DNA from: an uncultured Paracoccaceae bacterium
GTDB lineage: Bacteria; Pseudomonadota; Alphaproteobacteria; Rhodobacterales; Rhodobacteraceae
NCBI GenBank assembly: GCA_938016515.1
Contig: CALILP010000032.1
Coordinates: 1-54,932 of the forward strand
DNA: 54,932 nucleotides
Reading direction: 5' to 3'
The translations under genes were made by a program, and so were the position numbers. How positions within the stretch are numbered: position 1 is the stretch's first letter; each line of letters begins with the position of its first letter. Shown piece by piece: positions 1 to 54,932 of this stretch. Under the pieces are notes generated by a model that was not told the origin of the DNA, searched no databases, and worked only from the letters and a program-made list of their open reading frames with translations.

Positions 1-1229
1 GGCAAGGTATGGGACAGTACGCCAAGGTCAGTCGCACCCTGCACGTTGTCGTGGCCACGGAAGATGTTTGTGCCACCCCCGCTGGTGCCCATGTTCCCAA
101 GGGCCAGCTGCAACACGCAGTAAGCGCGCGTGTTGTTGTTACCGTTGGTGTGCTGTGTGCCACCCATGCACCAGATCACGGTGCCGGGGCGGTTGTTGGC
201 CATCGTGCGGGCGACGCGCCGCAGCTGCGATCCGGGTGTGCCGGTGACACGCTCGACCTCTTCGGGGTCCCAGCGGGCGACTTCTTCTTTGATCTGGTCC
301 ATGCCCCACACGCGGGTGCGGATGAATTCCTGATCTTCCCAGCCGTTTTCAAAGATGTGCCACAGGATACCCCAAACGAGGGCCACGTCGGTGCCGGGAC
401 GGAAACGCACAAACTCATCAGCATGGGCCGCTGTTCGGGTAAAGCGTGGGTCACAAACGATCAAAGGAGCGTTGTTCTGCTCTTTCGCGCGCAGAACGTG
501 CAGTAGCGAGACGGGATGCGCCTCTGCCGGGTTACCGCCAATGATGAAGATCGCCTTGGAGTTATGGATGTCGTTGTAGCTGTTGGTCATGGCGCCGTAG
601 CCCCATGTGTTCGCAACACCTGCAACCGTGGTCGAGTGACAGATCCGCGCCTGATGGTCGACGTTGTTCGTACCCCAGTAAGCGGCGAATTTGCGGAACA
701 GGTAGGCCTGCTCGTTGTTGTGCTTGGCTGATCCCAGCCAATAGACTGAATCCGGACCGCTTTCTTCGCGGATCTTCATCATCCCGTCGCCAATTTCGTC
801 GATGGCCTGATCCCAGGAAATCCGAACCCACTCGCCATTCTCTTTCTTCATTGGGTACTTCAGGCGACGCTCGCCGTGGGCGTGCTCGCGGACAGCGGCC
901 CCTTTTGCGCAGTGTGCACCGAGGTTGAACGGGCTGTCCCAACCGGGTTCTTGGCCAGTCCAGACGCCGTTAGCGACTTCGGCGATCACGGTACATCCGA
1001 CGGAACAGTGGGTGCAGACCGATTTGACAGTTTCAACTACTGTCGCAGATGTCTGCGCGGCAGCGGGCGCAACGGCCCCGCCTGTTGCTGCGACGGCAGC
1101 CAGTCCACCGACGGCCAGTCCGGAGCCGCGCAAGAACGCGCGGCGGTCAACGGACTTTTCTGCGACGTCAGACAGAACACCCGTCCGTTGAGAACGTCGT
1201 GCAACCCCATTGGTCTTTTTTCTTAGCAT
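1..1229 (-). CDS. fdhA: Formate dehydrogenase alpha subunit, N-terminal 409 residues (partial at window edge)
   Basis: This is the catalytic molybdopterin/[4Fe-4S] subunit that oxidises formate to CO2, exported folded by the Tat pathway. The start is ATG at 1229. A twin-arginine signal (DRRAFLRG, residues 28-35) is followed by a hydrophobic stretch ending near AQT. The [4Fe-4S] ligands are C72, C75, C79 and C107 ([13 protein letters not shown]). The residue that ligates molybdenum is C197 in ARICHS, encoded by TGT, where E. coli FdnG has selenocysteine. The C-terminal part lies beyond base 1. It is the last gene visible in a minus-strand run with a small TAT protein, a TorD-like chaperone, DUF3306 and DUF3305, the usual maturation set for this enzyme. 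Family assignment is secure; the electron-acceptor subunit is outside the window. Confidence 0.95.
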
Positions 1230-1310
1230 TTCTTTTCCTCCCTTGCTGCCATCATTCAGGTGGCTCGGTCGTCTATGAATTCGGCAGCCGCAGCTTCCGG
1301 TTTGCGCTGC

Positions 1311-1493
1311 TTAGAATTTAGCGCTGTCGAGATAGGCACGGGTATGCGCGGTGTCCTGCATCTTCTCGGATGTCAGATCGACCGGATCGGCCTCAGCAGT
1401 TGTTGCCGCTAAAGCGACAGCAGCAGCAGGCGCCGTTGAGCCTGCCAGTTTGAGAAAATCGCGGCGGCTAGCACCTTCGTTTTTCTTGCTCAT
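1311..1493 (-). CDS. Small twin-arginine signal protein of formate dehydrogenase regions
   Basis: A 60-residue protein with a Tat motif (SRRDFLKLAG) and an alanine-rich hydrophobic segment, followed by a short polar tail. It matches the family of small TAT-target proteins found just upstream of fdhA; its exact role is not known, but it is thought to assist assembly or export of the enzyme. I chose ATG at 1493 because a strong Shine-Dalgarno (GGGGAG) lies 7-10 nt upstream; a longer start at 1532 would put residues ahead of the Tat motif without a ribosome site. It lies 81 nt upstream of fdhA and 56 nt downstream of the TorD-like gene, so it is probably cotranscribed with both. Confidence 0.88.
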   Translation of the reverse strand: MSKKNEGASRRDFLKLAGSTAPAAAVALAATTAEADPVDLTSEKMQDTAHTRAYLDSAKF

Positions 1494-1549
1494 GGGATGT
1501 CTCCCCTTCCTGTTTGCGGCGGGCATCCCCACCTGTTTGTGGCAGGGCG

Positions 1550-2155
1550 CTACCCTGCGGTCATTCTGAACGCTTCGCGCTCAATCTCCATGAATGCTTT
1601 GCCCACGCTTGCGACAGAGGCGTAGAGGACAGAGTTCTTTGCGGCTTCCAGATCTGCGAAAAAGAGACCGGCCCAAGGTGCGATGTGTTTGTTGAAGAAC
1701 GTCTTTTGCACGTCCAGCGTGGCAGGTTCGCGGAAACGACCGACGATCATGCCGCCCATCATCTCCATCAATGAGGCGATATTGTCTTCAGGCTCGAACA
1801 CATTTTCCGCCCGCGTCATCCCCTGCGCAAGCATGTCTGTGCGCAGAACGGCAAGTGGCTTTTCGTTCAGGAACCCGGTCAGGTAATAGCTGGCGTAAGG
1901 CAGCAGCTCTCCCCGGCCAAGGCCGATGAACAGGGCGTTGAATTCAGTTTGGACCCGTCCGGGCTTGGATGCTTTGGCGACCCGCGCAAGCGCCCCGATT
2001 GCTTGGCCAAGATCGGTGTCATCACCTGACAATCCAGCACACTGGTTCAGCAGGATCTGGTCAGGTGGACCCGAAAGGATCAGGCCAAGAAAGTTGTAAA
2101 GATCCGCACGCATGCGGTCTTCAGGCAATACAGCGATATCGGCGGTTGCGTTCAC
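1550..2155 (-). CDS. TorD/DmsD-family chaperone for formate dehydrogenase maturation
   Basis: A 201-residue cytoplasmic all-helical protein of the TorD family, which binds Tat signal peptides and keeps molybdoenzymes in an insertion-competent state. Recognisable features are the N-terminal RADLYNFLGLILS helix, the FNALFIGLGRGELLPYASYY segment and the EPEDNIASLMEMMGGM segment (the E-P-x-D motif of the family). The length is typical. Its GTG start overlaps the TGA of the DUF3306 gene by three bases (GTGA), so translation is likely coupled. Given the neighbours, the client is most probably the FdhA encoded downstream. Confidence 0.9.
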   Translation of the reverse strand: MNATADIAVLPEDRMRADLYNFLGLILSGPPDQILLNQCAGLSGDDTDLGQAIGALARVAKASKPGRVQTEFNALFIGLGRGELLPYASYYLTGFLNEKPLAVLRTDMLAQGMTRAENVFEPEDNIASLMEMMGGMIVGRFREPATLDVQKTFFNKHIAPWAGLFFADLEAAKNSVLYASVASVGKAFMEIEREAFRMTAG

Positions 2156-2751
2156 GCTGTCTCCTCTATCTGAAAAGTCATGCGACGCGGTGCAGGTGCG
2201 ATGGGGGCCGCTGCCACGTCATCGTCAGGAAAAGGCGCTTGTGTCTCTTCGACTTCACAAGGGGCATCCGCGACAATAAGATCCTCTTCTTCGATACCAT
2301 CCTCTTCGATCTCATCGTCATCCGTTGACGGGACTTCTTTCTCAGTGGCCTGACGCGCCATCTCTTCGATGTGCTTCAGCATGCCTTTGCCAACCTGATA
2401 TGCGGTCTGAATGTTTTCCACGGCCATCGCGCTGTCTGTGAAATCCTGACCGTAGTCGACCAGCATATCGACGTTGGCCAGCACCGGGTTTGACCGCCAC
2501 AACGTGCGCAGGGCACGGCGCCGGATGGCTTCTGGTACGGCTTTCGCCATAAAGGCTGCGAAATCATCGCCCTGTTGCAGCGTATCGGGGTCTGGCAAAT
2601 TCAGCTTTTCAAGAACCTCTGCCTCGCTGAGGTCTTCCAGTGCGGCATGCTCTTGTGCAAGTGCTTCAGCCTCTAGGGCCGCACTTTCTGTTGAGGCTTC
2701 TTCAAGAACGGCAGTGCGGCGGCGCGACCAAAAATCAGTGGCTTTGTTCAA
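2152..2751 (-). CDS. DUF3306 domain protein
   Basis: A 199-residue soluble protein. The N-terminal third holds FWSRRR and an acidic helical stretch; a conserved core follows (LNLPDPDTLQQGDDFAAFM, then RRALRTLWRSNPVLANVDMLVDYGQDF-like), and the C-terminal tail is very acidic. These are hallmarks of DUF3306, found almost only beside formate dehydrogenase genes together with DUF3305. The function is unknown; a role in enzyme maturation is inferred from constant linkage. The start is TTG at 2751, overlapping the TGA of the DUF3305 gene, and the stop overlaps the start of the TorD-like gene, so the three genes are translationally linked. Confidence 0.88.
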   Translation of the reverse strand: MNKATDFWSRRRTAVLEEASTESAALEAEALAQEHAALEDLSEAEVLEKLNLPDPDTLQQGDDFAAFMAKAVPEAIRRRALRTLWRSNPVLANVDMLVDYGQDFTDSAMAVENIQTAYQVGKGMLKHIEEMARQATEKEVPSTDDDEIEEDGIEEEDLIVADAPCEVEETQAPFPDDDVAAAPIAPAPRRMTFQIEETA

Positions 2752-3281
2752 TGCACCACCCCTTTCCGCGCGCCAGGAGCCCGATAAACATCGGCCGTTT
2801 GCCGAATACGGGCGTCACCGATGCCATCTTGCACCTGATCCACGCGGGCCTTGTTGCGGCGGCGCTTCACGAACATCTCGTCCTCGTGGTGCAAGGTCAC
2901 AAAGTCGCGGATCCACGCCACCAGACCCTCGGGCATAGGGACTTTTTCGACCAATTCTTCGCCGGTGTCTGCGTAATCCTGCGCCTCATAGGGTGAGGCT
3001 GTGACAAGGGTCACGTCCAGCGGGTTTTCCGTGCGGCTTTCGCGCATGACAACGTAAATGGCGGGGGACTGCGATGACAGCCCCTGCAAATAAGCCTCGG
3101 TGTCGGTGCGATATAAGGTCAGGTTCAGGGTGGCGGCATGATACTCTACCGCGTCGCCATCTTGGCGCATCTCTTTCCAGTGCGCATTAGGTGCGCCGGG
3201 TAAAACTGCAACGGCTTTCCACACATGTTTCGCCCAGCGAGTAACGCCGGGCATCCGGCGAATTACAACGCCAAGTGGCAT
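2748..3281 (-). CDS. DUF3305 domain protein
   Basis: A 177-residue soluble protein. The opening PLGVVIRRMPG and KHVWKAVAVLPGA, and the internal HAATLNLTLYRTDTEAYLQG and PPAIYVV-like stretch, fit DUF3305, whose members sit upstream of DUF3306 in formate dehydrogenase operons. The frame stays open upstream to 3521, but that extra sequence reads like non-coding DNA and does not resemble the family, so I place the start at ATG 3281. No convincing Shine-Dalgarno precedes it, so the start is less certain than the gene. It is the first gene of the minus-strand formate dehydrogenase operon; the function is unknown. Confidence 0.85.
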   Translation of the reverse strand: MPLGVVIRRMPGVTRWAKHVWKAVAVLPGAPNAHWKEMRQDGDAVEYHAATLNLTLYRTDTEAYLQGLSSQSPAIYVVMRESRTENPLDVTLVTASPYEAQDYADTGEELVEKVPMPEGLVAWIRDFVTLHHEDEMFVKRRRNKARVDQVQDGIGDARIRQTADVYRAPGARKGVVH

Positions 3282-3625
3282 CGTGACAGATTTGGCTGCA
3301 GGCGTCTTCAAGGTGTTTTTTCCCGTGGCTAAGCCAATGCTGCCCGAAATCAAGGCATTCTCAAAGGAAAAACAGGCATGGCCCCTGTTCACTTTTTCCA
3401 ATGCTGCATTGCCGCATTGCCCTAAGGTAAAGATTGACCCGCTAAGGGTTTGGAAAACCGTGGTTGTATCTAATGTTGCGACACAGTGTATGAACTGCGT
3501 TCTTTTGCAGTTGCAGCGCAAGGATATCGCCCACGCTGCCGTGAAATTGACGTTTGCGAGACCGCAGAATCGCGACTAGCGTGGAAATTAGACGCGGAAT
3601 GCGGCGCATGATGTCTGGGGGGAAA
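3282..3625. promoter_or_regulatory. Divergent intergenic region between the formate dehydrogenase operon and the ferredoxin-like gene
   Basis: A 344-nt stretch without a supported gene separates two divergent transcription units and must hold both promoters. I could not identify a convincing FNR, ModE or sigma-70 site. A tandem octamer, GCATTGCC twice, occupies 3406-3421. The only strong signal is the G-rich ribosome site GGGGGGAAA at about 3617-3625, directly before the ATG at 3626. Confidence 0.5.
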
Positions 3626-5569
3626 ATGACAAAAAAGCTTGTTCTTTGTGACTGTCTTGGCAGTCAGACAATAGATCCTGATGGCATCTCAAAGGCAACC
3701 GGGCTGACATGCACGCGGGTCTACACGTCCCTTTGTACAGACCAATTAGATGCCGCCGCCGAGGAAGTTAAAGCGGGTGATGTGATCATTGCTTGCCAAC
3801 AAGAACGGCAGACTTTTGAAGACCTTGCCGAGGATTTGCAGGTAGACCAACCCGGCTTCGTCGACCTGCGTGACCGGGCTGGCTGGGGCGCTGAACCTGC
3901 ACCGGCCAAGATGGCCGCACTGGCCGCGGAAGCCGCGTTATCATTGCCACTTGGTAAGTCGGTTGACGTGATATCTGAAGGCACCTGCCTGATCATCGGT
4001 GGTGACGTCGCATTGGCCGCCGCAGCTGATTTGTGCGAGACACTTGCAGTGACTGTCCTGCTGGAAAGTGCAGAAGACATCCCCGTTGACCGCCGGTTTG
4101 ATTGCGTTGTCGGCAAGCTGCAGCAGGCGTCTGGCGCGCTTGGTGGATTTTCGGTGAAAATCGATGAACTACAGCAGCTTATTCCTGGTGGCAGGGGTGC
4201 CTATGCGGTGTCAGACCCGGTGTCCGGTGCCGGATCCAACTGTGATATTTTGATCGATCTAAGTGGCAAACAGCCCCTGTTTCCAGCCCCTGAAAAACGT
4301 GAAGGATACCTGCGGGCTGACCCCGGTCATGCGCCATCCGTTGCCAAGGTAGTGTTTGATGCGGCCCAGATGGTCGGAACCTTCGAAAAGCCACTTTACA
4401 TTAAATTCGAAGCCACCATCTGTGCGCATAGCCGGGCTGAACAACCTGCCTGTTCGAACTGTCTGAACGTGTGCCCAACCGGCGCGATCACTTCCGCGGG
4501 CGAATATGTCGCGATTGATCCGATGATTTGCGCAGGCTGCGGTTCTTGCTCTGCGGTGTGCCCGTCTGGGGCCATTTCGTATGACGCGCCGGATGTGGAC
4601 ACGATCTTTCGGCGCCTGAATATTCTGGCAAGCACCTATCGCAAAGCGGGCGGTGCGATCCCCAGGCTGTTGGTGCATGACGCCAGTTTTGGCCGCGACA
4701 TCATCGCGCTGGCTGCACGGTTCGGGCGCGGCCTGCCTGCCGATGTGATCCCGTTCGAGACAGACGCCTTGTCCGGGTTCGGTCACGCCGAAATGCTGGC
4801 TGCATTGGCTTGTGGGTTCGGCCATGTCGACGTGTTGATGTCGCCCAAAACAGAGACAGAAGTTCTGGAAGCGCAAGCCAGCCTGACCCATGCAGTTGCA
4901 GGCGCGTACGCGGTCACGCTGATTACACCAAATGATCCTGACGCATTGCTTGATGCACTTTCCACGTCCCCGTCCCCGGTCACATGTGACCCCGTTTTGC
5001 CAATGGGCAGCCGCCGTCAGGTGGCCCGTCTTGCCGCCAAGGCGTTGCAACCGAAGGTAGACTTGATCACCCTTCCGGAAGGAGCCCCGTATGGCGCCGT
5101 TTTGGTTGATACCGAGGCCTGCACCTTGTGTTTGTCCTGCGTGTCGCTGTGTCCATCGGGCGCTTTGGGCGAAAACGAGGATACGCCACAGCTGCGGTTT
5201 CAGGAAGACGCGTGTCTGCAATGCGGACTGTGCAGTCAGATCTGTCCGGAACAGGCGATCACGTTGAAACCACAGCTTAATCTAACTGCAAGCGCTCTGT
5301 CAGAGACTGTTTTGCACGAGGAAGAGCCATTTGCGTGCATTGACTGTGGGGCCCTGTTTGGTGTGAAATCTACGGTCGAAAAGATCACGGAAAAACTGGC
5401 AGGCAATCACGCAATGTTCGCCACCTCGGACGCCGCCAAGATGATTCAGATGTGCGAGAATTGCAGGGTGCAGGCGCAGTTCCATTCGACCGACAATCCG
5501 TTCCAGGGAACAGAGCGCCCTAAACCCCGCACGACGGACGACTATCTGTCAAAGCGCAAAGATCACTGA
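3626..5569 (+). CDS. Multi-cluster 4Fe-4S ferredoxin-type protein of the formate dehydrogenase region
   Basis: A 647-residue soluble iron-sulfur protein. Two ferredoxin-type pairs are visible: CSNCLNVCP near residue 275 with CAGCGSCSAVCP near 302, and CTLCLSCVSLCP near 500 with CLQCGLCSQICP near 532. Two further Cys pairs, CIDC near 572 and CENC near 612, could bind another metal centre. The N-terminal CDCLGSQ region and the stretch between the pairs resemble proteins annotated as 4Fe-4S binding next to fdh genes. The probable role is electron transfer connected with formate oxidation, but the partner is unknown. The start ATG 3626 is set by a strong G-rich ribosome site; an upstream in-frame start at 3554 lacks one. 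It diverges from the fdh operon, and its stop overlaps the convergent cytochrome gene by 7 nt. Confidence 0.85.
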   Translation: MTKKLVLCDCLGSQTIDPDGISKATGLTCTRVYTSLCTDQLDAAAEEVKAGDVIIACQQERQTFEDLAEDLQVDQPGFVDLRDRAGWGAEPAPAKMAALAAEAALSLPLGKSVDVISEGTCLIIGGDVALAAAADLCETLAVTVLLESAEDIPVDRRFDCVVGKLQQASGALGGFSVKIDELQQLIPGGRGAYAVSDPVSGAGSNCDILIDLSGKQPLFPAPEKREGYLRADPGHAPSVAKVVFDAAQMVGTFEKPLYIKFEATICAHSRAEQPACSNCLNVCPTGAITSAGEYVAIDPMICAGCGSCSAVCPSGAISYDAPDVDTIFRRLNILASTYRKAGGAIPRLLVHDASFGRDIIALAARFGRGLPADVIPFETDALSGFGHAEMLAALACGFGHVDVLMSPKTETEVLEAQASLTHAVAGAYAVTLITPNDPDALLDALSTSPSPVTCDPVLPMGSRRQVARLAAKALQPKVDLITLPEGAPYGAVLVDTEACTLCLSCVSLCPSGALGENEDTPQLRFQEDACLQCGLCSQICPEQAITLKPQLNLTASALSETVLHEEEPFACIDCGALFGVKSTVEKITEKLAGNHAMFATSDAAKMIQMCENCRVQAQFHSTDNPFQGTERPKPRTTDDYLSKRKDH

Positions 5570-6288
5570 GACTGCACAGGTGCGCCCAAATCCGCAGGTT
5601 CGACCGTGGCGACATACGCAACGATCGCATCGATTTCGTCTAAAGTGACCTCGATCGGGGCAATCGGGGACGGCAGATTTTCCGGAAATGGGTCCGTGAC
5701 GCCTGCGACCTGTGTGAAGGCCGCATGGGGTTTAAGCAGGAAAAAAGTTTGAAAGCGGCCTTCCCAGTCTGCAAAATTTCGCATCAATGGGAAAGACGGC
5801 GCCGATCCAATCGCGTTCATGCGGTTGGTTTCATTCACAACATGACAGCGCCCGCAGCGCGACAAACTGACCTCTTCGCCCAGTACCGCGTCGCCGGTCA
5901 GTGGCACGACAATGGCGGCAGGCTGGACACTGACATCCGTGCTAAAAGATGCTCCGCTGTCAGCCGTGAACCCTTCTATCGTTCTTTTGCCAACATCAGA
6001 GACCAGCCAGTCATAAAAGGCATCCGTGTGTGGCCCGTCCGTCTTTTGCAAGGACCAGATCATGTCGTCTTGGCGAAAAACTGGCGCGCCGTCAGGTCCG
6101 AAGGTCGCGTCGCTCGCCTCTTCTGACAAGGTAATCCTGATCCCCGTCTTAAGCGAAAATCGCGGCAGGATATGTTTCAACAACCCAGTCTCGGTCAGCA
6201 CAGCCGGGCTTTGCAGCGTAAAGGATTTGTCCTGTGCGGCGACCGGCATGGCTGCAAAGACCACGACAGCGCAGAGTCTCTTCAACAT
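5563..6288 (-). CDS. Periplasmic c-type cytochrome with N-terminal binding-protein-like region
   Basis: A 241-residue exported protein. The signal peptide runs from ATG 6288 (MLKRLCAVVV, ending MPVAAQ). Residues about 25-125 (TETGLLKHILPRFSLKTGI and later AFYDWLVSDVGKRTIEGF) resemble a fragment of a tungstate/molybdate-type periplasmic binding protein. A single haem site, CGRCH, lies at about residues 145-149, and a downstream Met (NRMNAIG) could be the axial ligand. The role could be electron acceptance from a periplasmic dehydrogenase, perhaps the formate enzyme, but this rests on neighbourhood only. It runs convergent to the ferredoxin-like gene, with a 7-nt overlap. An upstream in-frame start at 6321 exists but would displace the signal peptide. 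Confidence 0.75.
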   Translation of the reverse strand: MLKRLCAVVVFAAMPVAAQDKSFTLQSPAVLTETGLLKHILPRFSLKTGIRITLSEEASDATFGPDGAPVFRQDDMIWSLQKTDGPHTDAFYDWLVSDVGKRTIEGFTADSGASFSTDVSVQPAAIVVPLTGDAVLGEEVSLSRCGRCHVVNETNRMNAIGSAPSFPLMRNFADWEGRFQTFFLLKPHAAFTQVAGVTDPFPENLPSPIAPIEVTLDEIDAIVAYVATVEPADLGAPVQSQ

Positions 6289-6372
6289 TTGGAAGGCGCC
6301 TCCATCGGTTGACTTGCGCATCAGCCTAGGGGCGCTAGGGTCAATGCGTCAACACATGGGGAGGGTTTGGAC

Positions 6373-6564
6373 ATGAGTGATGATTTCAACATGTCGATGC
6401 GGAAATTTCTGAAACAGGTCGGCGTCACATCACAGCAGGCGATTGAAGAGGCGATGCGCAATGCAGGTGACACCACCGGCAAAAGCTTTGATGCGAAGGT
6501 GGTTGTGACCATTGATGGGCTTGACCTTGAACATGTCGTCTCTGGCAAGATCGAAGGCGCATAA
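6373..6564 (+). CDS. DUF6494 family small protein
   Basis: A 63-residue soluble protein (MSDDFNMSMRKFLKQVGVTSQQ, ending DLEHVVSGKIEGA). It matches the small DUF6494 family found before Mrp-type ATPase genes in Rhodobacterales; no function is known. The start is ATG 6373, with GGGGAGGG about 7 nt upstream; a TTG two codons earlier is less likely. Its TAA is directly followed by the GTG of the Mrp/ApbC gene, so they form one operon. Confidence 0.8.
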   Translation: MSDDFNMSMRKFLKQVGVTSQQAIEEAMRNAGDTTGKSFDAKVVVTIDGLDLEHVVSGKIEGA

Positions 6565-7620
6565 GTGGCTATCACCCGAGACCAGATTCTTGATTGTCTG
6601 AAACAAATCAATGACCCATCTGGCACCGACATCGTCTCTGCCGGGCTAGTGCGTGCCCTGAATGTCGACGACGGTGCCGTCCGCTTTGTGATGGAAGTCG
6701 CAAGCCCGGACCCGTATCTACCAATCAAGGCCGAGGCAGAGGAAAAGTTGGCGGCCCTTGGCGTCGCATCGGTGTCCATCGTAATGACGGCCCATGCAAA
6801 ACCGGCAGCACCCCCCGATCTGAAACCGGGCCGCAAGGCTGAACCAACGGGTCCTGAAAAGATCGCAGGGATCGACAGGATTATTGCGGTTGCATCCGGT
6901 AAAGGCGGGGTTGGCAAGTCGACGGTTGCTGCAAATCTGGCTTGTGCCCTTGCCGCAGAGGGCCGCCGTGTCGGGATGCTGGATGCGGACGTCTATGGCC
7001 CGTCGCAGCCCCGTATGCTGGGCGTGTCTGGCCGCCCGCAAAGCCCGGATGGCAAGCTGATCCTGCCATTGCGCAACTTTGGCGTGACCATGATGTCGAT
7101 CGGTTTGATGACCAACGATGACCAAGCCGTCGTCTGGCGCGGGCCGATGCTTATGGGCGCTTTGCAGCAGATGCTGAGCCAAGTGCAATGGGGCGCGCTG
7201 GATGTCCTGATCGTTGATCTGCCGCCCGGCACTGGTGATGTGCAGATGACGCTAGCCCAAAAGGCGCATCTGGACGGGGCGATCATTGTCTCGACCCCGC
7301 AAGACGTGGCTTTGCTGGATGCCCGCAAGGGGATCGACATGTTCAACCAGATGAAAACGCCCATCATCGGCATGATCGAAAACATGAGCACGCATATCTG
7401 TTCCAGCTGCGGACACGAAGAACACGTCTTCGGGCACGGTGGCGTGACAGCCGAGGCCGAAAAGCTGGGCGTGCCTTTGCTGGCGGAAATTCCGTTGCAT
7501 CTGGATATTCGACTGGCCGCAGACGGCGGCGCTCCGATTGTGGTGTCAAAACCAGACTCGGCGCAGGCGCAAGGCTTCCGGACTGTCGCAAAAACCCTGA
7601 TTGAGATGGGCAAAGCGTGA
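6565..7620 (+). CDS. apbC: Mrp/NBP35-family Fe-S cluster carrier ATPase (ApbC)
   Basis: A 351-residue cytoplasmic P-loop ATPase that carries and delivers iron-sulfur clusters. Residues 1-75 form the MIP18/DUF59-type domain. The deviant Walker A GKGGVGKST is at about 112-120, DADVYGPSQPRMLG follows, and the cluster-binding CSSC pair lies near residue 275. The length is normal. The start is GTG 6565, directly after the stop of the DUF6494 gene. Placed between Fe-S proteins of the formate dehydrogenase region and a DUF4444 protein, it probably supplies clusters to that enzyme system, though a housekeeping role is equally possible. Confidence 0.93.
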   Translation: MAITRDQILDCLKQINDPSGTDIVSAGLVRALNVDDGAVRFVMEVASPDPYLPIKAEAEEKLAALGVASVSIVMTAHAKPAAPPDLKPGRKAEPTGPEKIAGIDRIIAVASGKGGVGKSTVAANLACALAAEGRRVGMLDADVYGPSQPRMLGVSGRPQSPDGKLILPLRNFGVTMMSIGLMTNDDQAVVWRGPMLMGALQQMLSQVQWGALDVLIVDLPPGTGDVQMTLAQKAHLDGAIIVSTPQDVALLDARKGIDMFNQMKTPIIGMIENMSTHICSSCGHEEHVFGHGGVTAEAEKLGVPLLAEIPLHLDIRLAADGGAPIVVSKPDSAQAQGFRTVAKTLIEMGKA

Positions 7621-8312
7621 AAGATCTTAGCCTGCCACCACTTTTTACGGCCTGTCCTGTTGCGGATGATCCGTTTGGTGCAGCCCGCAGCAAAGCAATA
7701 CAAGGGTGCGATGCAGGTCTGGTGACGTATCGCTTGGGTGCAGACCGGATGCAGGCAGCCATCGTCTTTGCGCCAGAAGTTGCGTTGCGCGACGCCATGG
7801 CCGTCCTGCCGACCTGTGGCGTGGGCTTTCAAAACGCGCTTGGTGCACTGGCCCCGCCTGAAGTGGGCGTGCATCTGGATTGGGGCGGCACACTGCGCCT
7901 GAACGGTGCGTCCTGTGGGCACTTGCGGGCTGCTGCCGCGCATCACATTCCCGAAGAAGAACCAGACTGGCTGGTTATCGGCCTTGATGTGCGGATCTGG
8001 CCGGAAAATGCGGAAACAGGTCAAAACCCTGATCAAACGGCCCTGATGTCGGAAGGCTGCGCTGACGTCGACGTCAGTGATCTGCTGGAAGCATGGGTCC
8101 GGCATACCTTGGTCTGGATCAACCGATGGAACGATGAGGGGTTGGCACCGCTGCACAAGGCATGGACCGGATTGGCGCATGGCGTTGATCAGCCTGTCAC
8201 AAGGGGCGCGGTCTCTGGTGATTTCATCGGTGTTGACGAACGCTTTGGAATGTTGGTGCGTAATGCGGGTGGCACACGTATGATCCCGCTGACTGACCTG
8301 TTGGAGACTTGA
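7617..8312 (+). CDS. Biotin/lipoate-ligase-like protein with DUF4444 domain
   Basis: A 231-residue protein. The fold of biotin/lipoate protein ligases is suggested by LPPLFTACPVADDPFGAARSKA at the N terminus and GVHLDWGGTLRLNGASCGHLR in the middle, while the C-terminal 60 residues (GAVSGDFIGVDERFGMLVR) match DUF4444. The canonical ligase signature GRGRxGR is not visible, so ligase activity is doubtful. The start GTG 7617 overlaps the TGA of apbC by four bases. Members of this family sit beside Mrp and DUF6505 genes in Rhodobacterales; the substrate is unknown. Confidence 0.8.
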   Translation: MKDLSLPPLFTACPVADDPFGAARSKAIQGCDAGLVTYRLGADRMQAAIVFAPEVALRDAMAVLPTCGVGFQNALGALAPPEVGVHLDWGGTLRLNGASCGHLRAAAAHHIPEEEPDWLVIGLDVRIWPENAETGQNPDQTALMSEGCADVDVSDLLEAWVRHTLVWINRWNDEGLAPLHKAWTGLAHGVDQPVTRGAVSGDFIGVDERFGMLVRNAGGTRMIPLTDLLET

Positions 8313-8313
8313 T

Positions 8314-8787
8314 ATGAAGCTCGCGCGTGCGATCCATTTCGACGAAAGTGACATGAACGTTTTCCATGTGCCCGGCCGGACCGGCGAATGGTGCATATCG
8401 GGCGGGTTCGAGTTTTCAAACTGGACCGAAGGCGATCTGACCGGCAAGGCGCGACAGGCCTTTTCCAACGGCTGGTTGGGGGTCGAGACCTTTGGGCGCG
8501 TGACTTTCGTGGCCGTCACCCAAATCGAACAGACAGAGCTGTCGGCGGTGACCACCAGTTTGGCGACGCATTTTGTCGATATGTACGGCGCGCCGTCGAT
8601 CGAGGCCGCAATGCCAACAGCACAAGAAGAGCTGAACCAGATGATGGACATGTGCGCAGAGCATGATCCAAACACACTTTTGACCGTCGCCCGCGAATTA
8701 ACTGACGCTGGCGTCAAAGAGGCTTTCCGCATCGTCCAACAGCGCGACGCGAGCCTTGATATGTTCGCCGTTCATGGTGGCGATTGA
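8314..8787 (+). CDS. DUF6505 family protein
   Basis: A 157-residue soluble protein (MKLARAIHFDESDMNVFH). Conserved-looking stretches are EWCISGGFEFSNW, QAFSNGWLGVETFGRVTFV and HFVDMYGAPSIEAA. It fits DUF6505, known only from its linkage to the preceding ligase-like gene. It begins one base after the stop of that gene, so it belongs to the same operon. No domain of known function is apparent. The C-terminal half is helical and may contribute to protein binding, which is only a guess. Confidence 0.8.
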   Translation: MKLARAIHFDESDMNVFHVPGRTGEWCISGGFEFSNWTEGDLTGKARQAFSNGWLGVETFGRVTFVAVTQIEQTELSAVTTSLATHFVDMYGAPSIEAAMPTAQEELNQMMDMCAEHDPNTLLTVARELTDAGVKEAFRIVQQRDASLDMFAVHGGD

Positions 8788-8856
8788 TGTTGCGCATCCA
8801 TTGAAACGCGCAGACACAGGCGCCGTGCGCGTCTGACATCCCAACAAAAGGCCTGC

Positions 8857-9486
8857 TTGCCCGTGTTCACCCGTCTTGAAGTAGCCATGACACGTTTTGC
8901 CGCTGGTCTTGCACTGATCGGTGGGCTTGGCCTGATCCTTGCGACCGTGATCACCTGCGTCAGCATCCTGCTGAAGATGGCCCGCCGGATCGCTGACAGT
9001 GTTGCTCCAAGTGCATCCGTCGGAGAGGCATTGCCTTGGCTCCGCGCGATCCTTGGCGAGGAAGAGCTGGTGACTTTGGGCGTGGGCTTTGCCCTTTTCG
9101 CAGCCTTGCCCTGGGTGATGATCAATCGGGGTCACATCACGATTGATCTGTTCCAGCCGGTTTTTGGTGATCGGCTGAACAAGGTGCTTGATCTGCTGGG
9201 GGATGTGGTTCTGGCGACGTTGGCTTACCTGATCTTCACCCGCCAGTGGTTTCTGGTCTTTCGCCCGGCGCGGCGGCAACAAGAGCCGATGGGCGATCTT
9301 TTGATGCAGGGCGATTTTGCGGGGGCAATGAACCGCCTGAACGACGCAGATGTCTCGCAAATTCTGGGGCTACCGCTGTGGCCCACCTATGTCGTGGCCC
9401 AGATCTGTGTGCTGGCCTTTCTGATCGTTGCCCTGTTTTGTGTCTGGCGCAGTGCGCGGGCTTTGCTGACCCCTGTGGCGGGCTGA
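8857..9486 (+). CDS. TRAP transporter small permease subunit (DctQ type)
   Basis: A 209-residue membrane protein with four hydrophobic segments, near residues 12-40 (FAAGLALIGGLGLILATVI), 65-90, 105-130 and 180-205. A family-typical INRGHITIDLF follows the second segment. Together with the large permease it moves small organic acids using a sodium or proton gradient. The start is uncertain: TTG 8857, GTG 8863 and ATG 8887 are all in frame and none has a strong ribosome site. No DctP-type binding-protein gene lies next to the pair, so the substrate cannot be inferred. Confidence 0.88.
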   Translation: MPVFTRLEVAMTRFAAGLALIGGLGLILATVITCVSILLKMARRIADSVAPSASVGEALPWLRAILGEEELVTLGVGFALFAALPWVMINRGHITIDLFQPVFGDRLNKVLDLLGDVVLATLAYLIFTRQWFLVFRPARRQQEPMGDLLMQGDFAGAMNRLNDADVSQILGLPLWPTYVVAQICVLAFLIVALFCVWRSARALLTPVAG

Positions 9487-9495
9487 GAAAACACG

Positions 9496-10845
9496 ATGCT
9501 AGACCTTCTCAACGCCACCTTTACACCGTTCCAATTGGGTCTTCTCAGCTTTCCTGTGATGCTGACGTTGGTGGCTTTTCGGGTCCCTTTGGCCGCAGCG
9601 ATGTTTGTTGTGGGCCTTTTGGGGACCTATCTGGTCGCGGGCAACATGCGGATGATGGACAGCCAGCTCAAGACCTTCACCTACAGGACCCTGACCAACT
9701 ATTCCCTGTCGATCATCCCGCTGTTTTTGTTGATGAGCGAATTTGCATCACGCGGCGGTATGTCCAAAGCCCTGTTCAAAGCCGCAGAGGCGTGGCTGGG
9801 TCACCGCAAAGGCGGCTTGGCGATGGCCGCAATTGGGGCCTCTGCCGGATTTGGGGCAATCTGTGGGTCATCGCTGGCGACAGCTTCGTCGATGGGCCGG
9901 GTTGCTTTGCCGGAACTGGACCGGGCTGGTTATTCAGGGGCTTTGGCCACCGGGGCACTGGCTGCGGGCGGAACTTTGGGCATCCTGATCCCGCCTTCTG
10001 TCGTGTTGGTGATATTTGCCATTCTGGCAGAAGAAAATATCGAACGACTGTTCACAGCAGCCCTGATCCCCGGCCTTTTGGCGATGCTGGGGTACATGAT
10101 CACGGTTGCAATCTACACCCGGCTGGTCCCCGACTGGGGTCATAGTCTGCCACGGCTGACCTATCGCGACAGACTGCGGGCACTGGTTCCGGTGTGGCCG
10201 GTCGTGCTGATCTTTGGGCTGGTGATTGGTGGGATCTACAGCGGGGCATTTTCACCGACATCAGCAGCAGCCGTGGGTGTGGCGGGGACAGCAATCGTGG
10301 CGATGGGCAAGAAGGCGCTACCCTTGCAGGGGGTCAAAGACGCGCTTCTGTCGACGGCGCAAACCTCGGGCATGATCTTTTTCATCATACTGGCGGCAGG
10401 GGTGTTCAACTCTTTCCTGTCATCAGCGCTGGTACCGCAAACACTGGCGGCCTTCTTTATTGAATCAGACTTCAGCCCTTGGACGATCTTGATTGGCATG
10501 TTGCTGCTATATCTGGTTCTGGGAACGGTCATGGACAGCCTTGCAATGATCTTTCTGACGGTCCCGATCTTTGTGCCGATCATCGCGCAACTGGACTTTG
10601 GGATCCCTACCAGCGAGGTGATCATCTGGTTCGGCATCCTTGTTCTGATGTCAGCAGAGATTGGGCTGATCACGCCACCTGTTGGCATGAACCTGTTTGT
10701 GATCAATGCATTGGCGAAAGACGTGTCCATCGGAAAGACATACCGGGGGGCCCTGCCCTTTGTGGTGTCAGACATCGTGCGGATCACGCTTTTGGTGGCG
10801 TTTCCGGGGATTACCTTGGGGCTGGGACGGTTGCTGTATGGGTAG
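9496..10845 (+). CDS. TRAP transporter large permease subunit (DctM type)
   Basis: A 449-residue polytopic membrane protein with about 12 hydrophobic segments. Family signatures include SIIPLFLLMSEFASRGGMSK and GASAGFGAICGSSLATASSM in the first half, ALAAGGTLGILIPPSVVLVI in the middle and GLITPPVGMNLFVINALA near the C terminus. The length is standard for DctM. It follows the small permease by nine bases. A rho-independent terminator at 10858-10884 closes the unit. A binding protein encoded elsewhere would be needed for transport. Confidence 0.93.
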   Translation: MLDLLNATFTPFQLGLLSFPVMLTLVAFRVPLAAAMFVVGLLGTYLVAGNMRMMDSQLKTFTYRTLTNYSLSIIPLFLLMSEFASRGGMSKALFKAAEAWLGHRKGGLAMAAIGASAGFGAICGSSLATASSMGRVALPELDRAGYSGALATGALAAGGTLGILIPPSVVLVIFAILAEENIERLFTAALIPGLLAMLGYMITVAIYTRLVPDWGHSLPRLTYRDRLRALVPVWPVVLIFGLVIGGIYSGAFSPTSAAAVGVAGTAIVAMGKKALPLQGVKDALLSTAQTSGMIFFIILAAGVFNSFLSSALVPQTLAAFFIESDFSPWTILIGMLLLYLVLGTVMDSLAMIFLTVPIFVPIIAQLDFGIPTSEVIIWFGILVLMSAEIGLITPPVGMNLFVINALAKDVSIGKTYRGALPFVVSDIVRITLLVAFPGITLGLGRLLYG

Positions 10846-10857
10846 GGCGCAAACGCA

Positions 10858-10884
10858 AAAGGCGGGCCAAGCAGGCCCGCCTTT
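10858..10884. terminator. Bidirectional rho-independent terminator
   Basis: A perfect 8-bp stem (GGCGGGCC / GGCCCGCC) with a 5-nt loop AAGCA is flanked by AAA upstream and TTT downstream, extending the stem to 11 bp. It lies between the convergent TRAP permease and PilJ-domain genes and can serve both. Confidence 0.85.
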
Positions 10885-10901
10885 CCTTCATATCCCGATG
10901 A

Positions 10902-12383
10902 TTACATCAGGCTTTGTACGTTGATCCCGAAGGTGATCGCACCAATCACTTCACCGGTGGCCGGATCAGTAATTGGAAGCGATGCCTGAGACTGGTAAAA
11001 GCCTGTGCTATCATCGAATTCGACTTCGCTGATGTGCATGGCATCCGGGCCAACAGAATAGGTCTGCTGCCACTTCGCCTCGTCGCCCTGCCAATAGTCA
11101 GAGGTCTCGACACTTTGCGCGACGTTCAGGCCCTTGTTATCCATGACGAAGACTTCCGTCACAAAACCCGCTGTGGCCTCTTGCTGACCAAGTAACCAAC
11201 CCGACACTGGGTCGGTCAGCAGCTTTTCAATCAAAGGACCGCCGCCTTCGCCTGCTTCGGCACGCCATTGTTGATCAAGGGCGATCACGGCATCTTCGGT
11301 CAGACCATCATGGGCGTCGTTCTGTGCTTTGATGGCGCTGATCAGCTGCGGATCTGACAACCACTTCTTCAGCTCGTTATTTGCATAGGCTTCCAACGGA
11401 ACGCGATACACGCCATCCTGGCCGGGTGAGGCAATCAGATACAGCGTGATCGTGTTGTTCATCGCCAATGACAGTTTTTGCGTCAGCACCGCAGCACCAT
11501 TGACGTTTTCGTCTGATGGAACATCACCGGCCAAAGCGGCATCGAACAAGCCACGCTGCTCGCGCCAAAGGTCATAGGTAGACTGCAAGCTTGAATAGAC
11601 CGCATCGTTTGGTGGGGGGTTGATACCAGCCGCAGGGAAGCCATCGCGCAGGGCAATCAAAGTTTGTTCGAACAGATCGACGGTCGTCTGCAGCTCTGCC
11701 TTGGTATCTGCGGATGCAGCACCGGTCGCAAGCTCGCACATCGCGCGGGTCATCCGGTAGGCCAGCGCACGCTGACGGACAGCAAAGTTCAGAACGGTTG
11801 CGTCGCTTTGCAGCAATTGCTGTGGGTTGGCGTATTGGCCAGAAACGACAGAGGCCAGCTGAACAGTCTGTTCAAACAACGCCGGAAAGCCTTCGTCGAT
11901 GACGGCAGCGTCAGCGTCTGTTCCGGGACCTGTCGCCAGCCGCTCTGCGGCTGTGTTCAGAGGTTCCCACAGTTCTGTGGTTTGTCTGAGTTCATCAAGT
12001 GATCGGGCACGTTTTTCAGCGCCGGGCATCCCCAAAGCGGGGTTACCGTTGACTAGGCCATCGATGATCCGACCAAAGTCTTGACGTGATGATGACAATT
12101 CCACGCGGGACATTTCGACACCGATACCACCATTCACACGGCAACTTGCAGAAGCAACCGCTTCGGTCAGTGACCGCAGGCTAGCAGATCGGTTTACGCG
12201 TGCTTTCCCGCCATTATAGCCAGTCTCTTCAGTGGCTTCGGCGGCAGCTTGCGTGGGGTTCAATAGGCCAACTTGAGGGGCCGCGGCGAGTATAAGCGCC
12301 ATACAAATCTTCGGAAAATCAACACGAGCCATCCGAGAGGTGGCATTTACAGGTTTGGAGAGTTTCATGATCTTCGCTTTCAT
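10902..12383 (-). CDS. Periplasmic PilJ-type sensor domain protein without a transmitter
   Basis: A 493-residue exported protein. After an N-terminal hydrophobic signal segment (ICMALILAAAPQVGLL, about 27-42) come two PilJ/type IV pili chemotaxis N-terminal domains. The first starts at NRSASLRSLTEAVASASCRV and the second contains RQRALAYRMTRAMCELA. The C-terminal part, with VTEVFVMDNKGLNVAQS and ATGEVIGAITFGINV, resembles a Cache/PDC-type sensor domain. No second membrane segment, HAMP or methyl-accepting domain follows, so it cannot signal by itself in the usual way. ATG 12383 has an AGGAAA site 7 nt upstream. It lies downstream of the phosphate-binding-protein/OmpA gene and may pair with a separate membrane transducer. 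Confidence 0.8.
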   Translation of the reverse strand: MKAKIMKLSKPVNATSRMARVDFPKICMALILAAAPQVGLLNPTQAAAEATEETGYNGGKARVNRSASLRSLTEAVASASCRVNGGIGVEMSRVELSSSRQDFGRIIDGLVNGNPALGMPGAEKRARSLDELRQTTELWEPLNTAAERLATGPGTDADAAVIDEGFPALFEQTVQLASVVSGQYANPQQLLQSDATVLNFAVRQRALAYRMTRAMCELATGAASADTKAELQTTVDLFEQTLIALRDGFPAAGINPPPNDAVYSSLQSTYDLWREQRGLFDAALAGDVPSDENVNGAAVLTQKLSLAMNNTITLYLIASPGQDGVYRVPLEAYANNELKKWLSDPQLISAIKAQNDAHDGLTEDAVIALDQQWRAEAGEGGGPLIEKLLTDPVSGWLLGQQEATAGFVTEVFVMDNKGLNVAQSVETSDYWQGDEAKWQQTYSVGPDAMHISEVEFDDSTGFYQSQASLPITDPATGEVIGAITFGINVQSLM

Positions 12384-12484
12384 AGCGGGGTTTCCTGTAG
12401 ATGATGATCAGGACGCAGCAATCAGCAGGCGACTTGACGCAAACGTCAGCCGGGTCGCCTGCTGGAGCTATGGGGTCCTTTGGT

Positions 12485-12519
12485 CTCTGCAGGTTCGCAA
12501 TTCATGCAAACCTGCAGAG
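12485..12519 (-). terminator. Hairpin after the binding-protein/OmpA gene
   Basis: A perfect 11-bp inverted repeat (CTCTGCAGGTT / AACCTGCAGAG) surrounds a 13-nt loop, just downstream of the stop at 12531. No T-tract follows on the minus strand, so it may be an mRNA-stabilising or attenuating hairpin rather than a full terminator before the PilJ-domain gene. Confidence 0.55.
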
Positions 12520-12530
12520 GATAATGCAGT

Positions 12531-14123
12531 TTAGATGTTGTTAGAAATCCAAACTTCAACGCGGCGGTTGATTTCGCGACCGCGGTCCGAGATGTTGCAG
12601 GCCGATGGCGCAATTTCGCCATAACCAGCTGTCTCAATCTCGACGTTGCTCAGGTTGTCACCTGCCGCAGCGCGGAACTCTGCCAACACGGCTTGGGCAC
12701 GCTCTTCAGCCAACAGCTGGTTGGCGTCAAATGCACCCACATCATCCGTAAACCCTACGAATTTTGCAGTTGTCCCGGCTGGTGCCGTTTCGAGGAACGT
12801 AATCAGACGCTGCATGTCCAACCGGCCACGCTCATCGATCTTGGAAGAGCCTGTACGGAACCGGAATGTTGTGGACAGACGATCGAAATCATCCATGCTT
12901 TCCAACATCTGACCCATCACTTGACCTTCAAAGCCAACGTCATAGCGACCGACTTCAGCAGCAAGGGCTGCACGACGTGCGTCACCTTCGCCTTGGCCAC
13001 GGACCTGGATACCCAGATCGATAAAGCCGGACTTTCCGATCAGCGCGTCTGCTTCCGTGGACACAACGAAGTCAAGGAATGCTTTGCCAGCGTCATCGAG
13101 GTTATCGTCGCGGTTATAAAGGTACATACGACGGCTCAGCGTGTATTCTTCGGTCTTGGCCGAGAATGCGTCTGGCTGTGTTGCGATACCACATTCGTTG
13201 ATCAGCGTGATTGGTTTTGCGCCACGCTGGAAGGCGTAACCCAGATAACCGATCGCGTTTTTGTCGCTGAACATCACGTTGGACAAAGTCTGGTCGTCCT
13301 GGGCGATACCTTGTGGGCGGAAGTTTGGACGCTCGTCGCCGTACAGGTATGACATGAAGTAGTCATAGCTGGCGGAATCTTCGTCATATGTGATGACGTT
13401 GATTGGCTTATCAGGGCCACCAAGCGCGGACCAGTTGCGGATTTCACCAGAGAACACCTGCTGCAGCTGCTCTTTGGTCAGTTCCTGAACCGGGTTGTCT
13501 GCGTGTGTCACAACAACCATGCTGTCAACAGCGATGATGTGCTCTTGGTTAGGGCTGACCATGCTGTTTGCACCGTCGGCGCGCAGGGCACGGGCCTCAT
13601 CACGTGTGATACGGCGCGAAGACATGCCGATTGTCGCAGAGCGATCCAGAAGCGCGGTAAACGCATCGTCGTCGTTTGTCGCGGACACAAGGTAGGCGCC
13701 GATTTCGTCACCGAAACCACCGTCATCAATCAGTGTCGCAAGCGTTTCGCCTGCGGCAGCGTTTGTCAGTTCTGCGTCTGCGTTCAAGGATGCGGCAAAG
13801 CCTGTCATCAGCAGTGGCATCATACCAAGACCGATTGCGTCAGACCCGACAATTGCAACGTCAGCTGTGATGTCATCAAAGACCGGACATGCAGCGCCTT
13901 CGCAGATCATGCTGCTTGCAGCGATGCGAAGTTCACCAAGTGCAGTGCGCACGATATAGGTGTCGTCTTTAAATTCGACGAATTCACCAGACAGGTTGAT
14001 CGTCCCGTCTGTGGATTTAAGGTTAACAACGTCTGCAAGACCTGCTGTGGGCAACAAAATGCCTGTTGCCAAAGCGACTGCCGCTGTGGACGTAGTGAGT
14101 TTTTTTGTGAGATTGGACGCCAA
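12531..14123 (-). CDS. PstS-like phosphate-binding domain fused to an OmpA peptidoglycan-binding domain
   Basis: A 530-residue exported protein. A signal peptide (LTTSTAAVALATGILLPTAGLA) is followed by a short N-terminal domain with Cys residues (CEGAAC), then a PstS/PBP-like-2 domain of about 260 residues (MSSRRITRDEA, QVFSGEIRNWSALGGPDKPI, DKNAIGYLGYAF). The C-terminal 120 residues are OmpA-like (TTFRFRTGSSKIDERGRLDMQ, FVGFTDDVGAF, GREINRRVEVWI) and should hold peptidoglycan. I start at TTG 14123, because AGGAGA lies 7 nt upstream and the signal peptide then begins at once; ATG 14150 precedes that site. It may tether a phosphate or other anion sensor to the wall. Such fusions are known in Proteobacteria, but the role is unclear. 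Confidence 0.85.
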   Translation of the reverse strand: MASNLTKKLTTSTAAVALATGILLPTAGLADVVNLKSTDGTINLSGEFVEFKDDTYIVRTALGELRIAASSMICEGAACPVFDDITADVAIVGSDAIGLGMMPLLMTGFAASLNADAELTNAAAGETLATLIDDGGFGDEIGAYLVSATNDDDAFTALLDRSATIGMSSRRITRDEARALRADGANSMVSPNQEHIIAVDSMVVVTHADNPVQELTKEQLQQVFSGEIRNWSALGGPDKPINVITYDEDSASYDYFMSYLYGDERPNFRPQGIAQDDQTLSNVMFSDKNAIGYLGYAFQRGAKPITLINECGIATQPDAFSAKTEEYTLSRRMYLYNRDDNLDDAGKAFLDFVVSTEADALIGKSGFIDLGIQVRGQGEGDARRAALAAEVGRYDVGFEGQVMGQMLESMDDFDRLSTTFRFRTGSSKIDERGRLDMQRLITFLETAPAGTTAKFVGFTDDVGAFDANQLLAEERAQAVLAEFRAAAGDNLSNVEIETAGYGEIAPSACNISDRGREINRRVEVWISNNI

Positions 14124-14626
14124 AGCTCTCTCTCCTGTATTTCTTATCAAGGTTGACTGCGGTTAAACTGGGAACACTAAACACTCGATCAGAAGGCTGT
14201 GCCTCAGGACCGCTTAAAATTACAATTGGAAACAAAGCCCAGAATTTGGCGCAAATTGTGTCCAAACATTGTTACTTTCTGAGGCATATTTAGGCTGAAA
14301 CGTGCTCGCCAGCCCGATTGACCAAGTGGTTTTCAGCCGATCGAATGTGTTGGTCCGAAAATTTATTTCTGCAAAACAACGGATTATCGCGAAATACGGA
14401 TCACCTTCGGCGCATTGCTAAATGGAACACCACAGCCCTTGGTGCACAGCACCCTTCGAACAAAAGGTCCGATCCAACGCGTAAACAATCCTAACGAACC
14501 AGCGTGTTTCGCGAATCCCGTTCACCATATTGATGCTAGGCGCGAAGGCCTGCCCAGATTCGTAGCAGACAGGATAGTGACGTCTTGCTAGCCTTCTCAA
14601 CGAAGAAGGCGACGTTGGGGGCATTC
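14124..14626. other. Intergenic region of 503 nt without a supported gene
   Basis: This stretch separates two divergent genes and must carry their promoters. The AGGAGA ribosome site of the minus-strand gene is at about 14131-14136, and a GGGGG ribosome site precedes the plus-strand ATG 14627. A short open frame on the minus strand (14418-14624) has no ribosome site and no recognisable sequence. I saw no convincing sigma-70 boxes, RNA gene or repeat. Confidence 0.5.
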
Positions 14627-15259
14627 ATGTTCATTGGACACTATGGCGTCGCTTTGGCGGCAAAAGCGACGTCGCCGGACACACCGCTCCCTGCACTGAT
14701 GATCAGCACACAGCTTATCGACATCGTTTTCTGCATTTTGGTACTGGCAAAGGTCGAAAAGTTAGAAATAGACCCAAACGCCAACCCAACTGTTCCGATC
14801 CGGACGCCCTATATTCCGTTCTCGCACGGTCTGGAAAGCGCGATCGTTTTAAGCGTTCTGTGCGCCTTTGGTGCCGGGGTGATTTACACTGACCTCACCA
14901 CGCAGGCACTGTGGCTGATTGCGCTGGTCTGCTTTTCGCATTGGCTGATTGATGTGGTGATGCACGTCGGCGACGTTCCCGTGGCCTTCAATCGGTACAA
15001 GATTGGACTGGGCCTTTGGAATTATCGCAAGATCTCGATTTGCCTTGAACTGGGGTTGATTGCGTTTGGAACGATCATGCTGGCAAACGCGGGTGTCGTT
15101 GCGTCTTGGAAAGTCTGGTGCGTTGGTGCTGTTATGCTTGCAGGCCAGACCTATTCGTTTTTTGCCCCACCACCCGAACCTGCCAATCGGCTGGTTGGGT
15201 CCATGATCGTCCTGTATGCCATCATGACATGGGCCGGATGGTGGATTGAAACCCCCTGA
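14627..15259 (+). CDS. Polytopic membrane protein of unknown function
   Basis: A 210-residue integral membrane protein starting MFIGHYGVALAAKA. About five to six hydrophobic segments are visible, with histidines near membrane edges (FIGHYG, FSHGLES, FSHWLIDVVMHVGD). The His-rich pattern recalls YdjM-type membrane-bound metal-dependent hydrolases, but the match is too weak to assign activity. ATG 14627 is preceded by GGGGG; an in-frame ATG at 14585 has no ribosome site. It stands alone and runs convergent to the caspase-Sel1 operon, 21 nt from its end. Confidence 0.75.
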   Translation: MFIGHYGVALAAKATSPDTPLPALMISTQLIDIVFCILVLAKVEKLEIDPNANPTVPIRTPYIPFSHGLESAIVLSVLCAFGAGVIYTDLTTQALWLIALVCFSHWLIDVVMHVGDVPVAFNRYKIGLGLWNYRKISICLELGLIAFGTIMLANAGVVASWKVWCVGAVMLAGQTYSFFAPPPEPANRLVGSMIVLYAIMTWAGWWIETP

Positions 15260-15274
15260 GACAAGGAGAGGGGG
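15252..15274. terminator. Short GC hairpin between convergent genes
   Basis: A 6-bp stem (CCCCCT / AGGGGG) with an 11-nt loop overlaps the end of the membrane-protein gene and lies just before the stop of the caspase-family gene. No U-tract is present, so terminator activity is uncertain. Confidence 0.35.
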
Positions 15275-15280
15275 CCTCAA

Positions 15281-17737
15281 TTAGTATAGATCAACGCGAA
15301 ACGACGATTGCTGCCACTGCAACGATGCCAATTGAAGGATGCGCTGGGTTGGATCAGTCTCTGCAGGTCCAGCGTTCAAGCGGGCAAGGACCGCATCCAA
15401 CGCTTGCTGACTGCCCGGCCCGAACGCGCCATCGACGGTCAGGTCACCTCCAAGGGCCAAAATCAGCTTTTGGGTGCCGCCGTTGATGTCGCGATCAGAC
15501 AGGTACGACAGCTCTTCAAGGGCCCGTTCAACCGCACGTTCATCGCGCAGGGTAGCGGCTTTGGCAGCAAAAACGGCGGCATCAAAGATATCATAATCCG
15601 AAGGGGCCTCTGTCGCGATAACTTTCGCCGCCCGCGCACCGGCCAAGGCATCCCCGCGATGAAGACCAATATCAAACCACGCGACTGCCCGGTTCATGTC
15701 AGCTGGGCCACCAGCGCGGCCATCACGATACATCCGCCCTATATTGTAAGGGGCAAACGGATGTCCGCCTTCAGACGCACTTTCAAAGAACGACAATGCC
15801 ACTGCATCATCCGGTTCCAACCCGGCACGTCCACGGTAGTAGGCAAGCCCAAGTCCGTTGTAGCCGTAGATGTCTTTGCGATCCGCACTTTCGCGCAGAT
15901 ACCGCAAGCCCCGTTCGCCGTCGTAGAACGCGCTGTCTTCGTCCAGGTAGAAGGACGCCAACTCGTTCATTGCAAAGGTATGGCCAACCTCAAGGGACCG
16001 CATGATCAGGTCATAGCCTTCGACCTCGATCTCATTTGTGCCGCCATAGCGCATCATCTGGCGACCCAAAGCGTAGAACGCATAAGGATCCCCCTCGTCC
16101 ACGCCGCGGGCGAACAGTTGCAACACCTCTTCACTGGCCTGCTTCAGGAACTTGCCGCCTTGCAAGGCCTCTCGGCTTTGAATGGCCTGCCCCAGCGCGA
16201 CCCAGGCCCGCGTGTAGCCAAGATCACGCGCTTTGGTAAAGGCGTCGATAGCCTCGTCTGGTTGACGCAAAGCAGAATGGGCACGGCCAAGTTGATAGTA
16301 AAAGCGCGCCGTTTCAGGCTCTGTGGCCACGGCAGCCAGACACGCCTGCAAGGCGTCCTCAGGTGCTAATTCGTTTGGATAGCGCGTCAGGCCCATGCCA
16401 CCCGGATCAAGGTGATCTCCGGCTTCAAAGTCGCAGGCGTTGGGGACCAGATCCAGACCAACCTTTTGCGGGACGCTATTCACCGAGACCTTGATGCCGT
16501 CCGCGATACGTCCATTTTCCAAAGACAAGGCTGGGATTTGTACAGACTCGTTTTCAAGCACGATCAGCGCGACCTCATCAGACGACAGGCTTTCGCCAAC
16601 AATGTCCCGGTACCGCCCGTCATCTCCGCGCAACACCATACGACCGGTTGTCGGCCCCTCATCCAGCACGAAATTGTCGGTCGGCGACAGATCAAGAACG
16701 GCCTGCAAGGTCGACCCGATATCAACTTGGGGTACAAAATCAGCGCCAACAGTCCCAACAAGCGGCAACCCATCGACGGTTTCAACAACCTCTGGTGCTG
16801 CGTTTGATACGCGTGCCAGTCCTCGTGTGATACCGCCGCCAGACGAGCTGACGGGCAGCGGGCGCAACAGATTGGCACCAAGCCCAAAACTGGCAGGTTC
16901 GACAAGGGTCGAACTGTCCCACGGTACCTGACGTCCATTTGTCGCCTGATACACCAAGCGGCGCACCCCTTCGAACACATCCTTGATCAGGGCGTCCGGC
17001 TCTTGCCCGGCCTCTGATACCAGCGCGGCGGTGAAAGGACTGTTTTCGCCCTCACCGTCGAATGCAAGCGCGCCAGGCGATGTCGAATAGATCAGCATCG
17101 AATTCAATGGGGCCGCAAGCGAGGAAAATCCAGTACGAGCTTCGCGCAGGTCGCGGCCCATTTGAGTCAACGCCGTTCGGCCGGCAAACGGATTGTCGCG
17201 ACAACTGTCTAAGATCACCACCTGCAATCGGGCGCGAGATCCAATGATGCTGACCAGACTACCAAGTGATACAGCTTCGAAGGGAATATCATACACGCTA
17301 TCAAGGTCCGCATCGACGGGAACGAGGTAGTTTTCCGACCCGATTTGAAAACCATGGCCGGCAAAGAAGACAACCACCTCGGTGTCTTTGTCGACGTCGA
17401 ACAGGACCCGGCGCAGCACATCTTCAAAACCACGTTTGGTGATATCGATATGGTGCTGCACCCGGTAGCCCTGACCGCGCAGGAATTCAGCCATGATATC
17501 GGCGTCAGCCTCTGCATTGGGCAGGTCGGGGATGGCACTATAGTCAGAATTGCCGATCACAATCGCGTACCTATTTTCGGCGCGCGTTTCGATGTCAAAG
17601 CTGCGCAAAGGCGCCATCGTGGCTGAACCACTGATCAATTGGTCAACGTATTGGCTGCTTTGTGCCGCAACCGCAGAGGCGGACATCAAACAACACGACA
17701 ACAGGGCACCACGCAGGCTGATAGAAAAGACCCGCAT
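15281..17737 (-). CDS. Exported caspase-family protease with Sel1 repeats and a peptidoglycan-binding-like end
   Basis: An 818-residue exported protein. After a signal peptide (ending SAVAAQ) comes a C14-type caspase domain, about 54-290: YAIVIGNSDYSAIPDLPNAEAD, catalytic H128 in FFAGHGF and catalytic C179 in ILDSCRDNPF. A central region of about 150 residues is followed by TPR/Sel1-type repeats (ARFYYQLGRAHSALRQ, GYNGLGLAYYRGRAG, APYNIGRMYRDGRAG). The C terminus has LTVDGAFGPGSQQAL, typical of peptidoglycan-binding-1 domains. Both catalytic residues are present, so the protease may be active in the periplasm. It ends an operon with two small proteins and a lipoprotein; its ATG overlaps the lipoprotein stop by one base. 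It is transcribed away from the Tad/caspase locus and may belong to the same system. Confidence 0.88.
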   Translation of the reverse strand: MRVFSISLRGALLSCCLMSASAVAAQSSQYVDQLISGSATMAPLRSFDIETRAENRYAIVIGNSDYSAIPDLPNAEADADIMAEFLRGQGYRVQHHIDITKRGFEDVLRRVLFDVDKDTEVVVFFAGHGFQIGSENYLVPVDADLDSVYDIPFEAVSLGSLVSIIGSRARLQVVILDSCRDNPFAGRTALTQMGRDLREARTGFSSLAAPLNSMLIYSTSPGALAFDGEGENSPFTAALVSEAGQEPDALIKDVFEGVRRLVYQATNGRQVPWDSSTLVEPASFGLGANLLRPLPVSSSGGGITRGLARVSNAAPEVVETVDGLPLVGTVGADFVPQVDIGSTLQAVLDLSPTDNFVLDEGPTTGRMVLRGDDGRYRDIVGESLSSDEVALIVLENESVQIPALSLENGRIADGIKVSVNSVPQKVGLDLVPNACDFEAGDHLDPGGMGLTRYPNELAPEDALQACLAAVATEPETARFYYQLGRAHSALRQPDEAIDAFTKARDLGYTRAWVALGQAIQSREALQGGKFLKQASEEVLQLFARGVDEGDPYAFYALGRQMMRYGGTNEIEVEGYDLIMRSLEVGHTFAMNELASFYLDEDSAFYDGERGLRYLRESADRKDIYGYNGLGLAYYRGRAGLEPDDAVALSFFESASEGGHPFAPYNIGRMYRDGRAGGPADMNRAVAWFDIGLHRGDALAGARAAKVIATEAPSDYDIFDAAVFAAKAATLRDERAVERALEELSYLSDRDINGGTQKLILALGGDLTVDGAFGPGSQQALDAVLARLNAGPAETDPTQRILQLASLQWQQSSFRVDLY

Positions 17738-18129
17738 CAGACCGGTGTCCAGCCTTGGCCACGATCACGATCATCGTCGTCATCATCATCGTCATTGTTT
17801 CGTTCGGATGGTGCTCTTTCGGGTGTGTTGGTGGCTGCGTTTTGCTCTTGCTTACGCTCTTCGATCCGGCGCTCGCGGGCTTCTGCACGCCGCGCACGGT
17901 CAATTTCTTCTTGGGTCAGAACCGGCTCTACGGCAGGTGCCGGGGCTGGGGTGATGACCGCGATAGGGGCTGCTATGGCTTTCGAGGCAACTGGTTGCAC
18001 CACCGGCGCAGGCTGTTCGACCTCAGGAACAACGATCTGCGGGGCGGGTTGCACGGGAAATGTGCAGGCAGCCAAACTGCCAGAGATCATAATGAAGCTT
18101 GTCATCTTCAGGTATTTCGTAGGTAACAT
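17737..18129 (-). CDS. Putative lipoprotein with an oligo-aspartate tail
   Basis: A 130-residue protein. The N terminus carries a lipobox-like SGSLAAC, so lipidation at C22 is likely. A Pro/Ala/Val-rich linker follows, then a charged helix (EIDRARRAEARERRIEERKQ) and a tail with eight consecutive aspartates. No known domain is seen. ATG 18129 has AAGGAC upstream with good spacing. The stop overlaps the caspase-Sel1 start by one base, so the two are translationally coupled and may act together at the envelope. The acidic tail could bind calcium or another cation; this is conjecture. Confidence 0.75.
   Translation of the reverse strand: MLPTKYLKMTSFIMISGSLAACTFPVQPAPQIVVPEVEQPAPVVQPVASKAIAAPIAVITPAPAPAVEPVLTQEEIDRARRAEARERRIEERKQEQNAATNTPERAPSERNNDDDDDDDDRDRGQGWTPV
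17768..17791 (-). repeat. Oligo-Asp codon run (GAT/GAC)
   Basis: Eight successive Asp codons with mixed GAT and GAC form a low-complexity triplet run in the lipoprotein gene. The mixed codons suggest selection on the amino acid, not simple slippage. Ends are approximate. Confidence 0.6.
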
Positions 18130-18158
18130 AAGAACGTCCTTTCAATTTTTGTGCAGGG

Positions 18159-18344
18159 TCAGCCTGCACGTACAACGGTGTGTGAATTCAGGATTGGCTG
18201 CGGTTGTGATGTTTGTGCTGCAGCACTTGCTGATTGGATCCGGCGGATCAGACCAAGGGTCTTGGCCGGATCAACCCGTGCAAGTCGTTTCGTAAATCCA
18301 TATTCAAAAGAGGCGTTCAGTTCAGAATGTGTGTGTAAAATCAT
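18159..18344 (-). CDS. Small protein sharing an RVDPA-TL motif with the upstream gene
   Basis: A 61-residue protein with no signal peptide or membrane segment. Residues 23-37 (RVDPAKTLGLIRRIQ) closely match RVDPARTLEMIQRIK at the end of the 18443-18742 product, which argues that both small genes are real and related. An AAGGAGAT ribosome site precedes ATG 18344 by 6-8 nt. It is the second gene of the minus-strand operon that ends with the caspase-Sel1 protein. The shared helix could be a docking motif for a common partner. Confidence 0.65.
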   Translation of the reverse strand: MILHTHSELNASFEYGFTKRLARVDPAKTLGLIRRIQSASAAAQTSQPQPILNSHTVVRAG

Positions 18345-18442
18345 TGCCTATCTCCTTGTCATGCAAGAGTTTCTGGGCAATGGCGGGCTAAATCAGTGAC
18401 GCGCGTCACAAGGGTGACGATGCGTTAACTAATGACGACATT

Positions 18443-18742
18443 CTACTGAACCGGTTCACCTCCTGCGTCTTTGATGCGCTGGATCATTTCAAGGGTCCGG
18501 GCAGGATCAACGCGGTATGCATCGCGGATCGCAGGGATCCCCAACCATTCTTGTGGCAAGCCGTCCGGGGTGCTGACAGGCGCGTCCGGTTCGATGGTAC
18601 GGGTCTTTGGGCCGATGATCTGGTCAAGCTGGCCGCAGAAGAACCCATGCAGATAGGCGCTGTCCAAAGCGAAGTCAGGACAATCCTCTGCAGTAGCGGG
18701 GCTGGCCGCAAGAAGGGTCAAACCAAGTATGAAACGTCGCAT
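18443..18742 (-). CDS. Small exported Cys-containing protein with an RVDPA-TL motif
   Basis: A 99-residue protein. A signal peptide (MRRFILGLTLLAASPATAED) precedes a mature part with two cysteines, C21 and C36, that could form a disulfide. The C terminus (RVDPARTLEMIQRIK) repeats the motif of the next small gene. I start at ATG 18742, with AAGGAC about 8 nt upstream; an in-frame ATG seven codons earlier lacks a ribosome site. It is the first gene of the minus-strand caspase operon, divergent from the Tad-like operon with 159 nt between them. No family was recognised. Confidence 0.72.
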   Translation of the reverse strand: MRRFILGLTLLAASPATAEDCPDFALDSAYLHGFFCGQLDQIIGPKTRTIEPDAPVSTPDGLPQEWLGIPAIRDAYRVDPARTLEMIQRIKDAGGEPVQ

Positions 18743-18901
18743 TTGAATGTCCTTTTCTGCCATCGAAAGGGCTGAAGTTGCGATGATCTTATGGACAATG
18801 CGGCTGGTCGCCCCGGTGTCGTTTTTTATACGCCACCCAGTCTCAACGACGACTTACCCCTTAGAAATGTTCCCAAACGCAATAGGATGCAGGAGCATCA
18901 G
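18743..18901. promoter_or_regulatory. Divergent promoter region of the caspase-Sel1 and Tad-like operons
   Basis: This 159-nt gap must hold the promoters of both operons. A GTTTTTTATACG stretch near 18821 could supply a -10 element for the plus strand, but no matching -35 at good spacing is obvious. AGGAG at about 18891-18895 is the ribosome site for the ATG at 18902. Confidence 0.45.
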
Positions 18902-19036
18902 ATGACTTCTTTCGAATACATGCTGACGACAGGCGTCTACGTGACGGGCTTTCTGGCACTGTGCTATGCGCTGATCCGGGCAATACATTATAGTATGGTG
19001 ATCAAGGCGCACGTCATGTCCTTGCCCATAGGCTAA
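18902..19036 (+). CDS. Flp-pilin-like single-TM microprotein (leaderless)
   Basis: A 44-residue protein starting MTSFEYMLTT, with one hydrophobic segment (about 8-27) and a short tail. If Met1 is counted as mature residue 1, Glu5 and Tyr6 fall exactly where mature Flp pilins have their conserved Glu5-Tyr6 pair, but no prepilin leader precedes it. AGGAG with a 6-nt gap supports ATG 18902; ATG 18887 would add only MQEHQ and has no ribosome site. It opens the Tad-like operon, three bases before the first ATPase gene. It could be a minor pilin or a membrane subunit of the motor. Confidence 0.7.
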   Translation: MTSFEYMLTTGVYVTGFLALCYALIRAIHYSMVIKAHVMSLPIG

Positions 19037-19039
19037 GGG

Positions 19040-20059
19040 ATGCAGACCGAAGCCTACGACGCATTGATCCGGCATCTCATGGGCCCGCTTGTGGCCTATT
19101 ATGACGATCCGTCCGTGACCGAGATCATGATCAATGGGCCCGATGATATCTTCATTGATGGCAAAGACGGGGTTGTGAAACTGGATCATACAATGCGTGA
19201 TCCGGCCGCCCTAAAGGCCCTCGCGCGGGTGATACTGCAATTCTCGGGCAAGCGTCTGGACCCTTTCGATCTGTCGCTGGAGGCCCGCACCCCCAACAAG
19301 GCCCGCGTCCATATCGTGCAAGACCCTGCGGCACGGGCAGGCATTTCGATGGCGATCCGCCAGTTCGCCAGCAACCCGCCGACCCTTGCCGATCTAGAGG
19401 CCGGTGGATCACTCTCACCCGAGGCGTCGGCCTATCTGCGCACACAGGTCCTGGGACATAAAAATACAATCATCTCGGGCGGCACCGGGACCGGGAAGAC
19501 CACCCTTCTGGGCATCCTGACCCGCATGATGGACCCGTCTGAACGTATCCTGACGATCGAAGACGTCGCAGAGCTGGACCTGCAGATGCCCCACGTCGTG
19601 CAGCTTGAAAGCCAGTTGCCAGACGCAAAAGGGCGCGGTGGAATCACCATCAGGTCGCTCTTTCGCGCCGCTCTGCGGATGCGGCCCGACCGCATTATCG
19701 TCGGTGAATGCCGCGGCGGCGAGGCCTTGGACATGATTCAGGCCATGAATTCCGGTCATGCCGGGTCGTTGTCGACCGTTCACGCAGACGATCCCGCGCG
19801 GGCATTGTCACGACTGGAAACGTTGTGCCTGATGTCAGATGTCGAAATCCCCCTGATCGCAGTGCGCCGCCAGATTGTTGAGGCCATCGACGTAGTCGTC
19901 CAGATCCAGCGGATTGGTGGAAGGCGCCTTGTCATGGAGATCGCAGAGGTCTGCGAAGACGACGCAGGTACAGGCAAATACCAGATGCACAGTCTGTTCA
20001 AACGGGCCGATGCAGACGCCGATCTGCAGCGCATCGCACCTGATACGACATCCGCCTAA
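19040..20059 (+). CDS. CpaF/TadA-type secretion ATPase (first of two)
   Basis: A 339-residue cytoplasmic hexameric ATPase of the type II/IV secretion superfamily that would drive pilin assembly or transport. Residues 1-130 form the N-terminal domain (VTEIMINGPDDIFID). The Walker A GGTGTGKTT is at about 150-158, the Asp box TIEDVAELDLQ follows, and the Walker B/His-box region includes RPDRIIVGECRGGEALDM and GHAGSLSTVHADDP. The lengths and motifs also fit TrbB/VirB11 relatives, but the neighbours favour the Tad family. It lacks the long N-terminal extension of the second ATPase at 24833. Confidence 0.92.
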   Translation: MQTEAYDALIRHLMGPLVAYYDDPSVTEIMINGPDDIFIDGKDGVVKLDHTMRDPAALKALARVILQFSGKRLDPFDLSLEARTPNKARVHIVQDPAARAGISMAIRQFASNPPTLADLEAGGSLSPEASAYLRTQVLGHKNTIISGGTGTGKTTLLGILTRMMDPSERILTIEDVAELDLQMPHVVQLESQLPDAKGRGGITIRSLFRAALRMRPDRIIVGECRGGEALDMIQAMNSGHAGSLSTVHADDPARALSRLETLCLMSDVEIPLIAVRRQIVEAIDVVVQIQRIGGRRLVMEIAEVCEDDAGTGKYQMHSLFKRADADADLQRIAPDTTSA

Positions 20060-20116
20060 GCGGCCCCGGACATCGTAGGTTGGTGACATCAACAGCGACA
20101 ACATCGGAGCCGCCAA

Positions 20117-20236
20117 ATGTCACTCGAATATCTTCTACTTTTCGGTCTTGGCCTCGCCGTTGCGGCCGCTTTGGCCACCATGGGATCCGAGATTGCGACC
20201 TTCGTGGTCAAGCAAATCGAGGCCCTGATCACCTGA
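20117..20236 (+). CDS. Flp-pilin-like single-TM microprotein (leaderless, start forced)
   Basis: A 39-residue protein, MSLEYLLLFG, with a hydrophobic Ala/Leu-rich segment and the short tail FVVKQIEALIT. The Glu-Tyr pair near the N terminus recalls mature Flp pilins. An in-frame TGA at 20084-20086, with no ATG, GTG or TTG between it and 20117, rules out a leader peptide. GGAG lies 8 nt upstream of the ATG. It shares its opening (M-T/S-LE--L-FG) with the proteins at 20282 and 20599. Confidence 0.72.
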   Translation: MSLEYLLLFGLGLAVAAALATMGSEIATFVVKQIEALIT

Positions 20237-20281
20237 GGTCCCGCTATGAAACCTCCTGCATTTATTCAAAGGAAAAGAAAC

Positions 20282-20425
20282 ATGACACTCGAAAAACTCC
20301 TGATCTTCGGATTTGCCCTCGCCGCCCTGCTGGCGATCACAACTGTCGGCGCAAACATGATGTCCGACCGCGATGGGCAGAACCAGAAATACGAAACCGA
20401 GCTTGGTAAAATCAAAGGTTTCTAG
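20282..20425 (+). CDS. Flp-pilin-like single-TM microprotein with charged tail
   Basis: A 47-residue protein, MTLEKLLIFG, with one hydrophobic segment and a polar tail (SDRDGQNQKYETELGKIKGF). It is a paralogue of the 20117 and 20599 products. AAGGA lies about 8 nt before ATG 20282. An alternative in-frame ATG at 20246, with GAGG 7 nt upstream, would add the basic leader-like MKPPAFIQRKRN; it has no Gly or Ala at a prepilin cleavage position. Both starts are possible. Confidence 0.68.
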   Translation: MTLEKLLIFGFALAALLAITTVGANMMSDRDGQNQKYETELGKIKGF

Positions 20426-20447
20426 ACCAGCCGCGAGGAGACATCAG

Positions 20448-20609
20448 ATGACCGTCAAGCAAACCCTGATACTGTGTACCGCTTTGGTGGCCTTCGTCGC
20501 CATCAAAGCGGCCCAAGCAGAATCCTCCTACCAGAACACCTGGATTGACTGCGAACTGATGGGCCTTTCCGACCAGACTGGATGGGAAAGGTCATCCCAT
20601 GACCCTTGA
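20448..20609 (+). CDS. Small protein with signal peptide or single N-terminal TM
   Basis: A 53-residue protein. MTVKQTLILCTALVAFVAIKAAQA looks like a signal peptide with an AQA cleavage site, leaving a mature peptide of about 29 residues (ESSYQNTWIDCELMGLSDQT at its start). GAGGAG precedes ATG 20448 with good spacing. It is embedded between two Flp-like genes and overlaps the next by 11 nt in another frame. The motif SYQ recurs in the tail of the 20599 product. It could be a diverged pilin-like subunit or a small secreted peptide. Confidence 0.65.
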   Translation: MTVKQTLILCTALVAFVAIKAAQAESSYQNTWIDCELMGLSDQTGWERSSHDP

Positions 20610-20748
20610 GAAACTTCTTATTTTCGGGGCCGGACTTGCGGTTGCCGCAGCCCTTGCGGTGTCTGCACAAACGGTCTCTGACAAACGCGGCCCGCAGAAC
20701 GACTCTTATCAGGATAAGGTGATCGATCTGATCAATATCAGCATATGA
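20599..20748 (+). CDS. Flp-pilin-like single-TM microprotein (leaderless, start forced)
   Basis: A 49-residue protein, MTLEKLLIFG then AGLAVAAALAV, with a polar tail (RGPQNDSYQDKVIDL). The first ten residues are identical to those of the 20282 product. An in-frame TGA at 20557-20559, with no usable start codon before 20599, excludes a leader peptide. AAAGG lies about 7 nt upstream. Its TGA overlaps the ATG of the TadE-like gene (ATGA), tying it to the pilus genes. Confidence 0.72.
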   Translation: MTLEKLLIFGAGLAVAAALAVSAQTVSDKRGPQNDSYQDKVIDLINISI

Positions 20749-21314
20749 AACCGCTTTTGACCAAACGGCGCGCTGCGATCTCGCTCGAAGCAGTCATGGT
20801 TCTGCCCGTGTTTCTGGTTCTGTTCGGGGCGGTTGCCCAGATCATGATCACAGCACAGGGGCGCATGTTTGTTGAACAAGCAGCCTACGCAGCAGCGCGC
20901 AGCGCGTTGGTGCACATGTGCCGCCCAACAGAACCTTTTTGCACACAAGACGCACAAAAGTGGGAAGACGCAGCCCGCTGGGCTCTGGTACCTGCATCCG
21001 CAACACAAGGCGGCAGCAGTTGCCCTACGATCACCGCAGGTCAGCAAATCCTATCGACTGACAACCGCATCGCAGGACGCGATCAAGCAGCCCATAATGC
21101 GCTGTGCTACGCCTTTAACCCCACAAACATCGAAGTCACCGTCGCATGGGATTATGTCTCACGGGCCGCCCTCACCGACCCTGACAACTTACCCGTCAAA
21201 GCCACGGTCAGGTTTAAGCTGCCGCTGAACACGCCTTTCCGCAAATTTGTCGAAGACGGCAAGACCAATGGCGTCTACTGGCGCTGGGGCGAAGCCACTG
21301 TGGTGCTGTTATGA
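20745..21314 (+). CDS. TadE-like pseudopilin
   Basis: A 189-residue protein. The prepilin-like N terminus TKRRAAISLEAVMVLPVF has basic residues, a cleavage position after Ala10, Glu at +5 and the LP motif that marks TadE/TadF pseudopilins. One membrane helix (about 15-40) is followed by a periplasmic domain with five or more cysteines (HMCRPTEPFC, SSCPT, ALCYAF). It is probably processed by the prepilin peptidase at 35700 and assembled by the Tad-like machine. It overlaps its neighbours by 4 nt on both sides. Confidence 0.82.
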   Translation: MKPLLTKRRAAISLEAVMVLPVFLVLFGAVAQIMITAQGRMFVEQAAYAAARSALVHMCRPTEPFCTQDAQKWEDAARWALVPASATQGGSSCPTITAGQQILSTDNRIAGRDQAAHNALCYAFNPTNIEVTVAWDYVSRAALTDPDNLPVKATVRFKLPLNTPFRKFVEDGKTNGVYWRWGEATVVLL

Positions 21315-22903
21315 TCCGGAGTTGGCTCAATAAACGCAGACGGGGCGCGATGGCGATGGTCGCTGTCGTTGGTATGATGCCGGTCACGTCGATGTTTGCG
21401 GCCAACATCAACACCAGCCAGATCATCGAAGACCGACGCCACGTTCAGGACGCAGCAGACGCGCTGGCCAAGACCCACGGGGTTTGGACCGCTCGCGCAC
21501 TAAATGTGATTTCCATGAACAATGTCACAACGGCGCAATTGCTGACGGTGGCTGTGGGCAGCGATGCGCTGGATGCGACACTGGTCGAGCTGATAATAAA
21601 CGCAGGGCTGCAAGAAGCAGAAATCCTTGCCCACGGTCTCCGCGAATGTGCGCCTCGCTTCAAGTTTTTGCCCGCTGATCTTGGATGGGCGGCAATCTGC
21701 GTGCCCCAGCATGCGGCCGTCGCTTTGCCTGCCGTGAATGCCCAGCTTAAAGCCGACGAGATCTATCGCAGGTTTGATCCCTTGCATGGCTCGCGGGTCG
21801 CGACCAAAGCACTTGCGGCAATCGAGGGCATGAACCGTGCCCTGATCGCGCGGCACCCGCGTGCGATGCGTGAAATTGGCGCCGATTATGCCAAATTTCT
21901 GGGGATTGATGACTACCACTTCGCCGATCCCTGCGGCAGCCCGCTTGCACGCAATTGCCAGCGCACCAACAGCCGCGATGGCATGGCATTGCCACTGGAA
22001 CCGGGCGGCATGATCGAAAATATGGAAATGTGCGCGGCGATGCGCAGGGGCAATACGGGCCTGCAAACCACCTTTGATGCGCGCGGCTTCAAGACGTTTC
22101 AAGGTCCGATCAGTTATGGCGGCAGCGCCCAGAACCGCAATGTCAAAGACCATATCAACGAGGTCACGAAGATTGGCCTGACGCTGCAAGACTATGACAG
22201 GTTCTACAGAAGCGGGCTTGCACATATGGTCCGTCATCCGCTGAGTGGCCCACGCTTCACACCAGCAGGCAACATCCAGACCATTCCGCGGGGTCGCTAC
22301 ACACTTCCACTTTTCCCGCTCTATGCGCTTCAGGTGACACGCATGGTGCCGCTCTTATTCTTTGATCGCAACGTCGCGCAGGGCGCATTTCTTGATCGTC
22401 AAACGCGCAACGGCCACAACGCATTCAAGCGTTGGTTTGAAATCAAATTTGGCGCTGTCTGTGGTGGCTTTGCAGATGTCCCGATCATCGGTCTTGCCGC
22501 AAAGGTGCCGACCCTATGGAAGCTGACAGGGGTCAGCATTGTGGACCGCGCCCTTAACCGGACACCCGAGCAGATGGATGAGGCGTTTCACATTCTGGCT
22601 TTTGCGCTCAAGAAGCCTGCCAAGCCACGCGATATGGTGATCCCCTATCTGACCGCTCAGGTGACACCGGGTGATATCGCAGATCAGACTGCCTACGGCC
22701 AAGTTGGCGTCTTCAACCCGGATGGTGCCACGCTTTATGCGCAATCATGGCGCGCCCGGCTGATGGCTGCAACACGCATGGACGATGTGTCTGACGCGGC
22801 CAGCAATCTGAACCGCGAAAGTACGGCCAGTTTCGACGACCTTGCCAACATGTTGGGCGGTGTCTCGGATCAATCAACGTGGGGGCGGGTTCATGCGCAC
22901 TAG
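21311..22903 (+). CDS. TadG-like membrane-anchored protein
   Basis: A 530-residue protein. The N terminus (NKRRRGAMAMVAVVGMM, then NINTSQIIEDRRHVQDAADALA) matches the TadG-like N-terminal domain: a single helix followed by the sequence with a D-AADAA-type motif. The remaining 470 residues are periplasmic and not assignable; no vWA MIDAS motif was seen, unlike canonical TadG. The Cys-containing stretch FADPCGSPLARNCQR could form a disulfide. The ATG overlaps the TadE-like stop. It likely contributes to anchoring or a tip complex. Confidence 0.75.
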   Translation: MIRSWLNKRRRGAMAMVAVVGMMPVTSMFAANINTSQIIEDRRHVQDAADALAKTHGVWTARALNVISMNNVTTAQLLTVAVGSDALDATLVELIINAGLQEAEILAHGLRECAPRFKFLPADLGWAAICVPQHAAVALPAVNAQLKADEIYRRFDPLHGSRVATKALAAIEGMNRALIARHPRAMREIGADYAKFLGIDDYHFADPCGSPLARNCQRTNSRDGMALPLEPGGMIENMEMCAAMRRGNTGLQTTFDARGFKTFQGPISYGGSAQNRNVKDHINEVTKIGLTLQDYDRFYRSGLAHMVRHPLSGPRFTPAGNIQTIPRGRYTLPLFPLYALQVTRMVPLLFFDRNVAQGAFLDRQTRNGHNAFKRWFEIKFGAVCGGFADVPIIGLAAKVPTLWKLTGVSIVDRALNRTPEQMDEAFHILAFALKKPAKPRDMVIPYLTAQVTPGDIADQTAYGQVGVFNPDGATLYAQSWRARLMAATRMDDVSDAASNLNRESTASFDDLANMLGGVSDQSTWGRVHAH

Positions 22904-23483
22904 ACGCCGCGGCTCTTTTTCGGTGGAATCCGCAATGGTCATACCGGTTGCCCTGATCGTGATCCTTCTGGCGCGCCTTGTCTTAGAAGCATCTTTGGCC
23001 CGACAAGAGGTCTCGGTCTACACCCGCATGGGAACGCACACCGCCGCAGCCGCGAAATCAACCGGCCTGACGGGATGCATCGCGGACAAAGACGCCTTTA
23101 GTGGCCGCGCAGATGTCACACAAACGGCCACCTTAACCTGCAACCAACGCGATGCTGAACGCGGTCTTTCCCAAGAACGCCCCTTCTGGGATGCCGTTGA
23201 ACGCGGGGCCCAAGCATGGCGCGGCATTCTTGCGGATGTCAAACCACGTGGCCCCGTCCGTGACATCACCGGCGACGGAACAGGCACCTTGGATCTGGGC
23301 GGATCCGACTTTCTGCAACGGCGCGATACGGTCACGTCAGACTACACGTTCATTGCGCCGCAAAACATACGCTGGGACCATGATGAGCGGCCCCTGCAGC
23401 GCGGCCATGACCAAGCAATCTGGAAAGAACTGCGCAAGCGCGGCACCTACCGCCTTTTCCCCGAAGTGTTCCCAAGCAGGTGA
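22893..23483 (+). CDS. TadE/TadF-like pseudopilin
   Basis: A 196-residue protein with a clear prepilin-type N terminus, MRTRRRGSFSVESAMVIPV: cleavage after Gly7 would leave Glu at +5, with the IP/LP motif in the helix. The mature part is basic and rich in charged residues, with two cysteines. I start at ATG 22893, which overlaps the TadG-like gene by 11 nt; the earlier in-frame ATG 22842 would add 17 residues before the leader. It is the second TadE-type gene of the locus. Confidence 0.8.
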   Translation: MRTRRRGSFSVESAMVIPVALIVILLARLVLEASLARQEVSVYTRMGTHTAAAAKSTGLTGCIADKDAFSGRADVTQTATLTCNQRDAERGLSQERPFWDAVERGAQAWRGILADVKPRGPVRDITGDGTGTLDLGGSDFLQRRDTVTSDYTFIAPQNIRWDHDERPLQRGHDQAIWKELRKRGTYRLFPEVFPSR

Positions 23484-23487
23484 TCTG

Positions 23488-24129
23488 ATGTTCCGCTTTG
23501 CCTTTATGTTCTTGCTGATCTGGCCAGCAATTGGTCTGGCGGATCAATCCGTGCGCCAGTTCCACGCACAAGTCCCTGCGAATGCGGACACAGTCATACA
23601 AGAGCTGCAGCGCCAATTGCCTGACAGCGTGTTGATCGCAGAAGGTGCGGTGGAAGCGATGCTCACATACTCTGGCCTCAGCACGCCCCCCGCGCTTGCC
23701 AGCTTCCTGATTGCGACCTTCCCCACGCTTTCTTGGGATGTGGTGGCACCGGGCAAGGCCATCGTTGTCAGCCTGACGATAAGTGATGGCGCGGAAGGCG
23801 GGCATGTCACTGCCCTGATCAACGGGTCATTTCCGGCCATCATGCCCGACTTTGCCTTACCCATCGAGACGGACATCCTGATGGAAACGGATATGCCAGG
23901 ATCATGCGCTGGCCAAAAGATCCTGTCGCACCCAAAGGACATAGCAACGACCGCGGACATCTTTCAAAACCTGTTGAAAAATCAGGGCTTCCACCCAGAG
24001 CCGAACAGCCCACAAGACGTGTCGTTTTTTATCGGACGTTCTGACAGCTGCAGCGCCATCCTTTATCTTCAGGCTGATCCCGACGCCGACGACACAACGC
24101 TGGTCGTCCTGAGATTATTGGAGGACTGA
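23488..24129 (+). CDS. Exported protein of unknown function in the Tad-like operon
   Basis: A 213-residue protein with a signal peptide (MFRFAFMFLLIWPAIGLA) and a mature part of about 195 residues. Two cysteine-containing stretches (PGSCAGQKI, SDSCSAILYL) could form a disulfide. I recognise no family. ATG 23488 is preceded by AGGTGAT. The stop overlaps the CpaB-like start by one base. Its position, where some tad operons encode periplasmic or pilotin components, suggests an envelope role, but this is only contextual. Confidence 0.7.
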   Translation: MFRFAFMFLLIWPAIGLADQSVRQFHAQVPANADTVIQELQRQLPDSVLIAEGAVEAMLTYSGLSTPPALASFLIATFPTLSWDVVAPGKAIVVSLTISDGAEGGHVTALINGSFPAIMPDFALPIETDILMETDMPGSCAGQKILSHPKDIATTADIFQNLLKNQGFHPEPNSPQDVSFFIGRSDSCSAILYLQADPDADDTTLVVLRLLED

Positions 24130-24836
24130 TGCGCAATATCTTTTACTTACTCGCGGCCATGCTCTCTTTCGGGGTGGGGTTCTATTACTTCCAGCAGGTG
24201 GCCGCGCAAACAGCGACCGTTTCCAAGCTGCGGCTGGTCGCAGAAGACGGGCTGATCATCACCAAAGGCACGGTTGTTGATGATGCCTTTATCGACCAAT
24301 ACGTGGTGTCGCAGCCGATGCCTCAGGCTTTGGAAGACACCTTTGGCTGGGCGCTGGACGATAGCCCGATTACCCTGATCAACCTGCGCGGCCGCACCTT
24401 CGGTCAGGATGTCCCCTCTGGCAGTTTCCTGCAACGCGCGCATTTCTTTCTTGCCCCGCAGGAGGCCTTTGCCCGTCGCATCCGCCCCGGCAATCGCGCG
24501 TTTTCAATCAAGATCGAAGAGGCCCGCGCCGTCGAGAACTTTATCAATCCCGGTGCCCGCGTCGATGTAATCGGAACGTTCGTGGCGGATGATGAGGTAA
24601 CAATCTACACCCGCCGCTTGCTGGAAAACGCCGAAGTCATGGCCGTTGGCGCCTTTGACAATTCAGGCGCGTTTCGCGGTCAGGATAACCCGGAATATAG
24701 CAGCGTAACCTTGCAAGCGGCAGCACCCGTCGTCGAAGCCTACCTTGCGCAAGAGGTCCTGTCGGTCAACGATATGACCCTCGTTTTGCGCAACCCCTGC
24801 GAAGACGCGGATGATTGCGTCGCGGTCACCCAATGA
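24129..24836 (+). CDS. cpaB: CpaB/RcpC-like Flp pilus assembly protein
   Basis: A 235-residue protein with an N-terminal membrane anchor (NIFYLLAAMLSFGVGFYYF) and a SAF/CpaB periplasmic domain: PSGSFLQRAHFFLAP, then RIRPGNRAFSIKIEEARAVENFINPGARVDVI, the family signature. CpaB normally works with the outer-membrane secretin CpaC/RcpA, yet no secretin gene is present here. Two C-terminal cysteines (NPCEDADDC) may form a disulfide. The start overlaps the preceding stop by one base and its stop overlaps the next ATG. Confidence 0.88.
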   Translation: MRNIFYLLAAMLSFGVGFYYFQQVAAQTATVSKLRLVAEDGLIITKGTVVDDAFIDQYVVSQPMPQALEDTFGWALDDSPITLINLRGRTFGQDVPSGSFLQRAHFFLAPQEAFARRIRPGNRAFSIKIEEARAVENFINPGARVDVIGTFVADDEVTIYTRRLLENAEVMAVGAFDNSGAFRGQDNPEYSSVTLQAAAPVVEAYLAQEVLSVNDMTLVLRNPCEDADDCVAVTQ

Positions 24837-26770
24837 GCAAGGCACGCGCACATCTGCGGGTCTGTGATGCTTACGGGAATCGCAAAGCCGCCATCGTGCT
24901 GGATCAGACGTTTTATGAGTTGGGCAGCGATCAGGCCCGCGCTAATACCCCCGGCTATATCCACCTGTCGGGCAGCGGCGTGTTGCCCCGCCACGCCCGT
25001 CTGACCAAGCACGTCAGTGATCATACTTGGCAAGTCACCCCGATCACCGCAAAAGGTGCCAAAATCGGACGCCGCACTATCGCCAAGGATGTCGAGGCAC
25101 CGCTGTTGTCCGGCGACGAGCTTTGGCTAGGCAACAACCTGCTGCAGCTGCTGCTGACCGATCTGAATGTCAGCGAAAGCATCGTGAATTCTGAATTGGC
25201 AGACGTCGAGCTGATGATGAACGAGGCCTTGCTGGAATACGAAGACCGGCGGCGCGACCTGTTCGACGGCGATGATACCCAACGCGAGACGCTTTTGTCT
25301 GTAGAACTGGACCGGCTTTTGTCAGAACAACTCGATCTGGCAGGCAAGCCCGACATGATCGCCACTATCAACCGCTATTGCGCCGAAGCGATGCGCAGAC
25401 CCCTGATTTCGGCCTGTTTGATGAGCGGGACACGCGGCGATATCTCTCTTAGTTACAGCCAGTTGAACGAAGACCAGCGCAACCGCGCGGTGGAACTGCG
25501 CGAAGATCTGGCCTCGGAACTTAGGCTCGACATGACGGCGCTCTCGACCGCGCATGATCTGGAAAAGCTGCATGCAGGCTACGCGGATGCCTACAAGGCG
25601 ATGTCGGGGACCATTGGCGAAACCTTCAAGCTGGCGCTGATCCGGGACGCGGTGCGCGAAAAGGTCCTCAGCCTGTTTTTCCGGTTAGGTCCAATCCAAT
25701 TCCTGCTCGACATTGATGCGATATCTGAGGTCATGGTTTGTGGCGCGGACCGGATATTCGTTGAAAAGGGCAACCGGATGTTCGAAACCGGTCTGACCTT
25801 CGCCTCCGAGAACGAGCTGTTCACGGTCGCGGCCCGCATTGCAGGGCGTGACGGCAAACAGCTGACCGAAGGCAGCCCGCTTGCGGACGCGCGCCTGCCC
25901 GATGGCAGCCGGGCGAATATAGTGGCCTCGCCCACGGCGTTGAACGGCATTTCCCTGACGATCCGAAAGTTCGGCAAAGGCCATTGGGCGATCTCTGATC
26001 TGCGCAAGAACCGGGCGATGTCGCTCCCGATGGAACGGTTCCTCGAAGCCTGCGTGAAGGCGCGCAAGAACATCATTATTTCTGGCGGCACCGGGTCCGG
26101 CAAAACCACCTTGCTGAACGCGCTGGCAATGTTTGTGCCAAACGACGAACGCATCGTGACCATCGAAGATACCTCGGAACTGCGCCTGCTGAACCGCAAT
26201 CTGGTGACGTTGGAAAGCCGGCGGGCCAACATGGACGGACGCGGTGAAATCTCGATCCGTGATCTGGTGAAAAACGCGCTGCGGATGCGTCCGGACCGGA
26301 TCGTCGTCGGTGAATGCCGAGGCGGCGAGACGCTTGATATGTTGCAGGCAATGAACACCGGCCATTCGGGGTCGATGACGACAGCCCACGCCAATAGCCC
26401 GGCTGATTTGATCCTGCGGTTGGAAACGATGGTGCTGCAATCTGGGCAAGACTTGCCCGTGCACGCAATCCGGCAGCAGATTTCAGCGGCCATTGATATC
26501 GTGCTGCAGGTCTCCAAAACACGGTCGATGGACCCGGACGCGCCGCCGCTATCGACCCAACGGACGGTGATAGAAATCTCTGAACTGGGTGCCTTTGACA
26601 GGGACACCGGCGAAATCCCGGTGAACCCGATCTTTGAACTGGCTGATCATAGTGGCGCGCTCCGTCACACAATCGCAGGCTATATCCCCAGCTTTTTCGA
26701 TGAGATGGCCGCGCGCAACCTGATCCAGATTTCCTCTTTCTTTGATGAGGAGGAAACCCATGCCGCCTGA
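24833..26770 (+). CDS. FHA domain fused to a CpaF-type secretion ATPase
   Basis: A 645-residue protein. Residues about 1-110 have the beta-sandwich pattern of an FHA domain (LSGSGVLPRHARLTKH, later GDELWLGNNLLQL), but the canonical Gly-Arg is Gly-Ser and the Ser before RH is Leu, so phosphothreonine binding is doubtful. A helical linker leads to the CpaF ATPase: SEVMVCGADRIFVEKG, Walker A GGTGSGKTT near 425, IEDTSELRLL, then RMRPDRIVVGECRGGETLD and GHSGSMTTAHAN. It would power the apparatus; the FHA fusion suggests control through binding to the kinase-like protein at 29362. ATG 24833 overlaps the cpaB stop; the in-frame GTG or ATG options further up are inside cpaB. Confidence 0.9.
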   Translation: MSKARAHLRVCDAYGNRKAAIVLDQTFYELGSDQARANTPGYIHLSGSGVLPRHARLTKHVSDHTWQVTPITAKGAKIGRRTIAKDVEAPLLSGDELWLGNNLLQLLLTDLNVSESIVNSELADVELMMNEALLEYEDRRRDLFDGDDTQRETLLSVELDRLLSEQLDLAGKPDMIATINRYCAEAMRRPLISACLMSGTRGDISLSYSQLNEDQRNRAVELREDLASELRLDMTALSTAHDLEKLHAGYADAYKAMSGTIGETFKLALIRDAVREKVLSLFFRLGPIQFLLDIDAISEVMVCGADRIFVEKGNRMFETGLTFASENELFTVAARIAGRDGKQLTEGSPLADARLPDGSRANIVASPTALNGISLTIRKFGKGHWAISDLRKNRAMSLPMERFLEACVKARKNIIISGGTGSGKTTLLNALAMFVPNDERIVTIEDTSELRLLNRNLVTLESRRANMDGRGEISIRDLVKNALRMRPDRIVVGECRGGETLDMLQAMNTGHSGSMTTAHANSPADLILRLETMVLQSGQDLPVHAIRQQISAAIDIVLQVSKTRSMDPDAPPLSTQRTVIEISELGAFDRDTGEIPVNPIFELADHSGALRHTIAGYIPSFFDEMAARNLIQISSFFDEEETHAA

Positions 26771-27626
26771 TGCCATCCCGCTGTTGAACCTTGCGATGGC
26801 CGCCTTGTTTGGCATCAGTCTTTTCGGGCTCCAGGCCCTGTGCCTGCCGGGACTGACGGCCATCTGGGGCAACCTATCTGAGGTCCATCAGAACCGGGTC
26901 AGTGATGTCCTGAAGTTCCTGCTTGGGCCGGATGCAGATCCTGTGGACACATTGGCACTGCTTATCTTTTGCTGTCTTTTCATGGGCGTCACACTGGCTT
27001 TTCTCGGCCTGACGATCCCCGCAATCTTGATGCTGATCGGCCTGCTTATGGCCGTCCCGATCTTCTTTTACTACCGGGCGTCGGGCCAACGCATGCGCGA
27101 ACTCGAACTGGCGCTGCCCTTGGCACTCCAGCAGGTGGCCAACGAAATGGCGGCGGGGGCGACACTGGAAACGGCCCTCAAGAAGGTCGCCAAGTCAGCG
27201 CCGGCGCCCGCCGACGTCGAAATTGGCCGCCTGCAGCGCCGTGTCGAAATCATGGGCATTGACGAGGCCTTCGGCGAGATGGCCCAAGAACTGAACCTGC
27301 AAAGCTTCACGCTGACAGCATCTGTGGTCCGCGTCGGCACCTCCAGCGGTGGTCGGTTGATTGAAGCCCTCAAAAACCTGTCACGCACGTTGATCGAAAT
27401 CGAACGGCTGAACAAAAAACTGCGCACGGCTTCGGAAAACGGGCGCAGGAACCTTTATCTAATGTCATTCGTCGGACCGATCGTGGCGATCGCATCCAGC
27501 TTTGTCGTCGACCACGAAACCTCGGTTCTAGAGGACGGGTTCGGGCAGCTCTTGGTCATGATCTCGGTGCTGGCTTTCTTCGGGGCCCATGTCTTGGGGC
27601 ACACGCTGACGAAGGTGAAAGTATAA
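26760..27626 (+). CDS. tadB: TadB-like inner-membrane platform protein
   Basis: A 288-residue membrane protein of the GspF/TadB family. Two hydrophobic regions at the N terminus and two at the C terminus enclose the cytoplasmic GspF domain (LELALPLALQQVANEMAAGA, then LQSFTLTASVVRVGTSSGG). With TadC it forms the membrane platform on which the ATPase acts. GAGGAGGA precedes ATG 26760. The gene overlaps the FHA-ATPase gene by 11 nt and the TadC gene by one base. Confidence 0.9.
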   Translation: MPPDAIPLLNLAMAALFGISLFGLQALCLPGLTAIWGNLSEVHQNRVSDVLKFLLGPDADPVDTLALLIFCCLFMGVTLAFLGLTIPAILMLIGLLMAVPIFFYYRASGQRMRELELALPLALQQVANEMAAGATLETALKKVAKSAPAPADVEIGRLQRRVEIMGIDEAFGEMAQELNLQSFTLTASVVRVGTSSGGRLIEALKNLSRTLIEIERLNKKLRTASENGRRNLYLMSFVGPIVAIASSFVVDHETSVLEDGFGQLLVMISVLAFFGAHVLGHTLTKVKV

Positions 27627-28540
27627 TGATCGCCCAACTCCCCCTCATCATCGCAGCCGCCTTTGCGCTTGGCACCCTGTTCATCGGTCTTGTCATCGCA
27701 GGCTGGCTTTCGCAGTCCTCAGACCACTTCGCGACCCACCTAGAGGCAGAGGCTGTCCAACGCGATCCATCCACACGGGTGATCCGCGCACTTGGCACAG
27801 CATTTGCGCCGCTTGCGGCCCCGTTCACGTCAATCATTGCCACCCTCGACCAACAACTGACCCATGCAGGCCGGCCGTATGGCGGGGTCAGCGGTCAGCA
27901 ATACATGGCAGCAGCGATTGTCATTAGCCTCATGATCGGGGGGGTGCTTGGTGGCTTCTTTGCCCTAAATAGCATGTTGCAAGGGACTGCATCCACGGCC
28001 ATCGGGACCGGCCTGCGCTGGTGGTTCTTTGCCAGTGCGGGTGTGCTGATGTTTCTGATCGCAGACGTGAAATCCAATGCGAAACGCCATTCAGACGCGC
28101 TTGAACGCGAGTTTCCGTTCTTTCTCGATCTGGCTGTGCTTGTGGTGCAGGCGGGTGGAACGCCGCGCAAAGCACTGGGCAAATATGTCGAAGCGTCACC
28201 GGGCACGCCGCTGTCGCGCGAAATTGCGATCACAGCGAAAGACGCGGATTCCTCCAGCTTTGATGCGGCCCTGCACCGGATGGTTGAAAGGGTACAGCCG
28301 ACATCGGTGAAAACGATCCTGAAGAACCTGGCGCAGGGCGAAAAATCCAGCGGTGAGGCTGAACAATTCTACACCGACCAAGCCGAGGAACTGCGGTTCC
28401 TGCGCGAAGAAATGGCAACGCGGGCCGCTGAACGGCTGAAAACCAACATTGTGATGCCGGTCTTCCTGATGCTGATTTCCATCATCGTCGCAGCCCTCGC
28501 ACCCACAATTGTTAGCATCCGCGGACAGGGGTTCTTCTGA
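27626..28540 (+). CDS. tadC: TadC-like inner-membrane platform protein
   Basis: A 304-residue membrane protein of the GspF/TadC family: an N-terminal hydrophobic segment, a central pair of helices (about 90-145), the GspF core (REFPFFLDLAVLVVQAGGTP, LKNLAQGEKSSGEAEQFY) and a C-terminal helix (MPVFLMLISIIVAALAPTI). It pairs with the TadB-like protein. Start and stop each overlap the neighbour by one base, indicating tight stoichiometric expression. Confidence 0.9.
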   Translation: MIAQLPLIIAAAFALGTLFIGLVIAGWLSQSSDHFATHLEAEAVQRDPSTRVIRALGTAFAPLAAPFTSIIATLDQQLTHAGRPYGGVSGQQYMAAAIVISLMIGGVLGGFFALNSMLQGTASTAIGTGLRWWFFASAGVLMFLIADVKSNAKRHSDALEREFPFFLDLAVLVVQAGGTPRKALGKYVEASPGTPLSREIAITAKDADSSSFDAALHRMVERVQPTSVKTILKNLAQGEKSSGEAEQFYTDQAEELRFLREEMATRAAERLKTNIVMPVFLMLISIIVAALAPTIVSIRGQGFF

Positions 28541-29340
28541 TGGCGCTGTTTGGACCCAAAGGTTTCGCGGCGGAAGTCACCGAAGGCATCGACCTTGAAA
28601 GCCAGATCACCCTGACGGGCGGCCGGATCACCATCGGCAACGGACCGCAAGACGACTTGCGGCTTGGGGCCGATGATATCGTGCCAGAGCATCTGACATT
28701 TCAGCAGCGCGACGACGGCAAATGGGAATACTTTACAACCGGGCGTGGCGAGACACAGATCGACAAGGGCAATCCCCGGACGGGCCTTTTGCGGGCAGGC
28801 ATGTGGTTTCGCATTGGGCATGAGACGAAAATCGTCCTCAAACGCGCAGATGTCCCCGTCGAGGACGGCAAAACCGGCAGCAGTCAGGTGCCGCTCACCA
28901 TTGCGATCCCAGCTTTGTTGGCGATGGCCGCCTTGGCACTCCTGTTTGTGCTGAACAATCGAGAGGCGGATGGCCCCTCAAACGGGTTGCAAACCGCCGC
29001 ATGGTTCACAGGCACCGCAGATCTGACACCGGCCCTGGATGCATGCCTGACCCATGCGTTGACCCCACCTGCCTATGCCACGGCAAGTGCCATCGACGGT
29101 CCGTTCTGGTTGGTGATGGCGGGGGCTGAAGGCGCGCAATCGGCACGCGGCGACCTGCAGAAGGCCGTTCAGAACATCATCTCGGAAACCCACATTCTGT
29201 CTGGCGAAAACCGGCATCTGGAAGCCTCGCAAGTGCTACGTCGTATTGAATACGTTTTGCCGCTTGGCACGCATTCCTGCCCTATCCTTTCAGCTGCCCG
29301 CATCGACCTCGCTCTGTTGGAGATGCGCGGCACCAGATAA
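28540..29340 (+). CDS. FHA-like domain protein with a single membrane helix
   Basis: A 266-residue protein. Residues about 20-105 fit an FHA fold (GGRITIGNGPQDDLRL, IVPEHLTFQQRDDGKW), keeping the Gly-Arg but with Val in place of the conserved Ser. A membrane helix at about 125-145 (IPALLAMAALALLFVL) places the FHA domain in the cytoplasm and a C-terminal domain of about 110 residues with two cysteines in the periplasm. It probably links a cytoplasmic recognition event to the envelope part of the machine. It overlaps TadC by one base and is 21 nt before the pseudokinase gene. Confidence 0.72.
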   Translation: MALFGPKGFAAEVTEGIDLESQITLTGGRITIGNGPQDDLRLGADDIVPEHLTFQQRDDGKWEYFTTGRGETQIDKGNPRTGLLRAGMWFRIGHETKIVLKRADVPVEDGKTGSSQVPLTIAIPALLAMAALALLFVLNNREADGPSNGLQTAAWFTGTADLTPALDACLTHALTPPAYATASAIDGPFWLVMAGAEGAQSARGDLQKAVQNIISETHILSGENRHLEASQVLRRIEYVLPLGTHSCPILSAARIDLALLEMRGTR

Positions 29341-29361
29341 GCCAAACCGCAGGACCGCACC

Positions 29362-31908
29362 ATGAGCGACACCGCCAACAACGTCATCGACGCCCGCCTG
29401 ACCGAGGCACTGGGGCAGTATTTTAACGGCGTTGCCCTCAAGCAAACTGTCGGGGACTGCACAATCCTGTCTGCCGTGCGCAAACAGAACGGTGCGCCCG
29501 TCGACATCTACACACCCAGCTACACCGTGGCGCGCGACGATGAGGTGACGGGCAGCATCGCCAAGGCCTTTGCCACCTATGACAAACTGAACAGCACGCG
29601 GTTGCAATCCCCGGAACGATTGCTGACCACCAAAGCCTTCAAAAAAGCCCCCGCCCTTGCCGTGCTCAGCTGCCCGGTGCCTGTGTTCGACGACGCCTTT
29701 GATACGCATCCTGTTGATGCGAAACTGCAAATCTTCGATGAGATCCTCGACGGGCTTGCAACGCTGCATCAGGCGGGTTTGATCCACGGCAACCTGTCCG
29801 ACATTGCAGCGCGGCGCGAGGCCCCGGATGGCAGTTTGCGCCTCTGCGATCTGACGTTTTCCGGCGACCGTGCGACAACCGTAACGGCACAACCGACAGC
29901 CTATCAATCCCGCAATGTCATCAACACAACACAGCCCAGCCTTGTGGATGATGTGCATGCCGCCGGGATGCTGGGCTATCGCATTCTGTTGGGTCCACGC
30001 GGATTATCACAAGTCCTGACCGGCCAGCCCGATACAGAGCCTGACCAATTTGCAGCCGCCATTCTTGGCGAAGACCGTGACGCCCCAACCCCAGAGCAGT
30101 TGTTCCCGGACGGTCACGCCAGTGCGACACAAATCTCGCGGCTTTTGGCCCGTATGACCGGGCGCCTCCCTCAAGTCGGGCCCTACAGCAGCGCCGACGC
30201 CGCCCGGCGCGCGTTTCATACGGTGCGCGACAATCCACAAACCGGGCAAACAGCATCAGCGCCGGTCGCAATTGCACCTGCGGCAGCGCCCCTCCCCCGA
30301 TCTGTCGAGACCAGTGCACAGGGCATCTCGCGACCTGTGGCCGTCATGATCTTCGGCGGTTTTCTGGCAAGCACCGCTGCTGCCGGACATTTCTATACCG
30401 AGAATACAGGCCTGATTTTTGAAAAGCGCCTGCATCTCGATGCCATCGACAGCCTAAAGGCAACCATCACCCAGGAACGCGCGGTCGCGGCATCTGCACT
30501 TACCTCGCATCTGGCAATTGTTGAGGCGACGAAGGTCGTCGACCTTGCAGACTACCAAGGTGCAGCCAAAGCCTCAGCCGAGGCAAACGAATATCTTTCG
30601 ACTGCGCAAGCCGCGCAAATTGCAGCATCGGACGCCCACGCTGCAGGGTCATTCGACGACGCAACGACCTCTGCAGAATTGGCGAAGACGCAAGCCACTT
30701 TGGCGCGCGAGGCAACTTTGACAGCCATCGATGTGGCGGCAACCGCAAAGGACCGTGCAAACGTTGCAATGGCCACTGCAAACCTTGCAGCCGGATCCGA
30801 TCATTCGTTGTTGACCAAGCCCACTGATCTTATGAACCGCGCCAGTTCAGCCTATGAGGACGGCACGCATACCAAAGCCACGCAGCATTGGACTGACGCC
30901 GCGGCCGCCTTCGCTGATGCAACAACAACCCTGCAAGATCAGGCCTCAGACGCGCAGGCAACCTTTACGGCCCAATCCTCGGATGCGGCGGAAACCACAC
31001 CGCAAGTGGTTCTCGCAAAGACGTTCGCCGTGCGGGCAGAAGGGGCTGTGACACAAGGCAAATACGCAGACGCGATCGCTCTGTTTGAGGCAGCCTCAGA
31101 GGCGCTTGGCAACACCCGTACCGAAAACACGCGCCCGGCAACCGAAGCATTGACCTTAGAAATCCAGATCGGCGATGACCCCGCCACCTTGCAAGCCGCC
31201 ATCACGCTTTGCCTGACAGACGCGCCAATCCCCGATGAAAGCTGCCCGGCCAGCCGCCCCGGCGACGAAGCGCGCCGCGCAGCCACAATTGGCCCTTTCA
31301 CACTTGATCCGCATGAGGTGAGCGCCGCAGACTTTGCAACCTTTGTCGCAGACACAAATCACCGGACCAGCGCGGAAAACAACGTTCGTGTGGTCGCCCT
31401 GACCAGCAGCGGCGAGGCCCGGTTCATCGACGGCGATTATACGTGGGCCACCCCTGGCGGAAAAGATACGACGTATCAAACCGCCCCTGATCGGCCTGTT
31501 ACAAACGTTAGTATGGAAGACGCTGCTGCATATTGTCATTGGGCGGATGCCCGACTGCCCTCGGAAGCCGAGTGGGAATATGCAGCACGTGCCGGATCAG
31601 ACACTGCATTCCCCTGGGGTGTCTGGTCTGCAGATCAGGCAGCATGGCGCGGCGCTCCCACCGCAGCCATGCGCCTGCCCCAAAACGTGACTGCAGCCGG
31701 TGGCGCGGCAGCAGATGGTCACCTTGGCCTGTCGGGAAATGCCCGCGAATGGGTGATGGGGGCAGACGGGGCCGTCTTGAAAGGCGGATCGTGGAACACG
31801 GCCAATCCCGCTGACTTGCGGATCTCTGCGCGCCTGACTGTCCCCGGCAACGCCCCCGGCGTCGACTTTGGTTTCCGCTGTGCCCGCAATCTGGAGGCAT
31901 GGCCATGA
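29362..31908 (+). CDS. Pseudokinase-TM-helical-FGE-fold fusion protein
   Basis: An 848-residue protein. Residues about 20-285 resemble a Ser/Thr kinase domain (LATLHQAGLIHGNLSDI), but the catalytic Asp of HRD is replaced (H142-G143-N144), DFG is replaced by DLTFSG, and no VAIK lysine or glycine loop is seen, so it is most likely inactive. A membrane helix at 324-345 follows. About 300 Ala-rich helical residues come next, then a formylglycine-generating-enzyme/sulfatase-modifying fold (about 640-848: GPFTLDPHEVSAADFATFV, ARLPSEAEWEYAARAG, GNAREWV, GGSWNTA, GFRCARN). The catalytic Cys pair of true FGE is not seen, so this domain may only bind ligands. The periplasmic FGE domain and cytoplasmic pseudokinase suggest a transmembrane scaffold. 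Confidence 0.85.
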   Translation: MSDTANNVIDARLTEALGQYFNGVALKQTVGDCTILSAVRKQNGAPVDIYTPSYTVARDDEVTGSIAKAFATYDKLNSTRLQSPERLLTTKAFKKAPALAVLSCPVPVFDDAFDTHPVDAKLQIFDEILDGLATLHQAGLIHGNLSDIAARREAPDGSLRLCDLTFSGDRATTVTAQPTAYQSRNVINTTQPSLVDDVHAAGMLGYRILLGPRGLSQVLTGQPDTEPDQFAAAILGEDRDAPTPEQLFPDGHASATQISRLLARMTGRLPQVGPYSSADAARRAFHTVRDNPQTGQTASAPVAIAPAAAPLPRSVETSAQGISRPVAVMIFGGFLASTAAAGHFYTENTGLIFEKRLHLDAIDSLKATITQERAVAASALTSHLAIVEATKVVDLADYQGAAKASAEANEYLSTAQAAQIAASDAHAAGSFDDATTSAELAKTQATLAREATLTAIDVAATAKDRANVAMATANLAAGSDHSLLTKPTDLMNRASSAYEDGTHTKATQHWTDAAAAFADATTTLQDQASDAQATFTAQSSDAAETTPQVVLAKTFAVRAEGAVTQGKYADAIALFEAASEALGNTRTENTRPATEALTLEIQIGDDPATLQAAITLCLTDAPIPDESCPASRPGDEARRAATIGPFTLDPHEVSAADFATFVADTNHRTSAENNVRVVALTSSGEARFIDGDYTWATPGGKDTTYQTAPDRPVTNVSMEDAAAYCHWADARLPSEAEWEYAARAGSDTAFPWGVWSADQAAWRGAPTAAMRLPQNVTAAGGAAADGHLGLSGNAREWVMGADGAVLKGGSWNTANPADLRISARLTVPGNAPGVDFGFRCARNLEAWP

Positions 31909-33284
31909 AGCACGCCATCACCACCGCAGCCATTCTCCTCAGCGCCGCGACCGCCCAAGCCGAAGACCGTGCTTTAATCATTGGGATCGACAGCTATAGC
32001 CAACCGTTGAACGGCGCTGCAAATGATGCTGTGCGCTTTGCAGGTACGATTACAGAGGTCTGGGATTTCCCGACCCAAGGTATCACGACCCTCACCAACG
32101 CGGCTGCAACCTCAGACGCGATTATGACGGCGCTGATTGACGAATTGGTCGGCAAGACCAGTCCGGGTGACCGTGCGATCCTCTATTTCGCTGGCAATGG
32201 CACACGGCTGCCGGATGGGCAGCCTGCACTGATTGCACATGACGCAGACGCGCTACTTGGCAAAATTCCTTCGGATGTGATCGCGGATATCCTTGATCTA
32301 ATCCCCGACCGGGACGTCACCGTTATCATCGACGCGGGCTTTGACGGGCGGGCCGATCTGATCGGCAGCACGCTGCCACGCGGTGTTGCGGGCGGGCTGT
32401 CTGCGGATGCAACTGCTTTTGGCGTTGGTGCGGCACCGCGCACGATCTGGAACGCGGCGCAAGCCGGGCAATTCGCATGGGAAGACATCGACCGGGGTGT
32501 CTTCACACATGCCCTGACAAAGGCGATGACGCTGAAAGACGGTGATGCAAATGCCGATGACAACATCACGAATGCAGAGCTGCTGGATCACCTGACCGCG
32601 CAAACCAGCCTGTGGTGCGATACCAACCCAACATGTCTTGCGGAAGGACGCGGATTTTCACCCACCTTCGCGGGGCCATTGGACACAACAATCCTGACAA
32701 AACCGGCCCCTGTCGCGGCACCCGCACCTGTGACAGATCCCATTCTCCCGGCCTCCAGCGCGCCTGCGACCTACCAAGAAACACTGGGGTTTGTGACGGA
32801 TCTATTCGCGCCCAGCAATGATGCGGGACTTGCCTTGGGCATGACGAACGGACCGAACCCACAGGTCGGAGACATCGTGGCGTTCAAGGTCTCATCGGAT
32901 CGCCCCGGTCAACTTGTCTTGCTTGACGTAGACCCGGCGGGGCATCTGGCGCAGGTCTTCCCCTCACGGCTGGTGCCCGATGGCACAACACAGATCGCGG
33001 CGGGGGCCACCCTGACGATCCCGAACGGGCGCAGCGCAAATGGCAAGCCAATCCGTCTGCGGGTGTCGGAACCTGCGGGACAAGGGCTCTTGCTGGCAGT
33101 GTTGGTCGAAGATGATGTGGCGGCCCTTACCGATATCCTGCCTGCGTCCATCGCCAATGGCGCAATCCCGGACGCTGGCCAATACCTTTACGCCATTTCG
33201 CAAGATCTGCTTGCGCGTCAGGCCGATCCTACAAACCCGATCCGCTGGTCGGCGACGTACTTGCCCTACCAAATCCAACCTTGA
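31905..33284 (+). CDS. Inactive caspase-like protein with DUF4384-type C-terminal domain
   Basis: A 459-residue exported protein. A signal peptide (ITTAAILLSAATAQA) precedes a caspase-fold domain (RALIIGIDSYSQPLNGAANDA). The catalytic His is Asn98 in YFAGNGT and the catalytic Cys is Gly145 in IIDAGFDG, so it should lack peptidase activity. After about residue 300, VGDIVAFKVSSDRPGQLVLL fits DUF4384, a domain that often accompanies bacterial caspases. The ATG at 31905 overlaps the TGA of the pseudokinase gene. Its active relative lies 0.9 kb downstream, so it may regulate or scaffold that protease. Confidence 0.85.
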   Translation: MKHAITTAAILLSAATAQAEDRALIIGIDSYSQPLNGAANDAVRFAGTITEVWDFPTQGITTLTNAAATSDAIMTALIDELVGKTSPGDRAILYFAGNGTRLPDGQPALIAHDADALLGKIPSDVIADILDLIPDRDVTVIIDAGFDGRADLIGSTLPRGVAGGLSADATAFGVGAAPRTIWNAAQAGQFAWEDIDRGVFTHALTKAMTLKDGDANADDNITNAELLDHLTAQTSLWCDTNPTCLAEGRGFSPTFAGPLDTTILTKPAPVAAPAPVTDPILPASSAPATYQETLGFVTDLFAPSNDAGLALGMTNGPNPQVGDIVAFKVSSDRPGQLVLLDVDPAGHLAQVFPSRLVPDGTTQIAAGATLTIPNGRSANGKPIRLRVSEPAGQGLLLAVLVEDDVAALTDILPASIANGAIPDAGQYLYAISQDLLARQADPTNPIRWSATYLPYQIQP

Positions 33285-33309
33285 TCCAGATCGCAAAGGA
33301 CCCTCTCCG

Positions 33310-34188
33310 ATGCAAAAGTTACTACCCATGTTTTTGACCCTCGCGGCCGCACCCGCTTTGGCTTGTCCGCAATACGATACTGTGGTCGCAGCCGTGCAGT
33401 CAGACGACACAACCAGCGCAGAGGTGCTGTACGATGAGATCGTGTTCAGTGCGGCCTGCGACGATGCGATCCGCGAATGGGTCGGCGACTATCTGGCCCG
33501 CGACAGCTTTTTGGCAGCACTTGATGAAACCGACACGTCTGAAAAGCGACGGTTGCTGGAAAACGCCCTTGGGTATGAAACCCACTGGCGCAGCTATGCG
33601 GCCCTTGGTCAGCTGGATTGGAGTCAAAGCGCCTATGCAGCGGCAGCCACCAACCTGCAATTGGCCCTGAACGCATTGGCCGAAGGTGACCCGACGCACG
33701 CAGCCACTGACGCCGAAATTGCAGAGGTTTATGACCTCGCAACAGCGGCACTTGCCCTTGCGGACACACCCGTCGAGATGCCCAAAACCCGCAGCGGTAC
33801 GACCGGCGGAATTTTCACAACGCGCATTCGCGGTTTTGAGATCGAAGAAGTCTCTTTGCCGATTACCTTTGCCTATAACTCGACGGAATTTGACGTGGTT
33901 GGGGCCGATTACGCGACTGTTTTGGCGGAACATGTCACGACGTTCGCCCCAGACGTTATTACACTTGGCGGCCACACTGATCCGGTCGGAAGCGATGATT
34001 TCAACATGGAATTGTCTGTGGCCCGTGCCACAAAGGTCAGTGCTTTCCTGCGCGATGCTGGGTTCACCGGTGAAATCCTTGTGGCAGGTCATGGAGAAAC
34101 GCAACTGCCGCCAGCCCCGCCAGGCATCACGCCCGGTTCAGAAGAACACCACCGCATCGCGCGGCGTGTCGCGTTCTCGATCAACTAG
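33310..34188 (+). CDS. OmpA-domain envelope protein
   Basis: A 292-residue exported protein. A signal peptide (LLPMFLTLAAAPALA) is followed by a helical, TPR-like region (RLLENALGYETHWRSYAALG, AAAATNLQLALNALAEGD). The C-terminal 110 residues form an OmpA peptidoglycan-binding domain (LPITFAYNSTEFDVVGADY, ITLGGHTDPVGSDDFNMELS, RRVAFSIN). It probably anchors the apparatus or its proteases to the wall. AAAGGA lies upstream of ATG 33310. It sits between the two caspase-family genes and its stop directly precedes the next ATG. Confidence 0.85.
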   Translation: MQKLLPMFLTLAAAPALACPQYDTVVAAVQSDDTTSAEVLYDEIVFSAACDDAIREWVGDYLARDSFLAALDETDTSEKRRLLENALGYETHWRSYAALGQLDWSQSAYAAAATNLQLALNALAEGDPTHAATDAEIAEVYDLATAALALADTPVEMPKTRSGTTGGIFTTRIRGFEIEEVSLPITFAYNSTEFDVVGADYATVLAEHVTTFAPDVITLGGHTDPVGSDDFNMELSVARATKVSAFLRDAGFTGEILVAGHGETQLPPAPPGITPGSEEHHRIARRVAFSIN

Positions 34189-35703
34189 ATGCGTTGTCTG
34201 GCCTATATGATGTGTATGGCGGTTTGGGCCGTACCGGTGCAGGCGGCACAGACCTATGGTCTTGTGATCGGAATTGATGCCTATGACCGGGTGATCGACC
34301 TGCAAGGTGCGGTGAATGACGCCCGTGATATCGCAGATGCGCTGAAAGGTCTGGATGCAGAAGTCACGCTGCTGCTGGATCAAGAGGCGTCGCGGGCAGC
34401 TATCCTGCAATCATGGCAGGACATCCTCGACAAGGCGGCCCCCGGCGACACGCTGATTGTCACCTACGCCGGTCACGGCTCAAACGAGCCGGAACATACG
34501 CCCGGCAACGAAGAAGACGGGCTGGACGAGAATTTTTTGCTGTCCGGATATTCCCCTTACGGAAAAGCAGCTGGTGAGCGCATCCGCGATGATGAAATCG
34601 CAGACCTGATCGCGCAACGTCCTGACCTAGAGGTCATTATCGTGGCCGACGCCTGCCACGCAGGCACCGTGACACGCAACCTCAAGCCCGCCCTTGGGTA
34701 TCGCTATGTCTCTCCGACCCGGATTGAAAATGACCCCTTGCCACCGCCGCCACCGCGTCCTGTCGGCGGCGATGGTCAGTCCGATGTGGCCTTATTTCTG
34801 GCGGCTGTCAGCGAAACCCAGAAGGTGCCGGAATTCCTGATCGACGGCACCCCGCGCGGCGCACTAAGTTATGCCTTTGCGCAGGGTTTGCGGGGGGCCG
34901 CAGACCACAACGGCGATCAGTTGCTGACAAAGGGAGAGTTGGAAACCCATGTCCGTCGGACTGTCCGCATCGTATCGCAGGGCGTGCAACTGCCGCAGGC
35001 CTTTCCGGTTGGTGCTGTGGAAACACCACTTATTGCCATGTCACGATCTGCAAAGACCCAACCGCGGCCGCAAGACCTGTCATTTGAAAACCTGCCCCCG
35101 CTGACCCTTGCGACCGACGCACCTTTGCCAGCCCTTGCAACAGTCATTCCTGCAGCACCACTTTCGCCTGCAGATGCGCACTATGACTTTGGCTCTGGCG
35201 ATGTGACGTCGATGGTGGGGGACGTCATCGCAACGGTGAATGGGCCAGCCGCACTGGCGCCGGTCATGGCCAAGATGCAGGTCGCAAAGGCGCTGTCGGA
35301 CATCGCCGACACCAGACTGTCCATCACATTCGCGCAAGGCGACCGGACCTATCGCGCCGGCAATATCTTGACGGTGGATATCCTCAATCGCAGCACGCAG
35401 CATCTAACGCTGATCAATATCGCATCGACGGGTGAGGTCGCCATGTTGTATCCCATCGCCTCTGCCGGTGATCCGTCCAGCCTCCCCCCCCAAGACACAG
35501 TGCACCTGCCCCTTCAGGTCGCGGCCCCATTTGGTGCAGACCATGTGGTTGCTTTGGAAAGCCTTGACGATCCGGCGCAGCTGAGACGGCAATTGTCAGA
35601 CCTGTCCGGGACATCGCAGATCGCAGGCCTGTGGGATCTTATTCGGACGCAACCTGACCTGAACGTCGCAGTCTTCCCGTTTTTCACAGTAGGTCAGGAA
35701 TGA
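34189..35703 (+). CDS. Caspase-family protease with intact His/Cys dyad and DUF4384-type domain
   Basis: A 504-residue exported protein. A signal peptide (ending VPVQAA) precedes a C14 caspase domain (YGLVIGIDAYDRVIDLQGAV). Catalytic H96 lies in TYAGHGSN and C156 in VADACHAG, so the protease should be active; the specificity is unknown, although metacaspase-like enzymes usually cleave after Arg or Lys. An EF-hand-like DHNGDQLLTKGELE (about 243-256) could bind calcium. A DUF4384-type domain occupies the C-terminal 150 residues (GDRTYRAGNILTVDILNRST). It starts immediately after the OmpA gene stop and overlaps the peptidase gene by four bases. Confidence 0.9.
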   Translation: MRCLAYMMCMAVWAVPVQAAQTYGLVIGIDAYDRVIDLQGAVNDARDIADALKGLDAEVTLLLDQEASRAAILQSWQDILDKAAPGDTLIVTYAGHGSNEPEHTPGNEEDGLDENFLLSGYSPYGKAAGERIRDDEIADLIAQRPDLEVIIVADACHAGTVTRNLKPALGYRYVSPTRIENDPLPPPPPRPVGGDGQSDVALFLAAVSETQKVPEFLIDGTPRGALSYAFAQGLRGAADHNGDQLLTKGELETHVRRTVRIVSQGVQLPQAFPVGAVETPLIAMSRSAKTQPRPQDLSFENLPPLTLATDAPLPALATVIPAAPLSPADAHYDFGSGDVTSMVGDVIATVNGPAALAPVMAKMQVAKALSDIADTRLSITFAQGDRTYRAGNILTVDILNRSTQHLTLINIASTGEVAMLYPIASAGDPSSLPPQDTVHLPLQVAAPFGADHVVALESLDDPAQLRRQLSDLSGTSQIAGLWDLIRTQPDLNVAVFPFFTVGQE

Positions 35704-36257
35704 TCGGTGTGTGGTTCATGCTGTCCGTTGGACTAGCAACGTTTGCGTCCCTGTCGGTCGTGAACCACAGTGAGGTGCTCAAGCTCGACCGTCGGTGGCT
35801 GCTTGGGCTGGCGGTGCTGGTGGCCTTGGGCTTAGGCAATGTCGGGTCAGCCAACCAGATATGGTCCATTGTGCTGGTCTCGCTTTTGATGGCCATCGCA
35901 GTCACCGACCTCAAGACGCAGCTGTTGCCGGATTGGCTGACCGGGCTGCTTATCGGCGCAGGCCTCATGCAATCGGGCTTTGCCTTTCCTGCAATGGCTG
36001 GTGCGGCAATCTGTATCCTATGCGGCCTCGCAAATGCGACCATCACCCGCGACGAAGGAATGATCGGCAGCGCGGACTACCTGCTGTGCGGGGCGCTGGT
36101 CGCGTGGCTTGGTCCCTTGCACGCCATTGATGCCTTTGCTGTGGCATTGGGGGTCTTTGGCCTGCAACTGATCATCACACGCAGCAAGATCGCGGCCTTT
36201 GCACCGGCCATCGCCATCGGCCTGTCTGTCATCTGGTTCGGAGGACCCATCCTATGA
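35700..36257 (+). CDS. A24-type prepilin peptidase (TadV/CpaA-like)
   Basis: A 185-residue membrane protein with about six hydrophobic segments. The first catalytic Asp is D70 in AVTDLKTQLLPDWLT and the second D126 in GMIGSADYLL, where the usual Gly-x-Gly-Asp reads Gly-Ser-Ala-Asp. The enzyme should cleave prepilin leaders in the membrane; plausible substrates are the two TadE-like proteins of the locus, as the Flp-like microproteins have no leader. The ATG overlaps the caspase stop by four bases. Confidence 0.85.
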   Translation: MIGVWFMLSVGLATFASLSVVNHSEVLKLDRRWLLGLAVLVALGLGNVGSANQIWSIVLVSLLMAIAVTDLKTQLLPDWLTGLLIGAGLMQSGFAFPAMAGAAICILCGLANATITRDEGMIGSADYLLCGALVAWLGPLHAIDAFAVALGVFGLQLIITRSKIAAFAPAIAIGLSVIWFGGPIL

Positions 36258-37039
36258 CCGAAACACCCCCCAAAGAATTCCGCGTGATCTCGAACGATGA
36301 TCGTGTCCGGCAAACTGACTTGACGGGTAAACAGCCACAGTTGACAGTCAAAGCCGGGGGGCGACACATGACAGATGCGATGAACGACGTCTCACAGACG
36401 TCACCCGGCGGCGATAGCGTGCAACTGGCGTTTGAAACGGTCGAATGCACGTTGCGGGCGGAAAACTGGTTCTTCGAGACCGTGCGCAAAGAGTTGGCAA
36501 AGACCGCAGACCTGTCTGACTTTCCAACGATCATGGGGTCGAACGGGCATGACTATCTGCTGCATTTCACCCAGTTTATGTTCTTTCTCAAGGCGTTGGA
36601 TTGCACGGACGCCGACCAGATATCAAACTACATCGAGGCGCATAACAAACGTCTGGGCGACATGATTGCGGATCCGTCTTTCACCAAAAGCCCCAAGGAA
36701 TACCGCAAGGCCATCTTTCGGCCCGAACGCAAAGCCAAGATCCTTGATACCATCCGCATGCTGCGCGCGCCGGTTTTTGCGATCTACGAATATGGGCACC
36801 TATTGATCGATGAAATGTCGCCCAAAACCACCGAAAAGCTGATCGAGGATCTGCGTCATGGCAATCTTTTGTCCCGCAGGATCGATGACCGGATCACGGC
36901 GGATCAAAAACGCATCCTGATCGGATCGACCGGATTTCTAGAGGATACCTACCGCACGTCCCTGCTGATGCAGCGCCGGATGATTGCGATGACGATGTCT
37001 GATCAGGAGTTTCAGAAAGCGAAAGCCAGCGCGCCCTAA
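36254..37039 (+). CDS. Soluble protein of unknown function ending the Tad-like operon
   Basis: A 261-residue protein with no signal peptide or membrane helix. Residues 1-60 look disordered and polar; the rest is helical (ENWFFETVRKELAKTADLSD, then HDYLLHFTQFMFFLKALDC). I recognise no family. The ATG overlaps the peptidase stop by four bases, so it is part of the operon. Its stop overlaps that of the convergent Crp/Fnr gene. A cytoplasmic adaptor or effector role fits the context but is unproven. It could start at an internal ATG (36368), which would remove the disordered part. Confidence 0.7.
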   Translation: MTETPPKEFRVISNDDRVRQTDLTGKQPQLTVKAGGRHMTDAMNDVSQTSPGGDSVQLAFETVECTLRAENWFFETVRKELAKTADLSDFPTIMGSNGHDYLLHFTQFMFFLKALDCTDADQISNYIEAHNKRLGDMIADPSFTKSPKEYRKAIFRPERKAKILDTIRMLRAPVFAIYEYGHLLIDEMSPKTTEKLIEDLRHGNLLSRRIDDRITADQKRILIGSTGFLEDTYRTSLLMQRRMIAMTMSDQEFQKAKASAP

Positions 37040-37731
37040 AGTTCTGCAATGTCTTCCAGTGCGGCACGATCCAGCAGAAAAAGTTGACGACCATCAACTT
37101 TCAAAATGCCGATGTCACACCAGCCTTTGACATGGCGGTTCACATTCTCACGGGCCAGCCCACTAAACTCTCCGATGTCGCCCTGCGAGAATTTCTCGCC
37201 AAGGCGTATCCCATTGCCGTCGTCAGGCTCTCCCCATTTATCAAACAGACGCAGCAAGGCGCGGGCAAGCCGCTGGCCGCCTTCCGTCATCGATTGGGCC
37301 GAATACATATCGGTGGCGTTGCGGACTTTGCGGCACAATTCGGCGATAATGGCACTGGCGACATTCGGACGTTCACTGACGAACTTAAGGATGTTCTGGC
37401 GCGACAACACGCGCCCGGAAATCTGACTGGCGGCAATGACATCCGCTGTCCTGTCACCGCCATCCAATGCAGCGATTTCGCCCAAAACCTCGCCCGGTCC
37501 CATGTGCGCAAGAACCGACTTGCGACCAGACATCGACGTGATCGAAATTTCGGCGCGTCCGGTTTCGATCAGGATCACCGTGCTGCCCGGCTCGCCTTCG
37601 GAAAAAATGGTGCTGCCTGCGGCAAAGGTCTTGCGGTGGCTTGTCTCAAACAACGCCCGGCAATCGGCCGCGTCCATCGAGGCCAGCAAGATGCTGGATT
37701 GTTGGGCTTGTTTCAGTTGGCCGATACTCAT
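37036..37731 (-). CDS. Crp/Fnr-family transcription regulator
   Basis: A 231-residue regulator. The cyclic-nucleotide-binding domain spans about 15-130 (FAAGSTIFSEGEPGSTVILIETG, GPGEVLGEIAALDG), and the winged HTH lies at about 165-230 (FSQGDIGEFSGLARENVNRHVKGW). No Cys cluster typical of oxygen-sensing FNR is present. I start at MSIGQLK (ATG 37731). Lying downstream of an adenylate cyclase gene, it could respond to cAMP, and it could regulate the convergent Tad-like operon. Neither link is shown. It is 63 nt after the cyclase gene. Confidence 0.9.
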   Translation of the reverse strand: MSIGQLKQAQQSSILLASMDAADCRALFETSHRKTFAAGSTIFSEGEPGSTVILIETGRAEISITSMSGRKSVLAHMGPGEVLGEIAALDGGDRTADVIAASQISGRVLSRQNILKFVSERPNVASAIIAELCRKVRNATDMYSAQSMTEGGQRLARALLRLFDKWGEPDDGNGIRLGEKFSQGDIGEFSGLARENVNRHVKGWCDIGILKVDGRQLFLLDRAALEDIAEL

Positions 37732-37794
37732 GGCGACATATCCACAGCAAAAGACCAAAACGTCAACCTGTCCAAAAGCGACCCCTTCGGGCGG

Positions 37795-40700
37795 TCAGGC
37801 CAGTTTTGCCAATCCGGCTTCTGCGCGGGCACACAAGACCGCAATCCCTTCAGCACTGGCATGGTCCAAACCCTGCTGCAGGTGATCTTTGGCACGGTCG
37901 GCCTGACGCATCGACGCAGCAATCAGACCCAACCCGATTTGGGCGCGCGCAAAGTGAGCACCCCGCTTTTGCGGATCAAGATGCACACATATCTCTAACT
38001 CGCGGCGGGCAAGGCGCTTTGCTTGAAACTTAAGCCGGGCGAACGTCAGAACATCAGCCAGCTTTGGCTTGGCGCGCGCGAACTTTGGCCTGTCATCGGG
38101 CGCCTCAGAGTCGGGATCAATCAAACCTGCAATGGTCAGCAAGACTTCAGCACGCATGATATGGGCTTGGCGCAAAAGGTTGATGTTACCCGCCTTTTCA
38201 AAGCGGGGGATCAAATCGTCAGCCATGCGCCACCCAACGGCAAGGTGACCGGCCCGCAATTCCAGCACTGTGCGGATCCAGTCCGCCGAATGGATCAGGT
38301 TGTAATCCAAAAGCTCTGTCGCGCGGGCGCGCATTTGGTCGGTGCGTTGCCTGACAACTTCTGGTGGCTCGGAATAGATTTGGGTGAAAATCTCAACGCC
38401 CTGAATAACGCGGCTGTCCGTCGTATGCGGTAGAATATCCTCTTTCGCCACGGCAAGGACCCGTGCTGCCGCCTCTGGATCACCGCCAACAGTAAAGACA
38501 ACAGCGCGCGCCCAGTTTGCATAGCCGCGGGCCCGACGATCCTGATATTTCTCGGCCAAGGCTTCAATTTCATTGGCGGTTTCCAAGGCCTCAACCCGAC
38601 GCCCACAGGCGCGCAGGCTTGCAACCATCAGATATTGTGCGGTCATGGCCAGCAAACGGTCTTGGGCCGCTTCCGCAATTGGCAGGATTTCCTGACACAA
38701 GGCCTGCGTGGCCGTTGGACCTTCCCAATTCGTCTCGTCGTAGACGCGTGCCAAAGTAGATTTTGCCCAAGCGGCGCCATGGGTATCGCCATGTGCCTCG
38801 GCGTCTGCAATCGTTTCAAGCAGCAGATCGCGCGCACCGGTATAGTCACGCCCACCTGTACGGGCCAAAGCAACCAGGGCGCGGGCAGTGCCGCTGCCGG
38901 GTGCATACGGGCTTTGGGTCAGACGCGGCAGAAAGCGGTCAGCGACAGATAGGATGCGCCGGTAATTGCCATTAATCGACAACGCACGCATCCAAAGGTG
39001 GCAAAGCCGCGCATAAGTGACGTCATCCAACACCTCTGGCGCAACACAAACATATTCAAACGCCTGCGAAAGCCGCCGGTCAGCCTGCAACAGATCGTAG
39101 ACCTGCAAGGCTTCGTCGCCCGCTTGAATGAGGGCCTTGGTCGCGGCCTCGGGCATGTCGGCCTGAACATAGTGATCCGCCAGATTTGCGCTGTCAGGCG
39201 GTTGATCCTGCGCCACAAGTGCACCCGCAATCCGGCGATGAATGTCCTGACGCTGACCCGACAACAGACCATCGTAAACAGCTTCGCGGATCAAAGCGTG
39301 CGAGAACCGACCCGTGCGCGCGTCAAGCGCATCAATAATCCCATCGAAGCGATCCAGCGCAGGTGTTGCAGCCCCCTCACCCACTACATTCTGCAACAGC
39401 GGCCAGGAAAAATCCCGCCCGATGGCCGAAGCAATCTGCAAAGTCTTCCGCTGCGCAGGCGGCAGGCGATCAATCCGACTAAGAACAAGCTGTTGCAGGT
39501 TACCCGACAGGATCCCGCCTGATGCATCCTTCAGATCAAAGCCCGCATCAGTTGCCTGTAATTTCCCGCTGGACCGCAATGCGTGGCCGATTTCCTCGGC
39601 AATCAGGGGGATACCCTCTGCTTTGTGGATCACGCGGGTCGTCAGGGCGGGCGCAAGCGGTTGAATCGATTGGGCGGCAAAGATGCGCCCGATATCCGTG
39701 TCCGCCATCGGCTGCAGGGCGATATGGGCCACGTTTGCGGGTAGGGTCAAAGCGTCAGGATCACGTGTCGTGACCAGTAACGGCGTGTCCGACGTCACCA
39801 ATGCCGCAAGCAGATCGGCGGTCGCGGTGTCCATCCAATGCACATCTTCGAACACCAGCACCGACTTTGTCGCAGCAGCAACCCGTGTAAGCACCTTTTC
39901 CAAGAAGTCGCGGTCGTGCAAGACACGGCCAACAGGATCCAGCTCAAGCGCGCGCGGCAAGGTATAGCGGGCGATCCCGGCGTCGTCGCAACTGTCGGGC
40001 ACTTGTTTGCGGATTGCGGCGATCTGTTCGCGCAAAGATGCCGTCCCACTTAGGCCACTGGCACTTTGGATCACCATCTCGATGGGCGCAAAGGGCCGGG
40101 CTGTTTTGTCCGGCGCGCATTGACCCACCAAGGGACGGTGGGTCGGCCGGATATGATCAAGAACCTCGAACAGCAGCCGGGACTTGCCAATCCCAGCCAC
40201 ACCAGACAGTAGCAAGGCTGTCTTGTCGGTGGATCCGTCAAACACGGACAAAGCCTGTTGGAGTTCTGTAGAACGGCTAACAAAAGCCCCCAACCCGCGC
40301 TTACGCTGCCCTTCAAAGCGGGTGGGCGTATCAAGGATCTGACCCATGCGATGAACCTGAACCGGGTCGGCAAACCCCTTCAGGTGCACGGTTTCCGGGT
40401 GATCAGTCGCGACGTAACCCGCGACCTCGCGCTGGATCGTGTCTGTCAGTAGGACGGTATCGGGTGTCGCAAGCGCTTCTAGTCTTGCGGCAAGGTTCAC
40501 CGGATCACCGACCAGTTTGACAGCCCTGTCAGGCCCGTAAGCGACCATCACATTGCCACCCGCAATCCCAAGCCGCAACTGCGGTGCCACCCCGAACCGC
40601 TGCGCCAGATTATCAGCGCGGGCGTATAGGGTCGTCATGATCTCGTCCGCGGCACGGCACGTCAAAAGCGAGGCGTTTTCTAACGCAGCAGGCGCCCCAA

Positions 40701-40929
40701 AAGCTGCCAGAATGCCATCCCCAGCCGTATCCACAACATGACCGCCGTGCTTTTCGATAGTGACACGCGCGATCTGCAAGACCTCTTGCAGCAGATCATA
40801 AACCTTTTCGGCGCCCAACGTCTGGGTCAGGCTGGAAAAACCAACGATGTCCATCGCCAAAACGGCGACCCACCGTTTGTCACCCTCCTGCAATGCAGCC
40901 GCTGCCTGCCTGCCGTCTGGCCCATCCAT
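37795..40929 (-). CDS. Class III adenylate/guanylate cyclase fused to an AAA ATPase with TPR-like helical repeats
   Basis: A 1044-residue protein. The cyclase domain covers about 20-200: VAVLAMDIVGFSSLTQ (metal-binding Asp), HVVDTAGDGILAAFG (second Asp), and LVGDPVNLAARLEALA. A P-loop ATPase follows (GVAGIGKSRLLFEVLDHI near 245, VLVFEDVHWMD for Walker B). The remaining ~500 residues are helical TPR-like. Such proteins are signal-integrating cyclases; the input is unknown. I start at ATG 40929, just after the stop of the GMC gene; an upstream in-frame start at 41016 lies within that gene. It is the third gene of the metallophosphoesterase operon. Confidence 0.85.
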   Translation of the reverse strand: MDGPDGRQAAAALQEGDKRWVAVLAMDIVGFSSLTQTLGAEKVYDLLQEVLQIARVTIEKHGGHVVDTAGDGILAAFGAPAALENASLLTCRAADEIMTTLYARADNLAQRFGVAPQLRLGIAGGNVMVAYGPDRAVKLVGDPVNLAARLEALATPDTVLLTDTIQREVAGYVATDHPETVHLKGFADPVQVHRMGQILDTPTRFEGQRKRGLGAFVSRSTELQQALSVFDGSTDKTALLLSGVAGIGKSRLLFEVLDHIRPTHRPLVGQCAPDKTARPFAPIEMVIQSASGLSGTASLREQIAAIRKQVPDSCDDAGIARYTLPRALELDPVGRVLHDRDFLEKVLTRVAAATKSVLVFEDVHWMDTATADLLAALVTSDTPLLVTTRDPDALTLPANVAHIALQPMADTDIGRIFAAQSIQPLAPALTTRVIHKAEGIPLIAEEIGHALRSSGKLQATDAGFDLKDASGGILSGNLQQLVLSRIDRLPPAQRKTLQIASAIGRDFSWPLLQNVVGEGAATPALDRFDGIIDALDARTGRFSHALIREAVYDGLLSGQRQDIHRRIAGALVAQDQPPDSANLADHYVQADMPEAATKALIQAGDEALQVYDLLQADRRLSQAFEYVCVAPEVLDDVTYARLCHLWMRALSINGNYRRILSVADRFLPRLTQSPYAPGSGTARALVALARTGGRDYTGARDLLLETIADAEAHGDTHGAAWAKSTLARVYDETNWEGPTATQALCQEILPIAEAAQDRLLAMTAQYLMVASLRACGRRVEALETANEIEALAEKYQDRRARGYANWARAVVFTVGGDPEAAARVLAVAKEDILPHTTDSRVIQGVEIFTQIYSEPPEVVRQRTDQMRARATELLDYNLIHSADWIRTVLELRAGHLAVGWRMADDLIPRFEKAGNINLLRQAHIMRAEVLLTIAGLIDPDSEAPDDRPKFARAKPKLADVLTFARLKFQAKRLARRELEICVHLDPQKRGAHFARAQIGLGLIAASMRQADRAKDHLQQGLDHASAEGIAVLCARAEAGLAKLA

Positions 40930-40931
40930 AC

Positions 40932-43900
40932 TCACCCGCCAGGCTCTGCGGTTTCGTTCAGCCGCTTCAGCAAATCGGGGAAGATATCGACAGACGCGGT
41001 CTTGCCGATAAAGCAATCGATGTGCCCATACCCCTGATAGACCTTACGGGTATACAGATCCGCGCAGTCCCGGTTCATGGTCTTCAGCCAGTCAACCGTC
41101 CGCAGGCTGCATTCCGGCAGCATCAAAGGGTTCTTGGCGCCCACAATAAAGTGGATCGGGAATTTCAGATTTCCGTAGCCCGCCATGTAATCGATGTCAG
41201 CACTGTGCGACACCGCATGTCCGACCTCGAAACACCGCGCGATATGCGGATAAGGTTTGCTGGACAGAGGGCCGAACATGTCTTTGATCGCATCATGGGT
41301 CGCCTGATTAAGCTGTTCGTGCTGATAGGTCGGGCCGAAGAAAAAGTTGATGCGGTGGCAGGTCGGACTGTTGCAGGGGACGGGCGAAAAGCTGGGCACT
41401 TTCCACACCAATCCGTCAATCATCTGATCCAGCGTCATGGCATCGCCACCGGGCGCGGGACTTGGTTTTGCAGCAGGTGCGCGTGGATTCACAACAGGCA
41501 TCCCGTGCTTGATGGTTTCTGTCACCTCGTCACCCAGATTAAGCAGATCGACAAATGGCCACATCTTTTTGGGAACACCGTCTGTCACATAGGTCGAGAT
41601 ATCAGAGTCAGCCTGCGCATATTTGAACCAGTTAATGATCGTATGCGGCCCCAACTGCGATGAGATCACCGACCTGACCCGCGTTTCACCAGCCAGCATC
41701 GCCATAAAGAACACCAGCGATCCAACGCAATGCACGATCACCTGCACGTCGGTCACATCGTCGTCCGTATTGGCCAGCACCATATCGATGGCGGCAGGCC
41801 AGTCCTCGGTGGCCACATCGTCCATGTCGAAGGTGCCCAGACTGGCGGGTAGGTCGCCGCTGCCGCGATAGTCCAGCAGCCAAACATCAAATCCGTCTGC
41901 GACCAGCATCTGCACCAGATTGCGATCCACCGTCGGCGTGGCAAAGGTTGATGCCAGCGCACCAAAACCAGCGGCCAGCATCACCGGCCCCTTTTTGCCG
42001 CCCTGATAGCGGGTCAAACGCAGCTTGATGACGGGGTCGCCTTCGATTTTGGGCGGTATCTCAGGCGCATAATATTGCGGGGGGGGCAGGATGAAATGCG
42101 TCTCGGCCTTTGGTTCGGCGGCGGCCTGAAAGTTTGCCATATAACTCAGGAACTGACCATAAGCCCGCAGCACAAGGAACCCCATCTTCCCAAGCGTTTT
42201 TGCCGTATAAAGGGTCTGCACCTTGGTAATCGGATCAAGCTTTTTATCCGCAATATCGGCCACCAAAAGCGCGCCTTTCATCACATTCGCGCGCCAATCC
42301 AGTAGGGCAGTAGTCTTAGGAACGTCAGCGCGTTTGCCATGACGGATGGCGGTGCTAAGGTCGCCATAGGCTGCGGACAAAGCTATCAACAGGTCAGGTT
42401 TTTGATAAGCCAGCTCTAGTCTATTGGCCTGTTTGATCACGTCTTCCAGACCTAGTTTCAGGATCCCACGGGCCAGAACATCGTCGCTGTCCACACCGTC
42501 GAAAATATCAAACGACAGCTCGGTCAGATCGCGCCACCAATGAGACCCCTCACGGTATTGCAACGTCTTGAACCCCCGGTACCGCAGCTTTTTCTGTGAG
42601 CCGTCTTTCGGGGTCATTGTCCCCTCATAGACCATGTTCCAGCATTCTACGGCGTCGTCGTTCAGGACAAGATATTTGAACGTTCCATCAACCATATATT
42701 CACGCCGGGCACTGATCGATGACTGCGTTTGATGGTCCCATATCGCGGTGCCGCTAATCGTGGCGTGGCGGCCATCTGGGTCCAGCACCCACCGCACGTT
42801 GTCCGCACTGATGTCTGCAATGAACGCAAAATTCTGGTCGCCATCGGCTGCAACGGCATATGGCCTATGCTGTGGCTTGTGATCATGGATCCCCACCGAA
42901 GAGACCCGGCCTTCCATCTTTTCGGGAAACCAAAGCGGTGGTGAAAAATCACCCATCCACGTCTCAAACAGGTCCAGCGCTGTCTTAAAGTCGTCTTGCT
43001 TGAGTGCGGCCAAAAGCGGCTCCAGCAGGGCCAGACACTGCTGTGCAATCGGAAGCAAAAGTTCTTTTTGGCCAGCCACATCGCCCGTGTAGGCCATGAA
43101 CTGCGCGGTCGTGGGCAACTCAAAAATGCCCGTGATATCGTCTGGTAGCATGGCATAATATGCACGCAGATTGTCCCATGTGGCTTTCAATTTATCGCCA
43201 ACATCATAGCCCGCATTGATCGCTCTACGAAGTTTCCGAAGCTGCTTCACTGCGTTCGTCAGTGCGTCAATCAAGTCGGGTGCGGGCCGGTCAATCGGCT
43301 CCAATTTTGGTGCAGGCGCGCGCGGCGCATAGCCAAACTTCCACGTGTGGGCCTCAGCAATCTTCACCATCGCCCGCTCTGCAATCGCGGTAATCGTCAG
43401 ATGGGGGTTCACGCCAACGGCACTGGGCAAAACGGAGCCATCGCAGACGTAAAGGCCCTCGTGCAGGTCACCTTGCGGATCAAACACCTGACAGTCCGCG
43501 TTCACAACACCATCGGTCACATCGGTGCCCATCGGGCACCCACCCAAAGGATGCACGGCCATAACGCGCTTGTTAAACGCGTCTTCCCACAACGGCATTG
43601 GCAGGAATTCGGCCTGTATCTGGTCAGAGGCCAGTTTCAGCATCTTGGCGCTGTTGGCAAACGCCGGATCATCGCCCGCATTGTCCCAATCGACGTAGAC
43701 CCTGTCGTGGGACATCTTCAGCGCGCCCTCCGCCGCATCATGGTTCATCACCAGAAACGGCAACGTCCGAGAGACCGGACCGTCATAGGCCGTATCAGCA
43801 AAGTTCAACGGGTCGTTCTGCATCACATCTGCAAGCTTTGCGACGTCGCCCATCCGGGTCCCCACATCACCAAACCGGAACTGATCGCCCTGAATGGCGT

Positions 43901-45101
43901 CGATCATCGGATAAAGACCGGCATAAATCGGGGCCAAGGCACCGGGCATCGCGCCTTCTTCGATGATCATGCATTCATTCAGCGGTGTGTTCTGATCGCC
44001 CAGCGTGATCACCCCTGTGATACAAGGGCCGGGCTTGCGGCTGGGATGGACAATGCCTTTGGTGACATCGGTTTCCCCTGCACCCACACAATAGGTCGGT
44101 TTGCGCGGGTCCTGCTGGGTCTCTGGCGTCTTGTCGTCGTCGTCCTCTTCGGGGTCAGTCATATTGGCGTTGTAGGCAAAGGCCCAGACGTCGCCGTTGG
44201 TCGAAAACTGATGGCCCAATGTCTGGGAAAACTGCAAAGCATCGCTGCGGCTGCGCAATAAAATCTCGGTCGATCCCAGCGTTCCTGCGGCAAGGATCAC
44301 CATCTTGGCGGTCAGTGTGCGGATCTTGCCGGTGGCGGTGTCCTTCACCGAAACCTGCCATAGGTCATCCGCCCGAGACAGGCTTTGAACATCGGCGCCC
44401 ACATAAATCTGCGCCTTGTCGACGACAGCATCAGGCAGGTAGTTCATCAAAACAGTGTTCTTGGCCCCATAGTTACAGCCAGACACGCAGTCCCCACAAT
44501 CGGTACAGGCATTTTGCCGGACGCCAGCGGGGTTTGAGCCCTCTGTGAACATCACGTTGATATCGGCGCGTTTGAACGGGGCTTTCATGCCATCAGCGAC
44601 ACGCTCCAGCGCATCCAGCTTTGGCAGGCTGCGGCCCGCCGGATAGGGCTGAGAGCCAAGCATGTCGCGCGCGTATTGATAGTAAGGCCGCAGCGCATCA
44701 GGATCACTGCAATAGGGTTCAGGCCAGCTTTTCAAGGAGCGGGGATCAGCCTCGATTGCGACATTGGCGTTGATCAGGGATGTACCCCCCAAACCGCAGC
44801 CAACAAAGACGTTCACGTTGTCGCTGACCCGGATGTCATACAGACCGTAAGGCTTGCCATACGTCTTGCCGGTGCCGCTCAGCGTGGTCTGAAACTCTGA
44901 CAAGCCGGTTACCATATCTTTGGGGTAGTCACCCGGCCGCATCTCGCGGCCCCGTTCCAACACGGTCACAGGCTGGCCTGCACGGGCAAGCCGGGACGCG
45001 GCCACACCACCCCCATACCCGGACCCGATCACAAGGATCGTGTGATCATCGGGCGCATCAGTGAAAGGCTGGGAAATATGATCCTTTGACAGGTCGGTCA
45101 T
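40932..45101 (-). CDS. GMC-type oxidoreductase fused to an alpha/beta-hydrolase
   Basis: A 1389-residue protein. Residues about 20-570 are a cholesterol-oxidase-like GMC flavoprotein: FAD site TILVIGSGYGGGVAASRLA, GLGGTSLINANVAIEADP, CTDCGDCVSGCNYGAKNT with a Cys cluster that could bind a metal centre, and HPLGGCPMGTDV with a C-terminal CDGSVLPSAVGVNPHLTI. A middle part of about 450 residues has no clear family. The C-terminal third (about 1030-1389) is an alpha/beta-hydrolase, with nucleophile elbow VHCVGS, so Cys1125 replaces Ser. Substrates are probably hydrophobic sterol-like or lipid compounds, but this is inferred. Its ATG overlaps the metallophosphoesterase stop by four bases. Confidence 0.85.
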   Translation of the reverse strand: MTDLSKDHISQPFTDAPDDHTILVIGSGYGGGVAASRLARAGQPVTVLERGREMRPGDYPKDMVTGLSEFQTTLSGTGKTYGKPYGLYDIRVSDNVNVFVGCGLGGTSLINANVAIEADPRSLKSWPEPYCSDPDALRPYYQYARDMLGSQPYPAGRSLPKLDALERVADGMKAPFKRADINVMFTEGSNPAGVRQNACTDCGDCVSGCNYGAKNTVLMNYLPDAVVDKAQIYVGADVQSLSRADDLWQVSVKDTATGKIRTLTAKMVILAAGTLGSTEILLRSRSDALQFSQTLGHQFSTNGDVWAFAYNANMTDPEEDDDDKTPETQQDPRKPTYCVGAGETDVTKGIVHPSRKPGPCITGVITLGDQNTPLNECMIIEEGAMPGALAPIYAGLYPMIDAIQGDQFRFGDVGTRMGDVAKLADVMQNDPLNFADTAYDGPVSRTLPFLVMNHDAAEGALKMSHDRVYVDWDNAGDDPAFANSAKMLKLASDQIQAEFLPMPLWEDAFNKRVMAVHPLGGCPMGTDVTDGVVNADCQVFDPQGDLHEGLYVCDGSVLPSAVGVNPHLTITAIAERAMVKIAEAHTWKFGYAPRAPAPKLEPIDRPAPDLIDALTNAVKQLRKLRRAINAGYDVGDKLKATWDNLRAYYAMLPDDITGIFELPTTAQFMAYTGDVAGQKELLLPIAQQCLALLEPLLAALKQDDFKTALDLFETWMGDFSPPLWFPEKMEGRVSSVGIHDHKPQHRPYAVAADGDQNFAFIADISADNVRWVLDPDGRHATISGTAIWDHQTQSSISARREYMVDGTFKYLVLNDDAVECWNMVYEGTMTPKDGSQKKLRYRGFKTLQYREGSHWWRDLTELSFDIFDGVDSDDVLARGILKLGLEDVIKQANRLELAYQKPDLLIALSAAYGDLSTAIRHGKRADVPKTTALLDWRANVMKGALLVADIADKKLDPITKVQTLYTAKTLGKMGFLVLRAYGQFLSYMANFQAAAEPKAETHFILPPPQYYAPEIPPKIEGDPVIKLRLTRYQGGKKGPVMLAAGFGALASTFATPTVDRNLVQMLVADGFDVWLLDYRGSGDLPASLGTFDMDDVATEDWPAAIDMVLANTDDDVTDVQVIVHCVGSLVFFMAMLAGETRVRSVISSQLGPHTIINWFKYAQADSDISTYVTDGVPKKMWPFVDLLNLGDEVTETIKHGMPVVNPRAPAAKPSPAPGGDAMTLDQMIDGLVWKVPSFSPVPCNSPTCHRINFFFGPTYQHEQLNQATHDAIKDMFGPLSSKPYPHIARCFEVGHAVSHSADIDYMAGYGNLKFPIHFIVGAKNPLMLPECSLRTVDWLKTMNRDCADLYTRKVYQGYGHIDCFIGKTASVDIFPDLLKRLNETAEPGG

Positions 45102-46519
45102 GGCGCGTTTCTCCGGGTCGTTGGGTCCGGGTTCGTAAGATCAAGAAGTATCTTTTGGCGTATGTCGTATGCGGTCTTGGCGGCCTTTGCCAAATCGTCC
45201 CAAAGGGGTGCGGACATCGCAAGCCATTGGCGCACGGCATTCGCAAATGCGACAGCGCCCTCGGTGTCATCACGCAAAGGAACAACGGCGGCCCGGTGCA
45301 TCTCGCCGTTCTGGGGGGTGCCCAGCACATCAACAGACACAACATTCAGGTCATGATCAATCAGCACCATCCCGGCCCCAGATCGATTATCCAGCCGCGG
45401 GCCATTCAAGGTCCAGCCCCCGGTGTTATGAACTTTCACCGGTGCTTTGCAGGCATCAGTCACAAGGCGATCAGCAAAGGGCTTATGGGTATGACCGAAA
45501 ATGAAGGTCAGGTCGGTGACATTATCGCCCAGCTCCTCGGCAATCTGGGTCTTGGCAACACCATCCATATACCAGCGCAGACCTTCCCAGCCCTCGGTGG
45601 TCAAGGCTTCGACAATCGCTGCGCGTTCGGTGTCGATAAACATACCAAGGGTCGCATCAAAGCCAACACGGGTGGCCATGTTCAGACCCTGACGCAATGC
45701 CAGATTGCCACTAAGCGGAAGCATCTCTGACAGCTTTTCAGAGATCCCCTCGCTCCATCGTGCGGATTTTGTCCGAAACCCGGCAGAGGTCAGCAGGTGT
45801 TGATAAAGATCATAACTTTCATCACCAAACCCGGTTTCGCCAACGCTGGACCAAAAGAAATCCAGCCATCCGGCGTTCTCAGTTGATATCTCTTCGGCGG
45901 TCAAAAACTGCCGCTTGGTCCCGATCATTGCATCACGCAGCTTGCTGATCAGCCGATACGGGCTTTCGGCAAAATGGCCGTGGTGTAGGAAAACAGCGCG
46001 ACCCTTGTCGCCAAACCCGATGTTGGGATAGCGAAAATCAACAGCATCAAATCCAGACGCCTGCGCAAGGTTCGTCAGCAGGCGGCTTTCAACACTCGGG
46101 TCCGGCTCAAAGGCGGGGGTGATCTGACGATAGCTTGCACCGGCATCGGGATGCACCAAACGGGTGCTGTCCAGCCCAAGCCGGGCGTCAGTCCAAAGCG
46201 CGTGATCGTGGTTTCCGGCGGTCGCAATCAACGTCTTATCAAGCCGCCCACCGGCAGTCAGGGCAGACAGATACCCAATTGCACTTTGGGTCGCGTCGGT
46301 GCGATCTGAAAACTGCAGATCAAGCAAATCACCCAGGATAATCAGCTGAGGGGTGTCAGACTGCTGGGACAAAAGACCATCTAGGGCCGTCGCAAAGGCG
46401 GTGGTCACTGGACTGACACGCTGCATATCAGCGCCGCCCGACTTTGGGTCGCCAAGGTAGGTCAGCAGGCTCATCTGCGCGCCAGCGTGCTGATCGGATA
46501 GACAAATGTACTTTAACAT
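45098..46519 (-). CDS. Calcineurin-like metallophosphoesterase
   Basis: A 473-residue soluble protein. The metal-binding motifs appear in order: SDQHAG (D9, H11), ILGDLLDL, TAGNHDH, LHHGHF and FGHTHKPF. These define the calcineurin-like phosphoesterase fold with a dimetal centre. The substrate is unknown; the large insertion between motifs is not typical of cyclic-nucleotide phosphodiesterases. It is the first gene of the minus-strand operon with the GMC/hydrolase fusion and the cyclase, each overlapping or touching the next. A common role in lipid or nucleotide signalling is possible. Confidence 0.9.
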   Translation of the reverse strand: MLKYICLSDQHAGAQMSLLTYLGDPKSGGADMQRVSPVTTAFATALDGLLSQQSDTPQLIILGDLLDLQFSDRTDATQSAIGYLSALTAGGRLDKTLIATAGNHDHALWTDARLGLDSTRLVHPDAGASYRQITPAFEPDPSVESRLLTNLAQASGFDAVDFRYPNIGFGDKGRAVFLHHGHFAESPYRLISKLRDAMIGTKRQFLTAEEISTENAGWLDFFWSSVGETGFGDESYDLYQHLLTSAGFRTKSARWSEGISEKLSEMLPLSGNLALRQGLNMATRVGFDATLGMFIDTERAAIVEALTTEGWEGLRWYMDGVAKTQIAEELGDNVTDLTFIFGHTHKPFADRLVTDACKAPVKVHNTGGWTLNGPRLDNRSGAGMVLIDHDLNVVSVDVLGTPQNGEMHRAAVVPLRDDTEGAVAFANAVRQWLAMSAPLWDDLAKAAKTAYDIRQKILLDLTNPDPTTRRNAP

Positions 46520-46704
46520 GACGTTAGGTAAGCCCCCGCGATCACAGTGGGATCAAGGCAGGCCTTATGTCAACAAGTACGCATACGCACTTTTCCGTCT
46601 TGTTTGGGCAAATCACACTGACCAGCCAATCAAATGTCTGGCCAGCCTGAACAACCGTCTCTGCCAATCAGGACCAAAACCTCCACGAATATTCGCAATT
46701 GCCA

Positions 46705-46728
46705 TTTGTTACTTTATAAAATAACAAA
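46705..46728. promoter_or_regulatory. Candidate Zur operator
   Basis: A perfect 7-bp inverted repeat, TTTGTTA / TAACAAA, flanks a 10-nt AT-rich core (CTTTATAAAA). It resembles the GTTAT-type AT-rich palindromes bound by Zur. It lies 28 nt before the ATG of the Zur-like gene, so it could mediate autoregulation and zinc control of the downstream operon. It is also 186 nt upstream of the divergent metallophosphoesterase. Confidence 0.6.
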
Positions 46729-46755
46729 CTCCCGATGATTTTGGGGGCAAGGTTC

Positions 46756-47142
46756 ATGCGCAAACAAGCAGCAGTGCGGCAATCTGATGTTTTGGATGTC
46801 CTGCAAGACCATGACAAACCGATGACAGCTTACGCCATTCTTGATCTTATGAAGGTGGACGAGCCTGATCTGGCGGCCCCAACCGTCTATCGCGCGCTCG
46901 CCGCTCTTACGGATCAAGGGCGGGCGCACAAACTGGAATCGATCAAGGCTTTCGTGCCGTGCCGGTGCAAACACGAAGCGGCTGTTCCGGTGCTTGCGAT
47001 CTGCGAAGACTGCGGCACGGTCGAGGAACATGACGGCACCAGCCTTTTGCCAAACCTGACGGCTCTTTCCGCAAAATCTTCGTTCGACGCGACCCGGCAT
47101 ATTGTCGAAATTCACGGGCGCTGCGATCAATGTTCACCCTAG
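46756..47142 (+). CDS. zur: Fur-family regulator, Zur-like
   Basis: A 128-residue Fur-family repressor. The N-terminal winged HTH contains MTAYAILDLMKVDEPDLAAPTVYRALAAL, and the C-terminal metal domain has two Cys pairs, CEDC and CDQC, for structural zinc. The metal-binding HHHxH of Fur is absent, which fits Zur better. I choose ATG 46756, with GGGGCAAGG upstream. A perfect palindrome lies ahead. The downstream genes encode a His-rich periplasmic protein and an ABC transporter, supporting zinc homeostasis. The next gene starts 30 nt later, so they are cotranscribed. Confidence 0.85.
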   Translation: MRKQAAVRQSDVLDVLQDHDKPMTAYAILDLMKVDEPDLAAPTVYRALAALTDQGRAHKLESIKAFVPCRCKHEAAVPVLAICEDCGTVEEHDGTSLLPNLTALSAKSSFDATRHIVEIHGRCDQCSP

Positions 47143-47172
47143 TCTTCCATGTCTTGCCATAGGATTAACCCG

Positions 47173-47790
47173 ATGAAACTTCTCCCCATTCTCGCGGCAA
47201 CCGCGCTGACGACCACCCCTGCGTTCGCCGAAGAAACCCGCCAACTTGACGCGCACGAACACGGTGTGGGGCAGTTGGATATCGCCTTTGCCGGACAGAA
47301 AATCGCGATGTCCCTGCGGGCGCCGGGTGCTGACATTGTTGGCTTTGAATACGCTGCAACACGTGCGGAAGATCGCGCAGCTGTTGATGCAGCGGTCGCC
47401 GCTTTGGCAGGGCCCTTGGATTTGTTCATGGTCCCGGATGCAGCAGGCTGCAGTGTCGTTCAGGCATCTGCAGAACTAGAAAGCGAAGACGATCATGATG
47501 ACCAAGATCACGACGAACATGCCCACGATGATCACGCTGAAGAGGCGCACGAAGACCACGACGAACACGCCCATGATGAACATGCAGACAAGGCCAGCCA
47601 CACGGAATTTCACGCAGAATATGTGCTGACCTGCGCTGACCCGTCGGCGGTGACGGAACTGACCTTTGCCTACTTCGACCGCTTCCCCAACGCCCAAGAG
47701 GTCGAGGTCCAGCTTATTTCCGACACCGGAGCAACAGCCTTTGAGGTTGAACGTGACGCCCCAACCCTCGACCTCCGCGGCATGTTCTAA
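47173..47790 (+). CDS. zrgA: ZrgA-type periplasmic zinc-binding protein (DUF2796)
   Basis: A 205-residue exported protein. A signal peptide (LLPILAATALTTTPAFA) is followed by the conserved LDAHEHGVGQLDIAFAGQKI, typical of DUF2796. A His/Asp/Glu-rich run lies at about residues 106-142 (DHDEHAHDDHAEEAHEDHDE), which should bind zinc. The C terminus (EVEVQLISDTGATAFEVER) matches the family. AGGA lies 8 nt before ATG 47173. It likely collects periplasmic zinc for the transporter encoded by the next two genes. Confidence 0.85.
   Translation: MKLLPILAATALTTTPAFAEETRQLDAHEHGVGQLDIAFAGQKIAMSLRAPGADIVGFEYAATRAEDRAAVDAAVAALAGPLDLFMVPDAAGCSVVQASAELESEDDHDDQDHDEHAHDDHAEEAHEDHDEHAHDEHADKASHTEFHAEYVLTCADPSAVTELTFAYFDRFPNAQEVEVQLISDTGATAFEVERDAPTLDLRGMF
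47490..47600 (+). repeat. His/Asp/Glu-coding low-complexity run in zrgA
   Basis: Degenerate repeats of Asp-His and Glu-His codons (GAT/GAC CAT/CAC, GAA) encode the metal-binding loop. Ends are approximate. Confidence 0.6.
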
Positions 47791-48496
47791 GCCATTGTCA
47801 GACACCGCTTCAGTCTTGCAACTTGATGATGTCCGATACCGCTGGCCGGGTCGGGCATCGTTTGGTTTGCACGTTCCAGACCTGTCCTTGGCACAGGCCG
47901 AAACGATCCTGCTGCTGGGCGAAAGCGGGTCCGGAAAATCAACGCTCTTGTCGTTGATCTGCGGGACCATCATCGCCGACACTGGCCGCATCTCCGTATC
48001 AGGCACCGATATTGCAGCACTGTCAGCGGGGCAGCGTGATCGCTTTCGGGCCGAACAAATCGGGCTCATTTTCCAGCAATTCAACCTGCTGCCGTTTGCC
48101 AATGTGCAAGACAACATCCTTTTGCCTTTGAAATTCGCACCAGAGCGACGCAATCGTGTGACCGATCCCAACACGCAAGCCGCGCAGCTTTGCAATGATT
48201 TGGGTCTGCCAACAGGGGTCATGTCAGCAAAAGCAGGCACCCTCAGCGTCGGACAACAACAACGCGTGGCAGCCGCGCGTGCACTTATCGGGATGCCCCC
48301 ACTGATCATCGCGGACGAGCCGACATCGTCTTTAGACGCCGCCACCCAAGCGACCTTTCTGGACCTGCTTTTCGCGCAATCGCGGGCGCACGGCACGACA
48401 GTTCTGATGGTCAGCCACGATGCGCGCCTGTCGGACCAGTTTGACCGGGTCATACACATGGCTGACGTGGCCCAAACCGTCAGGGATGCGGCATGA
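47753..48496 (+). CDS. ABC transporter ATP-binding protein (MacB/LolD type)
   Basis: A 247-residue cytoplasmic ATPase. Walker A GESGSGKST, Q-loop FQQFNLLPF, signature LSVGQQQRVAAARAL, Walker B LIIADEPTSSLD and the H-loop SHD are all present. It would energise the adjacent FtsX-type permease. The start is uncertain: GTG 47753 has GAGG 6 nt upstream and overlaps zrgA by 38 nt; TTG 47795 lies just after the zrgA stop but lacks a good site. The stop overlaps the permease ATG. Confidence 0.9.
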   Translation: MTPQPSTSAACSKPLSDTASVLQLDDVRYRWPGRASFGLHVPDLSLAQAETILLLGESGSGKSTLLSLICGTIIADTGRISVSGTDIAALSAGQRDRFRAEQIGLIFQQFNLLPFANVQDNILLPLKFAPERRNRVTDPNTQAAQLCNDLGLPTGVMSAKAGTLSVGQQQRVAAARALIGMPPLIIADEPTSSLDAATQATFLDLLFAQSRAHGTTVLMVSHDARLSDQFDRVIHMADVAQTVRDAA

Positions 48497-49743
48497 TCCT
48501 GCGCCTCGCATTCGGATCGCTGATCGCGCGCAGTCTGACGGTTTGCATGACCATCCTCGCGATTGCCCTGTCTGTGGCCCTGTTCCTTGGCGTGGAAAAA
48601 GTCCGGACCGGGGCCAAAGCCAGCTTTGCCGATACCATATCGGGGACAGATCTGATTGTCGGAGCGCGGTCGGGCTCGGTGCAACTGCTGCTTTATTCCG
48701 TCTTTCGGATCGGCAATGCGACCAACAACATGACGTGGGAAAGCTACCAAGACATCGCGGACCGGCCAGAAGTCGACTGGATCGTGCCCATCTCACTTGG
48801 CGACAGCCACAGACAGTTCCGGGTCATGGGCACCACGCAGGCCTTCTTTGAAAGGTACAAATACCGCTCTGGCCAATCGCTTGCGCTTCGCGACGGGGCC
48901 CTGATGGACGATCTGTTCGATACAGTCATCGGGGCGGATGTCGCGGCAACGTTGGGCTACGATATCGAGGATCCGATTGTGGTGGCCCACGGTCTTGCAT
49001 CCTTTACAGAACACGAAGACCAACCGTTCCAAGTGTCCGGCATCCTTGAAAAAACGGGAACGCCGGTTGATCGCACGGTCATCGTCAGCCTAGAGGCCAT
49101 CGAGGCAATCCACGTCGACTGGCAAAGCGGGGCGCAAATACCGGGTCAATCAACGCCCGCCGATGTCTTGCGGCAGATGGAATTGCAGCCACAAGCGATC
49201 ACAGCAGCGCTTGTGGGTGTCAAAGGCCGGCTTCAGGTGTTTGGCCTGCAACGATCCATCAACGAATACCCTCAGGAACCGCTGCTGGCGATCTTGCCCG
49301 GCGTCGCCCTTCAGGAACTTTGGCAAATCGTGGGCATCGCGGAAACAGCGCTGATCGGCGTCTCGGCGATGGTCATCATCACAGCTCTGATCGGCATGAT
49401 GGCCACGATCTTTTCCAGCCTGAACGAGCGACGACGCGAAATGGCGATTTTCAGGGCGATGGGGGCGCGACCCCGTGTGATCTTGGGTCTGCTGGTGCTG
49501 GAAGCGGTCATCATGGCAGCGCTTGGTGCGGTGCTTGGCCTTGGGCTCCTTTATGTCGGATTATTCATTGGCCAACCGCTGATCGACAGCGCCTTTGGTC
49601 TGTGGCTCCCGATCGAGCCGCCGTCACTGCGCGAACTTTGGGTTCTGTTGGGCGTGGTGGCTGCTGGCGCAATTGTGAGCATGATACCAGCACTGCGCGC
49701 CTACCGCATGTCACTGGCAGATGGTATGATGGTGCGGATTTAG
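48493..49743 (+). CDS. ABC transporter permease, FtsX/MacB family
   Basis: A 416-residue membrane protein: an N-terminal helix (about 5-30), a large periplasmic domain (about 35-275), then three C-terminal helices. The pattern NERRREMAIFRAMGARPRVI between the first and second C-terminal helices is the hallmark of FtsX-type permeases. These usually act as mechanotransmitters, not channels, so direct zinc import is not certain. It overlaps the ATPase gene by four bases and precedes the DUF3299 pair by 15 nt. Confidence 0.9.
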   Translation: MILRLAFGSLIARSLTVCMTILAIALSVALFLGVEKVRTGAKASFADTISGTDLIVGARSGSVQLLLYSVFRIGNATNNMTWESYQDIADRPEVDWIVPISLGDSHRQFRVMGTTQAFFERYKYRSGQSLALRDGALMDDLFDTVIGADVAATLGYDIEDPIVVAHGLASFTEHEDQPFQVSGILEKTGTPVDRTVIVSLEAIEAIHVDWQSGAQIPGQSTPADVLRQMELQPQAITAALVGVKGRLQVFGLQRSINEYPQEPLLAILPGVALQELWQIVGIAETALIGVSAMVIITALIGMMATIFSSLNERRREMAIFRAMGARPRVILGLLVLEAVIMAALGAVLGLGLLYVGLFIGQPLIDSAFGLWLPIEPPSLRELWVLLGVVAAGAIVSMIPALRAYRMSLADGMMVRI

Positions 49744-49758
49744 GACGGAAGGATTAAG

Positions 49759-50265
49759 ATGATGGACGTATCACGTCGCAAATTGATCACGACAGCGCTG
49801 GCCAGCGCGGCGCTCCCGCAGGCTGCTTTTGCCCGTTCGCCCACTGAAATCACATGGGAAGAACTGATCCCACCTGGCGTTGCCTATTCCGAAATCATCG
49901 GGGAGGGCTACATGGATGAACGCAACGACATCTGGATGCCCCAATTCGACGAAAATGCCAGAAAACTGAACCCTGTATTGGATGGGGCCTACATCAAGAT
50001 GCCGGGTTTTATCATCCCGATCGACTTGTCGACGGACGGGGTGACCAGCTTTATTCTGGTGCCCTATGTCGGGGCCTGCATCCACACCCCGCCACCGCCA
50101 CCAAACCAGCTGGTCTTCGTGACCGCTGAAACGCCTTGGCCCAGCGATGACCTATGGGAGGCCGTTTGGGTCACAGGGCAGATGCACCATGAAATCCAGT
50201 CTACAGACGTCGCCGAAACCGGCTATATGCTGACCGCAGACGCAATGGAGGTCTATGTTTGGTAG
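49759..50265 (+). CDS. DUF3299 protein, first of tandem pair
   Basis: A 168-residue exported protein. The N terminus SRRKLITTALASAALPQAAFA could be a Tat or Sec signal. The conserved DUF3299 core is visible: ITWEELIPPG, KMPGFIIPIDL, SFILVPYVGACIHTPPPPPNQLV. The Cys and His near CIHTPPPP are candidates for metal binding. The function is unknown, but the family is often linked to zinc ABC operons. Its stop overlaps the second copy's start by seven bases. Confidence 0.85.
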   Translation: MMDVSRRKLITTALASAALPQAAFARSPTEITWEELIPPGVAYSEIIGEGYMDERNDIWMPQFDENARKLNPVLDGAYIKMPGFIIPIDLSTDGVTSFILVPYVGACIHTPPPPPNQLVFVTAETPWPSDDLWEAVWVTGQMHHEIQSTDVAETGYMLTADAMEVYVW

Positions 50266-50768
50266 CCCGCCGTCTGAACCGTCGCCAACTGCTGGTAGGT
50301 CTTGGTGCTGTTGGGCTAGCGCCGCACTTTGCATGGGCGGAAGACTATGTTGATCTGCGGTGGAAAGACCTGCTGCCAGAAGGCCAGGTATCCATCCCGC
50401 CAATGCTGCAAAGCCTGATCGATCACGATCAACCGGCCATGTCCAGCCAGCAACCGTCTTACAGCGGTGTCCGGACAGAATGGAACGATCAGGTCATCCG
50501 CCTGCCCGGCTTTGTTGTGCCGATTGACTATGCTGGAACAGGGATCACGGCATTCATACTGGTGCCCTTTGTCGGGGCCTGCGTGCACGTCCCGCCGCCG
50601 CCCGCGAACCAACTTGTTTTTGTCACCACACCCGAACCATTCGAAAGCGCGGGTCTGTATGAGCCTGTGAACGTCGTGGGCAAGCTGCAGGTGTCATCCA
50701 TATCAACGCATCTTGCGGATATCGCCTACACAATGGCTGCGGACCGGATCGAACCCTACGTGACCTAG
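50259..50768 (+). CDS. DUF3299 protein, second of tandem pair
   Basis: A 169-residue exported protein paralogous to the preceding gene: LRWKDLLPEGQ, LPGFVVPIDYAGTGITAFI, FVGACVHVPPPPANQLVFV. Identical placement of Cys-x-His-x-Pro4 supports an important metal or thiol site. The start is TTG 50259, with GGAGG 7 nt upstream inside the first gene, so the two are translated in a coupled way. The signal segment (RRQLLVGLGAVGLAPHFAWA) is short and Arg-rich. Confidence 0.85.
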   Translation: MVARRLNRRQLLVGLGAVGLAPHFAWAEDYVDLRWKDLLPEGQVSIPPMLQSLIDHDQPAMSSQQPSYSGVRTEWNDQVIRLPGFVVPIDYAGTGITAFILVPFVGACVHVPPPPANQLVFVTTPEPFESAGLYEPVNVVGKLQVSSISTHLADIAYTMAADRIEPYVT

Positions 50769-50858
50769 GATCCTTGTCGTGTTGACATCGCGGCATGCGA
50801 ATTGGATCAACGACCCCGGCAAATGGGCCATCACTTTCACACCCTAGGACATCTGACC

Positions 50859-52352
50859 GTGACCAATACGCTTTACGATGCGCTTTTTGCAGGACACGCG
50901 CAGAACAACGCGGTCTTTCTGACGGATGATGATGGCAACCAAATCCGCTATGCGGACTTTGTGTGGCGTGTGGCGCAGCTGGCACATGCTTTGACGGATG
51001 CAGGGGTCACTCCGGGTGACCGGATCGTCGTTCAGGCTCCCAAACTGACGGATACCATAGCCCTTTATGGGGCTGCGTTGCAGACGGGCGCGATCTACAT
51101 GCCCCTCAACACAGGCTACACCCACAGCGAACTGCGTTATTTTGTTGAAGATGCAGCACCAACACTCGTGATCTGCGATGCAGGAAACGAGACGGACATC
51201 GCAGACATATGCGGGCGCGATTGCGGTATCCTGACCCTTGCCCAAGACGGCACAGGGTCACTTTCGACACAGGCCAACGCCAAGCCGACAACTTATCCGA
51301 CTGTCTCACGGGGCCCGGATGACCTTGCAGCGCTTCTTTACACATCAGGCACAACGGGGCGGTCCAAAGGCGCGATGATGTCGCACAAGAATTTGCTGTC
51401 AAATGCCCGATCCCTCACCGACTTATGGCAGATAACAGCGCAAGACAGGCTGATTCACGCGCTGCCAATCTTTCACACACACGGCTTGTTCGTTGCGTTG
51501 AACACAGCACTCTTGGCGGGTGCGCAAGTCCGGTTTATGGCAACCTTTGACGTGGACACACTTATCACGGAAATCCCGGCATCGACGCTGCTGATGGGGG
51601 TGCCAACCTTCTACACAAGGCTACTGGATGACCAGCGATTGACCAAAGAGCTGACCCAGAACATGCGACTATTCATTTCCGGTTCTGCGCCGCTTTTGGC
51701 CGAAACGCATGCAGCGTTCGACACCCGAACCGGGCACCGTATCCTTGAACGCTACGGGATGACTGAAACCAACATGATCACGTCCAACCCCTATGTCGGA
51801 GACCGTCTGGCAGGGACCGTTGGCTATCCAATACCCGGAACAGAGGTTCAGATCACCCAAGACGGAACCCCGGTGGCTATGGGAGAGGTTGGCATGATCG
51901 AAGTCCGGGGGGACAACGTCTTTCAAGGCTATTGGAACATGCCCGACAAAACCGCAGAAGACCTGCGGGACAGCGGATTCTTCATCACCGGTGATCTTGG
52001 TGTGCAGACAGCCGACGGGCGCATTTCGATTGTCGGCAGACAGAAAGATCTGATCATTTCGGGTGGCTACAACATCTACCCCAAGGAAATCGAAGACGTC
52101 CTCAACGCCGTCACAGGGGTTCTCGAAAGCGCAGTTTTCGGAGTGCCACATCATGATTTCGGGGAAAGCGTGATTGCAGCCATTGTCGCGGATGATCAAG
52201 ACGTAACGGCAGAGAACATCAGCGGTCTGATAGAACCCCAGCTAGCACGGTTCAAACATCCCCGAAAATACGTCTTCATGAACACGCTGCCGCGCAACAC
52301 AATGGGCAAAGTACAAAAGAACGTCCTGCGTCAGGCATTCAGCAACGACTGA
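50859..52352 (+). CDS. Malonyl-CoA synthetase-like acyl-CoA ligase (MatB type)
   Basis: A 497-residue adenylate-forming enzyme converting malonate or a similar carboxylate, CoA and ATP to the acyl-CoA. Motifs are ALLYTSGTTGRSKGAMMSHKN (AMP-binding), ERYGMTETNMITSNP, FFITGDLG, and the C-terminal KDLIISGGYNIYPKEIEDV and LPRNTMGKVQKN with the catalytic Lys. MatB relatives have about 500 residues and share the RYGMTE-MITSNPY pattern. GTG 50859 follows AGGA by about 9 nt; the upstream in-frame ATG 50802 lacks a ribosome site. It is a single-gene unit. Confidence 0.9.
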   Translation: MTNTLYDALFAGHAQNNAVFLTDDDGNQIRYADFVWRVAQLAHALTDAGVTPGDRIVVQAPKLTDTIALYGAALQTGAIYMPLNTGYTHSELRYFVEDAAPTLVICDAGNETDIADICGRDCGILTLAQDGTGSLSTQANAKPTTYPTVSRGPDDLAALLYTSGTTGRSKGAMMSHKNLLSNARSLTDLWQITAQDRLIHALPIFHTHGLFVALNTALLAGAQVRFMATFDVDTLITEIPASTLLMGVPTFYTRLLDDQRLTKELTQNMRLFISGSAPLLAETHAAFDTRTGHRILERYGMTETNMITSNPYVGDRLAGTVGYPIPGTEVQITQDGTPVAMGEVGMIEVRGDNVFQGYWNMPDKTAEDLRDSGFFITGDLGVQTADGRISIVGRQKDLIISGGYNIYPKEIEDVLNAVTGVLESAVFGVPHHDFGESVIAAIVADDQDVTAENISGLIEPQLARFKHPRKYVFMNTLPRNTMGKVQKNVLRQAFSND

Positions 52353-52538
52353 CCGGCCGCATTTTATGTGCAATTTATAGGCAACGATGAAAGCGGCCCC
52401 GCAACTTGTCGCCCACAAACTAATCAGTCTTCAGGTGATGATACAAATGCACTGGCCGGACCTTCGTGATGGCTTGACTCTTGACCAGACCGATCCGAAC
52501 ACTCAAACCATAAACACAGCGTGCATGACCCAATTTAC

Positions 52539-52976
52539 ATGACGGACAAGACACAGACTTATCCAACCGCTCTTCTCAGCACATTCGACCAAACAGCGGC
52601 CCTCATGCGACACCTACTGACATCATTGCTGCGCTCCACTTTTGTTCTGGCCCTTTTGGCTGGAATGATGCTGCCGAAGATGTCAGCAGCGCTCGTCACG
52701 CTGCTGCCCAACGTCCAAACGGTGGTGATCTGTACTGGTGATGAATTGCTGACCATTGTGCTGGGTCCCGATGGCACCCCCATCGAAATCAAAGACACCG
52801 AAACGATGGACTGCACCTTGACCGACACGGGCGATCCGACGGTCAAACCTGTCCCCTTCTGGGTCAGCTTAAAGATAGCTGAACTGCCACAAAACGCACT
52901 ACGCATAAACACGGCATGGGCGCGCGACAAACTGGCCAGCCTGCCGCCCCAGCGGGGGCCCCCTGCCCTGGCCTGA
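52539..52976 (+). CDS. Small membrane-anchored protein of unknown function
   Basis: A 145-residue protein. A hydrophobic segment at about 30-55 (STFVLALLAGMMLPKMSAAL) could be a signal anchor, and the remaining soluble part has two cysteines (VVICTGDELL, TMDCTLTD). The start is uncertain among ATG 52521, 52539 and 52605; the last would place a signal peptide at the N terminus. It precedes the PepSY gene by 40 nt, so they may form an operon concerned with metals. Confidence 0.6.
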   Translation: MTDKTQTYPTALLSTFDQTAALMRHLLTSLLRSTFVLALLAGMMLPKMSAALVTLLPNVQTVVICTGDELLTIVLGPDGTPIEIKDTETMDCTLTDTGDPTVKPVPFWVSLKIAELPQNALRINTAWARDKLASLPPQRGPPALA

Positions 52977-53016
52977 AACGAACCTCTTTCTTTTCAGTCT
53001 ACAGGATTAATCACAC

Positions 53017-54327
53017 ATGACCGATGCAACCGCATTGGCGCAGCCCGGCGCAAAGACGTCGGGTGGTGCGCTCTACCGTCTCGTATGGAAATGGCACTTT
53101 CTGGCCTCTCTTTACGTACTACCCTTTATGGCGATGCTGTCCATCACGGGCGGGATCTACCTTTTCAAACCCCAGTTCGAGGCGTGGTATTACGCTGACC
53201 AAGCCACCGTTACCATCGCGGCCGAAACCACATCGTTTGAGACGCAAATCGCAGCTTTGCAGGATCAGGAAGGCATCAAACGGCTGCGCGGGGTCAAGAC
53301 CTTCGCTGACCCGACAGCCGCGACCCAAATCGAATTCGACGACCCCGACGGTGTACGTTCCATCGCGTGGGTAGACCCTTACACGGCGAATGTGACAGGT
53401 GTGACCGCGCGCGACGACATGCCAATGCGGGTGCTGCGCAGTTTTCATGGCCAGTTGCTGGCTGGTGACTTTGGCACCAAGTTCGTCGAACTGGCTGCCC
53501 ATTGGGCCGTCGTGATGTTTGTGACTGGCGTGTTCTTGTGGTGGCCGCGCGGCACACGGTCTTGGGGCAACGTGTTCAAACTGCCCAAGGGCAAAGGCCG
53601 GTCCTTTTGGCGTGAAACGCATCTGTTCACCGGGTTTCTGGCGACGCTACTGATCGTGCCGATCATCATATCTGGCCTGCCTTGGACGGATGTCTGGGGC
53701 GGTGGCCTCAGCTATGTGCAGGAACAAACGAACCAGAAGTCGGGCAGCCTGCGATTTGGCGGGGATGTACCTAATTCAACCATGTCGGAAGGCACGCCGA
53801 TCACAATGGCCGCTGTCTTTGCCGTGGCAAAGGCAGAAGGTCTTACCAGCCCTTACGAGTTGCGGCCCCCCAAGGACGCAGAAGCTGCGTTTTGGGTGCG
53901 GTCCGCCAGCACCACCCGCGCAGACCAAACCGAGATGATCGTGGATCAATACAGCGGTGCAGTACTCAAACGGCACGATTTCGCGGACAATCCCGGGCTG
54001 GCCAAAACGGTGTCTCTGGGCATCTCGTTCCACCAGGGCGAGCTTTATGGAACGCTGAACGTGATCCAAAACGTCATCGCAGCGTCGCTTGGCGTCTTGT
54101 TGTCGGTGTCCGGCTTTATCGCGTGGTGGAAACGGCGGCCAACCGGAACGCTGGGTATTCCAGCAGCACCAGAGTCCGCCTTGGGTGGCGGAATGATCGC
54201 GTTGATCATCGTGCTGTCGGTGCTGTTCCCGCTGATGGGGGCCTCATTGATCGTGGTCCTGCTGCTTGACTGGCTGATCTTCCGTCGCTTGGGCTGGTTC
54301 CAGTCGGAACGGCCGCAATCTTCTTAA
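53017..54327 (+). CDS. PepSY-associated TM protein
   Basis: A 436-residue membrane protein of the PepSY-TM family: four membrane helices (about 25-50, 165-185, 210-235, 350-370), with additional C-terminal hydrophobic segments. Signatures are WHFLASLYVLPFMAMLSITGGIYLF, LAAHWAVVMFVTGVFLWWPR and SFHQGELYGTLNVIQN. The family includes iron-regulated, putative siderophore-reducing proteins. The ATG follows a short gap after the small membrane protein gene. A terminator lies 24 nt downstream. Confidence 0.88.
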   Translation: MTDATALAQPGAKTSGGALYRLVWKWHFLASLYVLPFMAMLSITGGIYLFKPQFEAWYYADQATVTIAAETTSFETQIAALQDQEGIKRLRGVKTFADPTAATQIEFDDPDGVRSIAWVDPYTANVTGVTARDDMPMRVLRSFHGQLLAGDFGTKFVELAAHWAVVMFVTGVFLWWPRGTRSWGNVFKLPKGKGRSFWRETHLFTGFLATLLIVPIIISGLPWTDVWGGGLSYVQEQTNQKSGSLRFGGDVPNSTMSEGTPITMAAVFAVAKAEGLTSPYELRPPKDAEAAFWVRSASTTRADQTEMIVDQYSGAVLKRHDFADNPGLAKTVSLGISFHQGELYGTLNVIQNVIAASLGVLLSVSGFIAWWKRRPTGTLGIPAAPESALGGGMIALIIVLSVLFPLMGASLIVVLLLDWLIFRRLGWFQSERPQSS

Positions 54328-54350
54328 GACGCAACGCTCATGAACCAAAG

Positions 54351-54382
54351 AAAAAGGCCACTGCTTTCGCAAGTGGCCTTTT
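54351..54382. terminator. Bidirectional rho-independent terminator
   Basis: An 11-bp perfect stem (AAAAGGCCACT / AGTGGCCTTTT) with a 9-nt loop, A-rich on the left and T-rich on the right, lies between the convergent PepSY and symporter genes. Confidence 0.88.
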
Positions 54383-54401
54383 CCAATCCTGATACGTCTG
54401 A

Positions 54402-54932
54402 CTAGTGCGAGAACTTCTTGATCTCACCAGATTTCAGGCGACTGCTGTAAGACACCAACTCTGCACGGACGACCTTCATCAGGAAGTACAGGCAGAAGAT
54501 GTTCACCACCGCCATCGCAAAGATCGCAGCATCCGAGAAGTCGATGACCGGCCCCAGATTGGCGGCAGCACCAACCACGATGAAGGCGCAGAAGATGACC
54601 TTGAAAATCAGCTCTGTCACCTTGCCTTCGCCAAACAGGTACGTCCACGCCTTTAGCCCGTAATACGACCACGAGATCATCGTAGAGAAGGCAAACAGGA
54701 TCACGGCGATAGCCAGCACAAACGGGAACCAGCTAATCGCAGAGCCAAAGGCAGCAGACGTCAGGGCAACGCCTGAATTACCGTCCACAGTGGCAATCGC
54801 AGTCCCTGCTTCGTTCAGGATGTAGTTGCCAGTGGCCTCATCAATCAGCAACTGCTGGGAAATGATGATCACCAAGGCGGTCATCGTACAGATCACAACA
54901 GTATCAATCAGCGGCTCCAGCAAGGACACAAA
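54402..54932 (-). CDS. Sodium:alanine symporter (AGCS) family protein, C-terminal part (partial)
   Basis: The C-terminal 176 residues of a polytopic membrane protein; the N terminus lies beyond the window end. It begins inside the coding region with [20 protein letters not shown] and contains [22 protein letters not shown], the AGCS/DagA signature, then a further pair of helices. The family imports alanine or glycine with sodium. The gene ends with a short basic tail and is followed by the shared terminator. Confidence 0.92.

Follow-up and report, generated by a model that had tools for sequence, protein, structure and literature searches.

A Tad-like gene block with caspases, FHA domains and an inactive-looking kinase is shared by a few distant bacteria and rhizobial plasmids

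Exported bacterial caspases have, to our knowledge, few known partners. The Kil system of Myxococcus xanthus kills by contact using an FHA-Tad machine, and its CpaF ATPase, KilF, is fused to an FHA domain (PMC8460266). As presented in the main text of that description, Kil resembles the locus reported here in having FHA fused to CpaF, platform proteins, CpaB, and several proteins with FHA domains, but it has a secretin (KilC), one ATPase, and no TadG, whereas our block has two ATPases and no secretin; that main text does not use the words caspase, pseudokinase, OmpA, or sulfatase (PMC8460266). Class III CpaF, the FHA-CpaF of Tad systems, is described as mostly betaproteobacterial, and alphaproteobacterial CpaF as almost only class II (PMC12019362). 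Class III CpaF shares its ATPase architecture with our locus, which differs by a degenerate FHA domain and a second ATPase. A kinase and FHA proteins around a secretion machine, as found here, are also described for the threonine phosphorylation control of T6SS, through PpkA, Fha, and TssL (PMC3953482). Pseudo-orthocaspases are described as having a caspase fold without the His-Cys pair and with Tyr/Ser replacements (PMC6426788).

The window, which is the whole stretch of 54,932 nt analysed from an uncultured Paracoccaceae bacterium, carries 21 genes at 18902..37039, all on the + strand and with internal gaps of <=57 nt. From pil5 onward, the largest gap is 25 nt and 12 of the 15 junctions abut or overlap. 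Domain labels are Pfam/NCBIfam profile matches judged against family cut-offs. In the window, T2SSE (twice), T2SSF (twice), RcpC/CpaB, Peptidase_A24, FGE-sulfatase, Peptidase_C14 (twice), and OmpA were over cut-off, TadE (E=1.6e-4) and Tad (E=1.1e-3) were just below, and TadE-like 2, 'peri', and orfZ had no Pfam match. These matches and gaps agree with the gene content, order, strand, and overlaps that an earlier note had claimed for 18902..37039. Its 21-gene core stands; the degenerate FHA domains, five short ORFs, missing secretin, and extension past both ends were not part of it. The flanks of this larger locus carry casp3, a caspase with Sel1/TPR repeats (15281..17737, − strand; PF00656 E=1e-35), orfL, a small exported-looking ORF (18443..18763, − strand), a CRP-type regulator (37036..37758, − strand), and an AAA protein with an adenylate/guanylate cyclase (37795..41016, − strand). 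All four are again linked to the block in the nearest relative, G079, and orfL also adjoins the operon in G253. Elsewhere in the window, a TRAP permease finds its best plasmid matches mostly in alphaproteobacterial genera.

Full-length FHA-ATPase was found in 4 of 295 genomes of the family (E<=1.6e-142), and the next-best match (5e-89) did not cover the FHA part. Those same four genomes also carry the N-terminal portion of the kinase-FGE protein. The signalling genes, for which the earlier note had proposed these two anchors, are not confined to the window genome. Gene order is conserved in G079, G253 (without casp2), and G112, and a local insertion of the signalling genes was rejected on both grounds. 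The Myxococcota MAG OFTM108 (locus L030) has nearly the same order. Among 72,556 plasmid records, the FHA-ATPase (1e-100) and the TadG-like protein each occurred in 89, 88 of them from Rhizobium and one from Neorhizobium; for the caspase (1e-20), the same genus counts and 4 Azospirillum give 93; the overlap was judged by these counts, not by full accession lists. The kinase-FGE query matched nothing on plasmids at 1e-15, because the rhizobial relative is too divergent. All five rhizobial plasmid regions that were read have the same parts split into two blocks, with kinase, serpin, trypsin-caspase, caspase, and DUF4384-OmpA relatives <=~25 kb from the Tad block and the Tad and protease blocks up to ~20 kb apart. 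By title and abstract, no description of this gene set was found in the open-access literature; the FHA-ATPase fusion within it was already known as KilF and class III CpaF. With the same parts in 4/295 genomes, a Myxococcota MAG, and rhizobial plasmids, there is good support for the dedicated envelope apparatus that the earlier note had proposed, and for its conservation. Such recurrence points to a real but undescribed device that may control proteolysis at the cell envelope.

The core of a Tad machine is present, with PF00437 (twice), PF00482 (twice), PF16976, and PF01478 all over cut-off. The second ATPase, TadA2 (339 aa, 19040..20059; PF00437 E=9e-49, TIGR03819 below cut-off), is of the Tad/TrbB type, has no FHA domain, and belongs to a clade with tree support of 99/98. 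CpaB/RcpC (235 aa, 24129..24836; PF16976 E=1.4e-14), the platform proteins TadB (26760..27626; PF00482 E=2e-10) and TadC (27626..28540; PF00482 E=4e-7), and an A24 prepilin peptidase (35700..36257; PF01478 E=2e-9) complete this set. TadE-like 1 (189 aa, 20745..21314; PF07811 E=1.6e-4) is 0.8 bit below cut-off, and the TadG-like protein (530 aa, 21311..22903; PF13400 E=1.1e-3) is also below. TadE-like 2 (22893..23483) has relatives in G079, G253, and G112, and its N-terminus, RRRG/SFSVE, resembles by eye a prepilin cleavage site. The exported-looking 'peri' (23488..24129) has no Pfam family, and neither does orfZ (36254..37039), which was found in G079 and G253. The canonical Tad/Cpa pilus shares TadA, TadB, TadC, CpaB, TadE/G-like proteins, and the prepilin peptidase with the block but, unlike it, has a secretin and CpaE; no CpaE was seen among the Pfam matches of the block.

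Five short ORFs of 39-53 aa lie near the block start. Four are pilin-like, namely pil1 (44 aa, 18902..19036), pil2 (39 aa, MSLEYLL, 20117..20236), pil3 (47 aa, MTLEKLLIFG, 20282..20425), and pil5 (49 aa, MTLEKLLIFG, 20599..20748); pil4 (53 aa, 20448..20609) has a hydrophobic N-terminus that is not clearly pilin-like. For pil2 and pil5, no in-frame upstream start codon exists and the ORFs appear leaderless; pil1 and pil4 each have two possible upstream starts and pil3 has one, at 20246. In rhizobia, a 43-aa ORF takes pil1's place ahead of tadA2, and the pilins of rhizobia and L030 have a leader-like N-terminus.

Among the five proteobacterial-type loci checked (those of the window genome G000, of G079, G253, and G112, and L030), none contains a secretin; the planctomycete locus L040 does. 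PF00263 in G000 is on contigs C5 and C27 only, and C5 carries a second Tad locus of canonical type, where a secretin gene accompanies CpaB and an ATPase. A single secretin was found in each of G079, G253, and G112, and its open frame of 480-482 aa resembles that of the C5 secretin. Thus all four genomes encode one or more secretins outside the locus, available for borrowing in principle. The rhizobial search covered plasmids: pR132502 and pRL11 have no secretin, and on p42e one lies ~160 kb from the Tad block.

The FHA-CpaF ATPase (645 aa, 24833..26770; PF00437 E=2e-54) and the FHA-TM protein (28540..29340) have no FHA match in Pfam themselves, and the latter reaches E=0.003 against the T3SS YscD-type FHA family, below cut-off. 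PF00498 is matched by 4/7 aligned FHA-ATPases. The FHA-TM model shows an FHA fold, one hydrophobic helix (119-137), and a helical C-terminal part, and matches solved FHA domains (Foldseek E=3e-8). Phosphothreonine binding by FHA domains relies on a conserved Arg and Ser. Both residues are absent by eye from the alignments of both window FHA domains, which fail this motif and look disabled. Key residues of the ATPase FHA are lost in the window group and in rhizobia, and the rhizobial FHA-TM protein retains the Arg.

The FHA-ATPase fusion is present in 34/80 loci by our own FHA profile, and its novelty as such was rejected. In the tree, 11 FHA-ATPases form a separate clade (93/98), and a kinase or pseudokinase gene lies beside all 11, that of L032 being cut at the contig end. 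The ATPases of L108 (Myxococcaceae), which by gene order we infer to be the Kil locus, and of two Bdellovibrionota loci (L039, L067) fall elsewhere, in a group supported at 83/62 in a tree that does not include the M. xanthus sequence. Identity of the window locus with Kil was rejected given its two ATPases, its lack of a secretin, and its separate ATPase clade, and Kil is kept as an analogue. In the phylum of G675, 123/235 genomes match the FHA-ATPase profile at 1e-90; among the matches listed, only G675 covers the FHA part, and no members were added.

The kinase-FGE protein (848 aa, 29362..31908; PF03781 E=8e-32) has no Pfam kinase match itself, and PF00069 is matched by 2/5 aligned kinase-FGE proteins. 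For the kinase part, a low-confidence model with a mean pLDDT of 54.5 (residues 1-108 below 50, the N-lobe not resolved) matches kinases at E=3e-5. The FHA and kinase labels hold because relatives match PF00498 and PF00069 and the models match FHA and kinase folds. Active Ser/Thr kinases have a VAIK Lys and an HRD Asp. By eye in the alignment, the window kinase has no such Lys and HGN replaces HRD; it fails the active-kinase motifs and looks inactive. Rhizobial kinases and those of the window group have lost key residues, an Asp still stands at the DFG position in the window, G253, and G112 kinases, and members of the clade from planctomycetes have intact-looking kinases. No segment of the window protein is over the hydropathy threshold, and its membrane span is assumed. 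Active formylglycine-generating enzymes carry an active-site cysteine pair, and none was noticed in the FGE part at the C-terminus. The threonine phosphorylation control of T6SS also includes OmpA-like parts; in contrast to it, our block has no recognised T6SS gene and its kinase and FHA domains look inactive. A separate observation concerns locus L075, where a small home-made profile (E=4e-8) gives a lead only, on a kinase-caspase fusion, with no Pfam caspase.

An inactive and an active caspase, as the earlier note had read them, are present. casp1 (31899..33284; PF00656 E=8e-12), a pseudocaspase with a DUF4384 over cut-off, lacks both catalytic residues (His->Asn, Cys->Gly). casp2 (34189..35703; PF00656 E=1e-16), with a DUF4384-like part just below cut-off, and casp3 have the His-Cys pair and are apparently working caspases. 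Between casp1 and casp2 lies the OmpA-like protein (33310..34188; PF00691 E=7e-7). All four N-termini look by eye like signal peptides, and for this reason the caspases would be periplasmic. They may be either regulators or cargo, the two roles named in the earlier note. casp1 is catalytically dead in 5/5 Tad-linked copies, with Asn/Gly, His/Gly, Leu/Ser, Val/Ala or Gln/Cys at the His/Cys sites, and intact in 4/4 unlinked copies. It resembles the pseudo-orthocaspases in having lost the His-Cys pair, but differs in its replacement residues and its place beside a Tad machine. G253, whose casp1 is dead, has no genomic casp2 match at E<=1e-50, so casp1 cannot be solely a gate for casp2. L030 has no casp1, and its sole caspase is intact and closest to casp3. 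In 10 other genomes, casp2-type caspases had no match to Tad queries at any of the 12 places read, and a constant pairing of the caspase cassette with a secretion machine was rejected. At these places the caspase is often found with OmpA and sometimes with casp1, trypsin, or serpin relatives; T6SS genes there were sought with Azospirillum queries only, so that distant ones could be missed. In Azospirillum, a close casp2 relative adjoins T6SS genes with FHA and kinase.

Our preferred reading, held tentatively and a little short of even confidence, is a kinase-derived, pseudoenzyme-scaffolded Tad machine of the inner membrane whose output is in the periplasm and acts on periplasmic caspases. Its ancestor would have been a phospho-regulated Tad machine, in which a Ser/Thr kinase writes and the FHA domains on the ATPase and a membrane protein read. 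In the window group and rhizobia, phosphotransfer would have been lost, and the pseudokinase and FHA domains would remain as a scaffold tying the ATPase to the envelope. Using the short pilins and TadE/G proteins, the motor may build a short pseudopilus, which would be shown to, or blocked at, the periplasmic caspases instead of growing into a long pilus that passes a dedicated secretin. The active caspases would be anchored and gated by the dead caspase and the OmpA protein. A signal from the envelope or from contact, in whose reading the flanking cyclase and CRP regulator would help, would thus lead to periplasmic proteolysis. Co-occurrence, kept order, rhizobial linkage, the 11/11 kinase-linked clade, the dead linked casp1, the missing secretin, and the signal-peptide-like N-termini point to this reading; the secretins elsewhere, G253 without casp2, L030 without casp1, the Arg of the rhizobial FHA-TM protein, the leader-like pilins of rhizobia and L030, the possible upstream starts of pil1, pil3, and pil4, the kept DFG Asp, the merely assumed membrane span of the kinase-FGE protein, and the cassettes found alone point against it.

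A doubtful but serious alternative is a system for true secretion or pilus assembly that relies on a secretin borrowed from elsewhere, for instance from a canonical Tad locus, with the caspases as cargo or cargo processors. The second Tad locus on C5 fits this, as do the secretins of the three relatives, which resemble that of C5 in open-frame length, the retained prepilin peptidase and TadE-like 2 cleavage-like site, and contact killing by the FHA-Tad machine of Kil (PMC8460266). However, caspases with signal-peptide-like N-termini need not use a Tad machine to leave the cytoplasm, the two rhizobial plasmids themselves have no secretin, and no cargo or variable tip gene was noticed in passing. 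The cassettes without a Tad match, the T6SS-linked caspase of Azospirillum, and the separate rhizobial blocks could instead reflect two neighbours without joint function, an FHA-Tad block and a periplasmic protease cassette travelling together. This is quite improbable, as the two parts are linked repeatedly, across the window group, in five rhizobial records, and in the Myxococcota MAG, there with another caspase, and casp1 is dead in Tad-linked copies only.

Very unlikely, in our estimate, is a self-directed death or defence device, in which the machine senses damage or infection and frees the caspases against the cell's own envelope. Among 10 proteins scanned, each of the three caspases is hit by the PADLOC model for caspases (E 5e-14, 3e-19, 8e-7), and the Pycsar-cyclase, MkoA, and ZorB models match the flanking cyclase (2e-13), the kinase-FGE protein (7e-8), and the OmpA protein (9e-7). 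These matches are partial and at domain level, no set among them was recognised as a known system, the caspases appear to be exported, away from phage replication, and a serpin next to the rhizobial caspases suggests restraint.

The preferred reading has a bolder form, which we regard as rather unlikely: a class of its own among type IV filament machines, with its secretin and phospho-signalling abandoned, in which active periplasmic caspases are coupled to a Tad motor by three pseudoenzymes (kinase, caspase, and FGE-like domain), and the motor controls proteolysis inside the outer membrane with no fibre extruded. Within the clade, a path can plausibly be drawn from Tad machines whose kinase looks intact, in planctomycetes, to one with a dead kinase and altered FHA domains. 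Simultaneous change of kinase, FHA, and pilins holds only partly: these features did not all degenerate together, because the rhizobial FHA-TM protein keeps its Arg, the pilins of rhizobia and L030 are leader-like, and pil1, pil3, and pil4 have possible upstream starts. By tying exported caspases, one of them dead, to one machine, the block gives a concrete place to ask about their targets and restraint. Since pRL11 of Rhizobium johnstonii 3841, a routinely mutated strain, carries the same parts, the question is testable by gene deletion. In Rhizobium 3841 and CFN 42, a smaller cyclase lies next to the Tad block, and that of CFN 42 is split.

The window, contig C32 of a draft genome (G000; 3.43 Mb, 227 contigs, 81.4% complete), carries 21 ORFs at 18902-37039 on the forward strand, with gaps of at most 57 nt and junctions that mostly overlap from pil5, a short ORF near the block start, onward. 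Pfam and NCBIfam name two T2SSE proteins, two T2SSF proteins (TadB and TadC), CpaB, an A24 peptidase, an FGE-sulfatase domain, an OmpA protein, and two caspases with DUF4384 (below cut-off in the second, casp2), and TadE and Tad domains score just below cut-off. The run of about 21 contiguous, mostly overlapping genes with Tad parts among them, described in the earlier note, is borne out. Its FHA and kinase labels stand on relatives and models: Pfam names neither domain in the window proteins themselves, but PF00498 matches four of seven FHA-ATPases and PF00069 two of five kinase-FGE proteins among the relatives compared. In addition, structure modeling gives the FHA-TM protein an FHA fold, and the model of the window kinase, although poor in the N-lobe, finds kinases as structural matches.

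The kinase-FGE protein matches 12 of 295 family genomes at E<=1e-15; its N-terminal part is matched only in G000, G079, G253, and G112, the other eight matching the FGE part alone. The FHA-ATPase matches 41/295 at E<=1e-85. Its FHA part is covered in the same four genomes (all E<=1.6e-142); the best match elsewhere reaches 5e-89, and among the matches listed every other one begins at residue 178 or later. Neither the kinase-FGE protein nor a full-length FHA-ATPase was found in the only other genome of this genus covered by the search. The kinase-FGE profile hits 61 of the 385 class genomes at 1e-20; the full match is confined to G000, and one other genome has the kinase part alone. Both proteins return the same four family genomes, and gene order is conserved among these: G079 keeps the order of the window block, G253 keeps it without casp2, and G112 keeps it with no match for two block proteins without family, peri and orfZ. 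The order is nearly kept in locus L030 of MAG OFTM108 (Deltaproteobacteria by record title, Myxococcota in the tree tool), where the peptidase lies near the start, casp1 (the pseudocaspase) is missing, and the only caspase present has casp3, the flanking caspase of the window, as its closest counterpart. An insertion of the signaling genes in this genome alone does not hold, since they also adjoin Tad genes in G079, G253, G112, and L030.

FHA-ATPase fusions have already been described as KilF (PMC8460266) and as class III CpaF (PMC12019362), and a home-made FHA profile finds them in 34 of 80 collected loci. An ATPase tree of 95 rows has a clade of 11 (93/98) made up of five planctomycete sequences, the rhizobial one, and those of the window, G079, G253, G112, and L030. 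The TadA2 proteins, second ATPases without FHA, have a clade to themselves (99/98); these support values are rough because the bootstrap was unsettled. A kinase or pseudokinase gene occurs in the loci of all 11 clade members (that of L032 is cut at a contig end); within the stretch available per locus, a kinase ORF appears in 6 of the 74 other collected loci. By eye, a W..WH insert is common to the kinases of L030, L031, L032, L040, L060, and L075, with no such insert noticed in the L041 and Azospirillum kinases. The Pirellulaceae kinase at L075:12440-15811, in an FHA-Tad locus, has a C-terminal caspase-like region by home-made profile only. Consistent with the view that the set is undescribed under another name, searches of open-access full texts brought up no paper whose title or abstract presents Tad with caspases; three texts with both "Tad pilus" and "caspase" were weighed by title and abstract start. 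The words caspase, FHA, and kinase are absent from the main text of a Rhodobacterales Tad paper (PMC8383342).

Alignments read by eye reveal residue losses in the signaling domains. The kinase Lys and catalytic Asp are kept in L031, L040, L060, L075, and L041; Arg replaces Lys in L030, and Lys is lost in the window, G079, G253, and G112 (with HGN) and in the rhizobial protein (with HNA). The DFG-position Asp is kept in the window, G253, and G112, and absent in G079 and the rhizobial protein. The ATPase FHA Arg is present in 0/5 sequences of the window group and rhizobia and in 10/11 outside them (L109 has Lys). In the FHA-TM protein it is kept in L031, L040, L060, and the rhizobial protein, replaced by Lys in L030, and lost in the window group.

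All five Tad-linked casp1 copies (window, G079, G253, G112, and WSM1325) lack one or both catalytic residues, and all four copies from G233, G008, G017, and G579 have both. Full-length FHA-ATPase was not found in G233 (87% complete), G008 (82%), or G017, the three covered by that search. Both residues are present in 17/17 aligned casp2-type proteins. The dead rhizobial casp1 groups in the caspase tree with two living copies (92/88), apart from the other four dead copies (97/95), which hints at two separate losses, although the sample is small and the rhizobial copy is a long branch marked unsure by the tree tool. G253 keeps a dead casp1 and, with no casp2 found in the genome at 1e-50, has a casp3-like caspase with intact motifs downstream.

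Casp2-type caspases occur in 12/295 family genomes at 1e-50 and 3/385 class genomes at 1e-60. Apart from the Tad-linked copies, twelve places were examined in ten genomes (G579, G055, G233, G101, G008 twice, G017, G250 twice, G082, G099, and G258). Tad queries matched at none, an absence that is weak at two places because the contigs are just 8.6 and 10.3 kb. OmpA, casp1, trypsin, or serpin relatives accompany casp2 at several. Cassettes of OmpA, casp2, and living casp1, with Tad queries unmatched, are seen in L210, L213, L214, and L165, joined by trypsin and serpin relatives in L210 and L165. On Azospirillum lipoferum 4B AZO_p3 (L160, 2680-21536), two caspase genes, one a close casp2 relative (317 bits), lie next to T6SS genes accompanied by TagF, a kinase, and the FHA protein TagH.

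Among 72,556 plasmid records, 89 match the TadG-like protein. The rhizobial FHA-ATPase is found on 89 (88 Rhizobium, 1 Neorhizobium) and the rhizobial caspase on 93 (88 Rhizobium, 1 Neorhizobium, 4 Azospirillum), a co-occurrence that is an agreement of counts by genus, not accession by accession. All five regions examined (WSM1325, 3841, CFN 42, R. binae, and N. galegae) have kinase, serpin, trypsin-caspase, caspase, and DUF4384-OmpA relatives within about 25 kb of the Tad block. By phmmer, casp1 and OmpA resemble the C-terminal halves of the rhizobial trypsin and DUF4384 proteins, respectively, casp2 the rhizobial caspase, and casp3 the far rhizobial caspase. The kinase is annotated as SUMF1/EgtB/PvdO family in N. 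galegae and as Ser/Thr kinase in the other four. The whole region is present in N. galegae (pNgVX, 11834-41404), but since many genes are spread over several ORFs and the FHA-ATPase itself over two or more, this copy may be broken or mis-sequenced.

The system extends past 18902-37039 and is larger than first reported, because flanking genes are linked again in G079 and rhizobia. On the upstream side of the block, G079 has casp3 and orfL, as does the window, together with the CRP regulator and the cyclase, which the window has downstream. In Rhizobium 3841 and CFN 42, the Tad block is bordered by a cyclase relative (two ORFs in the latter), and the distal end of the region holds a casp3-type caspase, which also occurs in N. 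galegae.

A genome search of G000 found no secretin in the window block. For this gene set, with its linkage, residue losses, and missing local secretin, we propose that a short pseudopilus would be formed, that the pseudokinase and FHA domains may act as a scaffold, and that the caspases would sit in the periplasm, gated by the system, with cyclase-CRP possibly supplying input. The strongest alternative is a machine that borrows a secretin from another locus. G000 has two, one on C5 with CpaB and ATPase genes and one on C27; G079, G253, and G112 have one each, outside their loci; the L030 genome has six, none within its 21.7-kb locus; and on p42e one lies about 160 kb from the Tad block. No secretin was found on plasmids pR132502 and pRL11. 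The planctomycete locus L040 holds its own (ORF 5404-7320), a result limited to this locus, as some planctomycete matches could not be placed in one. As for the proposed pseudopilus, short ORFs starting M[ST]LE[YK]LL are shared by G000, G079, and G253, and G112 has similar ones; a possible in-frame upstream start is present for pil1, pil3, and pil4, and none for pil2 and pil5. The N-terminus of the rhizobial and L030 pilins is leader-like. At 20117-20748 of the window lie very short pilin-like ORFs, two of which begin directly at a mature-like hydrophobic segment, and the peptidase gene is retained. The C27 secretin (L029, 1976-6673) adjoins a protein whose start is FHA-like and which by eye resembles a T3SS YscD relative, and this is possibly a type III secretion locus.
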